A stretch of 64,000 nucleotides of DNA from positions 62,001-126,000 of the forward strand of contig WHVA01000145.1 of the NCBI GenBank assembly GCA_015179125.1, read 5' to 3'. The notes beneath the pieces are model-generated. The model ran no database searches. It was not told the DNA's origin and saw only the letters and a list, made by a program, of their open reading frames with translations. This DNA is from Gautieria morchelliformis (Eukaryota > Basidiomycota > Agaricomycetes > Gomphales > Gomphaceae). The number at the start of each line of letters is the position of its first letter. Position 1 is the first letter of the stretch. Shown here one piece after another: positions 1 through 64,000 of this stretch. The position numbers and the translations under genes are program-made.

Positions 1-144
1 CAAGCCTTTGTCAGTGTCACTGTAGTCCACAAAACAGACCTTCAGCTTTTGATTGGCATTCAGATACAATGGTCTGATGCGATTAAAGGTTGAGCGAATG
101 ACGGGCTGATCAAAGAACTCTTTGAATAATTGTTGTAGGGACAT
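1..144 (-). CDS. Possible 5' end of a gene leaving the window
   Basis: An open frame of 48 codons starts with ATG at 144 and runs off the left edge without a stop. It reads MSLQQLFKEFFDQPVI and ends at the edge with a hydrophilic stretch. The composition looks like a cytosolic protein, but no domain can be recognised from so short a piece. It may simply be a chance open frame. It would be oriented like OXA1, whose stop lies about 230 bp away. Confidence 0.22.
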   Translation of the reverse strand, partial: MSLQQLFKEFFDQPVIRSTFNRIRPLYLNANQKLKVCFVDYSDTDKGL

Positions 145-371
145 CGCTGTTGTTTGGCCCCGTTCAATATAGTTGAGGCCTTCAAATCAATAACTGATAC
201 ATGGAAATCAGTTGGCCATTCTGTGTCGTACGTGGTCCGTTGTCTGGACACACTGACATGGTCATTTGAACGCAGGCCTATGACAGACGATGCATTATGA
301 TTATGGCACTAGTAGTTTAACATTGATCAGCACTGAAATAGTGATGCATCTATAATCATTGATATCTATAT

Positions 372-1936
372 TCAGTTCTTCCTTCCCCGACTGCCGTGCC
401 TCATACTTCGCGGCGCGGGTGGCCGTCGTAAAGGCGTCGGCGACCCACTCTGCGCAGGAAACACAGGAATATGTGACCGCTGCTCCGCGTGTACAACTGC
501 CTGCCTCTCTTGGTTGGCGAACCATTTTTTTATGGCTACCCACGTGTCACGCATACTCGGGAACTGTTCCGGTTTGGGAGGCACCAATGGTGGAAGCTTA
601 AGGGCTCTTCGGACTGCAGCAGTACGCAAGAAAACCCCCTGGACGACAACTAGTGCAATGTTAGAGACTAGATATATAAGTAGACCCTATAAGCGATCTA
701 GTGAGTTGATAGACAGCCCGTTTAGGAGAAAGCATACCCCAGGCAGGTAGGCAAGTATGGCGAAAGATGCGACAGAAATAATAGGGAAGACGTTGATAAA
801 ATGAAGCGAGGCTTTCCCAGCCGCGGCCATGTCAACCCTCCCAAGCTATGTACGCTGGTGATTAGCCGCTAATGAACAAAGAAAGAGGAAGGAAATATTC
901 ACATAAATTTGCAGGTTCATAATACCAACGCTCAGCGCAGGTAAGATATAATATGGGTCTGCGGCGGCCAAACTTGGAAGCCAGGCGACCCCTTCGTATT
1001 TGAGCTGCGCGAGCGGAAAGTCGCATAATTTTTTGATAGCAAGGAACATGACTATGGATGAAGCCCCCTGCAGCAAAGGGCCGCCCATCACAGCGCCAAG
1101 TCCTGTGCCAGTTTCTCTCTGCAATTTCCGAACCTTGAGGACGGCAACCTGCGCACGCGTGTTGTCACCTTTCAACTTGGCCTCCTTTACCTCCGCCATG
1201 AGTGCATCCATTTGAGGGCGGACAGGCGCCATGGCTGCCGTGGTTCGGACTTGTTTAATCGCAAAATGAACAAGGGCGAGCCGAACCAACGTCGTAGTCA
1301 ATACAATGGTACCCCACCAAGGGAGCCCAGTTGTCACCTGAACAAATTCGAGGGCCGCCTGGACGGCACCCACGGGTGTCATATTAGAAAACCCAAGTTC
1401 CCTGAGATCACCCAGTTGCAAAGGCGGCGGCGGGAGAGATATCAAGGTGACGTCAGGTACAATTTCATTGTTGGCCATAAAGGGAGTTTCATCAGCGCCA
1501 CATGCAGAGGTGGACTCTTGTGAAGAGGCTGTGCTGGAGCTTTCGGGGATTTGAGAAGTCTCCTCTTGAGATCTGTGCAGGGCATCCTGACCTGCTTCTG
1601 CGACTGGAGTGGCTGCGGACACCGGGGCCGACGATTTGGAGGACCACCAATAATTTCTCGTAGAGGACACAAAACCATTTGGCGGACGCGTGGTACATTG
1701 CACACGATGGTTCTGAGATGAATGGAGATAGTCAGAAGATGAAAGGACAAGTACGGCACTTGTACTTGCCAAGGGAAACGTCGAGAGCCTCCGGGGTTGC
1801 TGTGCTTGTCCAAGGACGGCTGGGTGACTGAAGAAGTAATAAGGAGCCAGAGCAATCGTTCGGCTACAACATCGACACACCGAATGGCACCCAGTTGCAG
1901 CCGAGCTGCCTTTTGAAGGCCTCTGCACAACGACAT
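372..1936 (-). CDS. OXA1: Mitochondrial inner-membrane insertase OXA1
   Basis: OXA1/YidC/Alb3-family insertase, which puts mitochondrially made and some imported proteins into the mitochondrial inner membrane. I read four exons: 1936-1881, 1827-903, 845-738 and 686-372, giving about 467 residues. The ATG at 1936 is chosen because splicing 1880-1828 (GT...CAG) joins an Arg-rich presequence (MSLCRGLQKAARLQLGAIR) to the conserved frame; the longer upstream reading lacks a targeting look. The YidC-like core starts at PWWGTIVLTTTLVRLALVHF, followed by the charged matrix loop (RPQMDALMAEVKEAK) and further membrane segments; the last is GLLIYLVSNIALVVVQGVF. The C-tail is basic and Pro-rich, matching the ribosome-binding tail known in the family. 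A 42-nt in-frame stretch at about 1,739-1,780 could be another intron. Family assignment is secure; the N-terminal exon choice is less so. Confidence 0.88.
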
Positions 1937-2280
1937 GCAGCAGGATCAGCTTGAGCGCCTTTCCGAAAGTCTCGGCGCTCTCCGTGCCATGCCGTATCGT
2001 GGCCATCGTGCAGCCTCTTTCTCTGCCATAGACGAGGCGGAATTGATTGAGCTTCGTGCGCGTCAGAGGACGATCGACGGTGCCGTGTACAGGACGGCGC
2101 TGGGCAATCTATCATATGCAGTCGTGGTACTCAAGCTCTTTGACCAAAGGTTTTATCGAAGTAGGCTCGACAGTGTATTCCACCACAGAATCCCCCTCAC
2201 ATCGTCACAGTTGGTGTTCTTTACACAGTTTTGAGTATCCTTCTCTTCCTTTTGGGATATTTCAGGAGCCGCCATCTCAA

Positions 2281-2484
2281 TCACGACTTTGCCGATTCCC
2301 ATCGCCCTAGTGGGGTTTCTCCTAATGGACGAGTCTTCGGACGCGCATTCGTGACAGCCGGGTGGGTCGTCTTGGCCGTCTCAGCGGTAGTGGCTGCCGT
2401 GGAAGTCGTGCTGCTTGCCCTTGTCTTGACGGTATAGCGGCCTACTGAGGCATAAGCCAATGGTCGGACCATGGCAGTCATCAA
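2281..2484 (-). CDS. Small basic Thr/Ala-rich ORF, possibly mitochondrial
   Basis: This 67-codon open frame opens with MTAMVRPLAYASVGRYTVK and continues as a Thr/Ala-rich, acid-poor stretch, which resembles a cleavable mitochondrial presequence. It lies about 350 bp upstream of OXA1 on the same strand. An overlapping frame (about 2,170-2,320) stays open and could be a second exon. No family is recognised. The rest of 2,007-3,306 shows no other supportable gene; it is the space between OXA1 and the dynamin-like gene. Confidence 0.25.
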   Translation of the reverse strand: MMTAMVRPLAYASVGRYTVKTRASSTTSTAATTAETAKTTHPAVTNARPKTRPLGETPLGRWESAKS

Positions 2485-3306
2485 ATCGCATCCCGCTTCA
2501 CAATACCCTTATGATTCCAGTTGTCGGAATACCGAGACCCAGTAACGACAAGTGCTTTGACGAGTCAGACGAGTTGTGGCGTGCTCGGTATACCCAAAGT
2601 TATGTTCGTGGTAATGATTGCTGTATAAGTACGACACAATGACACAACCTGCGAGAGGCATGCCATTCATATTGAAATGATTCTATCTCGAGCTTGAAAA
2701 TAATTAGTCGACACTACGCACAAGTCAGTTCCCGATGAGTCCATGGTGAGCGAGTCTCACGCTCTAAATTCATTCACAACGGCGAAACGACTCTCTTCCG
2801 ATGGAATCGAGTGGATCCCGCGGAAAGTAAGTCATTGATCAGATCTTCGGATTCTGAACTTATTCGACCAACTAGTGGGACTTGAGTGGGATGACTCGAT
2901 CGATCGACCGTGCGCACTTGTCGGTATTACTCTTCTATTAAGCAAACGACACGAGTCCGTTCAAACGCCTCCTTTACGTGGCCTTACGAGACTTGGTCAA
3001 TGTTCATCCGGTATAAGTATACATCACATACTGATCTTGAAGTATTATGGATTAGCCCCAGCTGATTCCAGGCTCTGAGATGACAACTCTAGGTTGGAAG
3101 ACGGTGGGATAGCAACGCCTCGTGTCCGCATATTAATCATAAAACGACGGAAATTGTTAGCCACATAACTTTCCCTTAATTGGCCTCGAGGTTTGCCCGA
3201 GGTATACTCGAGGTATATATCATATGCACAGTCATCGCAGTCCTTGACCACCACTTCGTGCTCACTGAAAACCTGCTGCTGGCCGGAAACGCGAAAACAC
3301 CTCAAT

Positions 3307-6197
3307 ATGACGTACGGAGGCGACCATAACGTTAGTAGCGCTGTCGGGATATCTACCAGCGATTATGCTCAGCGCACCCGTCACCTTATTAAACTTATCA
3401 ATGAGCTTCGAGGAGTGGGGTGCGTTGAATATATTTTGATGATTATCGTCGTTAACAATTGGTCTCATCAGTGCACATGCCGATATAGACCTGCCGCGCA
3501 TTGCTGTCATTGGCAACCAGTCCGCTGGGAAAAGTTCCCTTGTAGAAGCGATCAGCGGGGCATGTATCGAATGATAAGAGTTATGTCATGTGTACTTACT
3601 GATCCCATGGCAGATCACTGTCCCTCGTGCCAGCGGAACGTGTACTAGGTACGTGCCTGTAGATGATGTTCTCCTGAACATCACACATGATGGAATTCGT
3701 AGATGCCCTATGGAATGTCGACTACAGAATGCTGTCGGCCCTTGGAAATGTCAAGTCTTGCTACGTTTTGAGAAAGACGAAATGGGACGGCGCATTTCGG
3801 ACGTTCACGAAGTCAAATTTGGCCCTCTTCTGACGGATAAATCCAAGCTAGAAGAGATGCTTCGTCGTGCCCAACTCGCGATATTGAATCCAGGCGTCCC
3901 TTATGTATCATTTGTGGACTTCGATACCAGTACTGTTGTTCCCGGGCAGCCACTATTTGGGGACAAACAGTCGTTACAGTTTTCCTCGAATGTTGTAGCT
4001 TTGGATATGTACGTACTGCAAATGTTTCCTTTTCTTTTTATGGAACTTGAGCATCATACTACTGTAAACGGAACAGCTCGGGGCCGGATTCAGCAGATCT
4101 TTCCTTTATTGATCTGCCTGGGGTCAGTCTAGAATGATCATGTCTCTTATTCCCCGAATGCTGACTGCTTTACACACAGATAATATCGAATGTCGCAGAT
4201 GGAGAAGACAGAAACAATATCAAGTTAGTCCAGGATCTTGTGAAGGATCACATAAAAGGGAATTCGATAATTCTTCTCACATTAACCATGCGAGGTGAAC
4301 CTTTCCTGTACGCAGTTGCTTCGCAACTTTCATTAAAAGCATCGCTTTCACAGATGACTTGGAAAACCAAAGTGCTGCATTTTTGGCAAAGCAAGCTGAT
4401 CCAGAGGGACTGCGTACCATCGGTGAGTTACGCAGCACAACTGTGTAGGTAACCAATGACCTTCGATTTCAGGTGTGTTGACGAAAGCAGATACCATTGT
4501 GAGCGGCGAGGAGTCGACGTGGATGGACGTTCTCCTCGGCAGACGTCATGCGCTGAAAAAAGGATACTATGTCACGAAACAGCCTGGTCCCGACGACCTC
4601 AAGAAGAAACTTTCCTTTGAAGACTCCAGGCGGAGCGAGCAAGAGTTCTTTGCCACGACTGAACCATGGAAGTCCAGTGCAGAACAAGTCAAATCTCGCA
4701 TTGGTATACCAAAACTTACGGCCGAGCTCAGCCGACTTTTGAGCAACCTCATCATGCAGACGTAAGCCGGACGTCTGCATCTTCATTATTACCCTTACTG
4801 ATAAGACATCTTAGACTTCCGAATTTGCGTGAGGATGCGCGACAGGCGCTGAAGGACACGTCGAAGGATTTGGAACTTCTTCCTCCTCCTCTCCCAGAAA
4901 ACCCTGTTATCGAGTTATTGCGGCTGCTCACGGGCTTCTCTACAGAAGTGAAGCAGTGGATAGACGGCTCAGAAGGACACAGGGACCTAGTTCAGATTTT
5001 CAAAAGAGCCAGTACAGATTTCAAAACGGACATTTTTCGAACCGCACCTGATTTCCGACCGTTCAAAGACGTGGACGAAGAAAAATCTACGCTGCCAGAA
5101 GATACTTCTGATGGGACTTCTGAAGATGCGACTGACGATGCGTCAGTGCAGAACCTCGACATGTTTTTCCCGCCCATGTTCTTGTCCGATGTAAGGGAAT
5201 ATGTCCAAAAGTGAGCGGGTATGGTCGGACTCGATTTTCCACTAAATCATTCTGCAGATCTCTGGGTCGCGAGTTGCCTTATAATGTGCCGTTCTCGGCG
5301 AAGAGAGGCCTAATCGAGGCTAGCTTTACAACTTGGGAATCCCATGCTATGTCATTCTTTGAAACTGTTTGTCAGGCCGCGACGAAACTGCTGAATGATA
5401 CAATTGATGATCACTTTGGTCGGTTTGCCTTGTCTCCGCTCAAAGACAATGTCAAGTAAGTCTCCATATGAAATTCATATTACAGCAGATGACAGAAAAT
5501 AGGAGCGTCGTCGAGAAACAAATAAATCACTTCCGCAAAGACACTCGCGATCGTATCACATGGTTTCTTGAACTGGAGAAGCCACCATTTACCAATAATA
5601 CCCATTATTTATCCTCGTCACGAGATAAATTCCTGTCGAAATATAGCGCCGCCCGGAATGTCAAGGTATGTGTGTCAAATACGTCTGTTGACAGCAGCGA
5701 TTGAAGAACGGTGTGCTTCACAAGCCTGCTTTCAATACGCAGTCTGCATCGAACGCTCTTAGTGCACTCGTGGCCCTTGGCTTCCAAGGATTATCTGTGG
5801 ATGATCTGCACAAGCTCAACAAAACAGACGAATACGAGGAGGAACTTTCAGTGATGGCTGAAGTCAGCGCGTATTGTCGCGTCGCCCACAAGGTAGGTTA
5901 ACCGCTTTATTTTGCTCGCTGGTGGCCGCTCACCCTTGGCCTCTTGGCGCACCATGGCTACAGCGCATTATTGACGATGTTCCCCGTATCGTTGACCACG
6001 ACTTCCTCCGAGGCTTTGCGAAACATATTCAAGAGGCTCTAGTGGAGGAATTCGGTATCGGGAGTGAGAGGGCAACAGAGCGGGCGAAAATATACCTTGC
6101 AGAGGAGCCCAGTGATGTTGCTAGGAGGGCGGAGCTAACAATTAAAGCAGAAAGGCTAGATGAAGTACTGACGAAGCTGTTTAACTTCGGTCTTTGA
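3307..6197 (+). CDS. Dynamin superfamily GTPase (Mx/Dnm-like)
   Basis: Large GTPase of the dynamin family, which assembles on membranes and uses GTP hydrolysis to remodel them. I read 13 exons: 3307-3419, 3472-3559, 3614-3648, 3703-4008, 4077-4122, 4180-4294, 4354-4422, 4473-4761, 4815-5210, 5258-5455, 5503-5665, about 5698-5892 and 5964-6197, giving about 748 residues. Visible motifs: P-loop GNQSAGKSS (about 52-60), switch I around ITVPRASGTCTRCP, DLPG (about 193-196), TKAD (about 261-264). The stalk/middle region follows, and the C-terminus is a GTPase effector domain (YEEELSVMAEVSAYCRVAHK, then the RIIDDVPRIVDHDFL segment). No PH domain or membrane anchor is seen, so it fits the agaricomycete 'interferon-induced Mx-like' group better than classical Dnm1/Vps1. 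Residues 410-430 are an acidic Asp/Ser/Thr linker. The intron after exon 2 appears to use a GC donor (3,560). The 5' edge of exon 12 has three equivalent in-frame acceptors. Confidence 0.9.
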
Positions 6198-6447
6198 ATT
6201 TGTCGTAAATCTGTATTGTAGCTAGCTGCCTTGCGGAGACTGAATTTATGCGAAAGAAAGGACACCTTGAGCGACTCAGTACCTATGATCGTGAATGTCA
6301 TCGGGTTGAATGGGGTTTTCCCTTGTTGATCGGTGTGATAGGAAGTATGAGTGGGGAGTAACCTCAATTAACAAAACATACATATTCTTGTGGTCGCATA
6401 TATAGCCATGAACCCTTGACTTCCTGCTCTGACTAGAGCATCAAGCT

Positions 6448-7914
6448 TCAAGTGCCGGAGACATTCCTCATCAATGCCTGCCATTCATCGTCGCTTAATC
6501 CCCATGTAATTCGGGTGGGCGACCCGCCTTCTTGCATAGTTGCGTTTAGCTGTGACTTTCCAGGGGAACTTAACTCTCCGCCGACCTAAAGTAAATCAAA
6601 TGTGCGGCATGTTAACCGAACCCGGCAAACAATAGAAAAACAAAGCAACTACTGCCTCAATAAAAGTGATCAGTGCCCTTGCGGCCTTCTCCGCATAGTC
6701 TACGTCCACCTCCTCGTCAGCATCTGGGCCATAAGGAAGGGGTGCCGTAAGTGAATCGATTAAGACAGGGATGATGTCGTGAGTCCGCAACGCCTCACGC
6801 GCGAGGGGAGATGTTGATGTTGGATCTAAGCCTGGGGGAAGGGCAGAAGAAGCGGACTCTGAGTGAGGAGCCACAGCTGTCGATGGCGTGGCACTGGACT
6901 GTGGAGCTGAGTGGATAGTGGGCCCTGGAGGAGGAATATTCGGTGCGGCAGACGAAGAATCGGGAGGGGCCGTAGGAAGGAGAAGAGTGTTGATGAGGAA
7001 CGCGATTTTGCGTCTAATCGTGATGTCCGAATCTGGACCAATGCATCGTTAGCTGGACCCTATATCGGGATCGGGGGGACAGCATCGAATGAAAATGAGA
7101 TACCAGCCTTGTAGAGCATCTCTAATGACGTTCCATCCACCAACGTCACCGAAGTGGATAAGGGCTGCAGCATTGTGCTTCAGAGAAGCAGAAAGCGCGT
7201 ACGCTGCTTTGGAGCGTGTCTGGGATGAAGGTGGATCCTCAGTCTCCAGGCCAGTTGATGTTGATGGAGAAATAATAGACAGAATTGTAGGAAGTGGGTC
7301 ATGCGTCAAAAACTGTAATGGTATAGAACAGAAATGAGCTAGTCAAAATGGATCACCAAAGCATAGAGTTACATCAGCCTGGGCTTTTGGGTTATTTTGC
7401 ACGGCTGTGCCAAGAATCCAGAGTGCCTGCATCCGTACTGGGTCTGGTGACTTCGAGGATAATAAGGACATTATTGGAGGATACATCTGAAGCGAGGTCA
7501 GATCTGCAACACAGAAATCAGCATGGTACAGGAAATATCATGCCGCCAAACGCCATACATACTAGTCGCGTTGTCAATTTGTTCCACAAGCTAAATGGAT
7601 AGATGTGTTTCAAAATCCAATCAGGTGTGTTTGTCTGTTATGTGCACACCATCTCCAGGTCGTCTAACGCTATCACGCGTGACTCTACGTCGAGAGAGCT
7701 ATCCATTCCAATTGCGAGAGCTTCCTAGGCCAGGATTAATTTATCGAGGTAGTATCAGTGCTAGATTACAAACTTTCATGAGAACGGCGTCAGGTTTGCC
7801 AAGGATGGCGTCTATGATGTTAGGGTCAAGGTCTTTACGTGGTTCGGGGGGCGGTCCTGGAGAAGAGCCATCCGTGGTGGCATTCTCAATACCCCAGCGC
7901 AGAAGAGACTCCAT
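6448..7914 (-). CDS. FES1: Hsp70 nucleotide-exchange factor FES1 (HspBP1 type)
   Basis: Cytosolic Hsp70 nucleotide-exchange factor with armadillo repeats; it releases ADP from Hsp70 and helps route misfolded proteins to degradation. Seven exons: 7914-7774, 7724-7650, 7590-7563, 7503-7373, 7312-7108, 7032-6653 and 6585-6448, about 365 residues. The N-terminus MESLLRWGIENAT is the family signature, followed by PRKDLDPNIIDAILGKPDAV. The armadillo core contains ALWILGTAVQNNPKAQ, THDPLPTILSIISPS, KAAYALSASLKHN and GGWNVIRDALQDSDITIRRK. A Pro/Ser-rich linker precedes the C-terminal EKAARALITFIEAVGGEL. The start is fixed by this conserved N-terminus; the longer upstream frame is intron-like. The intron after exon 5 best fits a GC donor at 7,107. 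It is convergent with the dynamin-like gene, with only about 250 bp between the two stops. Confidence 0.9.
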
Positions 7915-8620
7915 GATAGAGGGGCGTAGTACAGGTCGAGGTCTGGCAACGTAGGTGAAACGTCGGAGGCTCTGGCCGATCTGCTGGGTTGCAGAATAAA
8001 GCGGAGTTTCAAATACAGCCATTCCGTCCACCGCTCAAAACCATCAATTTTCTCCAGTTTCATGGCGTTGAAGGCCAGGGTGTCACGTGTGTTTGTTGTG
8101 ATGGCCCTGGTCAGAAATATAATAATACATCCGCACTCTCGACCTGTTGCTATGTTGGTCCGCCTAGCACATCATGCCTCTGTACTCGGAAAACCTGCGT
8201 TTTCACGATGTCGACCCCAGCAGCAAACCGGATGACTCATGAGAAACATGCTGATAATGCCCCATCTTTCATGATCATGATCTCCTCGCTCCTCATATCA
8301 GGTGAATAGTTCGCTGCTTGCGCCTGGTTGAGCGAGGCTGGGAGTGGTTTTGGCCTGCCAGTGGGCCGGACTGAGGACCGATTGGGCTTAGAAGGTTAGC
8401 TGAGGATGGTGGAGAGTCACAAGAGATAATCCGGTGATCAAGACTACGTTTAAAGATGATAAGCACTGAGTACAATCAGACATTCCCAGCAGATAAGTGG
8501 TGTATATCAGGTCAATTATATTACGTCTACACTCTCAGTTGGTGTAATTACGCGCTGTCTGGCAGCCATAAGATGCATCTGCATTCATCACACATCTTTG
8601 CACGCCTTGCCTACTCAGGC
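7915..8620. other. Intergenic region upstream of FES1
   Basis: This stretch has short frames on both strands but nothing with a recognisable domain. It should contain the FES1 promoter. No TATA box is convincingly placed, and no repeat shared with the rest of the window was noticed. Confidence 0.4.
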
Positions 8621-9163
8621 TCAGTGCTCTAGCGACGCTTCACGGTTCTTGAAGTAGCCCCTCCACTCTGCGAAAGAAGACGGGCCACTGTCACCCCCCA
8701 ATAACTTCAAGGGGCACGCGTTAGCATTGAATATTGAACCTGTGAGCTCATCGACCTCGGCGCCCTCATACCTGTGGGTGGCCGTAGCTGCACTGGTTTG
8801 AACTTGAAGTCCAGATTTCATAAATCCAGTCAGCGTGATATGGTGTATACGTAGATTGTGAACAACCAGTGATAAATGCGTCCAAACTGCCTTGCACAAC
8901 GTTGTCCTGTTTGGAAATTTTGGGCGCAGAACAGCGGCCCGTAAATTGAAGCGGAGCTGTGTGAGTTGTGACAGTGACATCAATTTTTTTCTCCTGCTTC
9001 GCACCATCTATCATGGAGCAGTACTACAGTATGATCATAGGTTTCGAGTAAGTCAGAGATATTTGTCTATTCCTTGTGATGATCCAACACTTTACCATAC
9101 TTTACCATATTCCGAATCATCGCTGTGGAAACCAGTAATCGATTTCAGCCTTGTCTGATTCAT
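8621..9163 (-). CDS. Hypothetical small protein, uncertain exons
   Basis: A possible three-exon gene. Exon 1 would start at 9163 (MNQTRLKSITGFHSDDSEYGK) and end at a GTATGG donor near 9,098. A TAG acceptor near 9,029 leads in frame into a Lys/Thr-rich segment (KQEKKIDVTVTTHTAP) and a Tyr/Cys-rich one. A last segment ending FAEWRGYFKNREASLEH stops at 8,621. The splice sites fit the local intron style, but no family is recognised and the downstream junction is ambiguous. It may be a lineage-specific gene or noise. Confidence 0.25.
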
Positions 9164-12100
9164 TTCTCCGCCTGCCCGTCTTATGATATTATTTTCGATG
9201 TGCTGACCATAAACCCTATCAATCGTCAGGGTCCGAGATCACTGTTGCCTAGGTTTTTGAGTCTCCAGACACAAGAATGGAACTGATTGGCGAGTCAACC
9301 TTTCTTTGAATTACCTCAAAGCTGCGCTGTATTGTGAATGATTCGATCAATTCACCCTACTCCCTGAACATGCTGTCGAAAATACAACATGATATATAAC
9401 TGTATGACACTAACCTTCATCATTCCCACCTCCCTTATCACCACGAAGATACTGATTCTTGATCATCACTGCTATAGATAAGATATCCTTTGGCGAACAG
9501 TACTTATAGGACAAACTCAACTTAGCCTCCGATGCAGCCTGGATATGGTGTGCCATGGAGGTAGCGCTGGCCGTTGAGCCATGTCTGGCGCTCACGGCTT
9601 GCATATGCGTTTGGAAATATAGGTGTCAACAATGTCACTTATGTTGATAACGCTGCTATTGGTCTTCTTGTGCCTCGGGGTTTTTCTTGATACATTTTCG
9701 GGCTCTTCGGGAACCTTACCGTTCGTTCGCTTACACGTCCCCCTTACCCCCTCTCCTGGCAGGGTTGCCTATGAGGAACGATTGTAAGTTATCATGGATG
9801 CTCCCTTACCTCTTTCGATTCTTGATGAATGCCATCGATGGGCGGACATGATGCCGGACCATACCAAAGTCTCCCGTGTACAAAGTGGAGGCGGACCTGG
9901 CAACTGTTGAGATTCTTTACGTCGATTCTCTGATTTTACATCCATTCACCTTATCGCGTCGTCTCTTGTGTTTCCGGATATTGACGCATCTGGTATAGAG
10001 TTCTGTCCCTTTGGACTGATGATGCGATATCCACGTAAGTTTCCGTCTCGTTCTATCACATGCTTATATTTAAACCCAGTTAGGTCATTAGTTTGGGGGC
10101 AATGCAATTTTGAACCATTAGGCCGAGTTAGCTGAAATACAGACATGGATTCAAAATAGTTTTCTTCTGTATAAGTATCATGTCCCTCGTATGTGTCTGC
10201 CAGTGGCCCCTTGGTGCCTTATACGTGAAGTACAAGTCAGCCTTTAGGTCGCCGATTGACCTACGTATAGCATGACGTGCGCGTATCTGGGCCTTACTCC
10301 GTGTCTCCACGAGACTGAATTCCTGGTCCGAAGTATGTCCAATTTCAAATATCATCAGCAGTCCAGATCGACAGCCCGGATCATGCTATCTGGAAGGTAA
10401 ATCAGACATTGCGGAGACCGGTACACATTCAACAGTCAAAACATTCCACTATTCAAGGCTTTTTTTTCTTCGCTGTGCGGCAGCTTGGTCCGACCGTTCA
10501 TGGGTATGTGGCCATACCTAACATTGCGGATGACATATGACTGCATAATAATACCGGAATAAGGGGTCGTGTCAGTCACGTACTTCAACGGGCAATCAGC
10601 CAGCTGTCAAGGCAGGCCTTGTCGGCCATAAATTGGAACCGCACTGGCATCTTAAGAGACCATGAATGATGGATCGTTCGAGTTCCGTGCCTTGGAAGGA
10701 AATGGCCGGATTATCCAGTTTAGGCGATGGTTGTTATACCGGCCGGTATAGCTTGACAGCCCAATCATCCCCGATAGCGCCATTCTACACATTTTTTCCC
10801 TTGGAATCGATGATAGAGGAATCGCTTAAGCGTCCTTGCATCAGAAGACGAAGTAAAACCAAGAAAAGGTACATATCATCTTTCCGCGTGCCTCCGGTTG
10901 CATGCAATCTGACTGTGATGGCACAGTTCTCAGTGGACCATGTACTTCAGTGATCAATTCTTGGTTTTGCCGGGAGAATATCTGTGCGAGCCCATCCGTG
11001 CCCCCCCGCCTTCGACCACCTCAACCCCAGTTCCTGGCAGCGCATACCTTTCGACGTTATCCGCGCCACCGCCAGCTCGACACGATTTTAGCCCAGCGCT
11101 GTGAGGTTTGCCACACATCAAACTAATGAACTGGATGGAGGCTACAAATTTGATCATGAAGAAAATTTTTTGGCTCCTGCATTGCAACTTATCAGTTGTT
11201 TAACCAGCTATTTGTCCAGGTGTTACCTCTGTCTCCGTGTTCATGTTGGATATACGCATACATAATTTGCCGCCGCAGTATATATATGAGACTGACCTTC
11301 TAGTGACACAGGATTCAGGACATCCACAGGAGTAACCCATTTTTAGTATTTCTGCTGGGACCTTGAGCGTCAACAAATTTCAACATGTAATAGACAAGCG
11401 GGTTGCTAGGACCGCACTTATTAGAGTGTACCACGGTGAAATCATATTTCTATCTCTCAATTGGAACACTCTGCTTTCTGAGTCTGACATCTCCAAAATA
11501 TCATGCATTGTTTGAGGTGGTACTCGGTGTTCGACACCTGGGAAAGGGCACGTAACAGGGAATAGTATTCCGACTATAGTAATGTCAACACTAATTCAGG
11601 ACTAGTTTCCAGGACAGGAAGACCTTATGTCGAAGCCTCAGCTGAGGGGCGCGCCATACTCGCATGGAGAATGACGGTCGCTTGAAGCTGGAAGTATCAG
11701 GTCTGTACCTACGGTACATGTGCATTGCGTTATTACGGTAGGTACATTATTGCAACCACGTCCAGGTTACGTAACATTATCTTTACACGTGTAATCAATT
11801 GGCCCGGCTGAGGATAAGTAATTTAGACTTCTGTGTTCTTATCAGTACTGTCATTCTGAAAGGTGACTGGTATCTCGGTAAATACACGACAGCGCGTAGG
11901 AACCGCGCGCTGTAGGCTTACAGCACGCACCCTGGACCAACGCTATTCTCGCCAGCGAGTTTGACAGCTTGACAGATCCCACCATGAGAATTTAAATTAT
12001 AATTGATCGTAACTGCCGTGCCAGTTCCGAGTCGCATAGGTGTGGTTCTTGTTGTGGGATTGGTTCTCAGCTATGTAGATGACGTCGTTGAGTGGCTCAC

Positions 12101-14979
12101 GGTTCACATGCTCTAACAACATGGTATGTTTGGGAAGACGGAGCACTCGTTCTAGTGCGTCTGATCAAGGTCACATTCTGTGCGCCAATTAAGCTATCAC
12201 GGGAAGGGGCGGAAACGAACCTAGTTTGTGCTTCCTGCAATAATTGCAGCTGGCAGAAGGATGCGGCCTCAGGAAGAGAATCCGAAGATCAGGTGGGCTA
12301 CACACTTATATATAGGGACGCGTGTGCAGTACGTGACTCATTCAGACGGTGAACCTCTAAGATATTAGAAGTTTGTCCAGCGTTCGTCAGACGTGACTGC
12401 CAGAAAAATTGACAGCTGTGCGAAGCGGATGGTAGAAATACCGGTATTATGGGGAGGATGGGTAATAGGATTAAGCCTATCTTGTGATAGGAATGTATTT
12501 CGAGGGTTGATTTGGATCATGGATCAGCCAATGTTTGGCAGGTCAGAGCCGGCGGCCCAGCAGGACCCATATTCTCATACGATATACGCTAAGAAGTTAT
12601 CAAAAACTTAGCAAAAGGTCCAAGGTAAGGCACCGGGCGGACAGTCGAGCCGCTCGCTGCGCTTGGAACGGCCACCTGTGCCCTCAATTGTCTTGAAGGG
12701 GATGACATGGCTGACAGCATTGAGACTTTACTCCTGAGTAATATCCGTGAGCTTGGGCACGGGAGAATAAGAATAAGAATTCAAAATACAGAAAAGGAAA
12801 TAGCCTATATCTACCGAATTCAGTTCACATGTCTAAGGTCACTGTCACAATGAGTAACGCCGGCTGAGCTTTGACCACAACTGTCTTCAACCGGCAACCG
12901 GCAACTTTTTCATGCTCGTAGCGCATCGAATCTGGTCTGCGGATGTGTTAATTGGGCTCAACTGGAGCATCGTATCGTACTCGAACTAGACATCGTCGAC
13001 GCAGCCAGTGACATTGTGGGTCCCATATGGATGTAGTAGCATCCTAATCGATGTTACATGTTAGAAATCGACGTCCACGGTTAAGATGCAAGTTGAGTAA
13101 CAGGGATGACTGGAATTCTCGCTTGGCATCTATGGGTTCCATTGCACGCTCCATCCTCGGACGTCGGCGCACGTCAGTCGTAGTCTTGAGCTAGGTGATC
13201 ATACATACTTTGCCCATATCTCAAGAACTCCAATATCGCTACAGCCTTTACTGACAACACAAGAGCTGACATAGTGACTTGACATAGTGAATGGTACATA
13301 CGCAGTAGAGACGCCATCTGAAGCTTAAGTGATAGGGGTGTCAGTTTTGGAGAGGGTAGGCTTGTGGGGCTTTCTGGATCGAGACTGACACCGTCATGCT
13401 GCTTCTGTTCCAGAATACAATAGCTGTCCGATCGATCGATGCAGCACTGCATATCAGATCTACACTTCGATGCATTCACTAATCATCACAGGCCCGACGT
13501 TTGAGCCATGGGGATGCTGGAGATCGACATGGACAGACACAGATACTACCCTCAAATATTCTTTCGTAGGTGTCCACTTACTGCTGGCGCGTATTATTCC
13601 ATAAGTAGTCAGGAGGCATGCTCTCCAGTTCGAGACTCTCGCGTGCTTGCCTAGACTTACCTCTGTGTCAGAACTGCGCGTCCGTCGTTCGCCTCAGAGA
13701 TCTAGACCCGTGTACATGCATGCCTGTCCAGCTGTGTCCCAAGCTCTGATTTTTTTTTTTTAATGCAATGTACTCCAGGTTTGCGCGGGTTCCCTACTGG
13801 CACTATATACAGTACTGGACTGTGCCATAAATTCTGAGTTCTATCATGATGGCGCAGGCGCCATGTACAATCAAAGCTCGTATCACTATTCCATTCATTC
13901 ACGAAGAAGCGGAACCAAGGATACCCGCGCCTACCCCACCGCCTCCGGCACTGCATTCAACTTCAAATTATCGAAGACCAGCCAGCCGGTCGTGGTGACT
14001 GACGGGCCGCGCGTCTGTTTCTGTTTTCTGCATTGGCAATTGGACCAAGGTCGCGCCGCCCAATCCACTAGAATGCACGCCACTGTCCATAAATCCGGCG
14101 ACACGGCTGTTCTTCCTCCTATCCAGTACCTACTCTGCGAGCCGTCACTTGCTTCTCTCTGCCGCCACTGACAGATCACGTCGGCCTCATGCCTAATTGT
14201 CGACATGTCCCCCTAATGCCCATGCGGCAATTAAACCTCATAAAGCTACGCGAAGCCGAAGCAAATGATCAGTCCTCGGGACCAGGACGGCACAGCACAG
14301 GACACTCCAACGCGATATTAATTAAGTAATAAAGTATGAAGATTAAGGACAATCGTCAGGTCGATCGAATCAACGAACGAACCTGTTTTCGAAGTCGAAG
14401 CACAAGCGATAACAATAGTCATGGAGTACGTGATATGATTCAGAATAGGGCAGGTGTGGTGGATCGGGTAGGGAACATGGACTTGGGTCGAGGTGAACTG
14501 AATCCGGGGGGAGCGGCGCAGGGAGGCCAGAGAGGGGCGAGAGGGTGAGGCCAAGGTACGTACGTGCGTGTTGTGGAGTTGCATCTTATTTGGGCCTGTG
14601 TTTACGAATTGAGTCGAGAGTGCCCGGATCCTGTTTGAGCACAATCTTAATTACACCTGGGCCTTGGTCTGGTCGGATTTCGGGACGGATGGCACCGTGG
14701 TACGACGGTGCATGGATGGCATCGAAACCCCATTGAGAAGACCACAAGTGTACTATGGCGAGGACAATATAATATTTGACAGCACGAAGCGGGCGCACGG
14801 AATCCCCGTCGCGTGCACTGGGCGACAGCTCCGCCTGATCGCTTGCACATCCAAGTTCGAGCCACGCGGCACACGGATGCTGCTCAGGGCCGGCTAACGT
14901 CGACGGGTCGCGGTATCCATTAATCCTTTGACAACGCAACGCTTTAGAATACATAGAATATACACAGAATTGATGTCCT
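9164..14979. other. Gene-poor region of about 5.8 kb
   Basis: I see no supportable gene here. Weak open frames include a plus-strand 51-codon frame at 9,632 with a hydrophobic start (MSLMLITLLLVFLCLGVFL) ending at a perfect GTAAGT donor, so it could be a signal-anchor exon without a confirmed partner. Minus-strand frames lie at 9,946-10,355 and 13,174-13,479, and a plus-strand frame at 12,092-12,352. None shows a known motif. Base composition is mixed, and there is a T-run at 13,747-13,762. The stretch is not part of the duplication mosaic that begins near 16 kb. Confidence 0.4.
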
Positions 14980-15261
14980 CTAAGCTCCGATCAGTTGCGC
15001 AGGTTGTCGAGCCGCCGGCGCAATACGTTGCAAGAGATGCGCTGTGTACTTAGTTGAAAGGGAAAAAGAAGTGGCTGGGTTGTCGACCCTGATATCCAAC
15101 CCGGGGTTCCCTTTCACATAACCTGACAACCCTTTGAAATCACGGACAGCAGATGCCATGTCCTCGCAGTTGAGTATACTCTCGCTCTGAAAAAAGGCGG
15201 TCGAGTCAATCAGAGGAATTAAGGAGATACCGTATGTGCCATGTGCTAGCCACGTCAACAC
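14980..15261 (-). CDS. Hypothetical ORF, possibly a last exon
   Basis: This open frame has a protein-like composition (for example SAVRDFKGLSGYVKGNPGLD and a C-terminus LLQRIAPAARQPAQLIGA). A possible intron (GTATCTCC...TTTTCAG, about 15,180-15,230) lies inside it, so the true product may begin upstream or use only the last 63 or so codons. No domain is recognised. It is flanked by about 700 bp without a gene before the GC-rich block at 16 kb. Confidence 0.28.
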   Translation of the reverse strand: MLTWLAHGTYGISLIPLIDSTAFFQSESILNCEDMASAVRDFKGLSGYVKGNPGLDIRVDNPATSFSLSTKYTAHLLQRIAPAARQPAQLIGA

Positions 15262-16044
15262 CCATACGGTATCCCGTCAATTCCTCTCATGTTCACAGCT
15301 TCACTAAATTATGCTTAATGCACCCTTCTACGCCAACATTGTATCCCCATACACATTCATAAGTATAATGGTTGCTGTCAGATGACTTGGCAGCTGCTTG
15401 GCGGGTCACGATGTGGGGTGGGTCGATGTTGGAGGGTGGACTGTGAGACAAGTGCACAAATTAATGTGGCTCAGCACAGTTCTAGAACAATGGTTTTCGT
15501 GTTTTTTGAAATATGTGCAAGTCTTACAGCGGACATGTAGGCCGGGCGTTTGGGCCTCGGACCATGGCCGTGTTGTGTCCAGGGCTTGGCGTGGACGCAG
15601 GCAGGCTGATGACCCTGAATGGAACGCATGGAGCTCTCCCACAGGCGCAGTGACAGGAAGTGACACCGGCAGGGTGGTGTGGCGCTGTACGTACGCGCCG
15701 GCGGTCGATTCTTACGTGGGAACGCGACTGACCGCCGGGGACAAACACCCAATTACTCAATTTCCCCCGTTGCCATATGCGGCGATTCCCTTTTGGGGAT
15801 TTTCGCGGCACGGTATTCCCTAATCCAGCGTGTTCCCAAATGCCATCATTCCTGCCCAATATCATATGAGCCGCTCTGCGTCCGAGGCGAACGCGCGTGG
15901 ATTATATACCCCTATGATCATATATCCATTCGCCTCTCTCTCCCACCCTACAAGGCCTCACCCCACCACACCTACACACCTCGCACACGGCGGCGACGAC
16001 GACGAGCACCACCACCACCACCACCACACCGCACACCGACCAGT

Positions 16045-17490
16045 ATGTCCCACACCGTCCTCCCCCCCACGCCCTCTTCCTTGCGTTCCCTCTCCCCAGT
16101 CTACCCCACCTTCCTCCCCGACATCTCCTCACACAAGCCTCTCGCCCGCGGCGGGCCCTTCCCGCCCCCGCCGACAGGCCTCGAGCTCATGACCATGTTC
16201 CCCGCGTGTCCCCCGAGCGGGGCGTTTTTCCCGCATGCACACCAGACAAGCGCGGACGTGCACATGGGCGACGGCGGGGATGCGCACGCCGAGGACGGCG
16301 CGTGTGCGTGTGCGGCGTGCGCGCAGGGCGCGCGCGAGAGGGAGTATGCAGCACAGGCGATGGGCCGCGGGCTGCGCGGCACGAGCGCATGGTTCGGGCC
16401 GCAGGAGCGCGAGTTTTTCGGCGCGGGGGAGCGGGGGCGCGGTGGGGCGTCTGGCGGGGGGCGGGCGATTGCCGAGCGCGAGGCGTGCAGAGGTGGGGGA
16501 TACACGGGCAGCGATACGGACACACGCTGGCGCGGCGAGCGGGAGAACGAGCACGACTTCTTGGCGGGCGGGAACAGGCTGCGCGCGATCGGTGTCGGCG
16601 CAGGGGAGCACGGGGCGCCACTCCATGTCGCGACGGCGTGGAGCGAGGGCGAGCGGCGCCGCATGGTGGACGCGGAGCGGGAGCGCGGCAGGGTGGCGGC
16701 GGCGGCGGCGGAGCACCCCACCAAGAGACAGAAGAGTCTGGACACTTCTGCGATACCCAGCCCCGGCCCTGCGTCAGCTACGGACGTCGACGCGTCGCTG
16801 GCCACGTTGCGCCTCTCGCCTGTGGCCATGGGGCCTGCGCGCGGCTTGTCCTCCGCGGTACCAGAGCGGGAGCAGGAGCGGGTAAGGCCGCCGGCGTTCC
16901 CCGCACAGGCGGTCAGGCCGAAGGGGCGACCGGGGGCGAAGGGAGCAACGAAGGCGGGGTCTCCGCCTACGGTCTTGAACGGCGCGTCCCCGCGCAAGGC
17001 GCCGGCAGCAGCAGCAGCGGTGGCGGGCCCGCATCCGCATACGGCGTCCCCACATGTTCACACCTCGCCCATCGCCCCCGCGCCGCCCCCACCCCCGCAG
17101 TCCCCCGCGCCCCCTCCACCAGGCACCGCGGCAGCAGTGCCCCCAGCACCAAAAGCCGCCCCCCGCCGTCGCGCGGGCAAGTACACGAAACGCGCATTCG
17201 TAAACCAGCACCCCATGCCCCAGCCTTCTCCTCCCGCGGCGCAGCCGCTCGCGCCCAACGGAAACGGAAACGGCAACGCGCACGCGCACGCGCTGCAGCC
17301 GGAGTACCTGTACGGACACATGCTCCCGCCCCCGCCGTCGCACGCCGCCCCTTCGTCGCATGCGTATCCTTCCCCGCCGCAGCAGCAAGACCACGAACAT
17401 GCACACGAACACGAGCAAGCCCCTGCGCACGAACAGACGCGCGATCACGCGCACACGCTCCCGCCGCTGGTGCCTGTGGAGTGGAACTAG
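16045..17490 (+). CDS. GC-rich Pro/Ala/His-rich protein, full copy A
   Basis: Family not recognised; this is the longest copy of a multicopy gene in the window. ATG 16045 (MSHTVLPPTPSS) is chosen over the longer upstream frame because copy F has a matching MSHCPVP start and a TATATA lies about 140 bp upstream near 15,903. The product is about 481 residues. An N-terminal module carries PPTGLELMTMFPACPPSGAF, then a Cys cluster (CACAACAQG) and RGTSAWFGPQEREFFGAGER. The middle carries HDFLAGGNRLRAIG and GEHGAPLHVATAWSEGERRR, then SATDVDASLATLRLS. A basic stretch (RPKGRPGAKGATKAG) could be AT-hook-like. The C-terminal half is disordered Pro/Ala/His sequence around RRRAGKYTKRAFVNQ and ends LVPVEWN. 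The composition suggests a nuclear, disordered regulator, but that is inference. Its 3' end and UTR are duplicated at 24.3-25.6 kb. Confidence 0.55.
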   Translation: MSHTVLPPTPSSLRSLSPVYPTFLPDISSHKPLARGGPFPPPPTGLELMTMFPACPPSGAFFPHAHQTSADVHMGDGGDAHAEDGACACAACAQGAREREYAAQAMGRGLRGTSAWFGPQEREFFGAGERGRGGASGGGRAIAEREACRGGGYTGSDTDTRWRGERENEHDFLAGGNRLRAIGVGAGEHGAPLHVATAWSEGERRRMVDAERERGRVAAAAAEHPTKRQKSLDTSAIPSPGPASATDVDASLATLRLSPVAMGPARGLSSAVPEREQERVRPPAFPAQAVRPKGRPGAKGATKAGSPPTVLNGASPRKAPAAAAAVAGPHPHTASPHVHTSPIAPAPPPPPQSPAPPPPGTAAAVPPAPKAAPRRRAGKYTKRAFVNQHPMPQPSPPAAQPLAPNGNGNGNAHAHALQPEYLYGHMLPPPPSHAAPSSHAYPSPPQQQDHEHAHEHEQAPAHEQTRDHAHTLPPLVPVEWN

Positions 17491-18498
17491 GAGACGGATT
17501 CGGATTCGGCGTGGTGTGCGGTGCGTGTGGGTGTGGGTGTGTGTGAGGTGGGTAGGCGTGATCGAGGTGTCGAGGTTTGGGTGAGCGGGTGCATAGCACG
17601 TGGGCGGGACGGGCGTACGGGTGCGATCATCATGATGCCATGGACCCGGGGCGCGGATGGATGATGCAGGATCAAGCGTGCGCATCAGGCATTGTATCAA
17701 GCGGAAGACTCCAGGAACGGAGCGAGCAAGCAAGCAAGGGAAAGAGGGGAAAAAAAGGCAGTCGAAACCCAGAGGCCTCTGCCGCGCTGGCGCACTGGGC
17801 CGAGGGTGCGCGCACGAGCACCGTGGTGGTGCGGTGTGCGACTTGTGATGGGGCTGGCTGTCGGACGGGCGACGGATCACGCGCACGCGATGGGCCGGAT
17901 CGTGCCTTCCTCCGTCTTCTTCCGTGGTTTCTATATATATATGCGCTCTGGGTTTATTACGTCGTCTACGTGTCTTCGTCTACGTGTCTTGTACCATCGG
18001 TTGTTCGTGTTGTTGCGTTGTCGTCGTTGCGTCCTGTCGTTGTCGTGTCTTCGCCGTGATATATTAGGGATAGAGTGTCTTCGCTGTGATATCTAAGTCG
18101 TGTTGTATCGTTCTGTATCGTCCATTGCCTCTGTCATAAACTACTCACATCCACCGATACATGCATTAATATATCCAATAAGTACGTACAGTATTCCCAA
18201 CCGACTTCACAAATTCATCCCCACTCAGCGCCGTTCGATTCATTCCACCCAACATCAATTAATTAATAATTCCCTGGAGCTTCAGGGACTTTAAGATGAA
18301 TATCTCCCTGGTCATACGATAAATTATACGATATATTAACGACATAACCAGCTAAAATCATGTAATTAGTCGTAGTATACACTCGGACTGAGGCGTTATT
18401 ATGTAGTAATCTGAACTGAGCGCATCGCTGTTCCACCACCTGCTTCGTGCCTTTCGCTACTTAAGATTAAATAAGAGGGGGTCCCCGCTCTTAAGCTT

Positions 18499-18517
18499 CA
18501 TACCAGTGACTGGTATG
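18499..18517. repeat. 19-bp perfect palindrome
   Basis: CATACCAGTGACTGGTATG reads the same on both strands around one central base. In the second SD1 copy the matching site (about 25,843) has only the left arm, and foreign sequence begins right there. Confidence 0.6.
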
Positions 18518-18649
18518 TAAATTGAACTTTACAGTAAAGCAGTGAGTTAGACACCTGGCAATGCTTAGTAATGACCAGTGCTAAATTGTAGTCATTTTGT
18601 CTACTGCACATCAGTGTCGTCCGACTTCGCCGCACTGGCAGCTTCGTCA

Positions 18650-18693
18650 AAAGCACTGCGGACCAGTGCTCGAACACTGGTCCGCAGTGCTTT
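18650..18693. repeat. Perfect hairpin, 19-bp stem and 6-nt loop
   Basis: The left arm AAAGCACTGCGGACCAGTG pairs without mismatch with the right arm across a loop CTCGAA. The hairpin is absent from the otherwise similar second copy (about 26,255), which reads straight through. It may be a palindrome-generating repair scar or a tiny foldback insertion. Confidence 0.7.
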
Positions 18694-18919
18694 CGACACT
18701 TGTCATTAGTTCTTGAGCTTCCTGTAGTTCATAGAAGGCCCCTTGTCCGCTAGACAAGGGAATCTGAGGCTTCTTCTGGCGCCGCGAGCATCGGCACAGT
18801 GCTGTGTCTATGTGAGAGTTCATCCTCATAAGGCTTCGCCTTCCAGCGCAGCTGTAGGAAGACATAGCTGACATGGCTGTGATTTGAATAGGAACGATAC
18901 CGTTTATGCCACAGCCTTG

Positions 18920-18965
18920 GGAAGCCAAATGTACGGAAAGGACTTCCAAACACTATATATACCTG
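18920..18965 (+). promoter_or_regulatory. C2H2-family promoter, here ahead of an unrelated gene
   Basis: The block GGGAAGCCAAAT ... CCAAACACTATATATACCTG is shared with 26,485-26,545 and 60,835-60,890. The TATATATA is at 18,954-18,961, about 70 bp upstream of the ATG at 19,025. At the other two sites the same promoter lies 60-80 bp ahead of the MYNQ start of C2H2 genes. Conservation over three copies supports promoter function; activity is inferred. Confidence 0.55.
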
Positions 18966-19024
18966 CTAACTTCGCGCCAACTTGTCCCCCATCTTCTTTA
19001 CGCAGGCGATTGTGACGCGCTATT

Positions 19025-20844
19025 ATGCCAGCTTGGGAGACCTATTACAAGGAACTCCTCTCAAGGGGTCATGGACATGCGCTATGGGACGCCGACCCAG
19101 GTGAACAGCCTGCTCTCGATATTGCCGATGTCGGATATATGTATGAGGGCGCTTTTGTCCGCCTTTTCAACGCATCCAAGCAGATCGGAGATGTGTCCAA
19201 CCGGCTAGGGACACCAGTTGGGTATAAGCCCATTCGCGTGGGTGAAATCATGGAGGGCACTCTTTCTGCCAGCCAACCCATCACAAGTGAGACTGTGCTT
19301 CAGCGTGGAGTTGATGTAAATGTTTCTGGAGGGTATGGGTTCCATATCGACATTTACTGTACCACCGCTGAGCCATTTGACTTTCAGACCGACGGTGCAA
19401 CCTTTTGGTGGTTTCAGTTTCCAGTGTACGAAAGAAACGGGTGCGGCGCTTATTATCGGAGAAGACGCGGAACGTAGGAACGCTCTGGAGAAACATATCT
19501 TCATTCGTTATATCCTTGAAAACCATCACGTATGGCTCAAATTTGCCAATGATATTCATAATCGCGGTATTAACCTTGATGAGCTCATCCTGGTTACGGG
19601 TTGTGATAGGACTTCAGCGTGGGCAAGCGCCGCTTTCTCTGCCTCCTCGAATCAACTTGGTGTTGAATTCCGCATAGGAGACGTTGCAGTCGCTCAGGGT
19701 GGTCTCTCCGTTTGGGGTTCCTGGCGTAACTGTCAATCTGTCCAGGTAAACTCTGGCCCTCGGGTGCGCCACACGAAACCCTTAGGTTCGCAGCCAACAG
19801 CAACTGAACTTGACGCGGCGAATTTACTCTCTCGGCCTGACCCTGAACACGAGCCCACAGCCACTGACCAGTTTGCAGTGGGCGACGTTCGGCAGCGATT
19901 TGGCTTCAAGACTGAACAAAATGCTACGGACTTGTCTCGGGAAGAAGACGACCATTCAAAAGCATTGTGTTCCACGCTCCGCGGCCACATTGTGTTATTC
20001 AGCGCGTTTCTTGCGCGCATGTTGTTCTGTATATGCAATTTTTTCGTAGCCGTTATCTCTGGTAATCACCGAGTCCATTCGCTTCAACCACTCCTTCCCG
20101 AAGCAGTTGTATGGGACCAAGGTACCTTATTATCATTCCCGCATACGGATGATACACGCTCTTCACAAGTGCCAACATTTACCGATGATTCCGCGTCTAC
20201 ACTCACTTTGACTCCACCCATTCCTTCGCCCCCTCGAAACCAATGCATTTTTCTACGTGGCTTCAAAGTATGCGATAGATCTAGCCTGAAGAAGCGCTTA
20301 CGACGTCTTGGTCGAAACAAGTCATCAGCAGATGACGGCTTCACGCGGCTGCCGGTGGTTCGAAGCCAAAGGGATGATAAGGACGACCGGGGGAGGGCTT
20401 CCAGCTCGTCAGAGAGGGCCTCATCTGGCGGCGTTCGGGAAGCTGAGGGAGGCCATGACGAAGATACAGGGCAAGATAGCTCTCCTGGATCTGGATCCAG
20501 CTGTCAAAATTCATCTGGGTCACAGGACTCATTGGGTTTATCATCGGAAACTGACAGCACAAGCTTTGTTGATACAGAACAGTCGGATCACAAACATGCC
20601 CTTTACCCTCATTGCAACGGAATACCAGTGCGTACACATTTCTGGCCATTACACTTCCCTGAATGTTACCAAACAGCCGTTAACACCCTTAGATATTCTG
20701 ATGGAATACATTTTTGAGGTTTCTGGTTTTGTCACTTCTTGTACTACCAATCCATTCATATCATTCCAGAAATCGTCGGCAGACCTTGCGCTTGTCCACC
20801 ATGATGACCTTTCCACATTGCTAGGGGTCTGTCCACCATTTTAA
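19025..20844 (+). CDS. Agaricomycete-expanded family protein of unknown function
   Basis: Four exons: 19025-19332, 19388-20627, 20677-20718 and 20770-20844, about 554 residues. The N-terminus (WETYYKELLSRGHGHALWD, then DVGYMYEGAFVRLFN) is what I recall, without a search, as the start of a large family of uncharacterised proteins in mushroom genomes. Further landmarks are FQCTKETGAALIIGEDAER, LVTGCDRTSAWASAAFS, GGLSVWGSWR and, after a variable stretch, NQCIFLRGFKV. A Ser/Asp-rich region precedes the C-terminal LDILMEYIFEKSSADLALVHHDDLS. No catalytic motif or membrane segment is evident. Exon joins are supported because each restores this family-like pattern. It sits directly behind a promoter copied from the C2H2 family. 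Confidence 0.72.
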
Positions 20845-21281
20845 ATGACTTCCATGCCTTAATCCATGAATCATTAGGCCACGACATCTACTGGGGTTGA
20901 GGATGCACTCTGCCAGCTCACACCCATAGTCTTTGTCAAGAATGGCGGTGTGTATATCAAGCTGCTAATGCTGCTATTTCCATTGACACATCATTATCTA
21001 GTCGGGATGCTGGAGAGTACATTCAAAGCATATCAAAACACGAAACCGATGAATGCAAATACATCTATGCCCCCCTCAATTATATTCCCAGAGCAAGCAC
21101 CACTTCCTGGAAACGCATCAGTAACATCACATGAGCAGAGGGCACATGAAGAAGAAAGGAGCGTATTGAGCACTTCGTTCCTAGAAGTCAACGTTTCACA
21201 ATTGTGCAACGACACTGCCCATGATAGTCGCCACGGTAATGAGGGGCAGGACCGTGATCATGAGGACTCATTTGACACTAA
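20845..21281 (+). other. Spacer with a weak open frame
   Basis: Between the previous stop and the next recognisable exon, a frame from 20,950 stays open to 21,348 and is rich in Ser, Thr and His. It has no known motif. It could be leader exons of the following STAND-type gene or untranslated sequence. Confidence 0.3.
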
Positions 21282-21763
21282 AAAAATTCCATCGCTCTCA
21301 CTAGCAGGCAAGCCGTCAGAAACCCTAGCTCTTGTACTAAAGCGCTAACCAATCAATCAGCGAATGTCATTAGTGTTCTTCAGTTCACCAGCACGGCACT
21401 CGGCAAGTGTTATTGCTATGCAAGTCCTGCAAGGGACGCTTCCAGAGATCAGAAGCGAGTCATTGACCAGCTGTCTGGATTACTAAAAGTGCTTGAAGAT
21501 GTCTATCAGCTAGTCGACCATGGGGAGACCGGAGAGCCATCTGGATTGCTAGCTCTAACTGGACTGCTAAATAACCCCCTTGGTTTTCCTTGTTGCCGTT
21601 CCGAGTTAGAAAGTCTCGGAACGGTGTTAGGAATTGAACCAGGACGTGGCGGTCACACGCAGGCACTGACCTGGCCGTTAAAAGAGGCCGATGTCAACAG
21701 GACCCTTAGCAAACTATCACAGTTTCAGGACTTGTTGGCCACCGCCCTGGACGTAGATCAGAG
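21282..21763 (+). CDS. Fungal STAND/NLR N-terminal helical domain, truncated
   Basis: One exon-like stretch encodes a domain ordered as ANVISVLQFTSTALGKCYCY, then RDQKRVIDQLSGLLKVLEDV, PLGFPCCRSELESLGTVLG and HTQALTWPLKEADVNRTL, ending KLSQFQDLLATALDVDQR before a GTACGT donor at 21,764. This pattern matches the N-terminal helical (PigL_N/HeLo-like) domain that in fungi precedes NACHT or NB-ARC modules of STAND receptors. No NACHT P-loop and no ankyrin/WD/TPR repeats follow; the next recognisable sequence is a C2H2 gene copy. The start codon and upstream exons are not identified. It is best seen as a truncated receptor or a stand-alone effector-like domain. Confidence 0.6.
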
Positions 21764-22145
21764 GTACGTTCATGTTGCACCTACCTAGCAGCCATCCTGA
21801 TCTTCTCGGCAGGTATTTAAGTGTCGGCGGGTGTTTAACTGTCGGGGAGCAGTCAGTCCCGCGGGCACGGTCGTGTATGTGGTGTGTAGATGGTGCTTGG
21901 TAACACACTAACCTCTTTTTTACTTTGAAGGCCATCGTTTGGGCGGCTTGGATTTATCCGGAAATATTATACCGAGGGACCGTGGACCGCCTTCCTTGGA
22001 GGATGATCGCCGGCCACATCTCTTCCCGTCCATCTCAGACCAAGATGAAGGCCTCGGACACGCGCCAGTCGATATCATCTTTTTTGATGATAACTCACTG
22101 TTAGAGAGCACCTTAAACCCACCATTTCCACCTTACTCGCGCATT
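21764..22145 (+). other. Junction between the NLR-type exon and C2H2 copy 1
   Basis: A frame running 21,939-22,448 joins a unique stretch (RDRGPPSLEDDRRPHLFPS) to the C2H2 leader motif SLLESTLNP, so a fusion transcript is conceivable. The junction with C2H2-family DNA is near 22,083-22,090, where GATAACTCACTGTTAGAG matches the leader of the other copies. Confidence 0.4.
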
Positions 22146-23541
22146 ATGTACAACCAAGATATGGTTCCACAGCGAGCATCAGACCTCCCTTCCGTTCCGT
22201 CAAGGCCTGCCGGCACACATGGTTGTCGCGCTCCACAGCCGGAGAGTTTGCATCCATCTCGTGCTCGACGTGAAGAATCTGCCGTAAGGGAGCGTTTCGT
22301 CATGCACAACCGTGATATGGTCCCACAGCAAGCATCAGACCTCCCCTCCGTTCCGAACGGTAGCCGACGTAGTGATAGTCACCAACCCCCCTCCATCAGG
22401 ACTCACCTCCCTGGTAGAACGTTCCCTTTTGCATTCAACAGTGATTAGCGCTAACGACAATTGAACAGAGTTTTGTACTCCTGAATCGGCCGCGGTACAA
22501 CCACCCCTCAACGCGTCTTATGGTTACGATGTGAGCATATTTCTTCTGGTCCCCACTCCCATGAGTCTGTTCTTGTTGTCGGCGAACGTTGATTGTTTCC
22601 TGTGACCCGACAGCGTCCATCCCAGTCGGAGCGCTACCCTCCGAGCGAAGAGTCTACGCCATCCTCTTATACTCGTGGTCGTCGCGCGCCGCTGTCGGAG
22701 AATTTGCATCCATCTCGTGCTCGACGTGAAGAATCTGCCGCAAGGGAGCCTTTCGTCACATACAACCGAGATATGGTCCCACAGCAAGCATCAGACCTCC
22801 CATCTGTTCCGCCAAGGCCTGCCCGCACACATGGTCGTCGCGCTCCGCAGTCGGAGAATTTGGATCCATCTCCTGCTCGACGTGAAGAATCTGCCGCAAG
22901 GGAACGTTTCGTCATGCACAACCGAGATGTGCAAGCATCAGACCTCCCCTCCGTTCCGAACGGTAGCCAACGTAGTGATAGTCACGAACTCCCCTCCCTC
23001 AGGACTCACCTCTGTGGTAGGACGTTCCCTTTTGCATTCAACAGTAATTAGCGCTAACGACAATTGAACAGAGTTTTTTACTCCTGAATCGGCCGCGGTA
23101 CAACCACCCATCAACGCGTCATATGGTTATGATGTGGTCATGTACAACCGAGATACGGTCCCACAACGAGCATCAGACCTCCCCTCCGTTCCGCCAAGGC
23201 CTGCCCGCGCGCCTAGTGGAGACCCAGGGCGTAGGTTTGGGTGTGAGTTGTGCGACGAGCGGTATGACCGGCAAAGTGGTCTTGATGTATGTGGTTAGCT
23301 CTCGAGGTCGTTAACCTATGGTCTGACCCGCTTTATAGATTCATCTGCGATCGCGACCGCACGAAGATAAAAGACGTGAGCATCGCTGTCCACTGCATCT
23401 GGACTGGGCTCCTCGCTGACTGTACCTTTAGCATATGCTTGCAGCCAACCAGGATGCTCCAAAACGTTTTCAGTGGAATGCAATCTCCGCCGCCACACGA
23501 GGACCCACAATGGCGATAGTACAGTTGAACTGACTATCTAG
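22146..23541 (+). CDS. Two-finger C2H2 protein, copy 1 (leader duplicated)
   Basis: Six exons: 22146-22413, 22469-22530, 22614-23016, 23072-23286, 23339-23375 and 23432-23541, about 364 residues. The leader is a repeated, Ser/Pro/Arg-rich disordered module (RASDLPSVPSRPA, SRARREESAARER, RTHLP), present here in duplicate: exons 3-4 repeat exons 1-2 after a GTGAGC intron at 22,531. Finger 1 is CELCDERYDRQSGLDIHLRS then ...PH; finger 2 is CSQPGCSKTFSVECNLRRH...TH. The linker HEDKRPYAC fits the classical inter-finger linker and fixes the exon 5 donor at 23,376. The tail is short (NGDSTVELTI), and its stop lies inside the 46-bp tandem repeat. It is probably a DNA-binding regulator in the nucleus; targets are unknown. 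Confidence 0.7.
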
Positions 23542-23612
23542 TATAGTTGAACCTATACTAGATAGTACAGTTGAACTGACTATCTAGTATAGTTGAACCT
23601 ATACTAGATAGT
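23518..23612. repeat. 46-bp tandem repeat with internal palindrome, 2 units
   Basis: Two identical 46-bp units start at 23,518 and 23,564. Each contains ATCTAGTATA and TATACTAGAT flanking GTTGAACC, so each unit can fold into a hairpin. The first unit supplies the last codons and stop of C2H2 copy 1. Confidence 0.85.
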
Positions 23613-24334
23613 CAGTTGCTGGCACTGTCGGCATTTATGCTCGGCCGTTTGCACAATAATCCATTCCGCGCCAAATGTTGACTCCACGTCAAATGTACTT
23701 GACTCTTAAAGACAGTTGTTAATTCCCAGTGGCAGCAAATAGTCACTGTATAAGCTACCTAAAGACAGTTGTTAACTACAAGCTAGTTAGCGGTGAACTA
23801 TAGTATACAGGTTAACGACTTACTTCCCAGTGGCAGCAAATAGTCACTGGGAAGGTTACATTACTGTACATGTGCGCATACACATATGCGTGTCTCAAAT
23901 TGAAAGGGGGTCGAGCACAGACCAATTGTTCCACCTTCCCGAGCTACAAGACGCTCGACATCCTACAACTCTGCGCCAAAAACATTGCAAGCCCTCCGGC
24001 GCCGCAAGCGATTTTCTCCATCTGAGTAGCATTATTGCAAAGGACGAGTGAGTCGCAAGTATTAAGACTTGTTCTCATTACGAAAACTGTCCTAACTACG
24101 GTGAGAGCATCACGGCAAGACCCAAGGAATGGGATCTAGTATTTTTCTTTCAATTCTCGACATGCCCAAGCTTCGCTAGTACCCCCTCTGATATCATGCC
24201 CTCTTTGATCCGGTAAGGTGCTAACCCTGAGTGTTCACAAGATGCGGAGGGAGGGAGGCTCATTTTTTCCACGGAGTTTTTGACTCTGGGTATGGTGGGG
24301 GGCTGCTGAACCCGCAGTTAGGATCATCGCGCGG
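23613..24334. other. Non-coding stretch with paired foldback motifs
   Basis: No gene is supported. The motif CCCAGTGGCAGCAAATAGTC followed by ACTG occurs at 23,725 and again at 23,826, and in the second copy its ends CCCAGTG/CACTGGG are inverted repeats. The motif AAAGACAGTTGTTAA also occurs twice (about 23,708 and 23,761). This looks like a small non-autonomous or satellite-like repeat. The frame at 23,830-24,051 has no recognisable content. Confidence 0.5.
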
Positions 24335-24687
24335 CAGCGGCGGCCTCAGCACCAAAAGCTACGCCCCGCCGCCGCGCGGGCAAGTATACGAAACGCGCAT
24401 TCGTAAACCAGCACCCCACGCCCCGGCCTCCTCCCGAAGCGGCGCAGCCGCTCGCGCCCAACGGAAGCGGCAACGCGCACGCGCACGCGCTCCAGCCGGA
24501 GTACCTGTACGGACACATGCTCCCGCCGCCACCGTCGCACGCCGCCCCTTCGTCGCATGCGTATCCTTCCCTGCCGCAGCAGCAAGAACACGAACACGCA
24601 CATGAGCACGAGCAAGCCCCTGCGCACGAACAAACGCGCGATCACGCGCACACGCTCCCGCCGCTGGTGCCTGTGGAGTGGAACTAG
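24335..24687 (+). pseudogene. 3' fragment of the Pro/Ala/His-rich gene, copy B
   Basis: From the frame at 24,335 (SAPKATPRRRAGKYTKRAF) this copy follows copy A to LVPVEWN and the TAG at 24,685-24,687, with small in-frame differences. The N-terminal module is absent: upstream sequence is unrelated. The duplication breakpoint lies within the coding region, so this is a promoterless fragment unless it has captured a new start. Confidence 0.75.
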
Positions 24688-26545
24688 GAGGAGGAGGAGG
24701 ATTCGGCGTGGTGTGGGGTGCGTGTGGGTGTGTGAAAGGTGGGTAGGCGTGATCGAGGTGTCGAGGAATCGAGGAATCGACGAAGCTTGAGGTTTGGGGT
24801 TGAGCGAGGTGCATAGCACGTGGGCGGGACGGGGCGTACGGGTGCGATCATCATGATGCCATGGACCCGGGGCGCGGATGGATGATGCAGGATCAAGCAT
24901 GCGCATCAGGCATTGCATCAAGCGGAAGACTCCAGGAACGGAGCGAGCAAGCAAGCAAGGGAAAGAGGGGAAAAAGAGCAGTCGAAACCCAGAAGCCTCT
25001 GCCGCGCTGGCGCACTGGGCCGAGGGTGCGCGTACGAGCACCGTGGTGGTGCGGTGTGCGACTTGTGATGGGGCGGGCTGGCGACGGGCGACGGATCACG
25101 CGCCTTCCTCCGTCTTCTTCCGTGGTTTCTATATATATATGCGCTCTGGGTTTATTACGTCGTCTACGTGTCTTCGTCTACGTGTCTTGTACCATCGGTT
25201 GTTCGTGTTGTCGCGTTGCATGTCGTCGTTCCTCCGTCCTGTCGTTGTCGTGTCTTCGCCATGATATATTAGGGATAGGGTGTCTTCGTTGTGATATCTA
25301 AGTCGTGTTGTATCATTCTGTATCGTCCAATGCCTCTGTCATAAACTACTCAATCCACCAAAACAGACATTAATACATCCAATAAGTACGTACAGTATGC
25401 CCAACCGAATTCCACAGATTCATCCCCACTCAGCGCCGTTCGATTCATTCCACCCAACATCAATTACATAATTAATAATTCCCTGGGTTCAGGGACTTTA
25501 AGATGAATATCTCCCTGGTCATACGATAAATTATACGATATATCAACGACATAACCAGCTAAAATCATATTAGTCGTAGTACACACTCGGACTGCAGAGG
25601 AGTCATTATGTAATAATATAAACTGAGCTCATCACCGTTCTACCATCTGCTTGCCTTTCGCTACTTCGAGTGCAACCGAACTCCACATGTCTTCGCCCTC
25701 GCTTCGACCATTGTAACTACCCTGTGTGTGTGGGGTGGATGGGTAGCCGCCCGGATTGTTGTGTATAAGTTGTGTTCTTTTTTCGGCTTTTACTGCAGTG
25801 TACTACTGAGCATTTAATTAAATAAGAAGGGGTCCGCACTCTTCATACCAGTGACAAGCGCATGTCACCATACCATCCGCCCTCCAGGTATCCACTTTCT
25901 AACAACTGTACAGAGACAGGAACATCCGCCTTGGAGAAGAAATGGATGATGATGCTCTCGTTATTCTCTTCGACCTTGGCTTGGACTCACGATTGCCTGC
26001 TCTATCCAAGTGGAAGCAACAATATGATGCATCAAATCTGAGATTCACAGATGCTAACAGTGTCAAGCTCACTGAGATGGAATCCAAACTCAGCGAGCAT
26101 CGGGGTCTGCTCGAGGTTGCGCTAGTTATATGTAAAGTTCAACTGTGAGTTAGACACCGGCAACGCTTAATGCATAATGACCAGTCCTGAATTGTAATTT
26201 TCGTAGTCATTTTGTCTACTGCACATCAGTGTCGTCCGACTTCGCCGCACTGGCAGCTTCGTCAAGACCACTTGCCATCAGTTCCCAAGCTTCCTGTAGT
26301 GCATAGAAGGCGCCTTGTCCGCTCGACCGAGAATCTGAGGCTTCCTCTGGCACCACGAGCATCGGCACAGTGCTGTGTCTAAGTGAGAGGTCATCGCCAT
26401 CAGAATTTTCTTTCCAGCACAGATGCAGGAAGAAATAGCTGACATGGCTCTGATTTGAGTAGGAACGATATCATTTACGCCACAGCCTTGGGAAGCCAAA
26501 TACGTACATTCTGTCTGAAAGGAGTGCCAAACACTATATATACCT
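24345..26545 (+). repeat. Segmental duplication SD1, copy 2
   Basis: Collinear with 17,139-18,971. It contains two extra insertions: about 150 bp near 25,666-25,818 and about 270 bp near 25,858-26,130. The latter includes a coding-like piece (DDALVILFDLGLDSRLPALS, then WKQQYDASNLRF and LTEMESKLSEHRGLLEVAL) that I cannot assign. It lacks the 44-bp hairpin of copy 1. Confidence 0.8.
26485..26545 (+). promoter_or_regulatory. C2H2-family promoter, copy 2
   Basis: The same block as at 18,920 and 60,835, with TATATATA at 26,535-26,542, 71-78 bp upstream of the ATG at 26,613. Confidence 0.55.
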
Positions 26546-26612
26546 GCTACTTTGATCATAGGTCACTGTTAGAGAGCATCTTAAATCCACGGTTCCACCT
26601 TACTCGCGCGTT

Positions 26613-27479
26613 ATGTACAACCAAGGTATGGTTCCACAGCGAGCACCAGACCTCCCCTCCGTTCCGTCAAGGCCTGTCCACACACATGGTCGTCGCGCTC
26701 TGCATGAGTCGGAGAATTTAGATCCATCTACTGCTCGACGTGAAGAATCTGCCGCAAGGGAGCGTTCCGTCATGTACAACCGAGATATGGTCCCACAGCA
26801 AGCATCAGACCTCCCCGTTCCGAACGGTAGCCAACGTAGTCTCCAACTCCCCTCCCTCAGGACTCACCTCCGTGGTAGAACGTTCCCTTTTGCATTCAGC
26901 AGTGATAACGCTAACGACAATTGAACAGAGTTTTTTACTCCTGAATCGGCCGCGGTACAACCACCCCTCAACGCGTATTATGGTGATGATGTGGTCATGT
27001 ACGACCGAGATACGGTCCCACAGCGAGCATCAGACCTCCCCTCCGTTCCGCCAAGTCCTGCCCGCGCGCCTGGTGCAGACCCAGCGCGTAGGTTTGCGTG
27101 CGAGTTGTGCGACGAGCGGTTTGACCGCGTATGTGGTTAGCTCCCGCGGTCGCTGATCTATGGTCTGACCCGCTTTATAGCCTCATCTGCGATCGATATT
27201 GCACGCAGATCAAAAACGTGAGCATCGCTGTCCATTGCAATCCGAACTCTGGACTCCTCGCTGACTGTACCTGTAGCACATGCCTGCAGCCACCCCGGAT
27301 GCTCCAAAACGTTTACAGTCAAGTCCAGTCTCCGCCGCCACGAGAGGATCCACGACGATGCCGTTAGCGCATTTGAAGGGTCTCCTGAGGAAAGACCTTC
27401 ATATTCTGGCCACTACAGCAACACATCCAAACCCCCCAAACCGCCGTCTTCTACTACTTATTACTCCTCTTGCCAGTAA
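26613..27479 (+). CDS. C2H2 protein, copy 2 (finger 1 shortened)
   Basis: Four exons: 26613-26874, 26929-27128, 27181-27217 and 27277-27479, about 233 residues, open throughout. The leader MYNQGMVPQRAPDLPSVPS and the REESAARER motif match copies 1 and 3. Compared with them, finger 1 has lost five residues at the end of exon 2 (DERFDR joins PHLRSILH), which removes part of the recognition helix and spoils Cys-to-His spacing. Finger 2 (CSHPGCSKTFTVKSSLRRH...IH) is intact. The C-tail is a Ser/Pro/Tyr-rich segment ending STTYYSSCQ. It has its own TATA promoter. It may still bind DNA through finger 2 only. Confidence 0.68.
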
Positions 27480-27570
27480 AAAAGGGCAGACTGCGTTCGG
27501 GCAGTCGAGTCCAATCTTTGCCGCCACAAGAAGACCCACAATGGCGATACTTAGCGCATTTGAACCCGCT
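27480..27570 (+). repeat. Degenerate extra copy of the finger-2 exon
   Basis: Right after the stop of copy 2, TGCGTTCGGGCAGTCGAGTC and following bases still read as a decayed finger (SNLCRHKKTHNGD). This is a leftover tandem duplication of the last exon. Copy 3 has a fresher one. Confidence 0.55.
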
Positions 27571-27924
27571 CAGGATGCACTGCACCGGCAGTGCTATTCG
27601 TTGCTATATGTCGAGGAGATATGGCGGTGAGGGGTGGCGGTGCGACCGATGCGGATTGGCGAATACGTACTTAGTACCTGGAATGGAATAGAGGTAAGAT
27701 AGTGGCATTGACAAATGCAAATGACCTGTGTTTGTATGTATTGGTGTATTGGGTATAAGGATATAGGGCTATGCTGAGCGGCGCTACTAGGCATGACAGA
27801 GACACAGCGAAATGGATAAGTGAATAATACAACACGCTACAACAATAGACGCTACAAGGTCTAACAGCACTGGCAGCATGGGACAAACGCACAACGTAGT
27901 GTAGTCTATGGTCTAGTCGACCCG
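27571..27924. other. No gene seen
   Basis: A motif CATGTCGAGGAGAT-TGGCGGT near 27,607 recurs near 36,102, marking another duplication boundary. Otherwise there are only short frames. Confidence 0.4.
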
Positions 27925-28435
27925 CCGCCACCGCCACGTCTTGCCTCGTTCTCGGAGCTCCTGTGTCGACGTCGGCGTCACCTTTCCCCCACCTCCCTTC
28001 CTGAAACTAAGACTGACGACGCTCGCGCTCCTCTGCCGTCTGATACCCACGCGTCCCACGCGTGTAATACGTCTAATGCCACCGCACAGGCACCAATCTC
28101 GGCACTGCCGCACCCACACCAGGAGCCGCGACAGGACGCGGTGCAGGCGCAGCGACGAGAAGAGCGTGTTGGGGTTCGGGTTCGGGTTCGGGTGTGGGTG
28201 CTGCGGCGGGTGCGGGTTCAGGTGCTGGTGCTGGTGCGGGTGGGGAGGTGAATAGGGAAAGGAATGGGGTGAGTCTGCGGGCGGGTAGGGGTACGCGCGG
28301 GGCGGGGGAGGGGGGGACATGGGTGCGTACGCGCCGCTGTGCGGCAGGTGGGGATACGCGTTGGCGCGGGTCCGTTTCCTGGGGGGGCGGGGGGCGGGAT
28401 TGTGTTTCCGGGATCTGCGTTTGTGTTTGTGTCAT
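27925..28435 (-). pseudogene. Decayed Pro/His-rich gene copy D
   Basis: A minus-strand copy related to the C-terminal half of copy A. A start MTQTQTQIPETQSRP at 28,435 resembles the MTQTQTQ sequence upstream of copy F. One frame keeps the SPPPPPRAYPYPP / PHPHQHQHLNPHP stretch, a second keeps the terminal LVPVRWH at 28,073-28,096. The two frames do not agree, so at least one frameshift has occurred. The Tyr-Thr-Lys-Arg core motif and the N-terminal module are not seen. Confidence 0.5.
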
Positions 28436-28494
28436 GCTGGTGGGCGTGAGCTGGGGTGCCCAAGCAATTTGGGGTCTGTATAAGTCCCATTGAA

Positions 28495-28710
28495 ATTTTC
28501 TACGCAGCACTCGTATAAGGATTCTTGCTTCCAACGTGAATACGTTACGCGAAGAGCCTTTGCGATAGCACGTTAGATCGATTCGTAGGTGTAGGGCACC
28601 ATGGCTGCTGGTTAATTCGTTGCCTCGCCCGCGTACGTCCCAGCTGCCAAACCCGGTGCAGTTGGATTCCTTAGTCCATTTCTCTGAGTAATCGCATATA
28701 ACGCCCAAGT
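28495..28710. repeat. Duplicated spacer, matches 36,185-36,400
   Basis: The block beginning TTCTACGCAGCA and containing GAATACGTTACGCGAA, CATAGGTG-like and CAGCTGCCAA motifs recurs near 36,185 with scattered substitutions. It lies on the 5' side of the minus-strand Pro-rich copy here. Confidence 0.65.
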
Positions 28711-29730
28711 CTATTAAATCCCATCCTCTCTCGCTTTCTTTCTCTGCGTTCGCGTCTCCTTCCATCCTAGCGCGGTTTCGTGCTTCGCCACCACTTACGT
28801 GCGCGTCGGCTGTGCATCTACAAACGAATACCGCACAGTGGAAGAGCGCAGTATGAGGACGGGATGTTTGGGCATGAACGCGTGGATTGGGATGCAGGGA
28901 GCGTGTGATTTGCGGGTGTAGAGAGGGACGACACCATATTTGGAGTAATGATGGGGAGGAAAGGTTTGAAGGGACAGGTGATTGTGGGGGCCTCGAGCGT
29001 GAGCTTGAATTGAGGTAATGGTGGGTGGTAGAGATGTGTTTATGTCTGTTCCTCCCTCCAGCCAAGGGCGCTCCACATGGTGCAACGATATAACAGTGCG
29101 CACGTACATGCCCTATCCCGCACCACGAATACCGCCTCCCCGCATGGACATATGCTCCCTCCGCCTCCTCCACACGTACCCCAGCTTACAAACATCGCCA
29201 CGCATACCCATACCAGAATACACTCATGGCCCACCGTGGTCGCCGGCTCACAAGTCCTGGGGTAGGAATATCCGCGTGTGCAGGATCTGGTAAGCGTCAC
29301 GAGGGGAGTTCTAGGCATGGGTGGAGTTAAAGGCCCCAGGAGGCCATAAGCATGGGCATGGGCTCGAACTGGACGTTTATTGGCATCAAGCGCGGTGGAA
29401 GCGTGGAAAGGGAGGTGACAAGACGATGTACTGATATCAGGATCCTGGAATCTGGATAAAAACACTACATTTTAATGTTGACGTGTGCTGCTGTGTTATC
29501 GCGTCGTATGTGACGTCGCGTTCTATCGTGCTGTGCTCGCTGGTTTGCTGTCGTGTTCTATCGTCCATCTCGGTCTGTCCTGTCATATATCGCCCCCTAA
29601 CCCATAAATCAGGATCCAGTAGGAACGACGTCCCGTACGTGCATGCGCGTCGCGTATCAGGCGTGTATCGGGCGGTGCGGTGGTCAGACACTGAGCCCCC
29701 AAGGAAAAACCGGCCGCCGTCCATATGTTC
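28711..29730. other. Spacer without recognised gene
   Basis: Long low-complexity frames on both strands give no domain. The right part (29,440-29,730) belongs to the duplicated tRNA segment. Confidence 0.4.
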
Positions 29731-29743
29731 AAAAAAAAAAAAA
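29731..29743 (-). terminator. RNA polymerase III terminator of tRNA-iMet
   Basis: A run of 13 A on the plus strand is a T13 tract on the transcribed (minus) sense, starting 5 bp after the tRNA 3' end. Such a T-run is the normal Pol III stop signal. Confidence 0.8.
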
Positions 29744-29748
29744 CAGCG

Positions 29749-29821
29749 TAGCAACTCCAGGTTTCGATCCTGGGACTTCGGGGTTATGGGCCCCGCGCGC
29801 TTCCTACTGCGCCAAGTTGCT
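29749..29821 (-). tRNA. Initiator tRNA-Met (CAT)
   Basis: On the minus strand the 73-nt gene starts AGCAACTTGGCGCAGTAGG and ends AGTTGCT plus discriminator A. The acceptor arms AGCAACT/AGTTGCT pair fully. The D-arm matches A-box layout (GGCGCAGTAGGAAGCGC), the anticodon loop is CCCATAA with CAT at plus 29,786-29,788, and the T-arm is CCAGGATCGAAACCTGG. The A-starting acceptor and the ATCGAAA T-loop (rather than TTCGA) are hallmarks of eukaryotic initiator tRNA-Met. No intron. A T13 terminator follows. It starts translation by bringing Met to the start codon. Confidence 0.93.
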
Positions 29822-29879
29822 GAGGCTCCGATGCGCTGCGAGACATGGTGTGCGACGATCAACACAGCGTCGCTTAAAT

Positions 29880-30560
29880 TCGTCACTGCTCATTGACATC
29901 CCCAGACTCCCTCTCCGCCATGTCGACCCGGGAGGTCATTCCAAGCCACGCTCTTTCTCTCCCCGTCGAATCTCGCCCACGTCTACTACGCTTGTTCGAG
30001 CTCTTGCTGGCCTTATCTACACCTGGTACATGCACATGCCCCCGGCGGACACCGGAAACATCATCATGAGTTCATGTCCTTGGGCGGGATCGGTGGGAGA
30101 TGTGGAGTCTGGGAGGGGAGCGTGTTGGTGCTGTGTGAGGGGAGGTGAAATGACGACGTTGTATGGAGTAAGAGTAAAATGCGCAGTGGTCTTGAGAGAT
30201 ATGGCAGTGGATGGTGTGGGCAGAATGGACGGGACGACATGTGCGTACCATGCAACGACGACGTCAAGGTTTGTTGTCCGTTACCGTGTCTGTGTCATGC
30301 TGATCGTTGTGTCGAGTCGGGCGCTGCTGAGCATGTTTGTCTAAGTTTGGTGGGCTGCGAGTGGCCAGCATCCTGTGTAACCACGCACGACGAACCTCTC
30401 TTCGCTCAGAATTATCACTATTCGGTCGATAAGTGTTTACGAAATTCGATGGGGATGTGTTGTGTATCTGGATGACGGTGTTTGACATTTTGATTCACAA
30501 CAGCTACAAATTTTTCCAATCTAAGTTATCGGATGACCAATACCATGATGGCTATTCTCC
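29880..30560. repeat. Dispersed spacer module (4 copies)
   Basis: A block with CTCTTGCTGGCCTTA, ACACCGGAAACATCAT-like, GTGTGAGGGGA-GTGAA, TGTGTCATGCTGATCG and AAATTCGATGGGGATGTG motifs. Related copies lie near 36,760-37,180, 37,870-38,330 and 59,860-60,330. It usually sits on the 5' side of the minus-strand Pro-rich copies and may be their ancestral promoter region (an MTQTR-type start recurs in it). Confidence 0.6.
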
Positions 30561-30665
30561 CTAGGTCGCGTTGTTGTCATTCTAATAATATCATACTAAA
30601 TAAGGCTGCAAACACGTCATCCCTCGATACTTCCGGCGGGGAGCTCCACATCACCCTCACAGCTG

Positions 30666-32464
30666 CAGAAGTTCCGCGCCGCTGGGAGACAGGTCTATAG
30701 ACCACACCATAGACCTCCCCACTAGCACCCATCCCCACACAGATAGATACATAACGCGTACACAGATCAATACGCTGACGTGTATATACATTGTGGAACT
30801 GGGTAAAAAAATTCATTCCCGAAAATCGTTAAAATACAAATCGCTGAACCCCTCAATTAAAAAAAAAGTCAAAACGCACTTCTTATACAGCTGATACGAC
30901 GAACAACAAAACCACCTTAATGTTACAATATCTTTTCAACGCGTCCAAAGCCGTTTCTCGATCTTAACAAACAGACGTTATTACTCTCCCCTAGATTTTA
31001 TAACTTTATTCAAATAAATACCTGAACAGAACGACATTTATCTTCTGTTTTCCTTTCCTTCAACCCTACTTCGCTGAAAACACCGTAAAATGCTTCATGA
31101 TTTGTATTGAATACAATTACTCACATTTTTCGACAAGTCTGCAATCGTTGCCAATGCCCGAACTAAAAACATAGACTGTGTTCCCTTCCTCACCAATCTC
31201 CCAAATGGTCACCTCCAACCAAATCAACTCCATTATCGCAATACCAAAAGTGTAAATACCCACCATATCGTCCCCCCGTGCTTCTATAACGATGTAATGC
31301 ATCTACCACTGTTTCTCGATGGGATCCGTTCTACAAAACATATCTCCTAAATTCAACGTCATTATAGAAAAATTCCTGCTTCCGCATAATCACATGTGTA
31401 AGCCAGATTTTTGTACCAAATCTCAGTCAATTGTCCCTTTTCCATCCTACATTCCGACGAATTCCTTGAACGGCGCGATTGGCTTAGGATAGCGACGTCG
31501 GCGCCGAGCGAGGCAGCCGCGCGAGAAAAATTTTATCGAAGCTCGGTACCCAGTAAAATACAAGTATGCAAAAAAAAAGGTGCGAGGGAAAGGGACATGT
31601 AGGAGCTACCTGATGACGACCCGAGGCGTTAAAAAACCCCAAGGGGAAAAAGCATTCGAGCCGTACAGGGATGCGAACGAAGAGAGAGGGGTGGGTGGGG
31701 AGATGAAAAAGCGGCGCGAATAGGCTGCGTGAAGTCAGTATGCGCGGGGCAAGCGAGCCGGGGACTAATTACCTGTGCGAAGGTAGGAGAAAGCGAGCAA
31801 GGGAGAAAGTGTAGGGGCGCGAAAGTAGATAAAGGGCCTGGGTGAGCCCCCCGCTAAGACACTATGACGAACCCGATGACGCGGGTCCAGCAGTGCCGAA
31901 GCGGGACTCAGGCCTGTGGGTGAAAGAACGTTCAGCGGAACGCAAATTAGCAGCGGTAAGGGGCGAAGCGCACCCAAGGACAAAAAACGAGATAGAAAAA
32001 GGCAGCGTGAGGCAGCGCAAAGGTCACGTGCAGAAAAAACTGTCGATGCGACGACTAAGCCTGCGGGCCGGGGCAGAATTCGCCCTGTGTAAAGACGTAC
32101 CCATTTAAACACGGATTAATAAATCACAATCCTTTTTCGATACTGATGATAACCCCGTATATAATTACTAAAACTTCGTTCCATGTTAAACTGTTTTTTG
32201 TATCGCGTGATTACACGTTCCAAATAATCGACATATTAGATTTAAACCTAACACTATATCTCACTCTAAGCCGACCTGGCTCGGGCCCAAGGATTCGACC
32301 TAAAATATAATTTTAAAGCTCCTTCGACAAGGGCTGCACCGGCAACGCCTCTAGTGGCGCGGCACGTGTGACCTCAATGGTGTGACCTCAGCGTTCCTTC
32401 AGCGCCCATAGTGGTCCAGGTCCACAGGTCTATAGACCTTGCTCCCAGTAACGCCAACGTCCTC
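30666..32464. mobile_element. 1.8-kb TIR DNA transposon, non-autonomous, 8-bp TSD
   Basis: Related uninterrupted copies near 38,464, 54,500 and 60,465 read straight through CACAG(C)TGATA-ACCG. Here that site is split: CACAGCTG occurs at 30,658-30,665 and again at 32,465-32,472. The ends of the insert are imperfect inverted repeats over 38 bp (27 matches), sharing CTGGGAG and AGGTCTATAGACC. An 8-bp duplication fits hAT-like or KDZ-type elements. Inside are AT-rich blocks (30,480-31,480, 32,105-32,350) around a purine-rich, GC-rich core (31,480-32,110). No transposase is recognisable, so it should depend on a partner element. Confidence 0.7.
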
Positions 32465-32469
32465 CACAG

Positions 32470-32740
32470 CTGATACACCGAATACTGCCACGATGAGATC
32501 ATTGATGCCGCTACTGAGATTAAACCCTTTTGCTTCCTCGTGTGCATCTTTTCCACCTTCATGTGGAACCGATGCGATCGGCCCGTTATATTCGTCCTAT
32601 GACGTGAGCTTAGAGTCGCGGTTTGTTTTCATTGACATTCTTCTCCACTCTGAATTACCACTTATATGCCGTTCGACGTCAGATTGCTTGAAAGGATCTA
32701 AACCCTTCCGAATCACTTCCAGCCCATGCCGGATGTAATA
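32470..32740 (+). repeat. Shared upstream block of DUF6533 genes
   Basis: Contains a piece (SRFVFIDILLHSE) homologous to 54,817-55,041, where a 74-codon frame is still open (SRFAFIDIRLTLIHSDYTPL). It may derive from an exon of an unidentified gene carried with the duplication. Confidence 0.45.
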
Positions 32741-32942
32741 AACAATCTGACCAGAATATTCAGGCGGCTAATAATATCTGATGCTCCATGTGGTACAGTA
32801 TTACTAACTTTAATTCTTTTACATATGATGGTCATCAGTATCCGAATCTTATATATGCACCTACCGCGGTCTGCTACTCCAACCCCACATCGCTACACAA
32901 AACTGAGTTCCTCGTCTGCATCCCAGTTTTCTTTGTTGTATC

Positions 32943-34735
32943 ATGTCTCAGGCGGACCCCTCCGTGGTTATCCAGGTGCAATCAGACAGGTCCGTACTTA
33001 CTACTATGAGTGAGATGCTGAAGAACTTACCTGAACTAGCTTTGCGATCAACTGTGTCACCTTCGCAGCGCTTGGTATGCGTATATGTCCCCTATCTAAT
33101 TCCATTATTTCCATAGCTTGTTACACAGCACTGCTCATCTACGACACTCTTCTCACACTGCCGTCTGAGATCAGGCACATTTGGTGCAAGACCATCAAAA
33201 TCGGCTCCATTTTCTATATACTCGCTCGTTACCTGACCTTGGTTTTCGTTCTTGTTGAGATATATGCCAAGTTTTCTCCCATGTCCCTCGAGGTGATTAC
33301 TATGGTTCTCATGCGTAATACCCCTACTGAATTTAATGAGTGTCTAGTATGACTTTCATTCCTTATGAAGAAGCAACGCAGAGACTAATATGCTTGAAGG
33401 AAATGTAATAACATAATTCATCTAGGTGATGCTTTGGATATTCCGGGTCTGATCGGAGTACAGGGTGCGTGGTCATACCTATATATTTCTCAACTAGAAT
33501 TATTAACACGATATACTTGTATAGGCCTTCTACTAGCTCGCAGCTATGCCCTTTCCCTTCAGAATCAAAGAGTTATGGGTGCTCTCGGGTTGCTTATTCT
33601 TGTGACTATTACTGTTGAAGTGGTATGTATCTGTCCAGACTTTGCATAAATAACATATATTCATTTCACTGGATATAGTACTTGTCCGTTTTGGAAAGCT
33701 GCAATCCCACTAGTTCACAAATTGATACATTGACTTTGTCAGTGCTAAGTAGGACTTTCTGCCTAGATTAACACTAACAAATTCTTCAGGTGTAAGATCT
33801 TGGGGCATGCATTTGCCCAAGTTGTTTCTGAATACCTTTCACAGTGGCTACTGTCAATGGTGTTACCGTAATCCTTTTTGACACTGGAGTTGTGATAACA
33901 ACCATTCTGAGCTCAATTGAAACCTTGAAGCTTTGGAAGAATGGTGAAATTCGGGATAAGAAATCACTTGTTAGTTTACTGATTTACCAAGGTGAGTTTA
34001 CACTACATTGCCTTATGTGTGGACATATCACTAATCTACAGGTAAGGTTTTATCAGATATGGGTTTGGAATATTATTCCTATGATATTTCATATAGCTAA
34101 TTTATAATCAGATTTGTGCTTACAATTACTTTGGCTAGTACTATCACATATAAGGTACAGTTATTTATAAACCTGTTGAGCTTTCAGAGCTTACTTTGTG
34201 GTCTTTTACATTTTAGGTATTGAGGGTATGTAAAATGTTGACCTTGATAATGAAAGTGGCTAATTTCAGCTCCTTCATGGTAGCCAAGCCTTGCTGCCAT
34301 CTTAGGCTGGCCTCAGAACAGGTATATTCTCAGCAAGTTAAACATGAAGACATGTGATGGAACTAAATGTGCACATGCAGCTTATCAGCAATTATCATCT
34401 GCCGCTTCCACCTAACCCTCAAAGAGAGACACAGTCAACTTGACAATTCCTCATCACCCACTCTTTCATTCAGCAGCTTCCAAGCAGCCAGACGAAGTGT
34501 TCACAATGCCATAGTAGCTGAATTTGGAAACACTCACTTGAGCCAGGATTTTAATGCTGAGACCTTGGAGGACAATGAGGATAATCAGGAAAGCCAGCAG
34601 CCACCTGATGTGGCTGGGTTGGCTGGGATAGAGTTGGATGATTCCCCTTGGGTGACTGGATGTCCTGGAGATGTAGAAATGATGAGGTCCATTGTCTCCA
34701 GTGAGCAGTTAGTGTTTCCTTCAGACACTGGTTAA
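32943..34735 (+). CDS. DUF6533-type multipass membrane protein, copy 1
   Basis: Fungal membrane protein of the DUF6533 type, a family of unknown function common in agaricomycetes. The start is MSQADPS at 32,943. The signature exon reads ALLIYDTLLTLPSEIRHIWC, followed by a membrane segment; this TLL-YD...E...IW pattern defines DUF6533. Later exons carry ALSLQNQRVMGALGLLILV, then VTVILFDTGVVITTILSS and a segment that normally includes the DG(T/V)LYF-like turn (here IYQG). The cytosolic tail starts LSAIIICRFHLTLKERHSQL and runs through AARRSVHNAIVAEFGN, then an acidic end stopping at 34,733-34,735. About seven or eight exons; several junctions remain ambiguous. The gene is the most divergent of the three copies. 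Confidence 0.65.
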
Positions 34736-36180
34736 TGGTTCAGTAGGATCTGGAAGAACGGCACAGTTTGATAGCCTAATGGATCATAATTCCAATACAA
34801 ACCCCCAGCAGCCAAGATGCAGCAACCTGCATTAGCGTTTTGTACTCGGTCGCCATAGAAGATATGGCTATCTACTCACTTTGGCCAATCCATACTGTCA
34901 AAAACCGGTAGATTGTATACGCTGTGACACCTCGAATTTCACTATGCTTGTAACTTGGTATTACTTTGATTCATGAATATAACGCTCGTCCATCAATGCT
35001 GGGACCAAATGCACCGTGTGCAGAGTGGAGAATTGCATCTCAAGGAACATGCGTGACTGCTGGCGCTGCGCAAAGAAACAACTGGGTAGGGTGTGTGCGC
35101 GTGCGTGTGTCTGGGATGTTGATCTGGTCTGATGTTCATTGTAAACATTATGACACAGCACGGGGCATACCATACCATCGTGGCATCGGGCCATTCAGCA
35201 TATATCAGTGTCGAGTAACAATACAACAAGCGCATGTGCACAGATAAGCATCGATAGCATTAATAATGACCTACAGACCTTACATTGCAGGTAACACTGT
35301 TCGACATGAAAGAGTCTGTCCCACGCCGCAGCATCACTGAGAGCTGTATTCCGTTCTTCCGGTCGAGTGTTGTCACGGCTCTCGAAGAGAAGGATAGCGA
35401 GGAAAGCTCTCCATCCCACACGGCTGTGCGCTGACTTGGCCCATGCATAGGCGATACTGCGAATGCCATGAGCCCATGGCCGCCTCGAACGCCCTGTCAG
35501 ATGTGAGTATGCAAGACTCGGACCTTATTGTGATGTGCACGAATATCATTCAAAAGCGTTTGATTTTCATCCGGTGGTCTGGCTGGAGCGTGACTCACGT
35601 TAAAATGAGTTACACTGAGGGAGACCGCGACATACCTGATCATGATGGACGCTGACATTTTAATCGCACGAGTTGAGTATACTTATACTGCACGCGAGCG
35701 CCGTACAGCCTCGATGCGCATCAGTATACGCGGTCGTGCCAAAGTTCCTAGGCTAGGCTCGCCGCGTGTCCGCGTGTCTGTCTTTATGCCTCAAGTCGTG
35801 ATACGGCCGAACTCGAAGCCATCGTCACGCGATCCGTCGCCTGCCGCTGTACTTCCAGTCCCTCATTGACTCATGCATGAGTAATGAAGCACGACCCGTG
35901 GTCCTAGTCCGACGCCAGCCGAGTACGAGGAGCACGCGTCGGCGGGGAGGGCTTGCGCCATGCGTGGCGAGTCGTGGCTACGTTCCTTTGGGTTTTCCGC
36001 GCGGTTGCACCCACCATCGCCCTTGGCCCTGATCAGGACCTCGAATTGGGTCGGGACGGAAGGAAGACTGACTTGCAAGGGGCCCGTAGATGTTACCTAG
36101 CATGTCGAGGAGATGTGGCGGTGGCGGTGCGACCACTGGAATAAGGTTAGCAAGTAATTCGGGCTATAGAAGTCTAACTG
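34736..36180. other. Downstream spacer of DUF6533 copy 1 (duplicated)
   Basis: No gene is supported. The block matches 40,756-42,230 and 57,054-58,480, including CATACCATACCAT, CTCAGTGTCGA-like and GATACGGCCGAACTCGAAGC motifs. It retains many CpG sites that the copy at 41-42 kb has lost. Confidence 0.55.
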
Positions 36181-36570
36181 AATTTTTCTACGCAGCATCT
36201 GTTTAAGAAATCCTGCTCGCAACCTGAATACGTTACGCGAACGGCCTTGAGGGTCACGTGGATCAAATTCATAGGTGTGGGGAACGATGGCTTCCTGGTT
36301 CGTGTCCTCACCCGCGCGTGCATATGATTTACCGCTCCAGCTGCCAACCCCGGCGCACACGATTCCTTAGGTCCAATTCCCTGATTGATCGGATATAAAT
36401 ATCAATCAATATCATGACCTGGTAAGAACGAAGTCCGTACGTGCCTGCACGTTGCGTGTGAGGCGTGTATCATGCACTCGTGCGTGTGGTCCGACACTGA
36501 GCTTCCCAAAAAGAACCGGCCGCCGTTCATATTTGCCTCAAACAGAAAGAAGAAAGGACAAGAAACAGCG

Positions 36571-36644
36571 TAGCATCGCCAGGTTTTCGATCCTGGGACA
36601 TCGGGGTTATGGGCCCCACGCGCTTCATACTGCGCCAAGTTGCT
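36571..36644 (-). pseudogene. Degenerate initiator tRNA-Met copy
   Basis: The minus strand keeps AGCAACTTGGCGCAGTATGA, the CCCATAA anticodon loop and most of the T-arm, but the 3' acceptor strand reads CGATGCT instead of AGTTGCT and the T-loop has an extra A. The T13 terminator is replaced by a mixed purine tract on the plus strand. It belongs to the same duplicated segment as 29,749-29,821. Confidence 0.75.
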
Positions 36645-36759
36645 GAGGACCCCGCGTGCCGCGAGACATGATATGCGACGATCACCGAATTGCAGTCCAA
36701 AAACTCTCCTGCATGTCGAACCGGGCGATCGTTCCAAGCCACGCCCCCTCTGCACCCAT

Positions 36760-37180
36760 TCAACTCTCATCCTACAAACGTATACTGCCCACGTTCCAGC
36801 TCTTGCTGGCCTTAACACGCGGCACATGCACACGCCCCCCCAACCGTCCCCTCCGCTGGTAGACACACCGGAAACATGATTATGAGAGGGCTGTGGGAGA
36901 TATGAAGCCTGGGAGGGAAAGGTGCGAGTGTCGTGTGAGGGGAGGTGAAATGAGGACCTTCAATAGAGTAGGGGTAAAATGGGTAGTCTTGAGAGATAGG
37001 GCAGTGGATGGTGTGAGAAGAATGGACGGGACGGTATGTACATACTATGCAACGACGACGTCAGGGTTTGTCCACGTCCGTGTCCGAGTCTGTGTCATGC
37101 TGATCGTTGTAACTATGGACCGGAGTTGGGCGCCCGCGAGCATGTCTGTCCTAGTTTGGTGGAGTGCGAGTCCCCTCCCC
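36760..37180. repeat. Dispersed spacer module, second copy
   Basis: Matches 29,960-30,350, including CTCTTGCTGGCCTTA, the GGTGAAATGA-GAC stretch and TGTGTCATGCTGATCGTTGT. A third copy follows at 37,870-38,330, so the two flank the Pro-rich gene copy E. Confidence 0.6.
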
Positions 37181-37298
37181 TCCTGGAACAAATACAGACG
37201 ACTCGGCGGGTCCTCCAGCGCACGTACCCCTTCCATCATATCATAATAACGATCGCTCCTCTGCGCCTCATACATCATACCCATATACCCACGCATCA

Positions 37299-37890
37299 TT
37301 ATCCCAAGCCTTCCGAACAAATGCAGTAAATGGGCCTAATGCCACCGCACGGGCACCGAACTCGGCACCCCCACAACAGCCCCAGGGCCCTCCCAGGGCC
37401 GACCCCGGGACCTACGCCGAGACCCGTAACATCCCCCGGTGCAGGCGTCGCGATGGGGGCGAGCGTGTTTGGGTTCGTGTGTGCGTGGGGGTGGGGAGGC
37501 GACGACCCCGCGGTCGGGTGGACGTGCGCGTTCTGCGTGGGCGTGGGCTGGGGCTGGGGCGAGGGCGGGTGCGGGGGGAGCATGCGTGGGGGGCCGGCGG
37601 GGTGCGGGGCGGGGCGGGGGGGTACGCGTTGGGCGCGAGGGCGGTTGCGGGTGCGGGGCCGTTCCCGCTTCCGGAGCCGGGGGGCGTGCATGGCGAAGAC
37701 GCGCTTGGTGTATTTGCCCGCGCAGCGGCCAGGGGGTTTTGTGGGGTCGGGGAGGGTGGGTATGGGCAAGGGTGCGGTGGCGGGCGCGGGTAAGGGGGGG
37801 CTTGCGGGTGTCGAGTTGGGAGTGGGCTGCGTATGCGGCGCTGCGGGTGCAGGTGCGGCTGCTGTTGTGCTGGCGGCCACTGGCAGACAC
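37299..37890 (-). pseudogene. Pro/Ala-rich gene copy E, C-terminal part
   Basis: One minus-strand frame keeps PGRCAGKYTKRVFAMHAPR and the Pro/His-rich part; a second frame, stopping at 37,336, keeps the final SSVPVRWH. A GVGPGVGPG repeat precedes the end. The N-terminal module (FPxxPPSG, Cys cluster, RGTSAW) is missing; sequence beyond 37,890 is the dispersed spacer. At least one frame change separates the core from the usual C-terminus. Confidence 0.6.
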
Positions 37891-38964
37891 CGGAAATCGT
37901 TATACGTTCATGGCCGTGGGTGGGAGAGGGCGGTGGAAGATATGAGCCTGGGAGGGAGGCTGTTAGTCTTGTGTGAGGGGAAGTGAACTTAGACGGGTAA
38001 AACGCGTGGTAATGCCATGAAAGATGAGGGAGTCGATGGTGCGGGTAGAATTGACGGACGTGTGCATACCATGCAAAGACGACTGTGTCCGGGCTTCTTG
38101 TTTGTGTCCGTGTCCGTCTCTGTGCCATGCTGCTCGTCGTAACTGCCGGTGTGCATGTTTGTCTTTGTTTGGCAGGTTCCTGATGTGACGGCGTGCCCTC
38201 AGAATTATCAGTATCCGGTCATTAAGTGTTTATGAAATTCGATGGGGATGTGCTGTGTATCTGGAATGCCGTTTATGTCAGGCACCGGTGTTCCAAGGGA
38301 GGTGACATGATTCGATCATGACAGCTACAATCTTTTCCAATGGCGTTTATGCCCCTAAGTGGCACTCTCGTCATTCTAATAGCATACTAAATAAAAAAGC
38401 AAACCCGTGCAGATTACCCCGGGCTTTCCAGGGCCACCCGGGCACAGCTTTACCATCACCGTCACAGCCGATACACCGAATGCACAATATCCCGGTTACG
38501 ATGTCGTTGTGCCTCATGTCGACATTCGAGGTCTCTTCATGTCAGGACATGCCGCAAAATGAGAAAAATTTCTCATGTCGCTATATCCAGCAACATTGAC
38601 ACGGGCTGGTATGTCTGCAGAGATCATTCAGCGTCGCCTTAGAATTACAGGCACATGCAAACTCTGGCGATTGAGCTGGGATCTCCGACATATCATCTCG
38701 CTTCCTCGTGTTCCCCTATTTATAACTAACACACCGGATATGCGGCATCTTAATACCATCAGTGAGCTTTGTCGCACTTGGGGTCGTCAATGTGTGTGGA
38801 GGTCATTCCGCTCCGGAAAATCAGATATAGGATGCTGTGAATACCTGTTGGCCTGGCGGCACTCATGACAGAATCTTATATATACGCCTTGCGTGATCTG
38901 CTACTCCAACCCCACATACGCAAAACTTAGTCCCTCGTCTGCATTGGAGTTTATCTTTCCTATC
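37891..38964. other. Spacer and upstream block of DUF6533 copy 2
   Basis: Contains the dispersed spacer module (to about 38,330), the TACTAAATAAA-type block matching 30,590 and the uninterrupted form of the site that is split by the 1.8-kb transposon in unit 1 (CACAGCCGATACACCG at 38,464). No complete gene. Confidence 0.55.
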
Positions 38965-40755
38965 ATGTCTCAGGTGGACCCCTCGGCTGAAATCCAGGTG
39001 CTATCAGACACGTACGTACTTATCAAATTGAGTGAGATGCAGAAGAACTTACCTGAACTAGCTTTGCGCTCAACTTTACCCTCGTCGCAGCGTTTGGTAT
39101 GTGTACATGACCCTTATCTAATTCCACGATTTACATAGCTTGTTATACAGCACTGCTCATCTACGACACTCTTCTTACACTGCCATCGGAGGTCAGGCAC
39201 ATTTGGTGCAAGACCGTCAAACTAGGCTCTATTCTTTATTTAGTAGCTCGTTACCTGCTCATGATTGTGTTTCTTGTTGCTGTATATGACAGTTTATCTA
39301 ACGTGTCCCTTGAGGTATATTGTGACAATGCTCTCATCACTCTTACTGATTGGAATGGGTATCTAGTATGACTTTCATTCCTTATGAAGAAGCAACCTAG
39401 AAACTCATATATTCAAAGAAAATGTAATAGTCTAAATCACCTAGCTAGTGCTCTACAAGTTCCTTTTCTGAGTGGTGCACAGGGTGAGTGATTATACCCT
39501 ATATTTCTCAGGCAGAAGGATCAACACATTTTATTATCTAGGCCTTGTGCTAGCTCGTACCTATGCTATTTCCCTCCAGAATCAAAGAATTTTGGGTGTT
39601 CTTGGGCTGCTTATTCTGGGTGCTATTATCATTGAAGTGGTATGTCCATGTGAAGACTTGTTATAAATAGCATGAATTCATTTCACTGGATATAGTACCA
39701 GTCTGTTTTGAACAACTGCAATCACACTAGTTCACAACTTAATACAGTGCTGTTGTCAGTACTGACTAAGACTTTCTGCTTAGATTTATACTAACAAATT
39801 CATCAGGAGTAAGATCTAGGGACCTATATTTGTCCAACTTGTCTCTGAATACCTTTGACAGTGACTACCATTGGTAATGCTATTGCAATCCTTTTTGACA
39901 CTGGAGCTGTGATGGTAACTGTTCTGAGCTCAATTCAAACACTGAGGGTTTGGCAGAAAGGTGAGATTTGGAATAAGAAATCTCTTATTAGTCTAGTGAT
40001 TTACCAAGGTGAGCATACAACATATGGCTTATATATATGGACATATCACTAATCTACAGGTAAGGCTTTGTCAGATATGGGTATGGAATATTATTGCCAT
40101 GATATTTCATATGTTTGATTCAGATTCAGATTCATGCTTACAATTACTTTGGCTGGTACTATCACAGTGAAGGTATGGTTACTTGTAAACCTGTGGACCT
40201 TCATAGCTTACTTTGTGTGTTGTTTTACATTTCAGGTACTGAGGGTGTGTAAGACATTGATCATAACATAAAATTGGCTAACTTCAGCTGGTTCATGGTA
40301 TAAAGCCAAGCCTGGCTAGCATCTTAAGCTCTGTTCAGCACAGGTCTCTTCTCACCAATTTAAGGAGGAAGATATGATTGTACTCACAGTGTGCATACAG
40401 CTTGTCGACAATTATTGTCTGCCGCTTTCACCTAACTCTCCAAGAGAGATACAGTCAACTTAAAAACCCTTCATTACTGTCGCTCTCATTCTCCAGCTTC
40501 CAAGCAGCCAGACAAAGTGTCCACAATGCCATAGTGGCTGAATTTGGGAACCCTCGCTTGAGCCAGGATTTTAGTGCTGAGACCTTGGAAGACAATGTGG
40601 CTGATCAGGAACACCAGCAGTCACCTGGTGAGGCTGGGACAGCTGGGATAGAGTTGGATGAGTTTCCTTGGGCAACTGGATGTCCTGGAGATGTAGAAAC
40701 AGCCAGGCCCATCATCTCTGGTGAGCAGGTAGCATCTCCCTCAGGCACTGGTTAA
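38965..40755 (+). CDS. DUF6533-type multipass membrane protein, copy 2
   Basis: Start MSQVDPSAEIQVLSD at 38,965. The signature exon gives ALLIYDTLLTLPSEVRHIWC and then VKLGSILYLVARYLLMIVF. Later segments are LARTYAISLQNQRILGVLG, IAILFDTGAVMVTVLSS and a C-terminal exon with LSTIIVCRFHLTLQERYSQL and AARQSVHNAIVAEFGNPRLS, stopping at 40,753-40,755. Layout and exon order match copies 1 and 3; it is closer to copy 3. It is inferred to sit in a cellular membrane; ligand or function is unknown for the family. Confidence 0.66.
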
Positions 40756-42273
40756 TGGTTCAGTAGGATCTGGCAGAACAGCAGTGGCTTAATGACAGCA
40801 TGCAAGCTAATGCATCATAGCCGTGATTCCAATACAAACCCCCTAGCAGAGCAACCTGTAGCCACTTACATCAACTTGCCTTTTTAATCTATTGAGTGCT
40901 TGGAAATTGGTTGCCATAGAAGATGCGGCTATCTGCTCACTCTGGCCAACCCATACGGTCAAAATTCCATAGATAAATATATATTCTGTAACATTTCAAA
41001 TTGGACTGGTTTGTTACTGTGCTTCATGAAAATATTGTCCATGTTTTGCTGCTGGGAGTCAGTGAACTGTGTGCAGATTTGAGAAATTGCATCCCGAGGA
41101 ATATGCAGGGACGGCCTTAGGAAATGAACTGCATGTAGTGCATGTGCCCGAGATACTGATCTGGTGTGAAGTGCATGCTTGGCTATATTAGTTTATAAAT
41201 GCTATAAAAGAGCATGGCTGGGCATACCATACCATCCTCACATTCTTTCATGTTGAGCCAGCTTACATCAGGGCTCAGCATGCATCAGTGTCAACTAAAT
41301 GTCCAACATGTGACTATGCACAAATATAGCATTGATAATAATGATCTACATACCATTCAACACAGGAGGTAGTCTATCCTATGCTCCAGGATACGGGTGT
41401 TAGTTCCTGGCATGCTATTGCTCAGCAGAAGCATACTCCTAGACCCAGCTTCCCCGATCCTATATGTGTGGCACATGCTGCACCATCAATGAGAAACATA
41501 CTCCATCCCTCTGGTTGAGTGTTGCCACAGCCTGTGAGGAGAAAGATGATGAGGAAGAGTCTCCAGCCGACTGCCTGACTCAGCTGTGCACTGACTCTGC
41601 CCATGCATAGGCCCCATGCTGCGAACACTGTCAGCCTATAACGGCCTCAAACACCCTGTCAGACATGAGTATGCAAGACCCTAGTGTAATGCACATGAGT
41701 ATTAGCAGTGTTTGGCCTGGGTGGAGCCTTACTCACATTAAATGAGTTAAACCAAGGGACCGCAACATACCGATCATGATGGAGACTGATATCCCAGTTG
41801 CACGCATAGAGTATAGTCTCATATATTATACTCCATGTGAGTGCCATACAGTCTGGATGTGCACAAGTATATGTGGATCTGACAGACACTCCTATTAGTA
41901 GGCTCACTGTGTGTCCGACTGCCTGTCTTCAAGACACCCACGCGCTGACTCGGAGCACTGTACAGTCTTGATGCACATCAGTATCCGCAGACGTCATGCC
42001 AAAGTAAAGTTCCTAGGCTCACTGTGTGTCTGTGTCCACCGTCATGGGTTATCTCCAATCTTTTGGAGTTGTGATATGGCCGCACTTGACACCATCGTCA
42101 TGTGATGTGTGGCCTAGCCACTGTAGCCTGTACTTCCAGCCTGCTCAACTCATGGCTTGGACTCTCACGATGATGATGCATGACCCGTGGTCCCTGTGCT
42201 GGTCTGAAATGAGTCAGGGCGGAAGTCCACTATATTCTTGCTGTCATCATTCTAATCATACTAAGTTACAAAA
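40756..42273. repeat. Downstream spacer of DUF6533 copy 2 (CpG-depleted)
   Basis: Matches 57,054-58,480, and its last part (about 42,070-42,273) matches 54,235-54,435. Many positions that are CG in the other copies are TG or CA here, for example GATGTGATG-type reads where the others have CGATGCG. No gene is supported. Confidence 0.6.
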
Positions 42274-44947
42274 TGTCATGACGCGTTTATTCCTCATAAC
42301 TCAGGTGCTCTGTCCTGCCATTTCTCACCCCATTTCCGTGTTCGTTCCGATCACCATTGTCATGTTCGGCAACCGATGTTCACTGATTCACGCCCGTTAC
42401 CATTGCCACGTTGTTAAACGCACGACCGACAGCTTTGGACTGACTTGACAAGTCATCACTGGGTCTACCACCTCCTCTGCCCGACCCTCTCCCGATGGTG
42501 TTCTGATAGTTGGATTGCCATGACCAGTGTATTTCCTGCACCTTGGTATCCCCATTTTCCCTTTTGCTACTCCTCCTCACTGTTCGCTCGGCTTCGCCCT
42601 CCACCTCGACCTCTCCTCCCCTATGTCACCTCTGTTCGCCCTTCCTTGCATTTCACCGAACGGCTATTCGCTGCTTGCATCATTCGCCAGCAGGCACACT
42701 ATCAAATACGATCAATACCATTCACCCGGCATGATGGTTCATCATTAACCCCATCGTCTTCTTAATCAAACCCCATTGGGCATTCGTATGGTCAAAGTGT
42801 GTTCGCAGGGCATCCCTCCCATAGGTCATGCGGAATCAACCCAGTAGACCAAGAGCCTGTGCAGGGTAGCATGTTTGCGGGTCCCAAGACATGGTTTTGT
42901 CCATAAGTGCCTTCACCACCTTTACTCTCCGTCGTTTCACGTTCCCCCTCTTTTCACATTCTATTGTATGTTTATTTCATCTATGCTGTATCATGACTGT
43001 GCACCCCTATCCAACCCTGACTTGTGACGGCCTCTTTCCTATTCGCCGATACCTTACGAGCATTCGATATAAATAGTTTACATTCGCATGTATATTCCCC
43101 AGTTCAATTATCATACGTCGTTTATCTTGTGCAGCTTTGACCTCGCCGTGGTCATCATCCTAAGCCTTCTCTTAGAGATTCCCATCTTCGACTAGCAAAG
43201 GACTTAGGCATCACTGGTGAGTTCTCATACTTCATCTTCATTACCTTAGCCTTCGAACCATTTTCTGTGCTGTTGGCGAAGGGCTCCAAAGGAGCACCTT
43301 CGCCAGCGAAGGGATTGTCGAGACTTAGACAGCCCTTCCGTGAGACCTTGCACGTTACATCATCAAGAGTCACGGGCTATTTTGCTATGACTGTAGATAG
43401 GTGTTTTGGAACCCTTCAAGACTTTGGTGTTATTGCTAACACTTCAATCTATCAGAACGTGTTGTTTACGAGACTCAAAAGAATATTAAACAATGCTGCA
43501 GCACAACTCCGGAAATAATTTAATATTTGTACCTTGGTTGCAATCCGCATAAAAACTAGTCCAAGTTAATACGGATGGAAGGCAGTACGTTTCTTAGCAG
43601 CACTGAACAATAAACTAAAAGAATGTAGGTTCAAGGACACTATCGGGGTCCAAGTGTATTCCAAAATATAAAGGAATGTACTTAGCAGGCGAGTTTATAA
43701 ATGGACTGCCCTGATAATCTACCAGCGCACAGCAATAAAACGAGGGACGAGTTTTGTGAACAAAGCGACTTGTGAAAGTCTCTAATCAGGAAAATTGACT
43801 GACTAGATCGTCTCGGGTATTGGAGTGCGAATGGCAAGACTTTCAATTGACAGACTCACTCTGTAGAATTACACCTGGAGGATTAGTCCAAGTGGCTAAG
43901 CAGTAAAGTAACTACTTAACAAGGAATTAGACACTAAAGTAAGTGAATAACCCTAGCTGGGATTAGCAGCTTAGTAAGATGCAAGTCACATGAGGTCACG
44001 TGTAGGATAGAAGATGGGTAGATTGCTAGAATGATCAAGGAGGTCAGAATGGCCTCCTTTTATATTGTAAAATACACAGGATTACGTAAAATGGGGTTCT
44101 TCTATCTATTAGGCGAGTGATGTCATAAGTAAATATTTGCACTGCTGAAACACACCCTCGTAACTATTGTGGCGTGTTTGTGCAAAGAAATTGGAAATAG
44201 ATAGCCAATCAGCCAATCACCTTCCCTGGTTTGCACAGCCTTACACAGCCTTTCACAGCCTTGCACTGCCCTGCACAGCCCTACACAGCCGCTATGACAT
44301 CAAGGGGCCTATTTGGTGTTGTAGCGTTGCGTTTGGAGGATCCATTCATCCAATAGGCTTTATCAAACCTGCACCCAAGTTTTGGCTTTGTACATCTTTG
44401 TGTGACTTTGTACACAGCCTTGCACAGCCATGGTTGCTATGATGCAAGTCATGTGCCAGCTGGGTTTGAATTGCACAGGCTTGTGTAAGCGGTAGAGGAC
44501 ACATTTAGTCTTAGTGGCTGAGTTTGAGTGAGCCAAGGTACCGGAGTTGTAGGTGCTTGAGCGCCTGCAACTCCGAGTTTACGGTTCGTGGGAAGCTCCG
44601 GTCGGAGTTTGAAACTGAGCGGCTGTGGCAGAGTTGTGGACGTGCGTGGGTTCATAACTCTGCCTGACAGAATAAGGAGTTTTTGAGCCAGGGAAGCCAA
44701 GTTAAATGGCGAAAAAATAAGAGGAACAACAGGGTTTTAAAGCGATTTTAATCCTTTTTTCGCGAGGCTTTTCATTAGCAATGGTTCCCACACAATAGGG
44801 TGAGCCCTGTTTAGGCAAACACTCTTATCTTGTGAACATTCATTGGTTCACCTATTCGCTGAACGGCATACTTATTCGCACAAGTTAATCGGGCATTCGC
44901 TGTGTTCACTAATACACGATATTAACGCTTGAAAACCAATCTTGACA
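42274..44947. mobile_element. 2.67-kb insertion with TG...CA ends and 5-bp TSD
   Basis: The sequence ACTAAGTTACAAAACTG is continuous at about 54,427 and 60,400 but is split here: CAAAA stands at 42,269-42,273 and again at 44,948-44,952. The insert starts TGTCATGACGCG and ends CAATCTTGACA, that is, TG...CA with a 5-bp duplication, which is LTR-element style. I could not find matching terminal repeats or gag/pol sequence inside, so it is unclassified and, if LTR-derived, an old or internally rearranged fossil. It contains a 10-bp minisatellite and an open frame at 43,267-43,518 without recognised domain. Confidence 0.62.
44231..44290. repeat. 10-bp minisatellite, 6 units
   Basis: Six consecutive 10-bp units of the type TTGCACAGCC (TTACACAGCC, TTTCACAGCC, TTGCACTGCC, CTGCACAGCC, CTACACAGCC). 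Two more related units lie near 44,412-44,430. Confidence 0.85.
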
Positions 44948-45093
44948 CAAAACTGTGACCACATTGCACCGGTCCCCTCAGTTGTGGGCCACGGGGAACA
45001 GCTCTACATCCAGAACGCCCCAGCCATGGGGAGCGCCAGTCTGTGGATGCGTCCATGGACAAACCCTAGAGTCCGTTAAGTGATATAGTTGAC

Positions 45094-45491
45094 TGTGGGC
45101 TAGGGCTGCACACCGTGCCATACAACTATGGCTGTACGGTGCCATATTACGGCCATGGCACCTGTACCATCAAGGGTCTGTGTGTGCTGCTGATGGTACG
45201 GTATATGGTACAGTTTGATGCCATATGATACCGTACAAATATGGCCATGTACAGTATGTATATGGCATGCATCGGTAAATGCTGAAAACCTGTTAGCTGA
45301 GCCCAAAAAGGCATCACCTGATGGGCGCTACTGCTGGCACATACACTGGGCCTGCCTAAATAGTCTGCATAGGCTGACATAAAGGCTACCTGTGTAGGTC
45401 ACATAGGCCCAACATACTAATGCCATACAATGTCATATCTACACAGATCGGTCGCTAACTGACCCTCCAATAGCTTGACTGTATAAATATT
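45094..45491. mobile_element. Small TIR element, left part (split by LTR element)
   Basis: The left terminal repeat TGTGGGCTAGGGCTGCACAC is mirrored at 50,430-50,452. Interior sequence near the ends is rich in short palindromic words such as ATGGCCAT and CCATATTACGGCCATGG. Without the LTR insertion the element would be about 480 bp, a MITE. The TAGGGCTGCACAC core resembles hAT ends. No target duplication is evident. Confidence 0.62.
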
Positions 45492-48400
45492 TGTAAATAA
45501 CCCGTGTATCTACATGTACATTAGTTATTACATAATCCCAGTGGGCCCCTTAGGGACCCACTGTATAGTTTATGCGTGGGAACCGGCTAGCGGTCCCCAT
45601 CGCATCTTACTCTTACCTGTCACTACGTAGCATTCAGAATACCACTCATTGGTCAAGTTCTGCAGTGCCCTTGTGATACAAGGTCCTAAGATCGACATCT
45701 TTACACCTTTTTGAACTATCCTGCGGTTGATCGCCACGCGACCAACCGATAGTGGATTCGAAGCAATCTTGAAAAAGATCGCTGCGTCGACGACTAAACA
45801 TCGTTGAGACCCTCCAGTAGACCCTCTACTGTCGGCTGCGAGCATGATGATTCCACGCAGTCGAAGACGGACACGAGCGACGAGCTCGAGATCCACACCC
45901 CAGGTGCAGCCCAGTGACACGACGGCTGACGCTATCCTGGACCAAGAGACCAGGACGATAGAAGACGGAGAGATCGTAGATCTCACCGCCCTCGTCCCCT
46001 CAGTAGGGAACGAGGAAAACCTCGACCACGTCTCGTCGAGCGTGGCCGAAGAAGAGACGACGCCGAGCGATGATCCGGCACCGCCCCCCCATCTCCCTCT
46101 GCCCGAGGACAAAGGAAAGGGCAGAGAAGTCTCGCCGTTGTCAGACGGTAGAGCAACAACGTCGAGACGGGCACAAAGCCACGACTCAAACCGACACTCA
46201 CGAAGTAGAGCGACGACCATCGTCCCTGAAGGAGGATGATGGCAAAAGAGACGAGCCCCAGACAATAGTCAGGACTCGGAATACTCAAGCTCTAGTCGCA
46301 AGAGCTCAAGGGCTCACGCCATCGACCACGAGACGGCAGAGGCCCTGAACAAACAGGTGCAGGCTGCACCGAAGCACGCTGACGCGCCACAAGCACGATC
46401 AGCTGGCACTGCAGCTCGACAACGCCACCGCCGCCCTAATGGCAATCAGCAAGGAACTCCACCAGGCGGAGGAGATCAGGCTGCAAGACGCAGCCACGCT
46501 GGAGGACGTCCAGAAAGCACTCCGCCCACGCAGGGAACGCGACGCAACTCGTCCGAGCTCGCGACAGTCCGCAGCTAATGAACGCAGTCGCGATGCGTGC
46601 CAAAATGAGCGAGACAAGCAGCGAATGCCGCCGCCAGCCGTCCCGGTCGAACAGGACGTAATGTTCGGGAATGAACCTCAGGAGCAACCGGCTGCCCCAA
46701 CGGACAGCCATAAAACGATCCAACAGATCGTTAGGGATCAGGTCGCCTCAGAGCCTGACTCTGAAATGATGACCGAGAGCTTAGAGCTTGAAGTTGCACA
46801 CTGGCAGCGTAAAGAAGCCGCAGCCGCGTGCCGCCACACACGGGCACTCGAGATACTAGCCAAGAATGCCGAAGAGACGGTGGCCCACAGCCACACCGCT
46901 CAGCTGCCCGACGAGCAGCTCACGCAAGCCATACAGGACGCACGGCAAGCGCGCGCTGCCTACAACAGCAGGCTACGGATCCGCAACGCGGGACTGACCG
47001 GGGACACCAGGCACAAAACACCCCCGGAACCGAGAGCACAAAATGCTCCCGATCCCGAGCCCGATCCAGGCCTGGGGCCCGTCAGGGCATATAACAGCCT
47101 ACCCCGCGCGGCGTCACAACCGCGCGAGCGATCCATGGCCCCAACGGAAGGCCAGGGAATCCCTGACCAGGCCGACGTCGTACCAATGGAGCCGTACGAC
47201 GGGATCACGTGGATCATCCGCGTGGTGTTGGCAGATGCCATGGACACAGACCTGGAGAAGTCTGTGCTAGCGAAGGCCGGCGTAAAATTGGCCCACCCCA
47301 AGCCATATGCAGGGGGATCGGACCTCGAAGAGTTTGAAATCTTTGTGGCAGCCATCCTACGATGGCTGAAAATGAATTGCCTCCTAGGACCAACCAGCAT
47401 CGACATGCAGGTCGGCTATGTGGGCACTCGCCTCACCGGCGAAGCCCAAGCATGGTTCCTTCGAAACGTTGAACGCTTCGATCGCCAGGTCCGCATCTGG
47501 ACACTGGAATCAGTGATGCAAGGCCTTCAAAAGAGGGTCCTGCACACACTGACATACCATCACGCCTCGAATAAGTTCGATGCGGTCATGCAAGGCATGA
47601 AAACTGTTCAGGAGATGCTGAACGAGCTCACGAAAATACGCGGCACGTATGATACAGCCGCCAGACGAGTACACGTTCCGGAGACGGTTCGTATCTGCGC
47701 TACGCGAAACGCTGTGCAATGAGGTCCTCAAAAAGGGCTATAATGCCGAGAGCAGCTCAATAGAGCAACTCTTCGAGACAGCCCGGATGATCGAGGAGGC
47801 ATCCCGATATAACATGGGGATGCGCCACGCAGAAAGCGCAGCAGCAACGGCTAGCGCCGCCCGGCTCACAGGGAGCAAGCCGTTGACACCAACAGGCCTG
47901 ACCAGGCCCAGCCTGTTCGCAAGAAGCGGAACAGGTCAACGGCTACCGCCCTCATGCCCAGCACAAGCTGGACGCCCGCCTGAAGCTAAACAGCCTCAAG
48001 CGTCAGGATCGTCCCCGCGACCTGCCCCACCGACGAAAATGTCGGGCCGGCCCAATGACAGGCTCAGCGGCAGCCAAAGCAACACCGCATGCTTTGAATG
48101 CGGCCAACCTGGCCCCAAGAAGGCAGAATGCCCCCGGCTTAGGTCCGGTATAAGGACAGCGGCCGTGAGGCACGAGGGTGAAGCCGAGGATCCGGAGACG
48201 GATCCCGATCAAAGCTCTCTTCAACAGATTGATGAAGAGGGGGAGGGTGATCCCCAACCCAATGACACTCCGGATAACGGAGACACACCCGCTGAAGAAT
48301 GGGACGCTGAGCCGTCCCAATACTATGAATGGGATGAAGAGGTGGAGGACACCACCTACAGGTCCAGCACGATCAGATTCGCGCTGGAAGACGAAACCGC

Positions 48401-50364
48401 CACGAAAGTCATGGCGGCACGCACATCGGTCACGCCATATAAGGCGGCCGAGCCGGTGTATCACCACCGAAGCAAACACAGAATGCAGCCAACGCGTCCG
48501 CGTAGTGAGAACCGTACCCTATCGGGGTACTGGGAAATAAACGGCGTAAAAGCCCACTGCCTGCTAGATAGCGGCAGCGAAGGGGTACTGCTGTCCCCCG
48601 AATTCACGCGAGCTACAGGGATGAAGACATTCTCCCTGGAGCAACCAATCGCGCTGCAGCTAGCCTGCATAGGCAGCCGTTCCACGATCAACTATGGAAC
48701 GAACACGACCATCAAGTTTGGTCGTGGGACATACGACGAATACTTCGACGTAGCAAACGTCGAATATTATGACGCGATCTTAGGGGCACCATTCCTAAGG
48801 AGATTCGGCATAACCCTGGACTTCTCGAGCCCAGGGATGATCCGCAAGGGAAACGAGGTGATCCCCACGGGCAAGGTCTCATTCTACGACGACGAATCGA
48901 AGAACGAGGACAAGGGGCCATCGGTGAGCAGAGTCACCCAAGCGCCAATGCCGAACCTGGCTCATTGAAGCCAGGAGGACGAGTCGTCTCGCGACTCGTC
49001 CTCGAACTCACCCTACAGTCGTAGGGAGAGACGCTCTCACCTAATGGTGAAAGCGATGGGAAAGAGGAAAGCGGGCCCGTGCGCCGCGGGACCTAATAGA
49101 CGCCAACAGCGCCTAATGGCTTCTAAGCCAACCACTACCATCATCCTCACGGATGATGACCTTCCTCGCCTCCGCGAGGAATGGATGGAAAGAATTGCTG
49201 ACCTAGTCAGTGGAATTCCATTAGACAAAAGAAATGCCGCAGATTGCGCGTACGCGCGAGATGATCGGCGTGTTCAAACGCATCGAGCGCGAACAACGCG
49301 CTCGCAATCCCAAAAGGGATTGTCTCGTGATAGCGGGCGGTACCCCGCACGACATCGCGGCCATTCTAAAGGGTTGGATACACAACCCTGAAGGAATCCC
49401 CTCCACCATCCGTGACAACGCAGATGGCACCTTCAACCTAGACGACATGGACGTCTGGATGTGGTTGAAGGCACTCATGCCCCGAGTCAAAGGGGTCGCA
49501 TCACCACTCAGGGCGAGGCTACTCGACCTCTTTGGCTCGATGGACCAATGGTCAAGCCTCGTCGACGCCAGGGAAGTGCTGACACCTCAGAGCACCACCC
49601 TGCGGCTCTCAATCACGGGCCCATTCCCTGTGGAGGGCCGGGCCGGCCCCGACATCCCACTCGCGGAGATCACAAGATGGTTGGCCCGCTATGCGGGAGT
49701 CACTCGCGAGCGAGCGGCGCGCATTGAACATTACGTTCAGCGCAGCATCACCGGCGCGGCATTCAGCGCCGCCGCCCGTGAGGGCCAACAAAAGGTCATT
49801 GAGACCAGCCACATGAGGGCCGCAGTGCCGCGACCCCTCACTCACGCTCAGCTCGACCAAGAGCTGGCGCGCTTCCGGCCCACTCCTCAAACGGAGGACC
49901 CGGCTGTTGAGGCCATGCTCCGCGAGGACGCGGGCCCCAGCGCCCAAGCGGAGACCGCCGCTAATGGTGAGGCCGACCACCCTCACCCGATCGCCACCGA
50001 TGACGCGGAGGTGCCCCCGGAGGAGTCACGTGCTCCTCCGTCCCCGTACGACGACGACGTCGTCGTCGTATCGGCCACTCTAGAGGACTCCCTCATGGAC
50101 GACCTCTATGAGTAGGCGTTAACCCCTATAGTTGTCTATAGAGGGGGAGGGTGTAAATAACCCATGTATCTACATGTACATTAGTTATTACATAATCCCA
50201 GTGGGCCCCTTAGGGACCACTGTATAGTTTATGCGTGGGAACCGGCTAGCGGTCCCCATCGCATCTTACTCTTACCTGTCACTACGTAGCATTCAGAATA
50301 CCACTCATTGGTCAAGTTCTGCAGTGCCCTTGTGATACAAGGTCCTAAGATCGACATCTTTACA
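45492..50364 (+). mobile_element. Young LTR retrotransposon, gag/protease type (fossil)
   Basis: Two LTRs of about 213-214 bp (45,492-45,705 and 50,152-50,364) start TGTAAATAACC and end CATCTTTACA, flanked by the 5-bp duplication ATATT. They differ at about two places, so insertion was recent. A purine-rich tract (GAGGGGGAGGG) precedes the 3' LTR. Parts: a gag region with coiled, charged N-terminal sequence and a capsid-like segment (about 45,850-47,720), then a zinc-knuckle-like Cys motif and a DSG aspartic-protease region (about 47,650-48,970), and a 3' ORF of unknown role (49,234-50,115). No reverse transcriptase, RNase H or integrase is recognisable, so it looks non-autonomous; the family is probably Ty3/gypsy-like. 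It is inserted inside a small TIR element. Confidence 0.85.
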
Positions 50365-50452
50365 ATATTGCCGTCAACCGTAATACGGACAAACTTGCTG
50401 TACATTATATGGCCATAGCCGTAATATGGACGGTGTGCAGCCCTAGTCCACA
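50365..50452. mobile_element. Small TIR element, right part
   Basis: Continues from 45,491; ends with the inverted repeat of the left terminus (GGTGTGCAGCCCTAGTCCAC). The LTR element sits between the two halves with ATATT on each side. Confidence 0.62.
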
Positions 50453-51145
50453 ACATTACATATGGACTAATCGCTGGCCCCAACGAGCACGCCCCTAATC
50501 TTACCATGGCATGAATTGCTCCGCTGTTTGTATATATCTCTAGCGATATGTCAATGCTGTTTTCACTGCTCAGTGTCAACCTCAGTCTCCTTCAAGCTGT
50601 CAGCTTTGAACAGCTTATCACATTCATCAACCTAATCCAACACCTTTGCGAGTGAATAAAATGGAACCAGCCTTACGATTACATTGGTCCCCCAGGTGCA
50701 CTGCCAATTTCTGTGCACGATTTTATATGTGATATGCTGGGGCTGGACACTGAAACAGTAAAATATATCTAGCTTACTTGGAACCATATGGCTTGGACCA
50801 AGACCACCGATTCTAGAGGGCCTCAATTCCAACGATCAAATTCACTTCTACCTTTGTTTCTAAAGCATGGTCCAGCTCATAGCATAGGTAAATCTGACTG
50901 GGTGGTTCGCTGCCAGTATTTAACATATCGCTTGCAGCCTATTATGAATTCTTTCCACCACATCATGTCTGCATTGATCCAGAATGTCAGCACTATGGAA
51001 GTACACCACAGTGGACTCATGCTCATGAAATTATAGAACCCTTCCACAAGAGAAATTGTTGTGAGCCGACTAGTGTTGAACCGGAATCTAATAACACGTT
51101 TTTACGTACATGTTCAAAATGTTACATACAAAACATGCTAAATAC
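50453..51145. other. No gene recognised
   Basis: Frames at 50,788-51,036 (plus) and 50,632-50,832 (minus) are protein-like in composition but match nothing I know. This could be more of the decayed P450 or an old element. Confidence 0.35.
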
Positions 51146-52110
51146 CTACTGGAAGATGTTGTTGAAAAGACACATACGAAAGAATCCAGACGTGAACACT
51201 TTGCCGGCGGGAATTTCACTGCCAGCGCTGTCTCTAGCAGGCGTGATATTGAATACATGCAGGACTGATGTCATGCACAGAATTATCAGCCAAGTGCCGG
51301 CCTGGGCCCAGATATAGTTATCACAACGATGTTGCATCCAGCCTTCAAATTCCAAAGTTTGTAGTCTGGAACTCCAATTTCCAGGTGGAATCTGTTCACA
51401 AGGACGGCGACAAATGCCTGTAATTCGATGATCCTTGATTACAGGTCAATTAAAATAACCAGATAGTGGATTCATTCACAGTAATCCCCACCCCACCTGT
51501 GTAAAGATCAGCTGCTTGCATACGGTCCATCGGTATGAATAGATGACTACGCACGCAATACATGTCTTAGGTGCACCGTCAAAGTTAGTTGAGGTTAGCT
51601 CCTTTCGTTCGATGGCATCAATACTTCACAGGATGTCTGTGGCCCTGATGCTACGGGATTTAAGCCGGAACGCTAGCTGGAGGGTCGTCTGGACGAAGAC
51701 TCCCCTGACATATGGCAATCTATGGGTCTGAAGAGTCATTCTATGCAATGCCACAATACAGAAGCGCGTTGACGCACCCGCTGTCCCTTTCGCACAGGCA
51801 GAGTATGAATCCTTCCACCTGTGATTGTGGTGACAGGCTTCGAGAATGGGATGACATTATTGGTCCCCACCTGGAATGTACCATGAGTGACAATGGAACG
51901 AAGTCTGAATACTTCCTTGGCGACCGCTTGCAGGGACATGTGGTCAAACACAGAGTATTCAAACGATTCCAACGCTGAGCCATGGCACTCCCTAGAACAT
52001 CCAAGACTTCTGCATACACTTTCTCTTGAACAGAAGGGACGGGAGAGTTCATAAAATGCAAAGCTTAGGGTGTTGCATGACGTCTCATCTAAGCCTTTGA
52101 CGGTCATCAT
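51146..52110 (-). pseudogene. Decayed cytochrome P450
   Basis: Minus-strand pieces in P450 order: an I-helix (GLDETSCNTLSFAFYEL), then in another frame VQEKVYAEVLDVLGSAM, then the K-helix with E-x-x-R (EVFRLRSIVTHGTFQVGT) and the following SKPVTTITGG...LPVRKGQ strand, and far downstream the C-terminal strand VLHVFNITPARDSAGSEIP. The frames are broken between these pieces, and the heme-binding Cys loop is not found, so it is a pseudogene. The CYP family cannot be named. It may be a host gene copy stranded among repeats. Confidence 0.72.
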
Positions 52111-52320
52111 GACACAATGGTAGGAACTGGTACTACTTACATCCTGCGACGAAGAAGGAGCTAGATGCTCTCAATTAAAATCACCGATTCTACTGGTCAT
52201 TTTCCCCGCACTCGAGTTCTAAGCGCATCAAGTCCTTGCTGAAATACTCCGGGTCACTCCAGACCCTAATTCCCTAGCTACTCCTAGTAGCACACCTCTT
52301 AGTTACCAAGTATTCTTTAG

Positions 52321-53253
52321 ACCTTCAACCTAGATGACATGGACGTCTGGATGTGGTTGAAGGCACTCATGCCCCGAGTTAAAGGGGTTGCATCACCTCT
52401 CAAGTTGAGACTCCTTGACTTGTTTGGCTCAACCGACCGATGGTCGAGCTTCGTCAATGCCAGGGAATGCCTGACACCGCAGAGCACCAGCCTGCGGCTA
52501 TCCATCACGGGTCCGTATCCTGTGGGAGGCCGAGCTGGCCCTGACATCCCGCTCGCCGAGATCGCACGATGGCTGGCCTGCCACACCGGCGTCACTCAGG
52601 AACGAGTGGCGCACATTGAACACTACGTTCAACGCAGCCTCACCGGCGCGGCATTCAGTGCCGCCGCCCAGGAGGGCCAACAAAAGGTCCTCGAGACCAG
52701 CCACATGAGGGCCGCAGTGCCACGACTGCTCACCCACGCTCAGCTTGATCAAGAGCTGGCGCACTTCCGGCCTCCTCCCCAGGCCAAGGACCCGGCCGTC
52801 GAGGCCATACTCCGCGAGGAGACCATCCCTGTCAACCAAATGGGAACCCCCACCAGTGGTGAGGCAGAGCCACCTCACCCAACCACCCCCGCGGATGTGG
52901 AGGTGCCTCCGGAGGAGTCACGTGCTCCGCCAGCCCCATACGATGACAATGTCATCGTATCGGAATCACTAGAGGACACCATCATGGATGACCTCTATGA
53001 GTCCTAGGCGATACCCTATAGTTGTCTATAGAGGGAGGGTGTAAATAACCTATGTATCTACCTGTACACTAGTTATTACATAATCCCAGTGGGCCCCTTG
53101 GGGACCCACTGTATAGTTTATGCATGGGAACCGGTCAGCAGTTCCCATCGCATCTTACCCTTATATTGTCACTATGTAGCATTCAGAATACCACTCCTTG
53201 GTCAAGTTCTGTTGTGCCCTTGTGACACAAGGCATAGGATCGTCATCTTTACA
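52321..53253 (+). mobile_element. Older fragment of the same LTR family (fossil)
   Basis: Begins inside the 3' ORF (matching from about 49,431) and ends with an LTR at 53,040-53,253 (TGTAAATAACC...TCTTTACA). The rest of the element is absent to the left. It is visibly more diverged than the two LTRs of the element at 45.5-50.4 kb, so it is an older insertion of the same family. Confidence 0.8.
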
Positions 53254-53539
53254 CCCACCTACTGCCTTGGAGGATGCCGTCATAGGTTCCATGGGCCCCG
53301 CTTTGGAACTGGCTCCAGGACTTCATGAACTCGCCCATGGAGATGGAGAAGTCACAGAGGACGGCTTGTACTACATGGGGGGCCAGAATGATGACCCGAT
53401 GCTGCTTCCAGCTGGCACTTCTGGTAATGATGACCCTTCAGATGCTGAAACATGCGGACATGTTTCTACTGGAAGTGGGATGGTTCATGCCCCCTTCTCT
53501 GATGAGGAGTCAGTAACTGCAGAGCCTATTGAATGGTAA
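53254..53539 (+). CDS. Acidic C-terminal fragment, unknown
   Basis: Downstream of the LTR a frame stays open for about 95 codons (PPTALEDAVIGSMGPALELA, then an Asp/Glu/Gly-rich run) and ends at TAA 53,537-53,539. It looks like the acidic tail of a larger protein whose front has been replaced by the LTR fragment. No family is recognised. Confidence 0.3.
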
Positions 53540-53598
53540 CCACAGCTTCAGGTTGATAATAGACAAACTGCACCCTTAGTACAATTGTGTATGTCTGT

Positions 53599-53785
53599 AC
53601 AATTTCTATCAAGGCCACTTGGGTCCGATACTCAAGGGTCCCGCCTGGTCACCTACAATTTCTATCAATCAAGGGTCAGGCCCGCCTGGTCAACTATGAT
53701 TTCTATCAAGGCCACTCGGGTCGGATACTCAAGGGTCGGACCCGCCTGGTCAACTACAATTTCTATCAAGGCCACTTGGTTTGCA
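53599..53785. repeat. Minisatellite, about 40-60-bp units
   Basis: Four partly deleted copies of a unit beginning ACAATTTCTATCAAGGCCAC and containing ACTCAAGGGTCGGACCCGCC. Unit starts: 53,599, 53,656, 53,697 and 53,757. Open frames over this region are repeat artefacts. Confidence 0.8.
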
Positions 53786-53974
53786 ATCATTTCCAGGCCA
53801 ACACAAGTGCAATCACTTTTGCACTGACTTTGGACAGTTTGCCTCAGAGCCATTTGCAGAAGACACTGGGGTAGATCTGCAGTAGCACATGACCAGGGAT
53901 TTCTTTTCACTGCACGCTGAATTTCACTTAGCCATATTTTTTGTGATGGCTTATAATGCAACAGGACCTGTTAT

Positions 53975-54047
53975 TTGTATTTATCTTTTTTTTTTTTTTC
54001 ACGTACAGTTTTAATTTCACTTAGCGTACAGTTTTAACTTCACTTAG
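53975..54047. repeat. T-run and a 23-bp tandem pair
   Basis: A T-rich run near 53,978-53,999 is followed by two 23-bp units of the type CGTACAGTTTTAATTTCACT plus TAG at 54,002-54,047. Confidence 0.7.
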
Positions 54048-54234
54048 CGATGTTTTTTGGCCTATACCGGAGTAGCACATGATCAATTTTTTATTCACCG
54101 TACACCTTTATTTCACCCCAAGACTGTGTTTATTATGATGTCTGGGGTCTAAGCGCTCATGCCGACCCATCCGCTGATAAATCGCGACCGACACAGTGGT
54201 GCGGCGGCTAAAAATGAAGCTGGTCAGTCCGGCT

Positions 54235-54535
54235 TTCCATACCCTTGACGCCATCGTCATGCGATGCGTGACCTAGCCGCTGTAGCCTGTACTTCCAGCC
54301 TGCTCAACTCATGGCTTGGACTCTCGCGATGATGATGCACGACCCATGGTCCCTGTGCTGGTCTGAAATGAGTCAGGGCGGAAGTCCACTATATTCTCGC
54401 TGTCGTGACTCGTCATTCTAATCATACTAAGTTACAAAACTGCGACCACGTCGCACCGGTCCCCTCAGTCGCGGGCCACCGGGAACAGCTCTACATCACC
54501 ACACAGCCACACAGCTGATATACCGAATGCACCAT
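54235..54535. repeat. Duplicated spacer (uninterrupted form)
   Basis: Matches 42,080-42,273 plus 44,948-45,010, that is, the empty form of the site occupied by the 2.67-kb insertion. The end also matches 60,350-60,500. It keeps CpG sites that are decayed in the 42-kb copy. Confidence 0.7.
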
Positions 54536-54816
54536 GTCACGGATACCATGTCGCTGTGCCCCATGTATTAACCCAATAGTCTTCACCCTCGGCCGACCTC
54601 TTCCACTACATCCAGGACGCCGAATTAGGAGCTTTCTCGCGTTTCCATATCCAGAAATGCTGCCACGATGGGACGACGCCTGTACTGCGGCTATCGAGCA
54701 TTGCCATAAAATCAAAACCACATGCACACTCAGGGTCTTGAACTTGCAGTTTTAGGTCATAATCCCTTCCGGTTCCTCAGGTTCATCTTTTCCTATCCTC
54801 AAATATCAGTGAAAGG

Positions 54817-55041
54817 ATGGCGGTGTGGAACGACGCCATCGATGGGTCATCTTCGTCATATGAAGTGAGCCCGTCGCGGTTTGCTTTCATTGACATTCGG
54901 CTGACGCTCATTCACAGTGATTACACGCCGCTCGACTTCAAACTGCTCGAGAGGAAAACGCTTCAGAATCACTTCCAGCCCATGCCAGCCCGATGTAATG
55001 AACAATCTGCCGAGAATATTCAGGCGGCTAAGCATATCTGA
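54817..55041 (+). CDS. Small ORF in the DUF6533 upstream block
   Basis: A 74-codon frame (MAVWNDAIDGSSSSYEVSPS, then RFAFIDIRLTLIHSDYTPLD) that is homologous to a broken stretch at 32,545-32,740. Conservation of the piece in two duplication units may reflect only recent copying. No domain recognised. Confidence 0.3.
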   Translation: MAVWNDAIDGSSSSYEVSPSRFAFIDIRLTLIHSDYTPLDFKLLERKTLQNHFQPMPARCNEQSAENIQAAKHI

Positions 55042-55264
55042 TGCTTCTACGCTGCCTTAGCTGATTTGATTCTATCTGCCATCAGTCATGTCCCCTTGGC
55101 AAAATTTGTTCAACGCTCACTGATATGGAATGCTGTGAATATCTATGGCCAGGCAACACCCATAACCAGAATATTATATATACACATTGCGCGATCGGCT
55201 ACTCCAACCTCACATCGGCACGCAAAGCTTAGTCCCTCATCTGCATTCTAGTCTTTCTTATATC

Positions 55265-57053
55265 ATGCCTCAGGCGGAAGCCTCGGCTCAAAGCCAGGTG
55301 CTATCAGACCAGTACGTACTTACCACATGGCGTGAGATGCAGAATAACTTACCTGAACTAGTTTTGCGGTCAACTATGTCACCATCGCAGGGCTTGGTAT
55401 GCGTACATGTCCCTTGTCTAATTCCACCATTTCCATGACTTGTTACACAGCACTGCTCATCTACGACACTCTTCTCACACTGCCACCTGAGATCCAGTAC
55501 ATTTGGTGCAAGACCGTCAAAATTGGCACCATTGTCTATTTACTCGCTCGTTACCTGCCCTTGGTTTTGTTTCTTCTCGTCATATATGGTAATTTATCTA
55601 ACATGTCCATTGAGGTATATTATGACAATGCTCTCATGTGTAACACCCTTATTGATCAGAATGAGTATCTAGTATGACTTCCATTACTTATGAAGAAGTA
55701 AGCTAGAGACTCATATATTCAAAGGAAATGTAATATTATAAATCACCTAATTGTTGCTTTAGAAGTTCCTTCTCTGATTGGTATACAGGGTGAGTGATTA
55801 TACCCATATATTTCTCAGGCTGAAGGATCAACAAATTTTATTATCTAGGCCTTCTGCTAGCTCACACCTATGCTATTTCCCTTCAGAATCAAAGAGTTTT
55901 GGGTGTCCTTGGGCTGCTTATTCTTGGGGCTATTATCATCACAGTGGTATGTTTGTGCAGATTGTGTATAAATAGCATAAATTGATTTCACTACATATAG
56001 TACCAGTCTGTTTTGGACACCTGCAATATCACTAGTTCACAATTTAATATATTGGCATTGTTAGTACTGAGTCTGATTTTCTGCCTAGATTAACACTAAC
56101 AACTTCATCAGGTGTAAGATCTAGGGACCTGTATATGTCCAATTTGGATCTGAATGCCTTTGACAGTGGCTACCATGAATAATGTTACTGTAATCCTTTT
56201 TGACACTGGAGTTGTGATAGTAACCATTATGAGCTCAATTCAAACCCTAAGGCTTTGGCGGAAAGGTGAGGTTTGGGATAAGAAATCTCTCATTAATCTA
56301 GTGATTTACCAAGGTGAGCATACAACATATTGATTATATATATGGACATATCACTAATCCACAGGTAAGGCTTTGTCAGATATGGGTATGGAGTATTATT
56401 CCTATGATATTTTGTATGTTGATTTACATTCAGATTTGTGCTTACCATTACATTAGCTGATACTATCACAACTAAGGTCTTGTTACTTATAAACCTGTTG
56501 AGCTTTGAGAGCTTACCCGGTCTTCTCTTACATTTCAGGTAGTGAGGGTATGTAAGATGTTGATCATAACATAAAAATGGCTAACTTCAGCTGGTATAAA
56601 GCAAAGCATTTCTCCTATCTTGGGCGGGCTTCAGAACAGGTATCTTCTCAGCAAGTTAAGAAGAAAGACATGTGATTGTACTTACAGTGCACATACAGCT
56701 TGTCAATAATTCTTGTCTGCCGCTTCCACCTAACTCTCAAAGAGAGACACAGTCAACATCACAACCCCTCATTACCCTCTCTTTCATTCTCCAGCTTTCG
56801 GGCAGCTAGACAAAGTGTCCACAATGCCATAGTGACTGAATTTGGGAACCCTTGCTTGAGCCTGGATTTTAGTGCTGAGACTTTAGAGGACAATATGGCT
56901 GATCAGGAACACCAGCAGTCACCTGGTGAGGCTGGGACAGCTGGGATAGAGTTGGATGAGTTTCCTTGGGCAACTGGATGTCCTGGAGATGTAGAAACAG
57001 CTGGGCCCATCACCTCTGGTGAGCAGTTAGCAGCTCCTTCAGGCACTGGTTAA
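55265..57053 (+). CDS. DUF6533-type multipass membrane protein, copy 3
   Basis: Start MPQAEASAQSQVLSDQ at 55,265. Signature exon ALLIYDTLLTLPPEIQYIWC continues as KTVKIGTIVYLLARYLPLVL and FLLVIYGNLSN. Later exons: LLAHTYAISLQNQRVLGVLG and LLILGAIIITV; VTVILFDTGVVIVTIMSS and IQTLRLWRKGEVWDKKSLIN; and LADTITT. The tail opens LSIILVCRFHLTLKERHSQH, continues AARQSVHNAIVTEFGNPCLS, and ends with an acidic, Gly/Ala-rich segment at TAA 57,051-57,053. Introns are short GT-AG. It is the best-preserved of the three copies. Hydrophobic segments imply a polytopic membrane protein; the family has no assigned function. Confidence 0.68.
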
Positions 57054-58500
57054 TGGTTTGGTAGAATCTGGCAGAACAGCAGAGGCTTAATGATAGCATC
57101 CAAGCTAATGTGTCATAGCCACAATTCCCATACAATCACCCTAGCGGAGAAACACGCAGCCACTTGCATAAACTTACCTTTCTAATCCATTGCAGTGCTG
57201 GAAATTGGTCGTCATAGAAGATGTGGCTATCTGCTCACTTGGGCCAACCCATACTGTCAAAAACCATAGATACATATATATTTGTGCCATTTCAAAGTTT
57301 ACTATGTTCATAATTCATTATTACTATGCTTTGTGAAAATATGGTTCATGTTTTGCTGCTGGGAGTCAGTGAATTGTGTGCCAACTCAAGAAATTACATG
57401 CCAAGGAATATGTAGGGACAGCCTCAGGAAACAAACTGCATGTAGTGCTTTTGCATGCGTGTGTCTGGGATACTGATCTGGTGTGAAGTTCAGGCTTAGC
57501 TATGTTAGTTTGTAAATGCTGTGAAACAGCATGGCCAGGCATACCATACCATTGTCACATTCTTACATGTTGAGCCAGCTTACATCAGGGCTCAGCATGC
57601 ATCAGTGTCAACATGCAAATATGTGCAAATATAGCATCGATCATAATCATCTACATACCGTTCGTCACAGGTGGTAGTGTGTCCTATGGTTCAGGATATG
57701 GGTGTTAGTTCCTGGGATGCTATTCTGCTTGGCAGAAGCATACTCCCAGACCCAGACCCAGTTTCCCTGACCCTATATGAAGTGTGTGGCACACGCCGCA
57801 CCATCAATGAGAAACGTACTCCGTTCCTCTGGTCGAATGTTGCCACAGCCCACGAGGAGAAAAATGACGAGGAAGAGTCTCCACCCGACTCGAGGACTCA
57901 GCTGTGCGCTGACTCTGCCCATGCATAGGCCCCATGCTGCGAACGCTGTGGGCCCATGACGGCCTCGAACACCCTGTCAGACACGAGTGCGCAAGACCCT
58001 ATTGTAATGCGTATGAGTATCAGCAGCGTTTGGCCTGGTTGGAGCCTGACTCACGGCTAAATGAGTTAAACTGAGGGAGACCGCGACGTACCCGATCATG
58101 ATGGACACTGATATCCCAGTCGCACGCGTAGAATACCATATATATATACTCCACGCGAGTGCCGTATAGTCTGGATGCGCACGAGTATACGCGGATGTGC
58201 CAAAAGCTCCTAGGCTTGCCGCGTGTCCAGCTGTCTGTCTTCAAGATACCCATGCGCCGACTCGGAGCACCATACAGTCTCGAGGCACACAAGTATCTGC
58301 AGACGTGCCAAAGTAAAGTTCCTACGCTCGCCGCGTGTCCCAGTCCGCCGTCACGGTCTGTCTTAAATCTTCGAGTCATGATACGGCCGTACTGGACGCC
58401 ATCGTCACGCGATGCGCCGCCTGCCGCTGTACTTCCACTGGCAGTGCGCAATGCGCATGACGACACGATGGACCCACTTACAGTAAGTGTGTAACAAAAA
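57054..58500. repeat. Downstream spacer of DUF6533 copy 3
   Basis: Collinear with 40,756-42,160 and 34,736-35,880. CpG-rich words such as CGCACGAGTATACGCGGATG survive here. No supportable gene; frames at 57,671-57,928 and 58,159-58,494 are probably fortuitous. Confidence 0.55.
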
Positions 58501-58525
58501 CAGCGCGCTGTCTTCCAAGCACTTC

Positions 58526-59813
58526 TCAATATAGCCTTAATGGCACCGCACAGGCACCAAACCCGGCACCCCCACACCAGCCCCAGGATGGACCCCAGGA
58601 CCGACCCCCGGACCGACCCCAGGACCTACGCCGGGACCTACGTCGGGACCCGTAACATCCCGCGGTGGGAGCGAGCGTCGTGTGTGCATGGGGGCGCGAG
58701 TGGGGAGGCGGCGACCATGCGGCCGAGTAGGCGTGCGCGTGCTGCGTGGGCATGGGCGGCGGCGGGGGAAGCATATGTGGGTGCGTGGGGGTGGGGGTGG
58801 GGGGTACGCGTTGGGCGCGGGTGCGTGGCCGTTTCCCGAGCCGGCGGGCGTGCGCGGCGGGTTCACGAAGGAACTTCATGTACATGCCCGCGCGGCGGCG
58901 GCGGGGTTTGGGCGGGTATTGGTAGGCCTGCCGGTATGAGTAAGGGTGCGGTGGCGGTGGTGTGCGCAGGTAAGGGGGGCGCTTGCGGGTGTAGAATTAG
59001 AGGTGGCGGGCGTGTGTGGCGCTGCGGGTGCGGCCGCTTTTGTTGCTGTTGTGGGAGAAGGCGTGTGTGCGGGGGTGCGGGGACGCGCGGTGTGGCGGCG
59101 GGGGCGACGCGCGCACATGCTCACGTGCGTCGCGCGCGCGGCCCCACAGTGAGAGGGCCAGCGTCGCCAACGACTCATCGACGTCGGCGGCGCTCTCCAG
59201 CCCCAGCCCCATCCCAGGCCCCTGCGCCACTTCACGGGGGCTCGTCCCCCGGCCCCGCCGCGCCGATCGTGCTCACGCGCTCCCCGGCGACATGAAACTT
59301 GCGCTCGGCCGCGGACGGCATCTTGAAGAACTCCCGCCATCTGGGGACATCCGCGTTGTCGCGCGTGCGCCCGCCTTTGAGCACGCGCACGCCCCCGTGC
59401 CCGCCCCCGGCCCCGAAAAACGCGCGCGACTGCACGCCCAACCACGCGGACGTCCCGCGCCACGCGCAGCGGCCGCACTCACTCTCCAGGTGCCTACTCT
59501 TCTCGAGCTCGCCCCGGGCACACGTCTCGCACGGGCAGCGCGTGTCGTCCGCGGGGAAGGCCCCCGCGTCGTGGTGGGCGTGCGTGTCATGTGGGAAGGA
59601 GCCGCCACTCGGGGGACTAGTCGGGAAGAGCTTCATGAGTTGATTCCCCGTGGGCGGGGGCGGGGCAGTGGGGGGCGTGAGGGGCGGGATGGTGGAGTCT
59701 AAGGAACAGCGCTCGGTCAGAGCCACGCGGGACTGGGCAATGGGACATACCCTCCGCCGGGAAGGGTTGTGCCTCCAGGGTCACTGCTTGTGTTTGTGTC
59801 TGGGTCTGGGTCA
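58526..59813 (-). pseudogene. Pro-rich gene copy F, nearly full length but broken
   Basis: A minus-strand copy with both halves. The N-terminal module is clear: PPTGNQLMKLFPTSPPSGGS, a Cys cluster (CPCETCARG), RGTSAWLGVQSRAFFGAGGG, and then WREFFKMPSAAERKFHVAGE followed by RVSTIGAAGPGD. The middle motif SAADVDESLATLALS appears in another frame (about 59,180), and the C-terminal part ends VGVPGLVPVRCH at 58,537 after GVGPG repeats. MTQTQTQTQ at 59,813 and MSHCPVPRG lie upstream, in a frame different from the N-terminal module. Two or more frame changes make it a probable pseudogene, though uncharacterised introns are possible. Comparison with copy A defines the conserved residues of this family. 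Confidence 0.6.
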
Positions 59814-59859
59814 TGCTGGCGGATGGACGGATGCAAGACGTGGTGGAGAGGGTAGCAAA

Positions 59860-60330
59860 CGTGTCATGCAGGATGGACGGGCTGGTGATATGCAAAGGGA
59901 AATACACACTGCGCCCGTTGCTCTTGCTGGCCTTACCTACACCCGGCGCACACCCCACCGTCCCCTCCACTGGCAGACACACCGGAAACATCATTACAAC
60001 GTCATGTCCGGGGGCCGGAGAGGGCGGTGGAAGATATGAAGCCCGGGAGGGGAGTAGACGGGTAGAACGCGTGGTAATGCCGTGAAAGATGAGGGAGTGG
60101 AGGGATGACATGTGCAGATGCCCGACTTGTTGTCTGTGTCTGTGTCATGTTGCCCGTAACTGCCGAGTCGGGGTCGGTGTGCTGTTTGTCTTTGTTTGGT
60201 GGGTGCGACACGCCTCTTTTCGCTCAGAATGACCAGTATCCTGTCGATCACGCAAGGAACGAAATTCAATGGAAATGTGCTGTGTAGACGCGTTTATGTC
60301 TGACATTGAATCCAACCAGGCACAGTTACA
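59860..60330. repeat. Dispersed spacer module, fourth copy
   Basis: Upstream (5') of copy F. Shares CTCTTGCTGGCCTTACCTAC, ACACCGGAAACATCATTA and ACGCGTGGTAATGCC with the copies near 30, 37 and 38 kb. Confidence 0.6.
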
Positions 60331-60349
60331 AAATTTTCCATATCGGGTA

Positions 60350-60834
60350 CCATGCCGGTCCAATATATTCTCGCTGTCGTCATTCTAATCATAGCACTAA
60401 GTTACAAAACTGCGATCCCCTCGGGGCCACCGGGAACAGCTCTACATCCCCACACGGCCACACAGCTGATACACCGACTGCACCATGTGACCCATGTCAC
60501 AGATACCATGTCGTTGCCACCGTATGCACGTACGGTGCACGTCCACCGCCGTATCTACGTACGGTGCACTTGCACCATCCGCTTACGTGTAGTAGGTCCA
60601 GAGGGCGGACAGTTCCACAGTAATTGGAGCAGGCGTACGGTGCATGTGAACCATATATCTGTATTTCCCCGACTCTCTCCGAAGGAGAGGGAGGGCCTGC
60701 AACACGCAAATATGCGGCAGTCCACTTACGCGGAACTATTCCCCTTAATTTCATTCGTTGGATTATCCTATTGGTTTACCCTCCGAGCCCTGTGACTCAT
60801 CTAGGTGGACCGTTGCCGACTTTCCGGATGCGGG
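60350..60834. other. Duplicated spacer and unique sequence
   Basis: The first 150 bp repeat the TTCTAATCATA-CACTAAGTTAC block also seen at 42.2 and 54.4 kb. The remainder contains a reiterated TACGGTGCA word (60,530, 60,560, 60,630) and no gene I can support. Confidence 0.4.
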
Positions 60835-60890
60835 GAAGCCAAATGCGTACATTCTGTCTGAAAGGACTTCCAAACACTATATATACATGA
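60835..60890 (+). promoter_or_regulatory. C2H2-family promoter, copy 3
   Basis: GGGAAGCCAAATGCGTACAT and CCAAACACTATATATACATG, with TATATATA at 60,878-60,885, about 60 bp before the ATG at 60,946. Confidence 0.55.
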
Positions 60891-60945
60891 TAGGTCAATG
60901 TTAGAGAGCGCCTTAAACCCACGGTTTCCACCTCACTCGCGCGTT

Positions 60946-61847
60946 ATGTACAACCAAGGCATGATTCCACAGCAAGCATCGGACCTCCCCTCCGTTCCGT
61001 CAAGCCCTGCCCGCACACATGATGGTCGCGCTCCGCAGTCGGAGAATTTGGATCCATCTCGTGCTCGACGTGAAGAATCTGCCGCAAGGGAGAGTTCCGT
61101 CATGTACAACCAAGATACTTCATCATACTACTCCAGCAGTCGCCGCGACGGTAGTAGACGTGTTGAACTCCCCCCCATTAGGAACCACCTCCCTGGTAGA
61201 ACGTTCCCTTTTACATACAACAGTGATTAGCCCTAACGACAATTGAACAGAGTTTTTTACTCCTGGATCGGCCGCGGTACAACCACCCCTCAACACGTCT
61301 TATGGTGATAATGTGGTCATGTACAACCGAGATACGGTCCCACAGGGTGCATCAGACCTCCCCTCCGTTCCGCCAGGGCCTGCCTGCGCGCCTAGTGGAG
61401 ACCCAGCGCGTAAGTTTGCGTGCGAGTTGTGCGACGAGCGGTTTGACCGGCAAAGTGGTCTTGACGTATGTGGTTAGCTCCCGCCGCGTTCGCTGACCTA
61501 TGGTCTGACCCACTTGATAGACTCATCTGCGATCGACATCGCACGGAGGTAAAAGACGTGAGCATCGCTGTCCTTTTGTAATCCGAACTCTGGACTCCTC
61601 GCTGACTGTACCTGTAGCATATGCCTGCAGCCAACCCGGATGCTCCAAAACGTTTTCAGTCAAGTCCAATCTCCGCCGCCACGAGAGGACCCACGACGGT
61701 GCCGTTAGCGCATTTGAAGGGCCTCCTGAGGAAAGACCTTCATATGCTTCATTTATCATATGCCTGGAGCCAACCCGGATGCCCCAAAACGTTTTCAGTC
61801 AAGTCCAATCTCCGCCGCCACGAGAGGACCCACGACGGGGCCGTTAG
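60946..61847 (+). CDS. Two-finger C2H2 protein, copy 3
   Basis: Four exons: 60946-61195, 61251-61465, 61521-61557 and 61618-61847, about 243 residues. The upstream ATG at 60,898 is only 13 bp past the TATA box, so the MYNQGMIPQQ start at 60,946 is preferred. Leader motifs RARREESAARESS and LPPIRNHLP precede VMYNRDTVPQGASDLPSV. Finger 1 is CELCDERFDRQSGLDTHLRS then TSH; linker GGKRPYAC; finger 2 is CSQPGCSKTFSVKSNLRRH then ERTH. Both fingers have full Cys2His2 sets. The tail VSAFEGPPEERPSY then reads into a tandem second copy of the exon out of frame (EDPRRGR end). It is probably a nuclear DNA-binding regulator and the best copy for defining the family. Confidence 0.72.
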
Positions 61848-61895
61848 CGCATTTGAAGGGCCTCCTGAGGAAAGACCTTCATATTCTGGCCACTA
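61618..61895 (+). repeat. Tandem duplication of the finger-2 exon (139-bp period)
   Basis: CATATGCCTGCAGCCAACC at 61,618 repeats as CATATGCCTGGAGCCAACC at 61,757 and remains nearly identical for about 135 bp. The period (139) is not a multiple of three, and the second unit lacks the CCTGTAG acceptor, so the extra finger is not read in phase. The ancestral C-tail (SYSGHYSSTSKPPK) is preserved only after the second unit. Confidence 0.8.
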
Positions 61896-62147
61896 CAGCA
61901 GCACGTCCAAACCCCCCAAACTGCCGTCTTCTAGTAGAAAAATTTCAAGAAGTCCAATCTGAGGGAAATGTAATGATACACACCTCCTGAGAGAGTACCT
62001 GGTTGAGCCTAAACAGCAGGTGAGATGATTCAGTATACATGCACATCTGGAAAGGTGCTCTGCCACACCTGAATGTATCTCTTCAGAGATGCATTAGGGG
62101 GGTCTATTTGCTGTATGTGGACAGGGCAGGTAGATGGATAAACATTT

Positions 62148-62281
62148 AAATATATGGACAGTCCGTTAAGACCAACCTAACAAAAATTACAGCGAGGTCA
62201 ATTGAGGGGATATACATGTAAATATATAGACAGTTCGTTAATGCCAACCTAATGAAAATTACGGCAAGGTCAATTGAGGTG
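62148..62281. repeat. 72-bp tandem repeat, 2 units
   Basis: Two units start at AAATATATGGACAG (62,148) and AAATATATAGACAG (62,220), sharing GTTAAGACCAACCTAA-like and GGTCAATTGAGG words with a few substitutions. Confidence 0.8.
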
Positions 62282-64000
62282 CTTCAGTCTGAGTTCGACG
62301 GAACTCACCAAATTGCAGCAAGAAAGTGCTGTAAACTGGTATATGTTGCTTCATCTCTTTACTATGTCAGTGTTGTCTGTGTTGTGAACCGGCATTTTCC
62401 CAGGACTATCCGCTTTAGGATACACCTATCTAGTTCCCACTCCGCGGTCCCCTGACCGAGCGCTCACATATCAATCATTGTATACGTAGGTAGTGCCATA
62501 GTTACAACAAATATAATGGTTTTAGCCCTTCACTCCCATGAGGAGTCCAGTCAAGCGAGTTAACAGTGTCCTCGCTAGTGTCTATTCTCTCACGCGTTGC
62601 GCTTCGTGTTCCGCTCCGTCTGTCTCTATCTCCCTCCTTATCCCTCAATAACAGATTAAGAGTCTCAAGGTCTCACTGATGTTGAGCTACCTTTCCGACC
62701 ACGCTGTTATTCTACGAGTCCTTTTCAAGTACCGTACTCGTTCACCGTACGACTATCCAAACGACCCGGTGCCCATCGTTTACAAGCCCGACGACTAGTT
62801 CCTCGTCGCCTGCCACATCGAACTCGCTCATCATCTTGAGCTTCAGCACCCACTTACATTTCCAACAAGCATCACGGCCCCTTCGTTGCCTTAGACCCAG
62901 CCGCATTTCAAGGGGAGCTGTCCCATTCCCATTGTGCCACACATCGCCGGCGCACCCATCTACATGAAAAACCCATGCACCATCGAGCCGTGGACTCACA
63001 GGACACACAGGGGTATGTTACGCAGTACATCATCATATCCCTGACACCGATCCGACGCGTACAAGGCGTGCCACTTCACGCGCTCGCCGTCAACACCGCC
63101 GACGCCGCTGGACTCACATCCACTGGCAAGCTCACTCAAAAGGTGCTTCGACCTTCCTACAAGCTCACAGGGCTTTGTATTCGTTTCTAGGACTCTCAAG
63201 ATGTCTCTAGACATCCCTGGACGACGCACAAGTTCAAAACACCGCCCAACATCATCCAGCGCCATATCCGCGCTCCAGATCGTTCCAGGACAGCGTGGGC
63301 GACAGCACCCATTTCAAGGGGTGCACATTCGTCTCTGGGACGTGCTCAGAAGCTCCCAGACCCATCCTTTCAATGCATAAGCCGCACCGGCCGCGCAGCC
63401 TTCATATCTTGCGATCATGGCTTGCACCAGGCATGCCACCCTGCTCAGGCACCCAACCGCTCCACACCGATCTCTACATTCATATCGGCCTCCTGGCCAT
63501 CCATTTCCATGGTTTCCATCGTTTTTCCATCCAGAATTGTTTTCCCATCGAATTCTATTTTCTACAGGTGTCCATTACTTTTTCAGGCCCCCAGACCCGT
63601 TCTTTCGTCGCCTAAGCTGCACTGGCTGCGCAGCTTTCATTCATTTGCGATCACGACCCCCACACCAGCCTCCATGCTGTTCACAGCCATTTAATCGCCA
63701 CCGCGTCCCGGGCTACCCCAATGGCTTCTGCAGCATAGAATGCAGGAGACCCTGTCCCGTTGATCCCCGCACATCATTCCTTTCAGCGCAGCTCTATTTT
63801 CACCGCAGACACTGCTCATTCCTGTCCCCCTATTGCAGGGCGTCACACACGCATTCAGCCTGCACCTGCTCCGTACACGTCTGCGCCGCGCGTCGACTTC
63901 CCCTCCACTCCTTTTGTTCGACGACTTCTTTATGATCCAATGACCCGATCACGCGCGCCCTTGCTGTCACCGATGCCGTCCTTCCATATCGGCCCCGTAT
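62282..64000. other. Right end of window, no gene recognised
   Basis: Several open frames (62,742-63,265 minus; 63,295-63,935 plus) have Pro/His/Ser- and Arg-rich composition without any known motif. A stretch near 62,690-62,800 reads SYLSDHAVILRVLFKYRTRS and could be an exon remnant, but I cannot place it. Possibly the 5' or 3' region of a gene outside the window. Confidence 0.35.

Follow-up and report, generated by a model that had tools for sequence, protein, structure and literature searches.

The window analysed here is a 64,000-nucleotide stretch of a Gautieria morchelliformis contig (C166, positions 62,001-126,000), taken from a genome of 122 Mb in 1113 contigs, and it holds five copies (A, B, D, E and F) of a family recognisable by six short protein blocks. 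Copy A (16045-17490, + strand) is an intronless open reading frame of 481 codons with a stop. Block 1 (16162-16221), PPPPTGLELMTMFPACPPSG, is of the PPTG-LM-FP-PPSG type and features a short predicted helix over LELMTM; block 2 (16303-16341) is a C-x-C-x2-C cluster; block 3 (16375-16428), RGTSAWFGPQEREFFGAG, is of the RGTSAW type; block 4 (16783-16821), DVDASLATLRLSP, is of the DVD-SLATL type; block 5 (17164-17205), RRRAGKYTKRAFVN, is of the AGKYTKR type and basic; and block 6 (17458-17490) reads LPPLVPVEWN followed by the stop, all on the + strand. A further basic cluster, TKRQK (16720-16734, +), was read by eye and resembles a nuclear localisation signal, a role it may have. At the matching place the copy on contig C284 reads AKRRRG (also by eye), and the basic clusters TKRQK and RRRAGKYTKR are both kept in A and in the C284 copy.

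The other window copies are less complete. Copy B (24330-25666, +) duplicates the last ~120 codons of A, with its stop ending at 24687, together with the 3′ flank, and carries blocks 5 and 6; it belongs to a segmental duplicate in which 17127-18462 matches 24330-25666 at 88.6%, and beyond the stop the two agree at 95% across 934 aligned bases (83 gap columns). Copy D (28073-29185, - strand) is an open frame ending in VPRLVPVRWH that contains block 6 only, the six-frame block scan having found none of blocks 1-5 in it. Copy E (37299-37907, -) has blocks 5 and 6 only, in differing frames. Copy F (58537-59814, -) is decayed: traces of all six blocks are spread over several frames, blocks 4-6 lie in frames other than those of blocks 1-3, and an in-frame premature TGA (59234-59232) stands ahead of block 4. 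The exon of F that begins with MTQTQ has its first ATG at 59814, not 59813, and an intron-like stretch of 52 nt (59750-59699) has the ends gtatgt...ttag; at the same place the C284 copy has an intron-like stretch with the ends gtacgt and ctag. Upstream of F we observed a diverged second motif resembling block 1, PSPAPGHDVVMMFPVCLPVEG (59962-60024, -), which scored 52 (shuffle maximum 49), and a weaker motif of this kind at 30094 (-) scored 38, below that maximum. The similarity of F to other copies thins between 60040 and 60320. A boundary near 60320 was weighed as a possible element end and then discarded, as several other copies align with one another further upstream.

To score the blocks, we scanned the whole window for all six in six frames with BLOSUM62 and compared the scores with those of 50 local shuffles. 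The PPTG-LM-FP-PPSG block scored 97 in A and 101 in F (shuffle maximum 49) and the RGTSAW block 87 in each (shuffle maximum 36); these two and the C-x-C block occur in A and F only, two of the five copies, and the C-x-C block is clear in F and equals the best shuffle (44) in A. The DVD-SLATL block was found in A and F (61 and 40, shuffle maximum 36), and the AGKYTKR block in A, B and E (68, 68 and 45, shuffle maximum 33), with a degraded form in F scoring 26, below the maximum. Only the terminal LVPV block is present in all five copies; it is short, and its score exceeds the shuffle maximum of 41 in D, E and F (52, 48 and 47) and on its own stays below it in A and B (37). The block set itself is real, though the full set stands in a single frame in one window copy, A; the original prediction had all five copies sharing it.

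The window contains other repeats as well. A piece resembling OXA1/60KD_IMP (846-2108, -) has four further genome copies at 86-87%; those on contigs C206 and C566 lie ~0.5 kb from an N-terminal block of the family, and the one on C500 lies ~0.4 kb from family DNA pieces. A tRNA-Met-like sequence (29749-29821, -) sits within a repeat (29600-29840) with 43 genome matches, so the repeat is possibly a tRNA-derived SINE, and a piece of its body also occurs in one of the fetched family loci (L078). Two overlapping frames at 46349-48968 weakly match retrotransposon gag and aspartyl protease, with scores below the Pfam cut-offs. Three long segmental repeats (32844-35181, 38824-42125 and 55122-58431) share 77-83% identity, and a shorter repeat family (22083-23529, 26490-27407 and 60833-61936) has several tandem and dispersed copies whose longer matches are 82-96% identical.

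Coding character and constraint

Homologs of A beyond the locus do exist, in the form of dozens of copies on other contigs of the same genome, so that within this genome the refuting case named with the original prediction, a lack of such homologs, does not hold. A protein search of this genome returned at least 71 match rows at E<=10 and at least 53 at E<=1e-3, some loci giving two rows, and since 89 of 107 candidates were scored these figures are lower bounds. The AGKYTKR pattern occurs at 18 genome sites, nine of them on C166, and the QER-FF pattern at 22; the reversed control of each gave 0.

One alternative is that A has no coding function and is no more than an open run of GC-rich sequence whose blocks are simply shared DNA. 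We consider this unlikely, if deserving of some weight. The 2-kb stretch holding A is 69% GC and two overlapping + strand frames are open there, one for 608 codons and a second for 542, which makes the length of the A frame weak evidence when taken alone. Against a non-coding origin, GC content by codon position in the frame of A is 0.738/0.630/0.807 at positions 1/2/3, in the order third, first, second, and between A and the coding part of B there are 5, 6 and 15 differing bases at positions 1, 2 and 3 (355 aligned). In nucleotide MAFFT alignments covering the N-terminal block, the differences between A and 13 copies amount to 26.7/35.6/47.4% at positions 1/2/3, the third position being highest in all 13 alignments, which likewise argues for a gene. 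Copy-to-copy differences are 17.9/14.9/23.9%, a ratio near that of A to the copies. A codon model fitted over 95 codons to 11 sequences, which were picked for open frames and protein similarity, gave an omega of 0.236, well below 1 (lnL -1701.1, compared with -1756.1 in the best of four runs that had omega set to 1), and an omega of 0.253 for the ten copies without A.

Not every test agrees with these alignments and models. The median pN/pS is 0.66 between A and 53 copies and 0.67 between copies (1367 pairs); by this measure A is no more constrained than the copies. Over BLAST-aligned columns, a majority-base comparison counted 15, 28 and 27 differences at positions 1, 2 and 3, with no third-position excess, and 15 synonymous vs 30 nonsynonymous codons, the frame of A doing no better than another (P=0.14). 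Column permutation gave 552/10000, or 848/10000 with CpG columns left out. As the constraint tests disagree, part of the signal may be mutational. Overall, the evidence speaks with moderate strength for protein-level constraint on the family in the past and falls short of proving that A is constrained today. The proposal of a real protein with short constrained blocks in low-complexity sequence, which outside the blocks aligns poorly, is supported by the nucleotide alignments and the codon models, though the remaining tests do not all agree.

Decay of the dispersed copies and their relation to A

A different reading is that the loci form a functional multigene family, with many copies translated and introns that are invisible to six-frame reading. 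The intron-like stretch shared in place by F and the C284 copy, the five blocks that C284 has in one frame and the omega of about 0.25 among the ten copies other than A are consistent with it. A functional multigene family would, however, have most of its members open. When blocks were counted per single stop-to-stop frame in the 66 fetched loci, A alone had all six and the C284 copy alone five; ten loci had three, 27 had two, 23 had one and four had none. Frame-breaking indels, of lengths that are not a multiple of three, were found within the one exon block at the N-terminus in 43 of the 54 copies (A not among them) aligned to the corresponding block of C284. Many copies are fragments, and the seven closest pairs (pS < 0.06) range in pN/pS from 0.17 to 2.0. 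Two copies on C382 and C781, picked as candidates for intact members by the codon spelling of their QERAFF block, also turned out to be broken. With most of the copies examined frame-broken, a functional multicopy family, as in the original prediction, is not supported, and we regard many translated members as distinctly improbable.

The copies show CpG transitions at 10%, compared with 4-6% at other C and G. RIP is not favoured as the cause of decay, given that CpG transitions are raised and other contexts are less so.

The only near copy of A is B, the next DNA match being 69-70%; in an unrooted codon tree A has a long branch to itself, separated from ten other copies; and the 5′ flank of A matched only A's own loci among the loci fetched. 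The suggestion that A was the hub of copying is therefore not supported, and its distance from every copy except B indicates that the amplified copies did not descend directly from A.

A TIR element carries some of the copies

Two of the loci, L026 and L043, have 1877 bp in common at 99% and unrelated flanks. The unit is bounded by CCCAGTGAAAA and its inverse. Among the seven two-ended elements, perfect 7-bp target duplications were read by eye in the flanks of four (L026, L041, L043 and L079), and imperfect ones in three (6/7 in L082, 5/7 in L035 and L057). The element body is carried by nine loci with gene blocks, while it is missing from 49 loci that show similarity to the unit; five of the nine carriers are two-ended (L026, L035, L041, L043 and L057), with perfect duplications in three and 5/7 in two. 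The forms L079 (1377 bp; of two possible right ends the inner was used, 201-1577) and L082 (1337 bp) are elements without the N-terminal block, and L080 and L081 apparently contain, judged by eye, only a smaller middle gene piece around the TKR/DVD block. One terminus was found at 26 genome places at <=2 mismatches (control 0), and for further terminus places loci on C235, C829, C1081 and C456 were fetched.

The TIR element carrying family fragments is short and non-autonomous. As in a captured gene, a fragment lies between TIRs with target duplications (nine loci with element body, five of them showing both ends), and the element also exists without the N-terminal block. Regarding its class, hAT elements make 8-bp target site duplications and Mutator-like elements (MULE or Pack-MULE) duplications of ~9 bp; neither rule fits the duplications here, which are 7 bp in the four perfect cases. 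Helitrons are not known to have TIRs or target duplications, unlike the present element, which has both.

A single vehicle common to all copies was considered and rejected, because the edges of several close pairs show no shared terminus across groups. The non-carrier copies have pairwise boundaries that vary between groups, 12 of 13 loci examined lacked self-inverted repeats, and no terminus upstream of the gene was found in the copy alignments compared. The intact A lies in a 64-kb window from which the exact 11-base TIR is absent, yet a long branch separates A from the copies.

The presence of nine copies within the element, with target duplications where both ends are present, could also mean that the protein is itself of transposon origin, A being a transposon gene, either domesticated or mobile to this day, with the copies as its relatives. 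We give this little credence: L079 and L082 are forms of the element that do without the N-terminal block, the similar loci that have no element body number 49, the exact TIR is missing around A, and the protein is without any Pfam domain at E<=10.

Predicted structure and relatives of the A protein

AlphaFold2 modelled the N-terminal piece (14 sequences) with a pLDDT of 61 and a pTM of 0.22, and with three helices: one at block 1, another following the cysteines and a third at block 3. The whole A protein was modelled with a pTM of 0.25, and 277 of its 481 residues have pLDDT < 50; helices were placed at 45-51, 90-106 and 201-222, the last of them confident, and none of any length at block 3. 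The A protein is thus predicted, by models whose pTM is low, to be mostly disordered with short helices. The docking motifs previously suggested for this protein accord with that picture in general, while the helix of block 3, which appears only in the N-terminal-piece model, lends them less.

No Pfam match at E<=10 was obtained for copies A, D and E and two pieces of F. The best match in a PDB sequence search, with a query that included 127 residues upstream of the ATG, had an E of 0.78 and is not credible. The viral contigs searched contained no relative, and a literature search for a named relative or the family motif strings found none. Agaricomycete hypothetical proteins presumably have the same motif order as here, with PPTGH(D/E)LMxLFP close to the N-terminus, then TSGxFxRQERAFF, and RRAGKHTKR at the C-terminal end. 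Our best inference is that A encodes a disordered protein that would reside in the nucleus and bind its partners through short helices.

A probable host gene and a decaying sister lineage

Taking these results together, we lean towards an explanation, which we hold to be modestly probable, in which the host gene A encodes a regulator that is disordered and perhaps nuclear, and the rest is an amplified and decaying pseudogene family of a sister lineage, partly transposon-carried. Copy A would be an ordinary host gene. Its block 1, and perhaps block 3, may serve as docking helices, and TKRQK and RRRAGKYTKR would be basic segments, possibly nuclear-targeting or nucleic-acid-binding, so that A might act as a nuclear regulator binding partner proteins via its helices. 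The sister lineage, which in the two copies read at the DNA level (F and C284) appears to have an intron after the MTQTQ exon, would have multiplied to some fifty or more dispersed copies; those examined are mostly broken, with raised CpG transitions. For nine of these copies the vehicle was the short non-autonomous TIR transposon with its 7-bp target duplications, and for the remainder segmental duplication and repair are suggested by ends that differ and are shuffled. Very improbable, in our judgement, is the bolder proposal that A is the first member of a fungal family, so far undescribed, of nuclear regulators that are disordered and have a short activation-domain-like helix (ELMxxFP), and that transposon capture spread this helix to transcribed loci, giving rise to truncated competitors of the parent.

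The locus adds a case to the published fungal examples of a transposon capturing and multiplying part of a host gene. It also calls for caution, in that conserved-looking coding stretches recurring in such a genome can be the decaying copies of one gene. Should A have orthologs, the short blocks would offer ready-made motifs with which to probe the binding partners of the protein.

Comparison with known systems

A report on Pseudocercospora fijiensis describes a histone H3 gene captured and amplified by a hAT transposon, with copies inactivated by RIP and one gene intact (PMC6710886). The likeness to our case lies in a host gene fragment in a DNA transposon, many inactivated copies and one intact gene, and in view of this precedent a transposon-amplified gene with an intact original is an already known kind of system (PMC6710886). 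The two cases differ in that H3 is a known housekeeping gene, carried by a hAT element, with copies inactivated by RIP (PMC6710886), whereas here an uncharacterised gene, a 7-bp duplication, and indels with raised CpG transitions are involved; unlike the H3 copies as described there, most copies in G. morchelliformis are without a recognised element and the intact gene is not their direct parent. In the basidiomycete Pleurotus ostreatus, Helitron-borne genes have been described (PMC4289320), and the resemblance is one of basidiomycete mobile DNA that carries genes of unknown function (PMC4289320).
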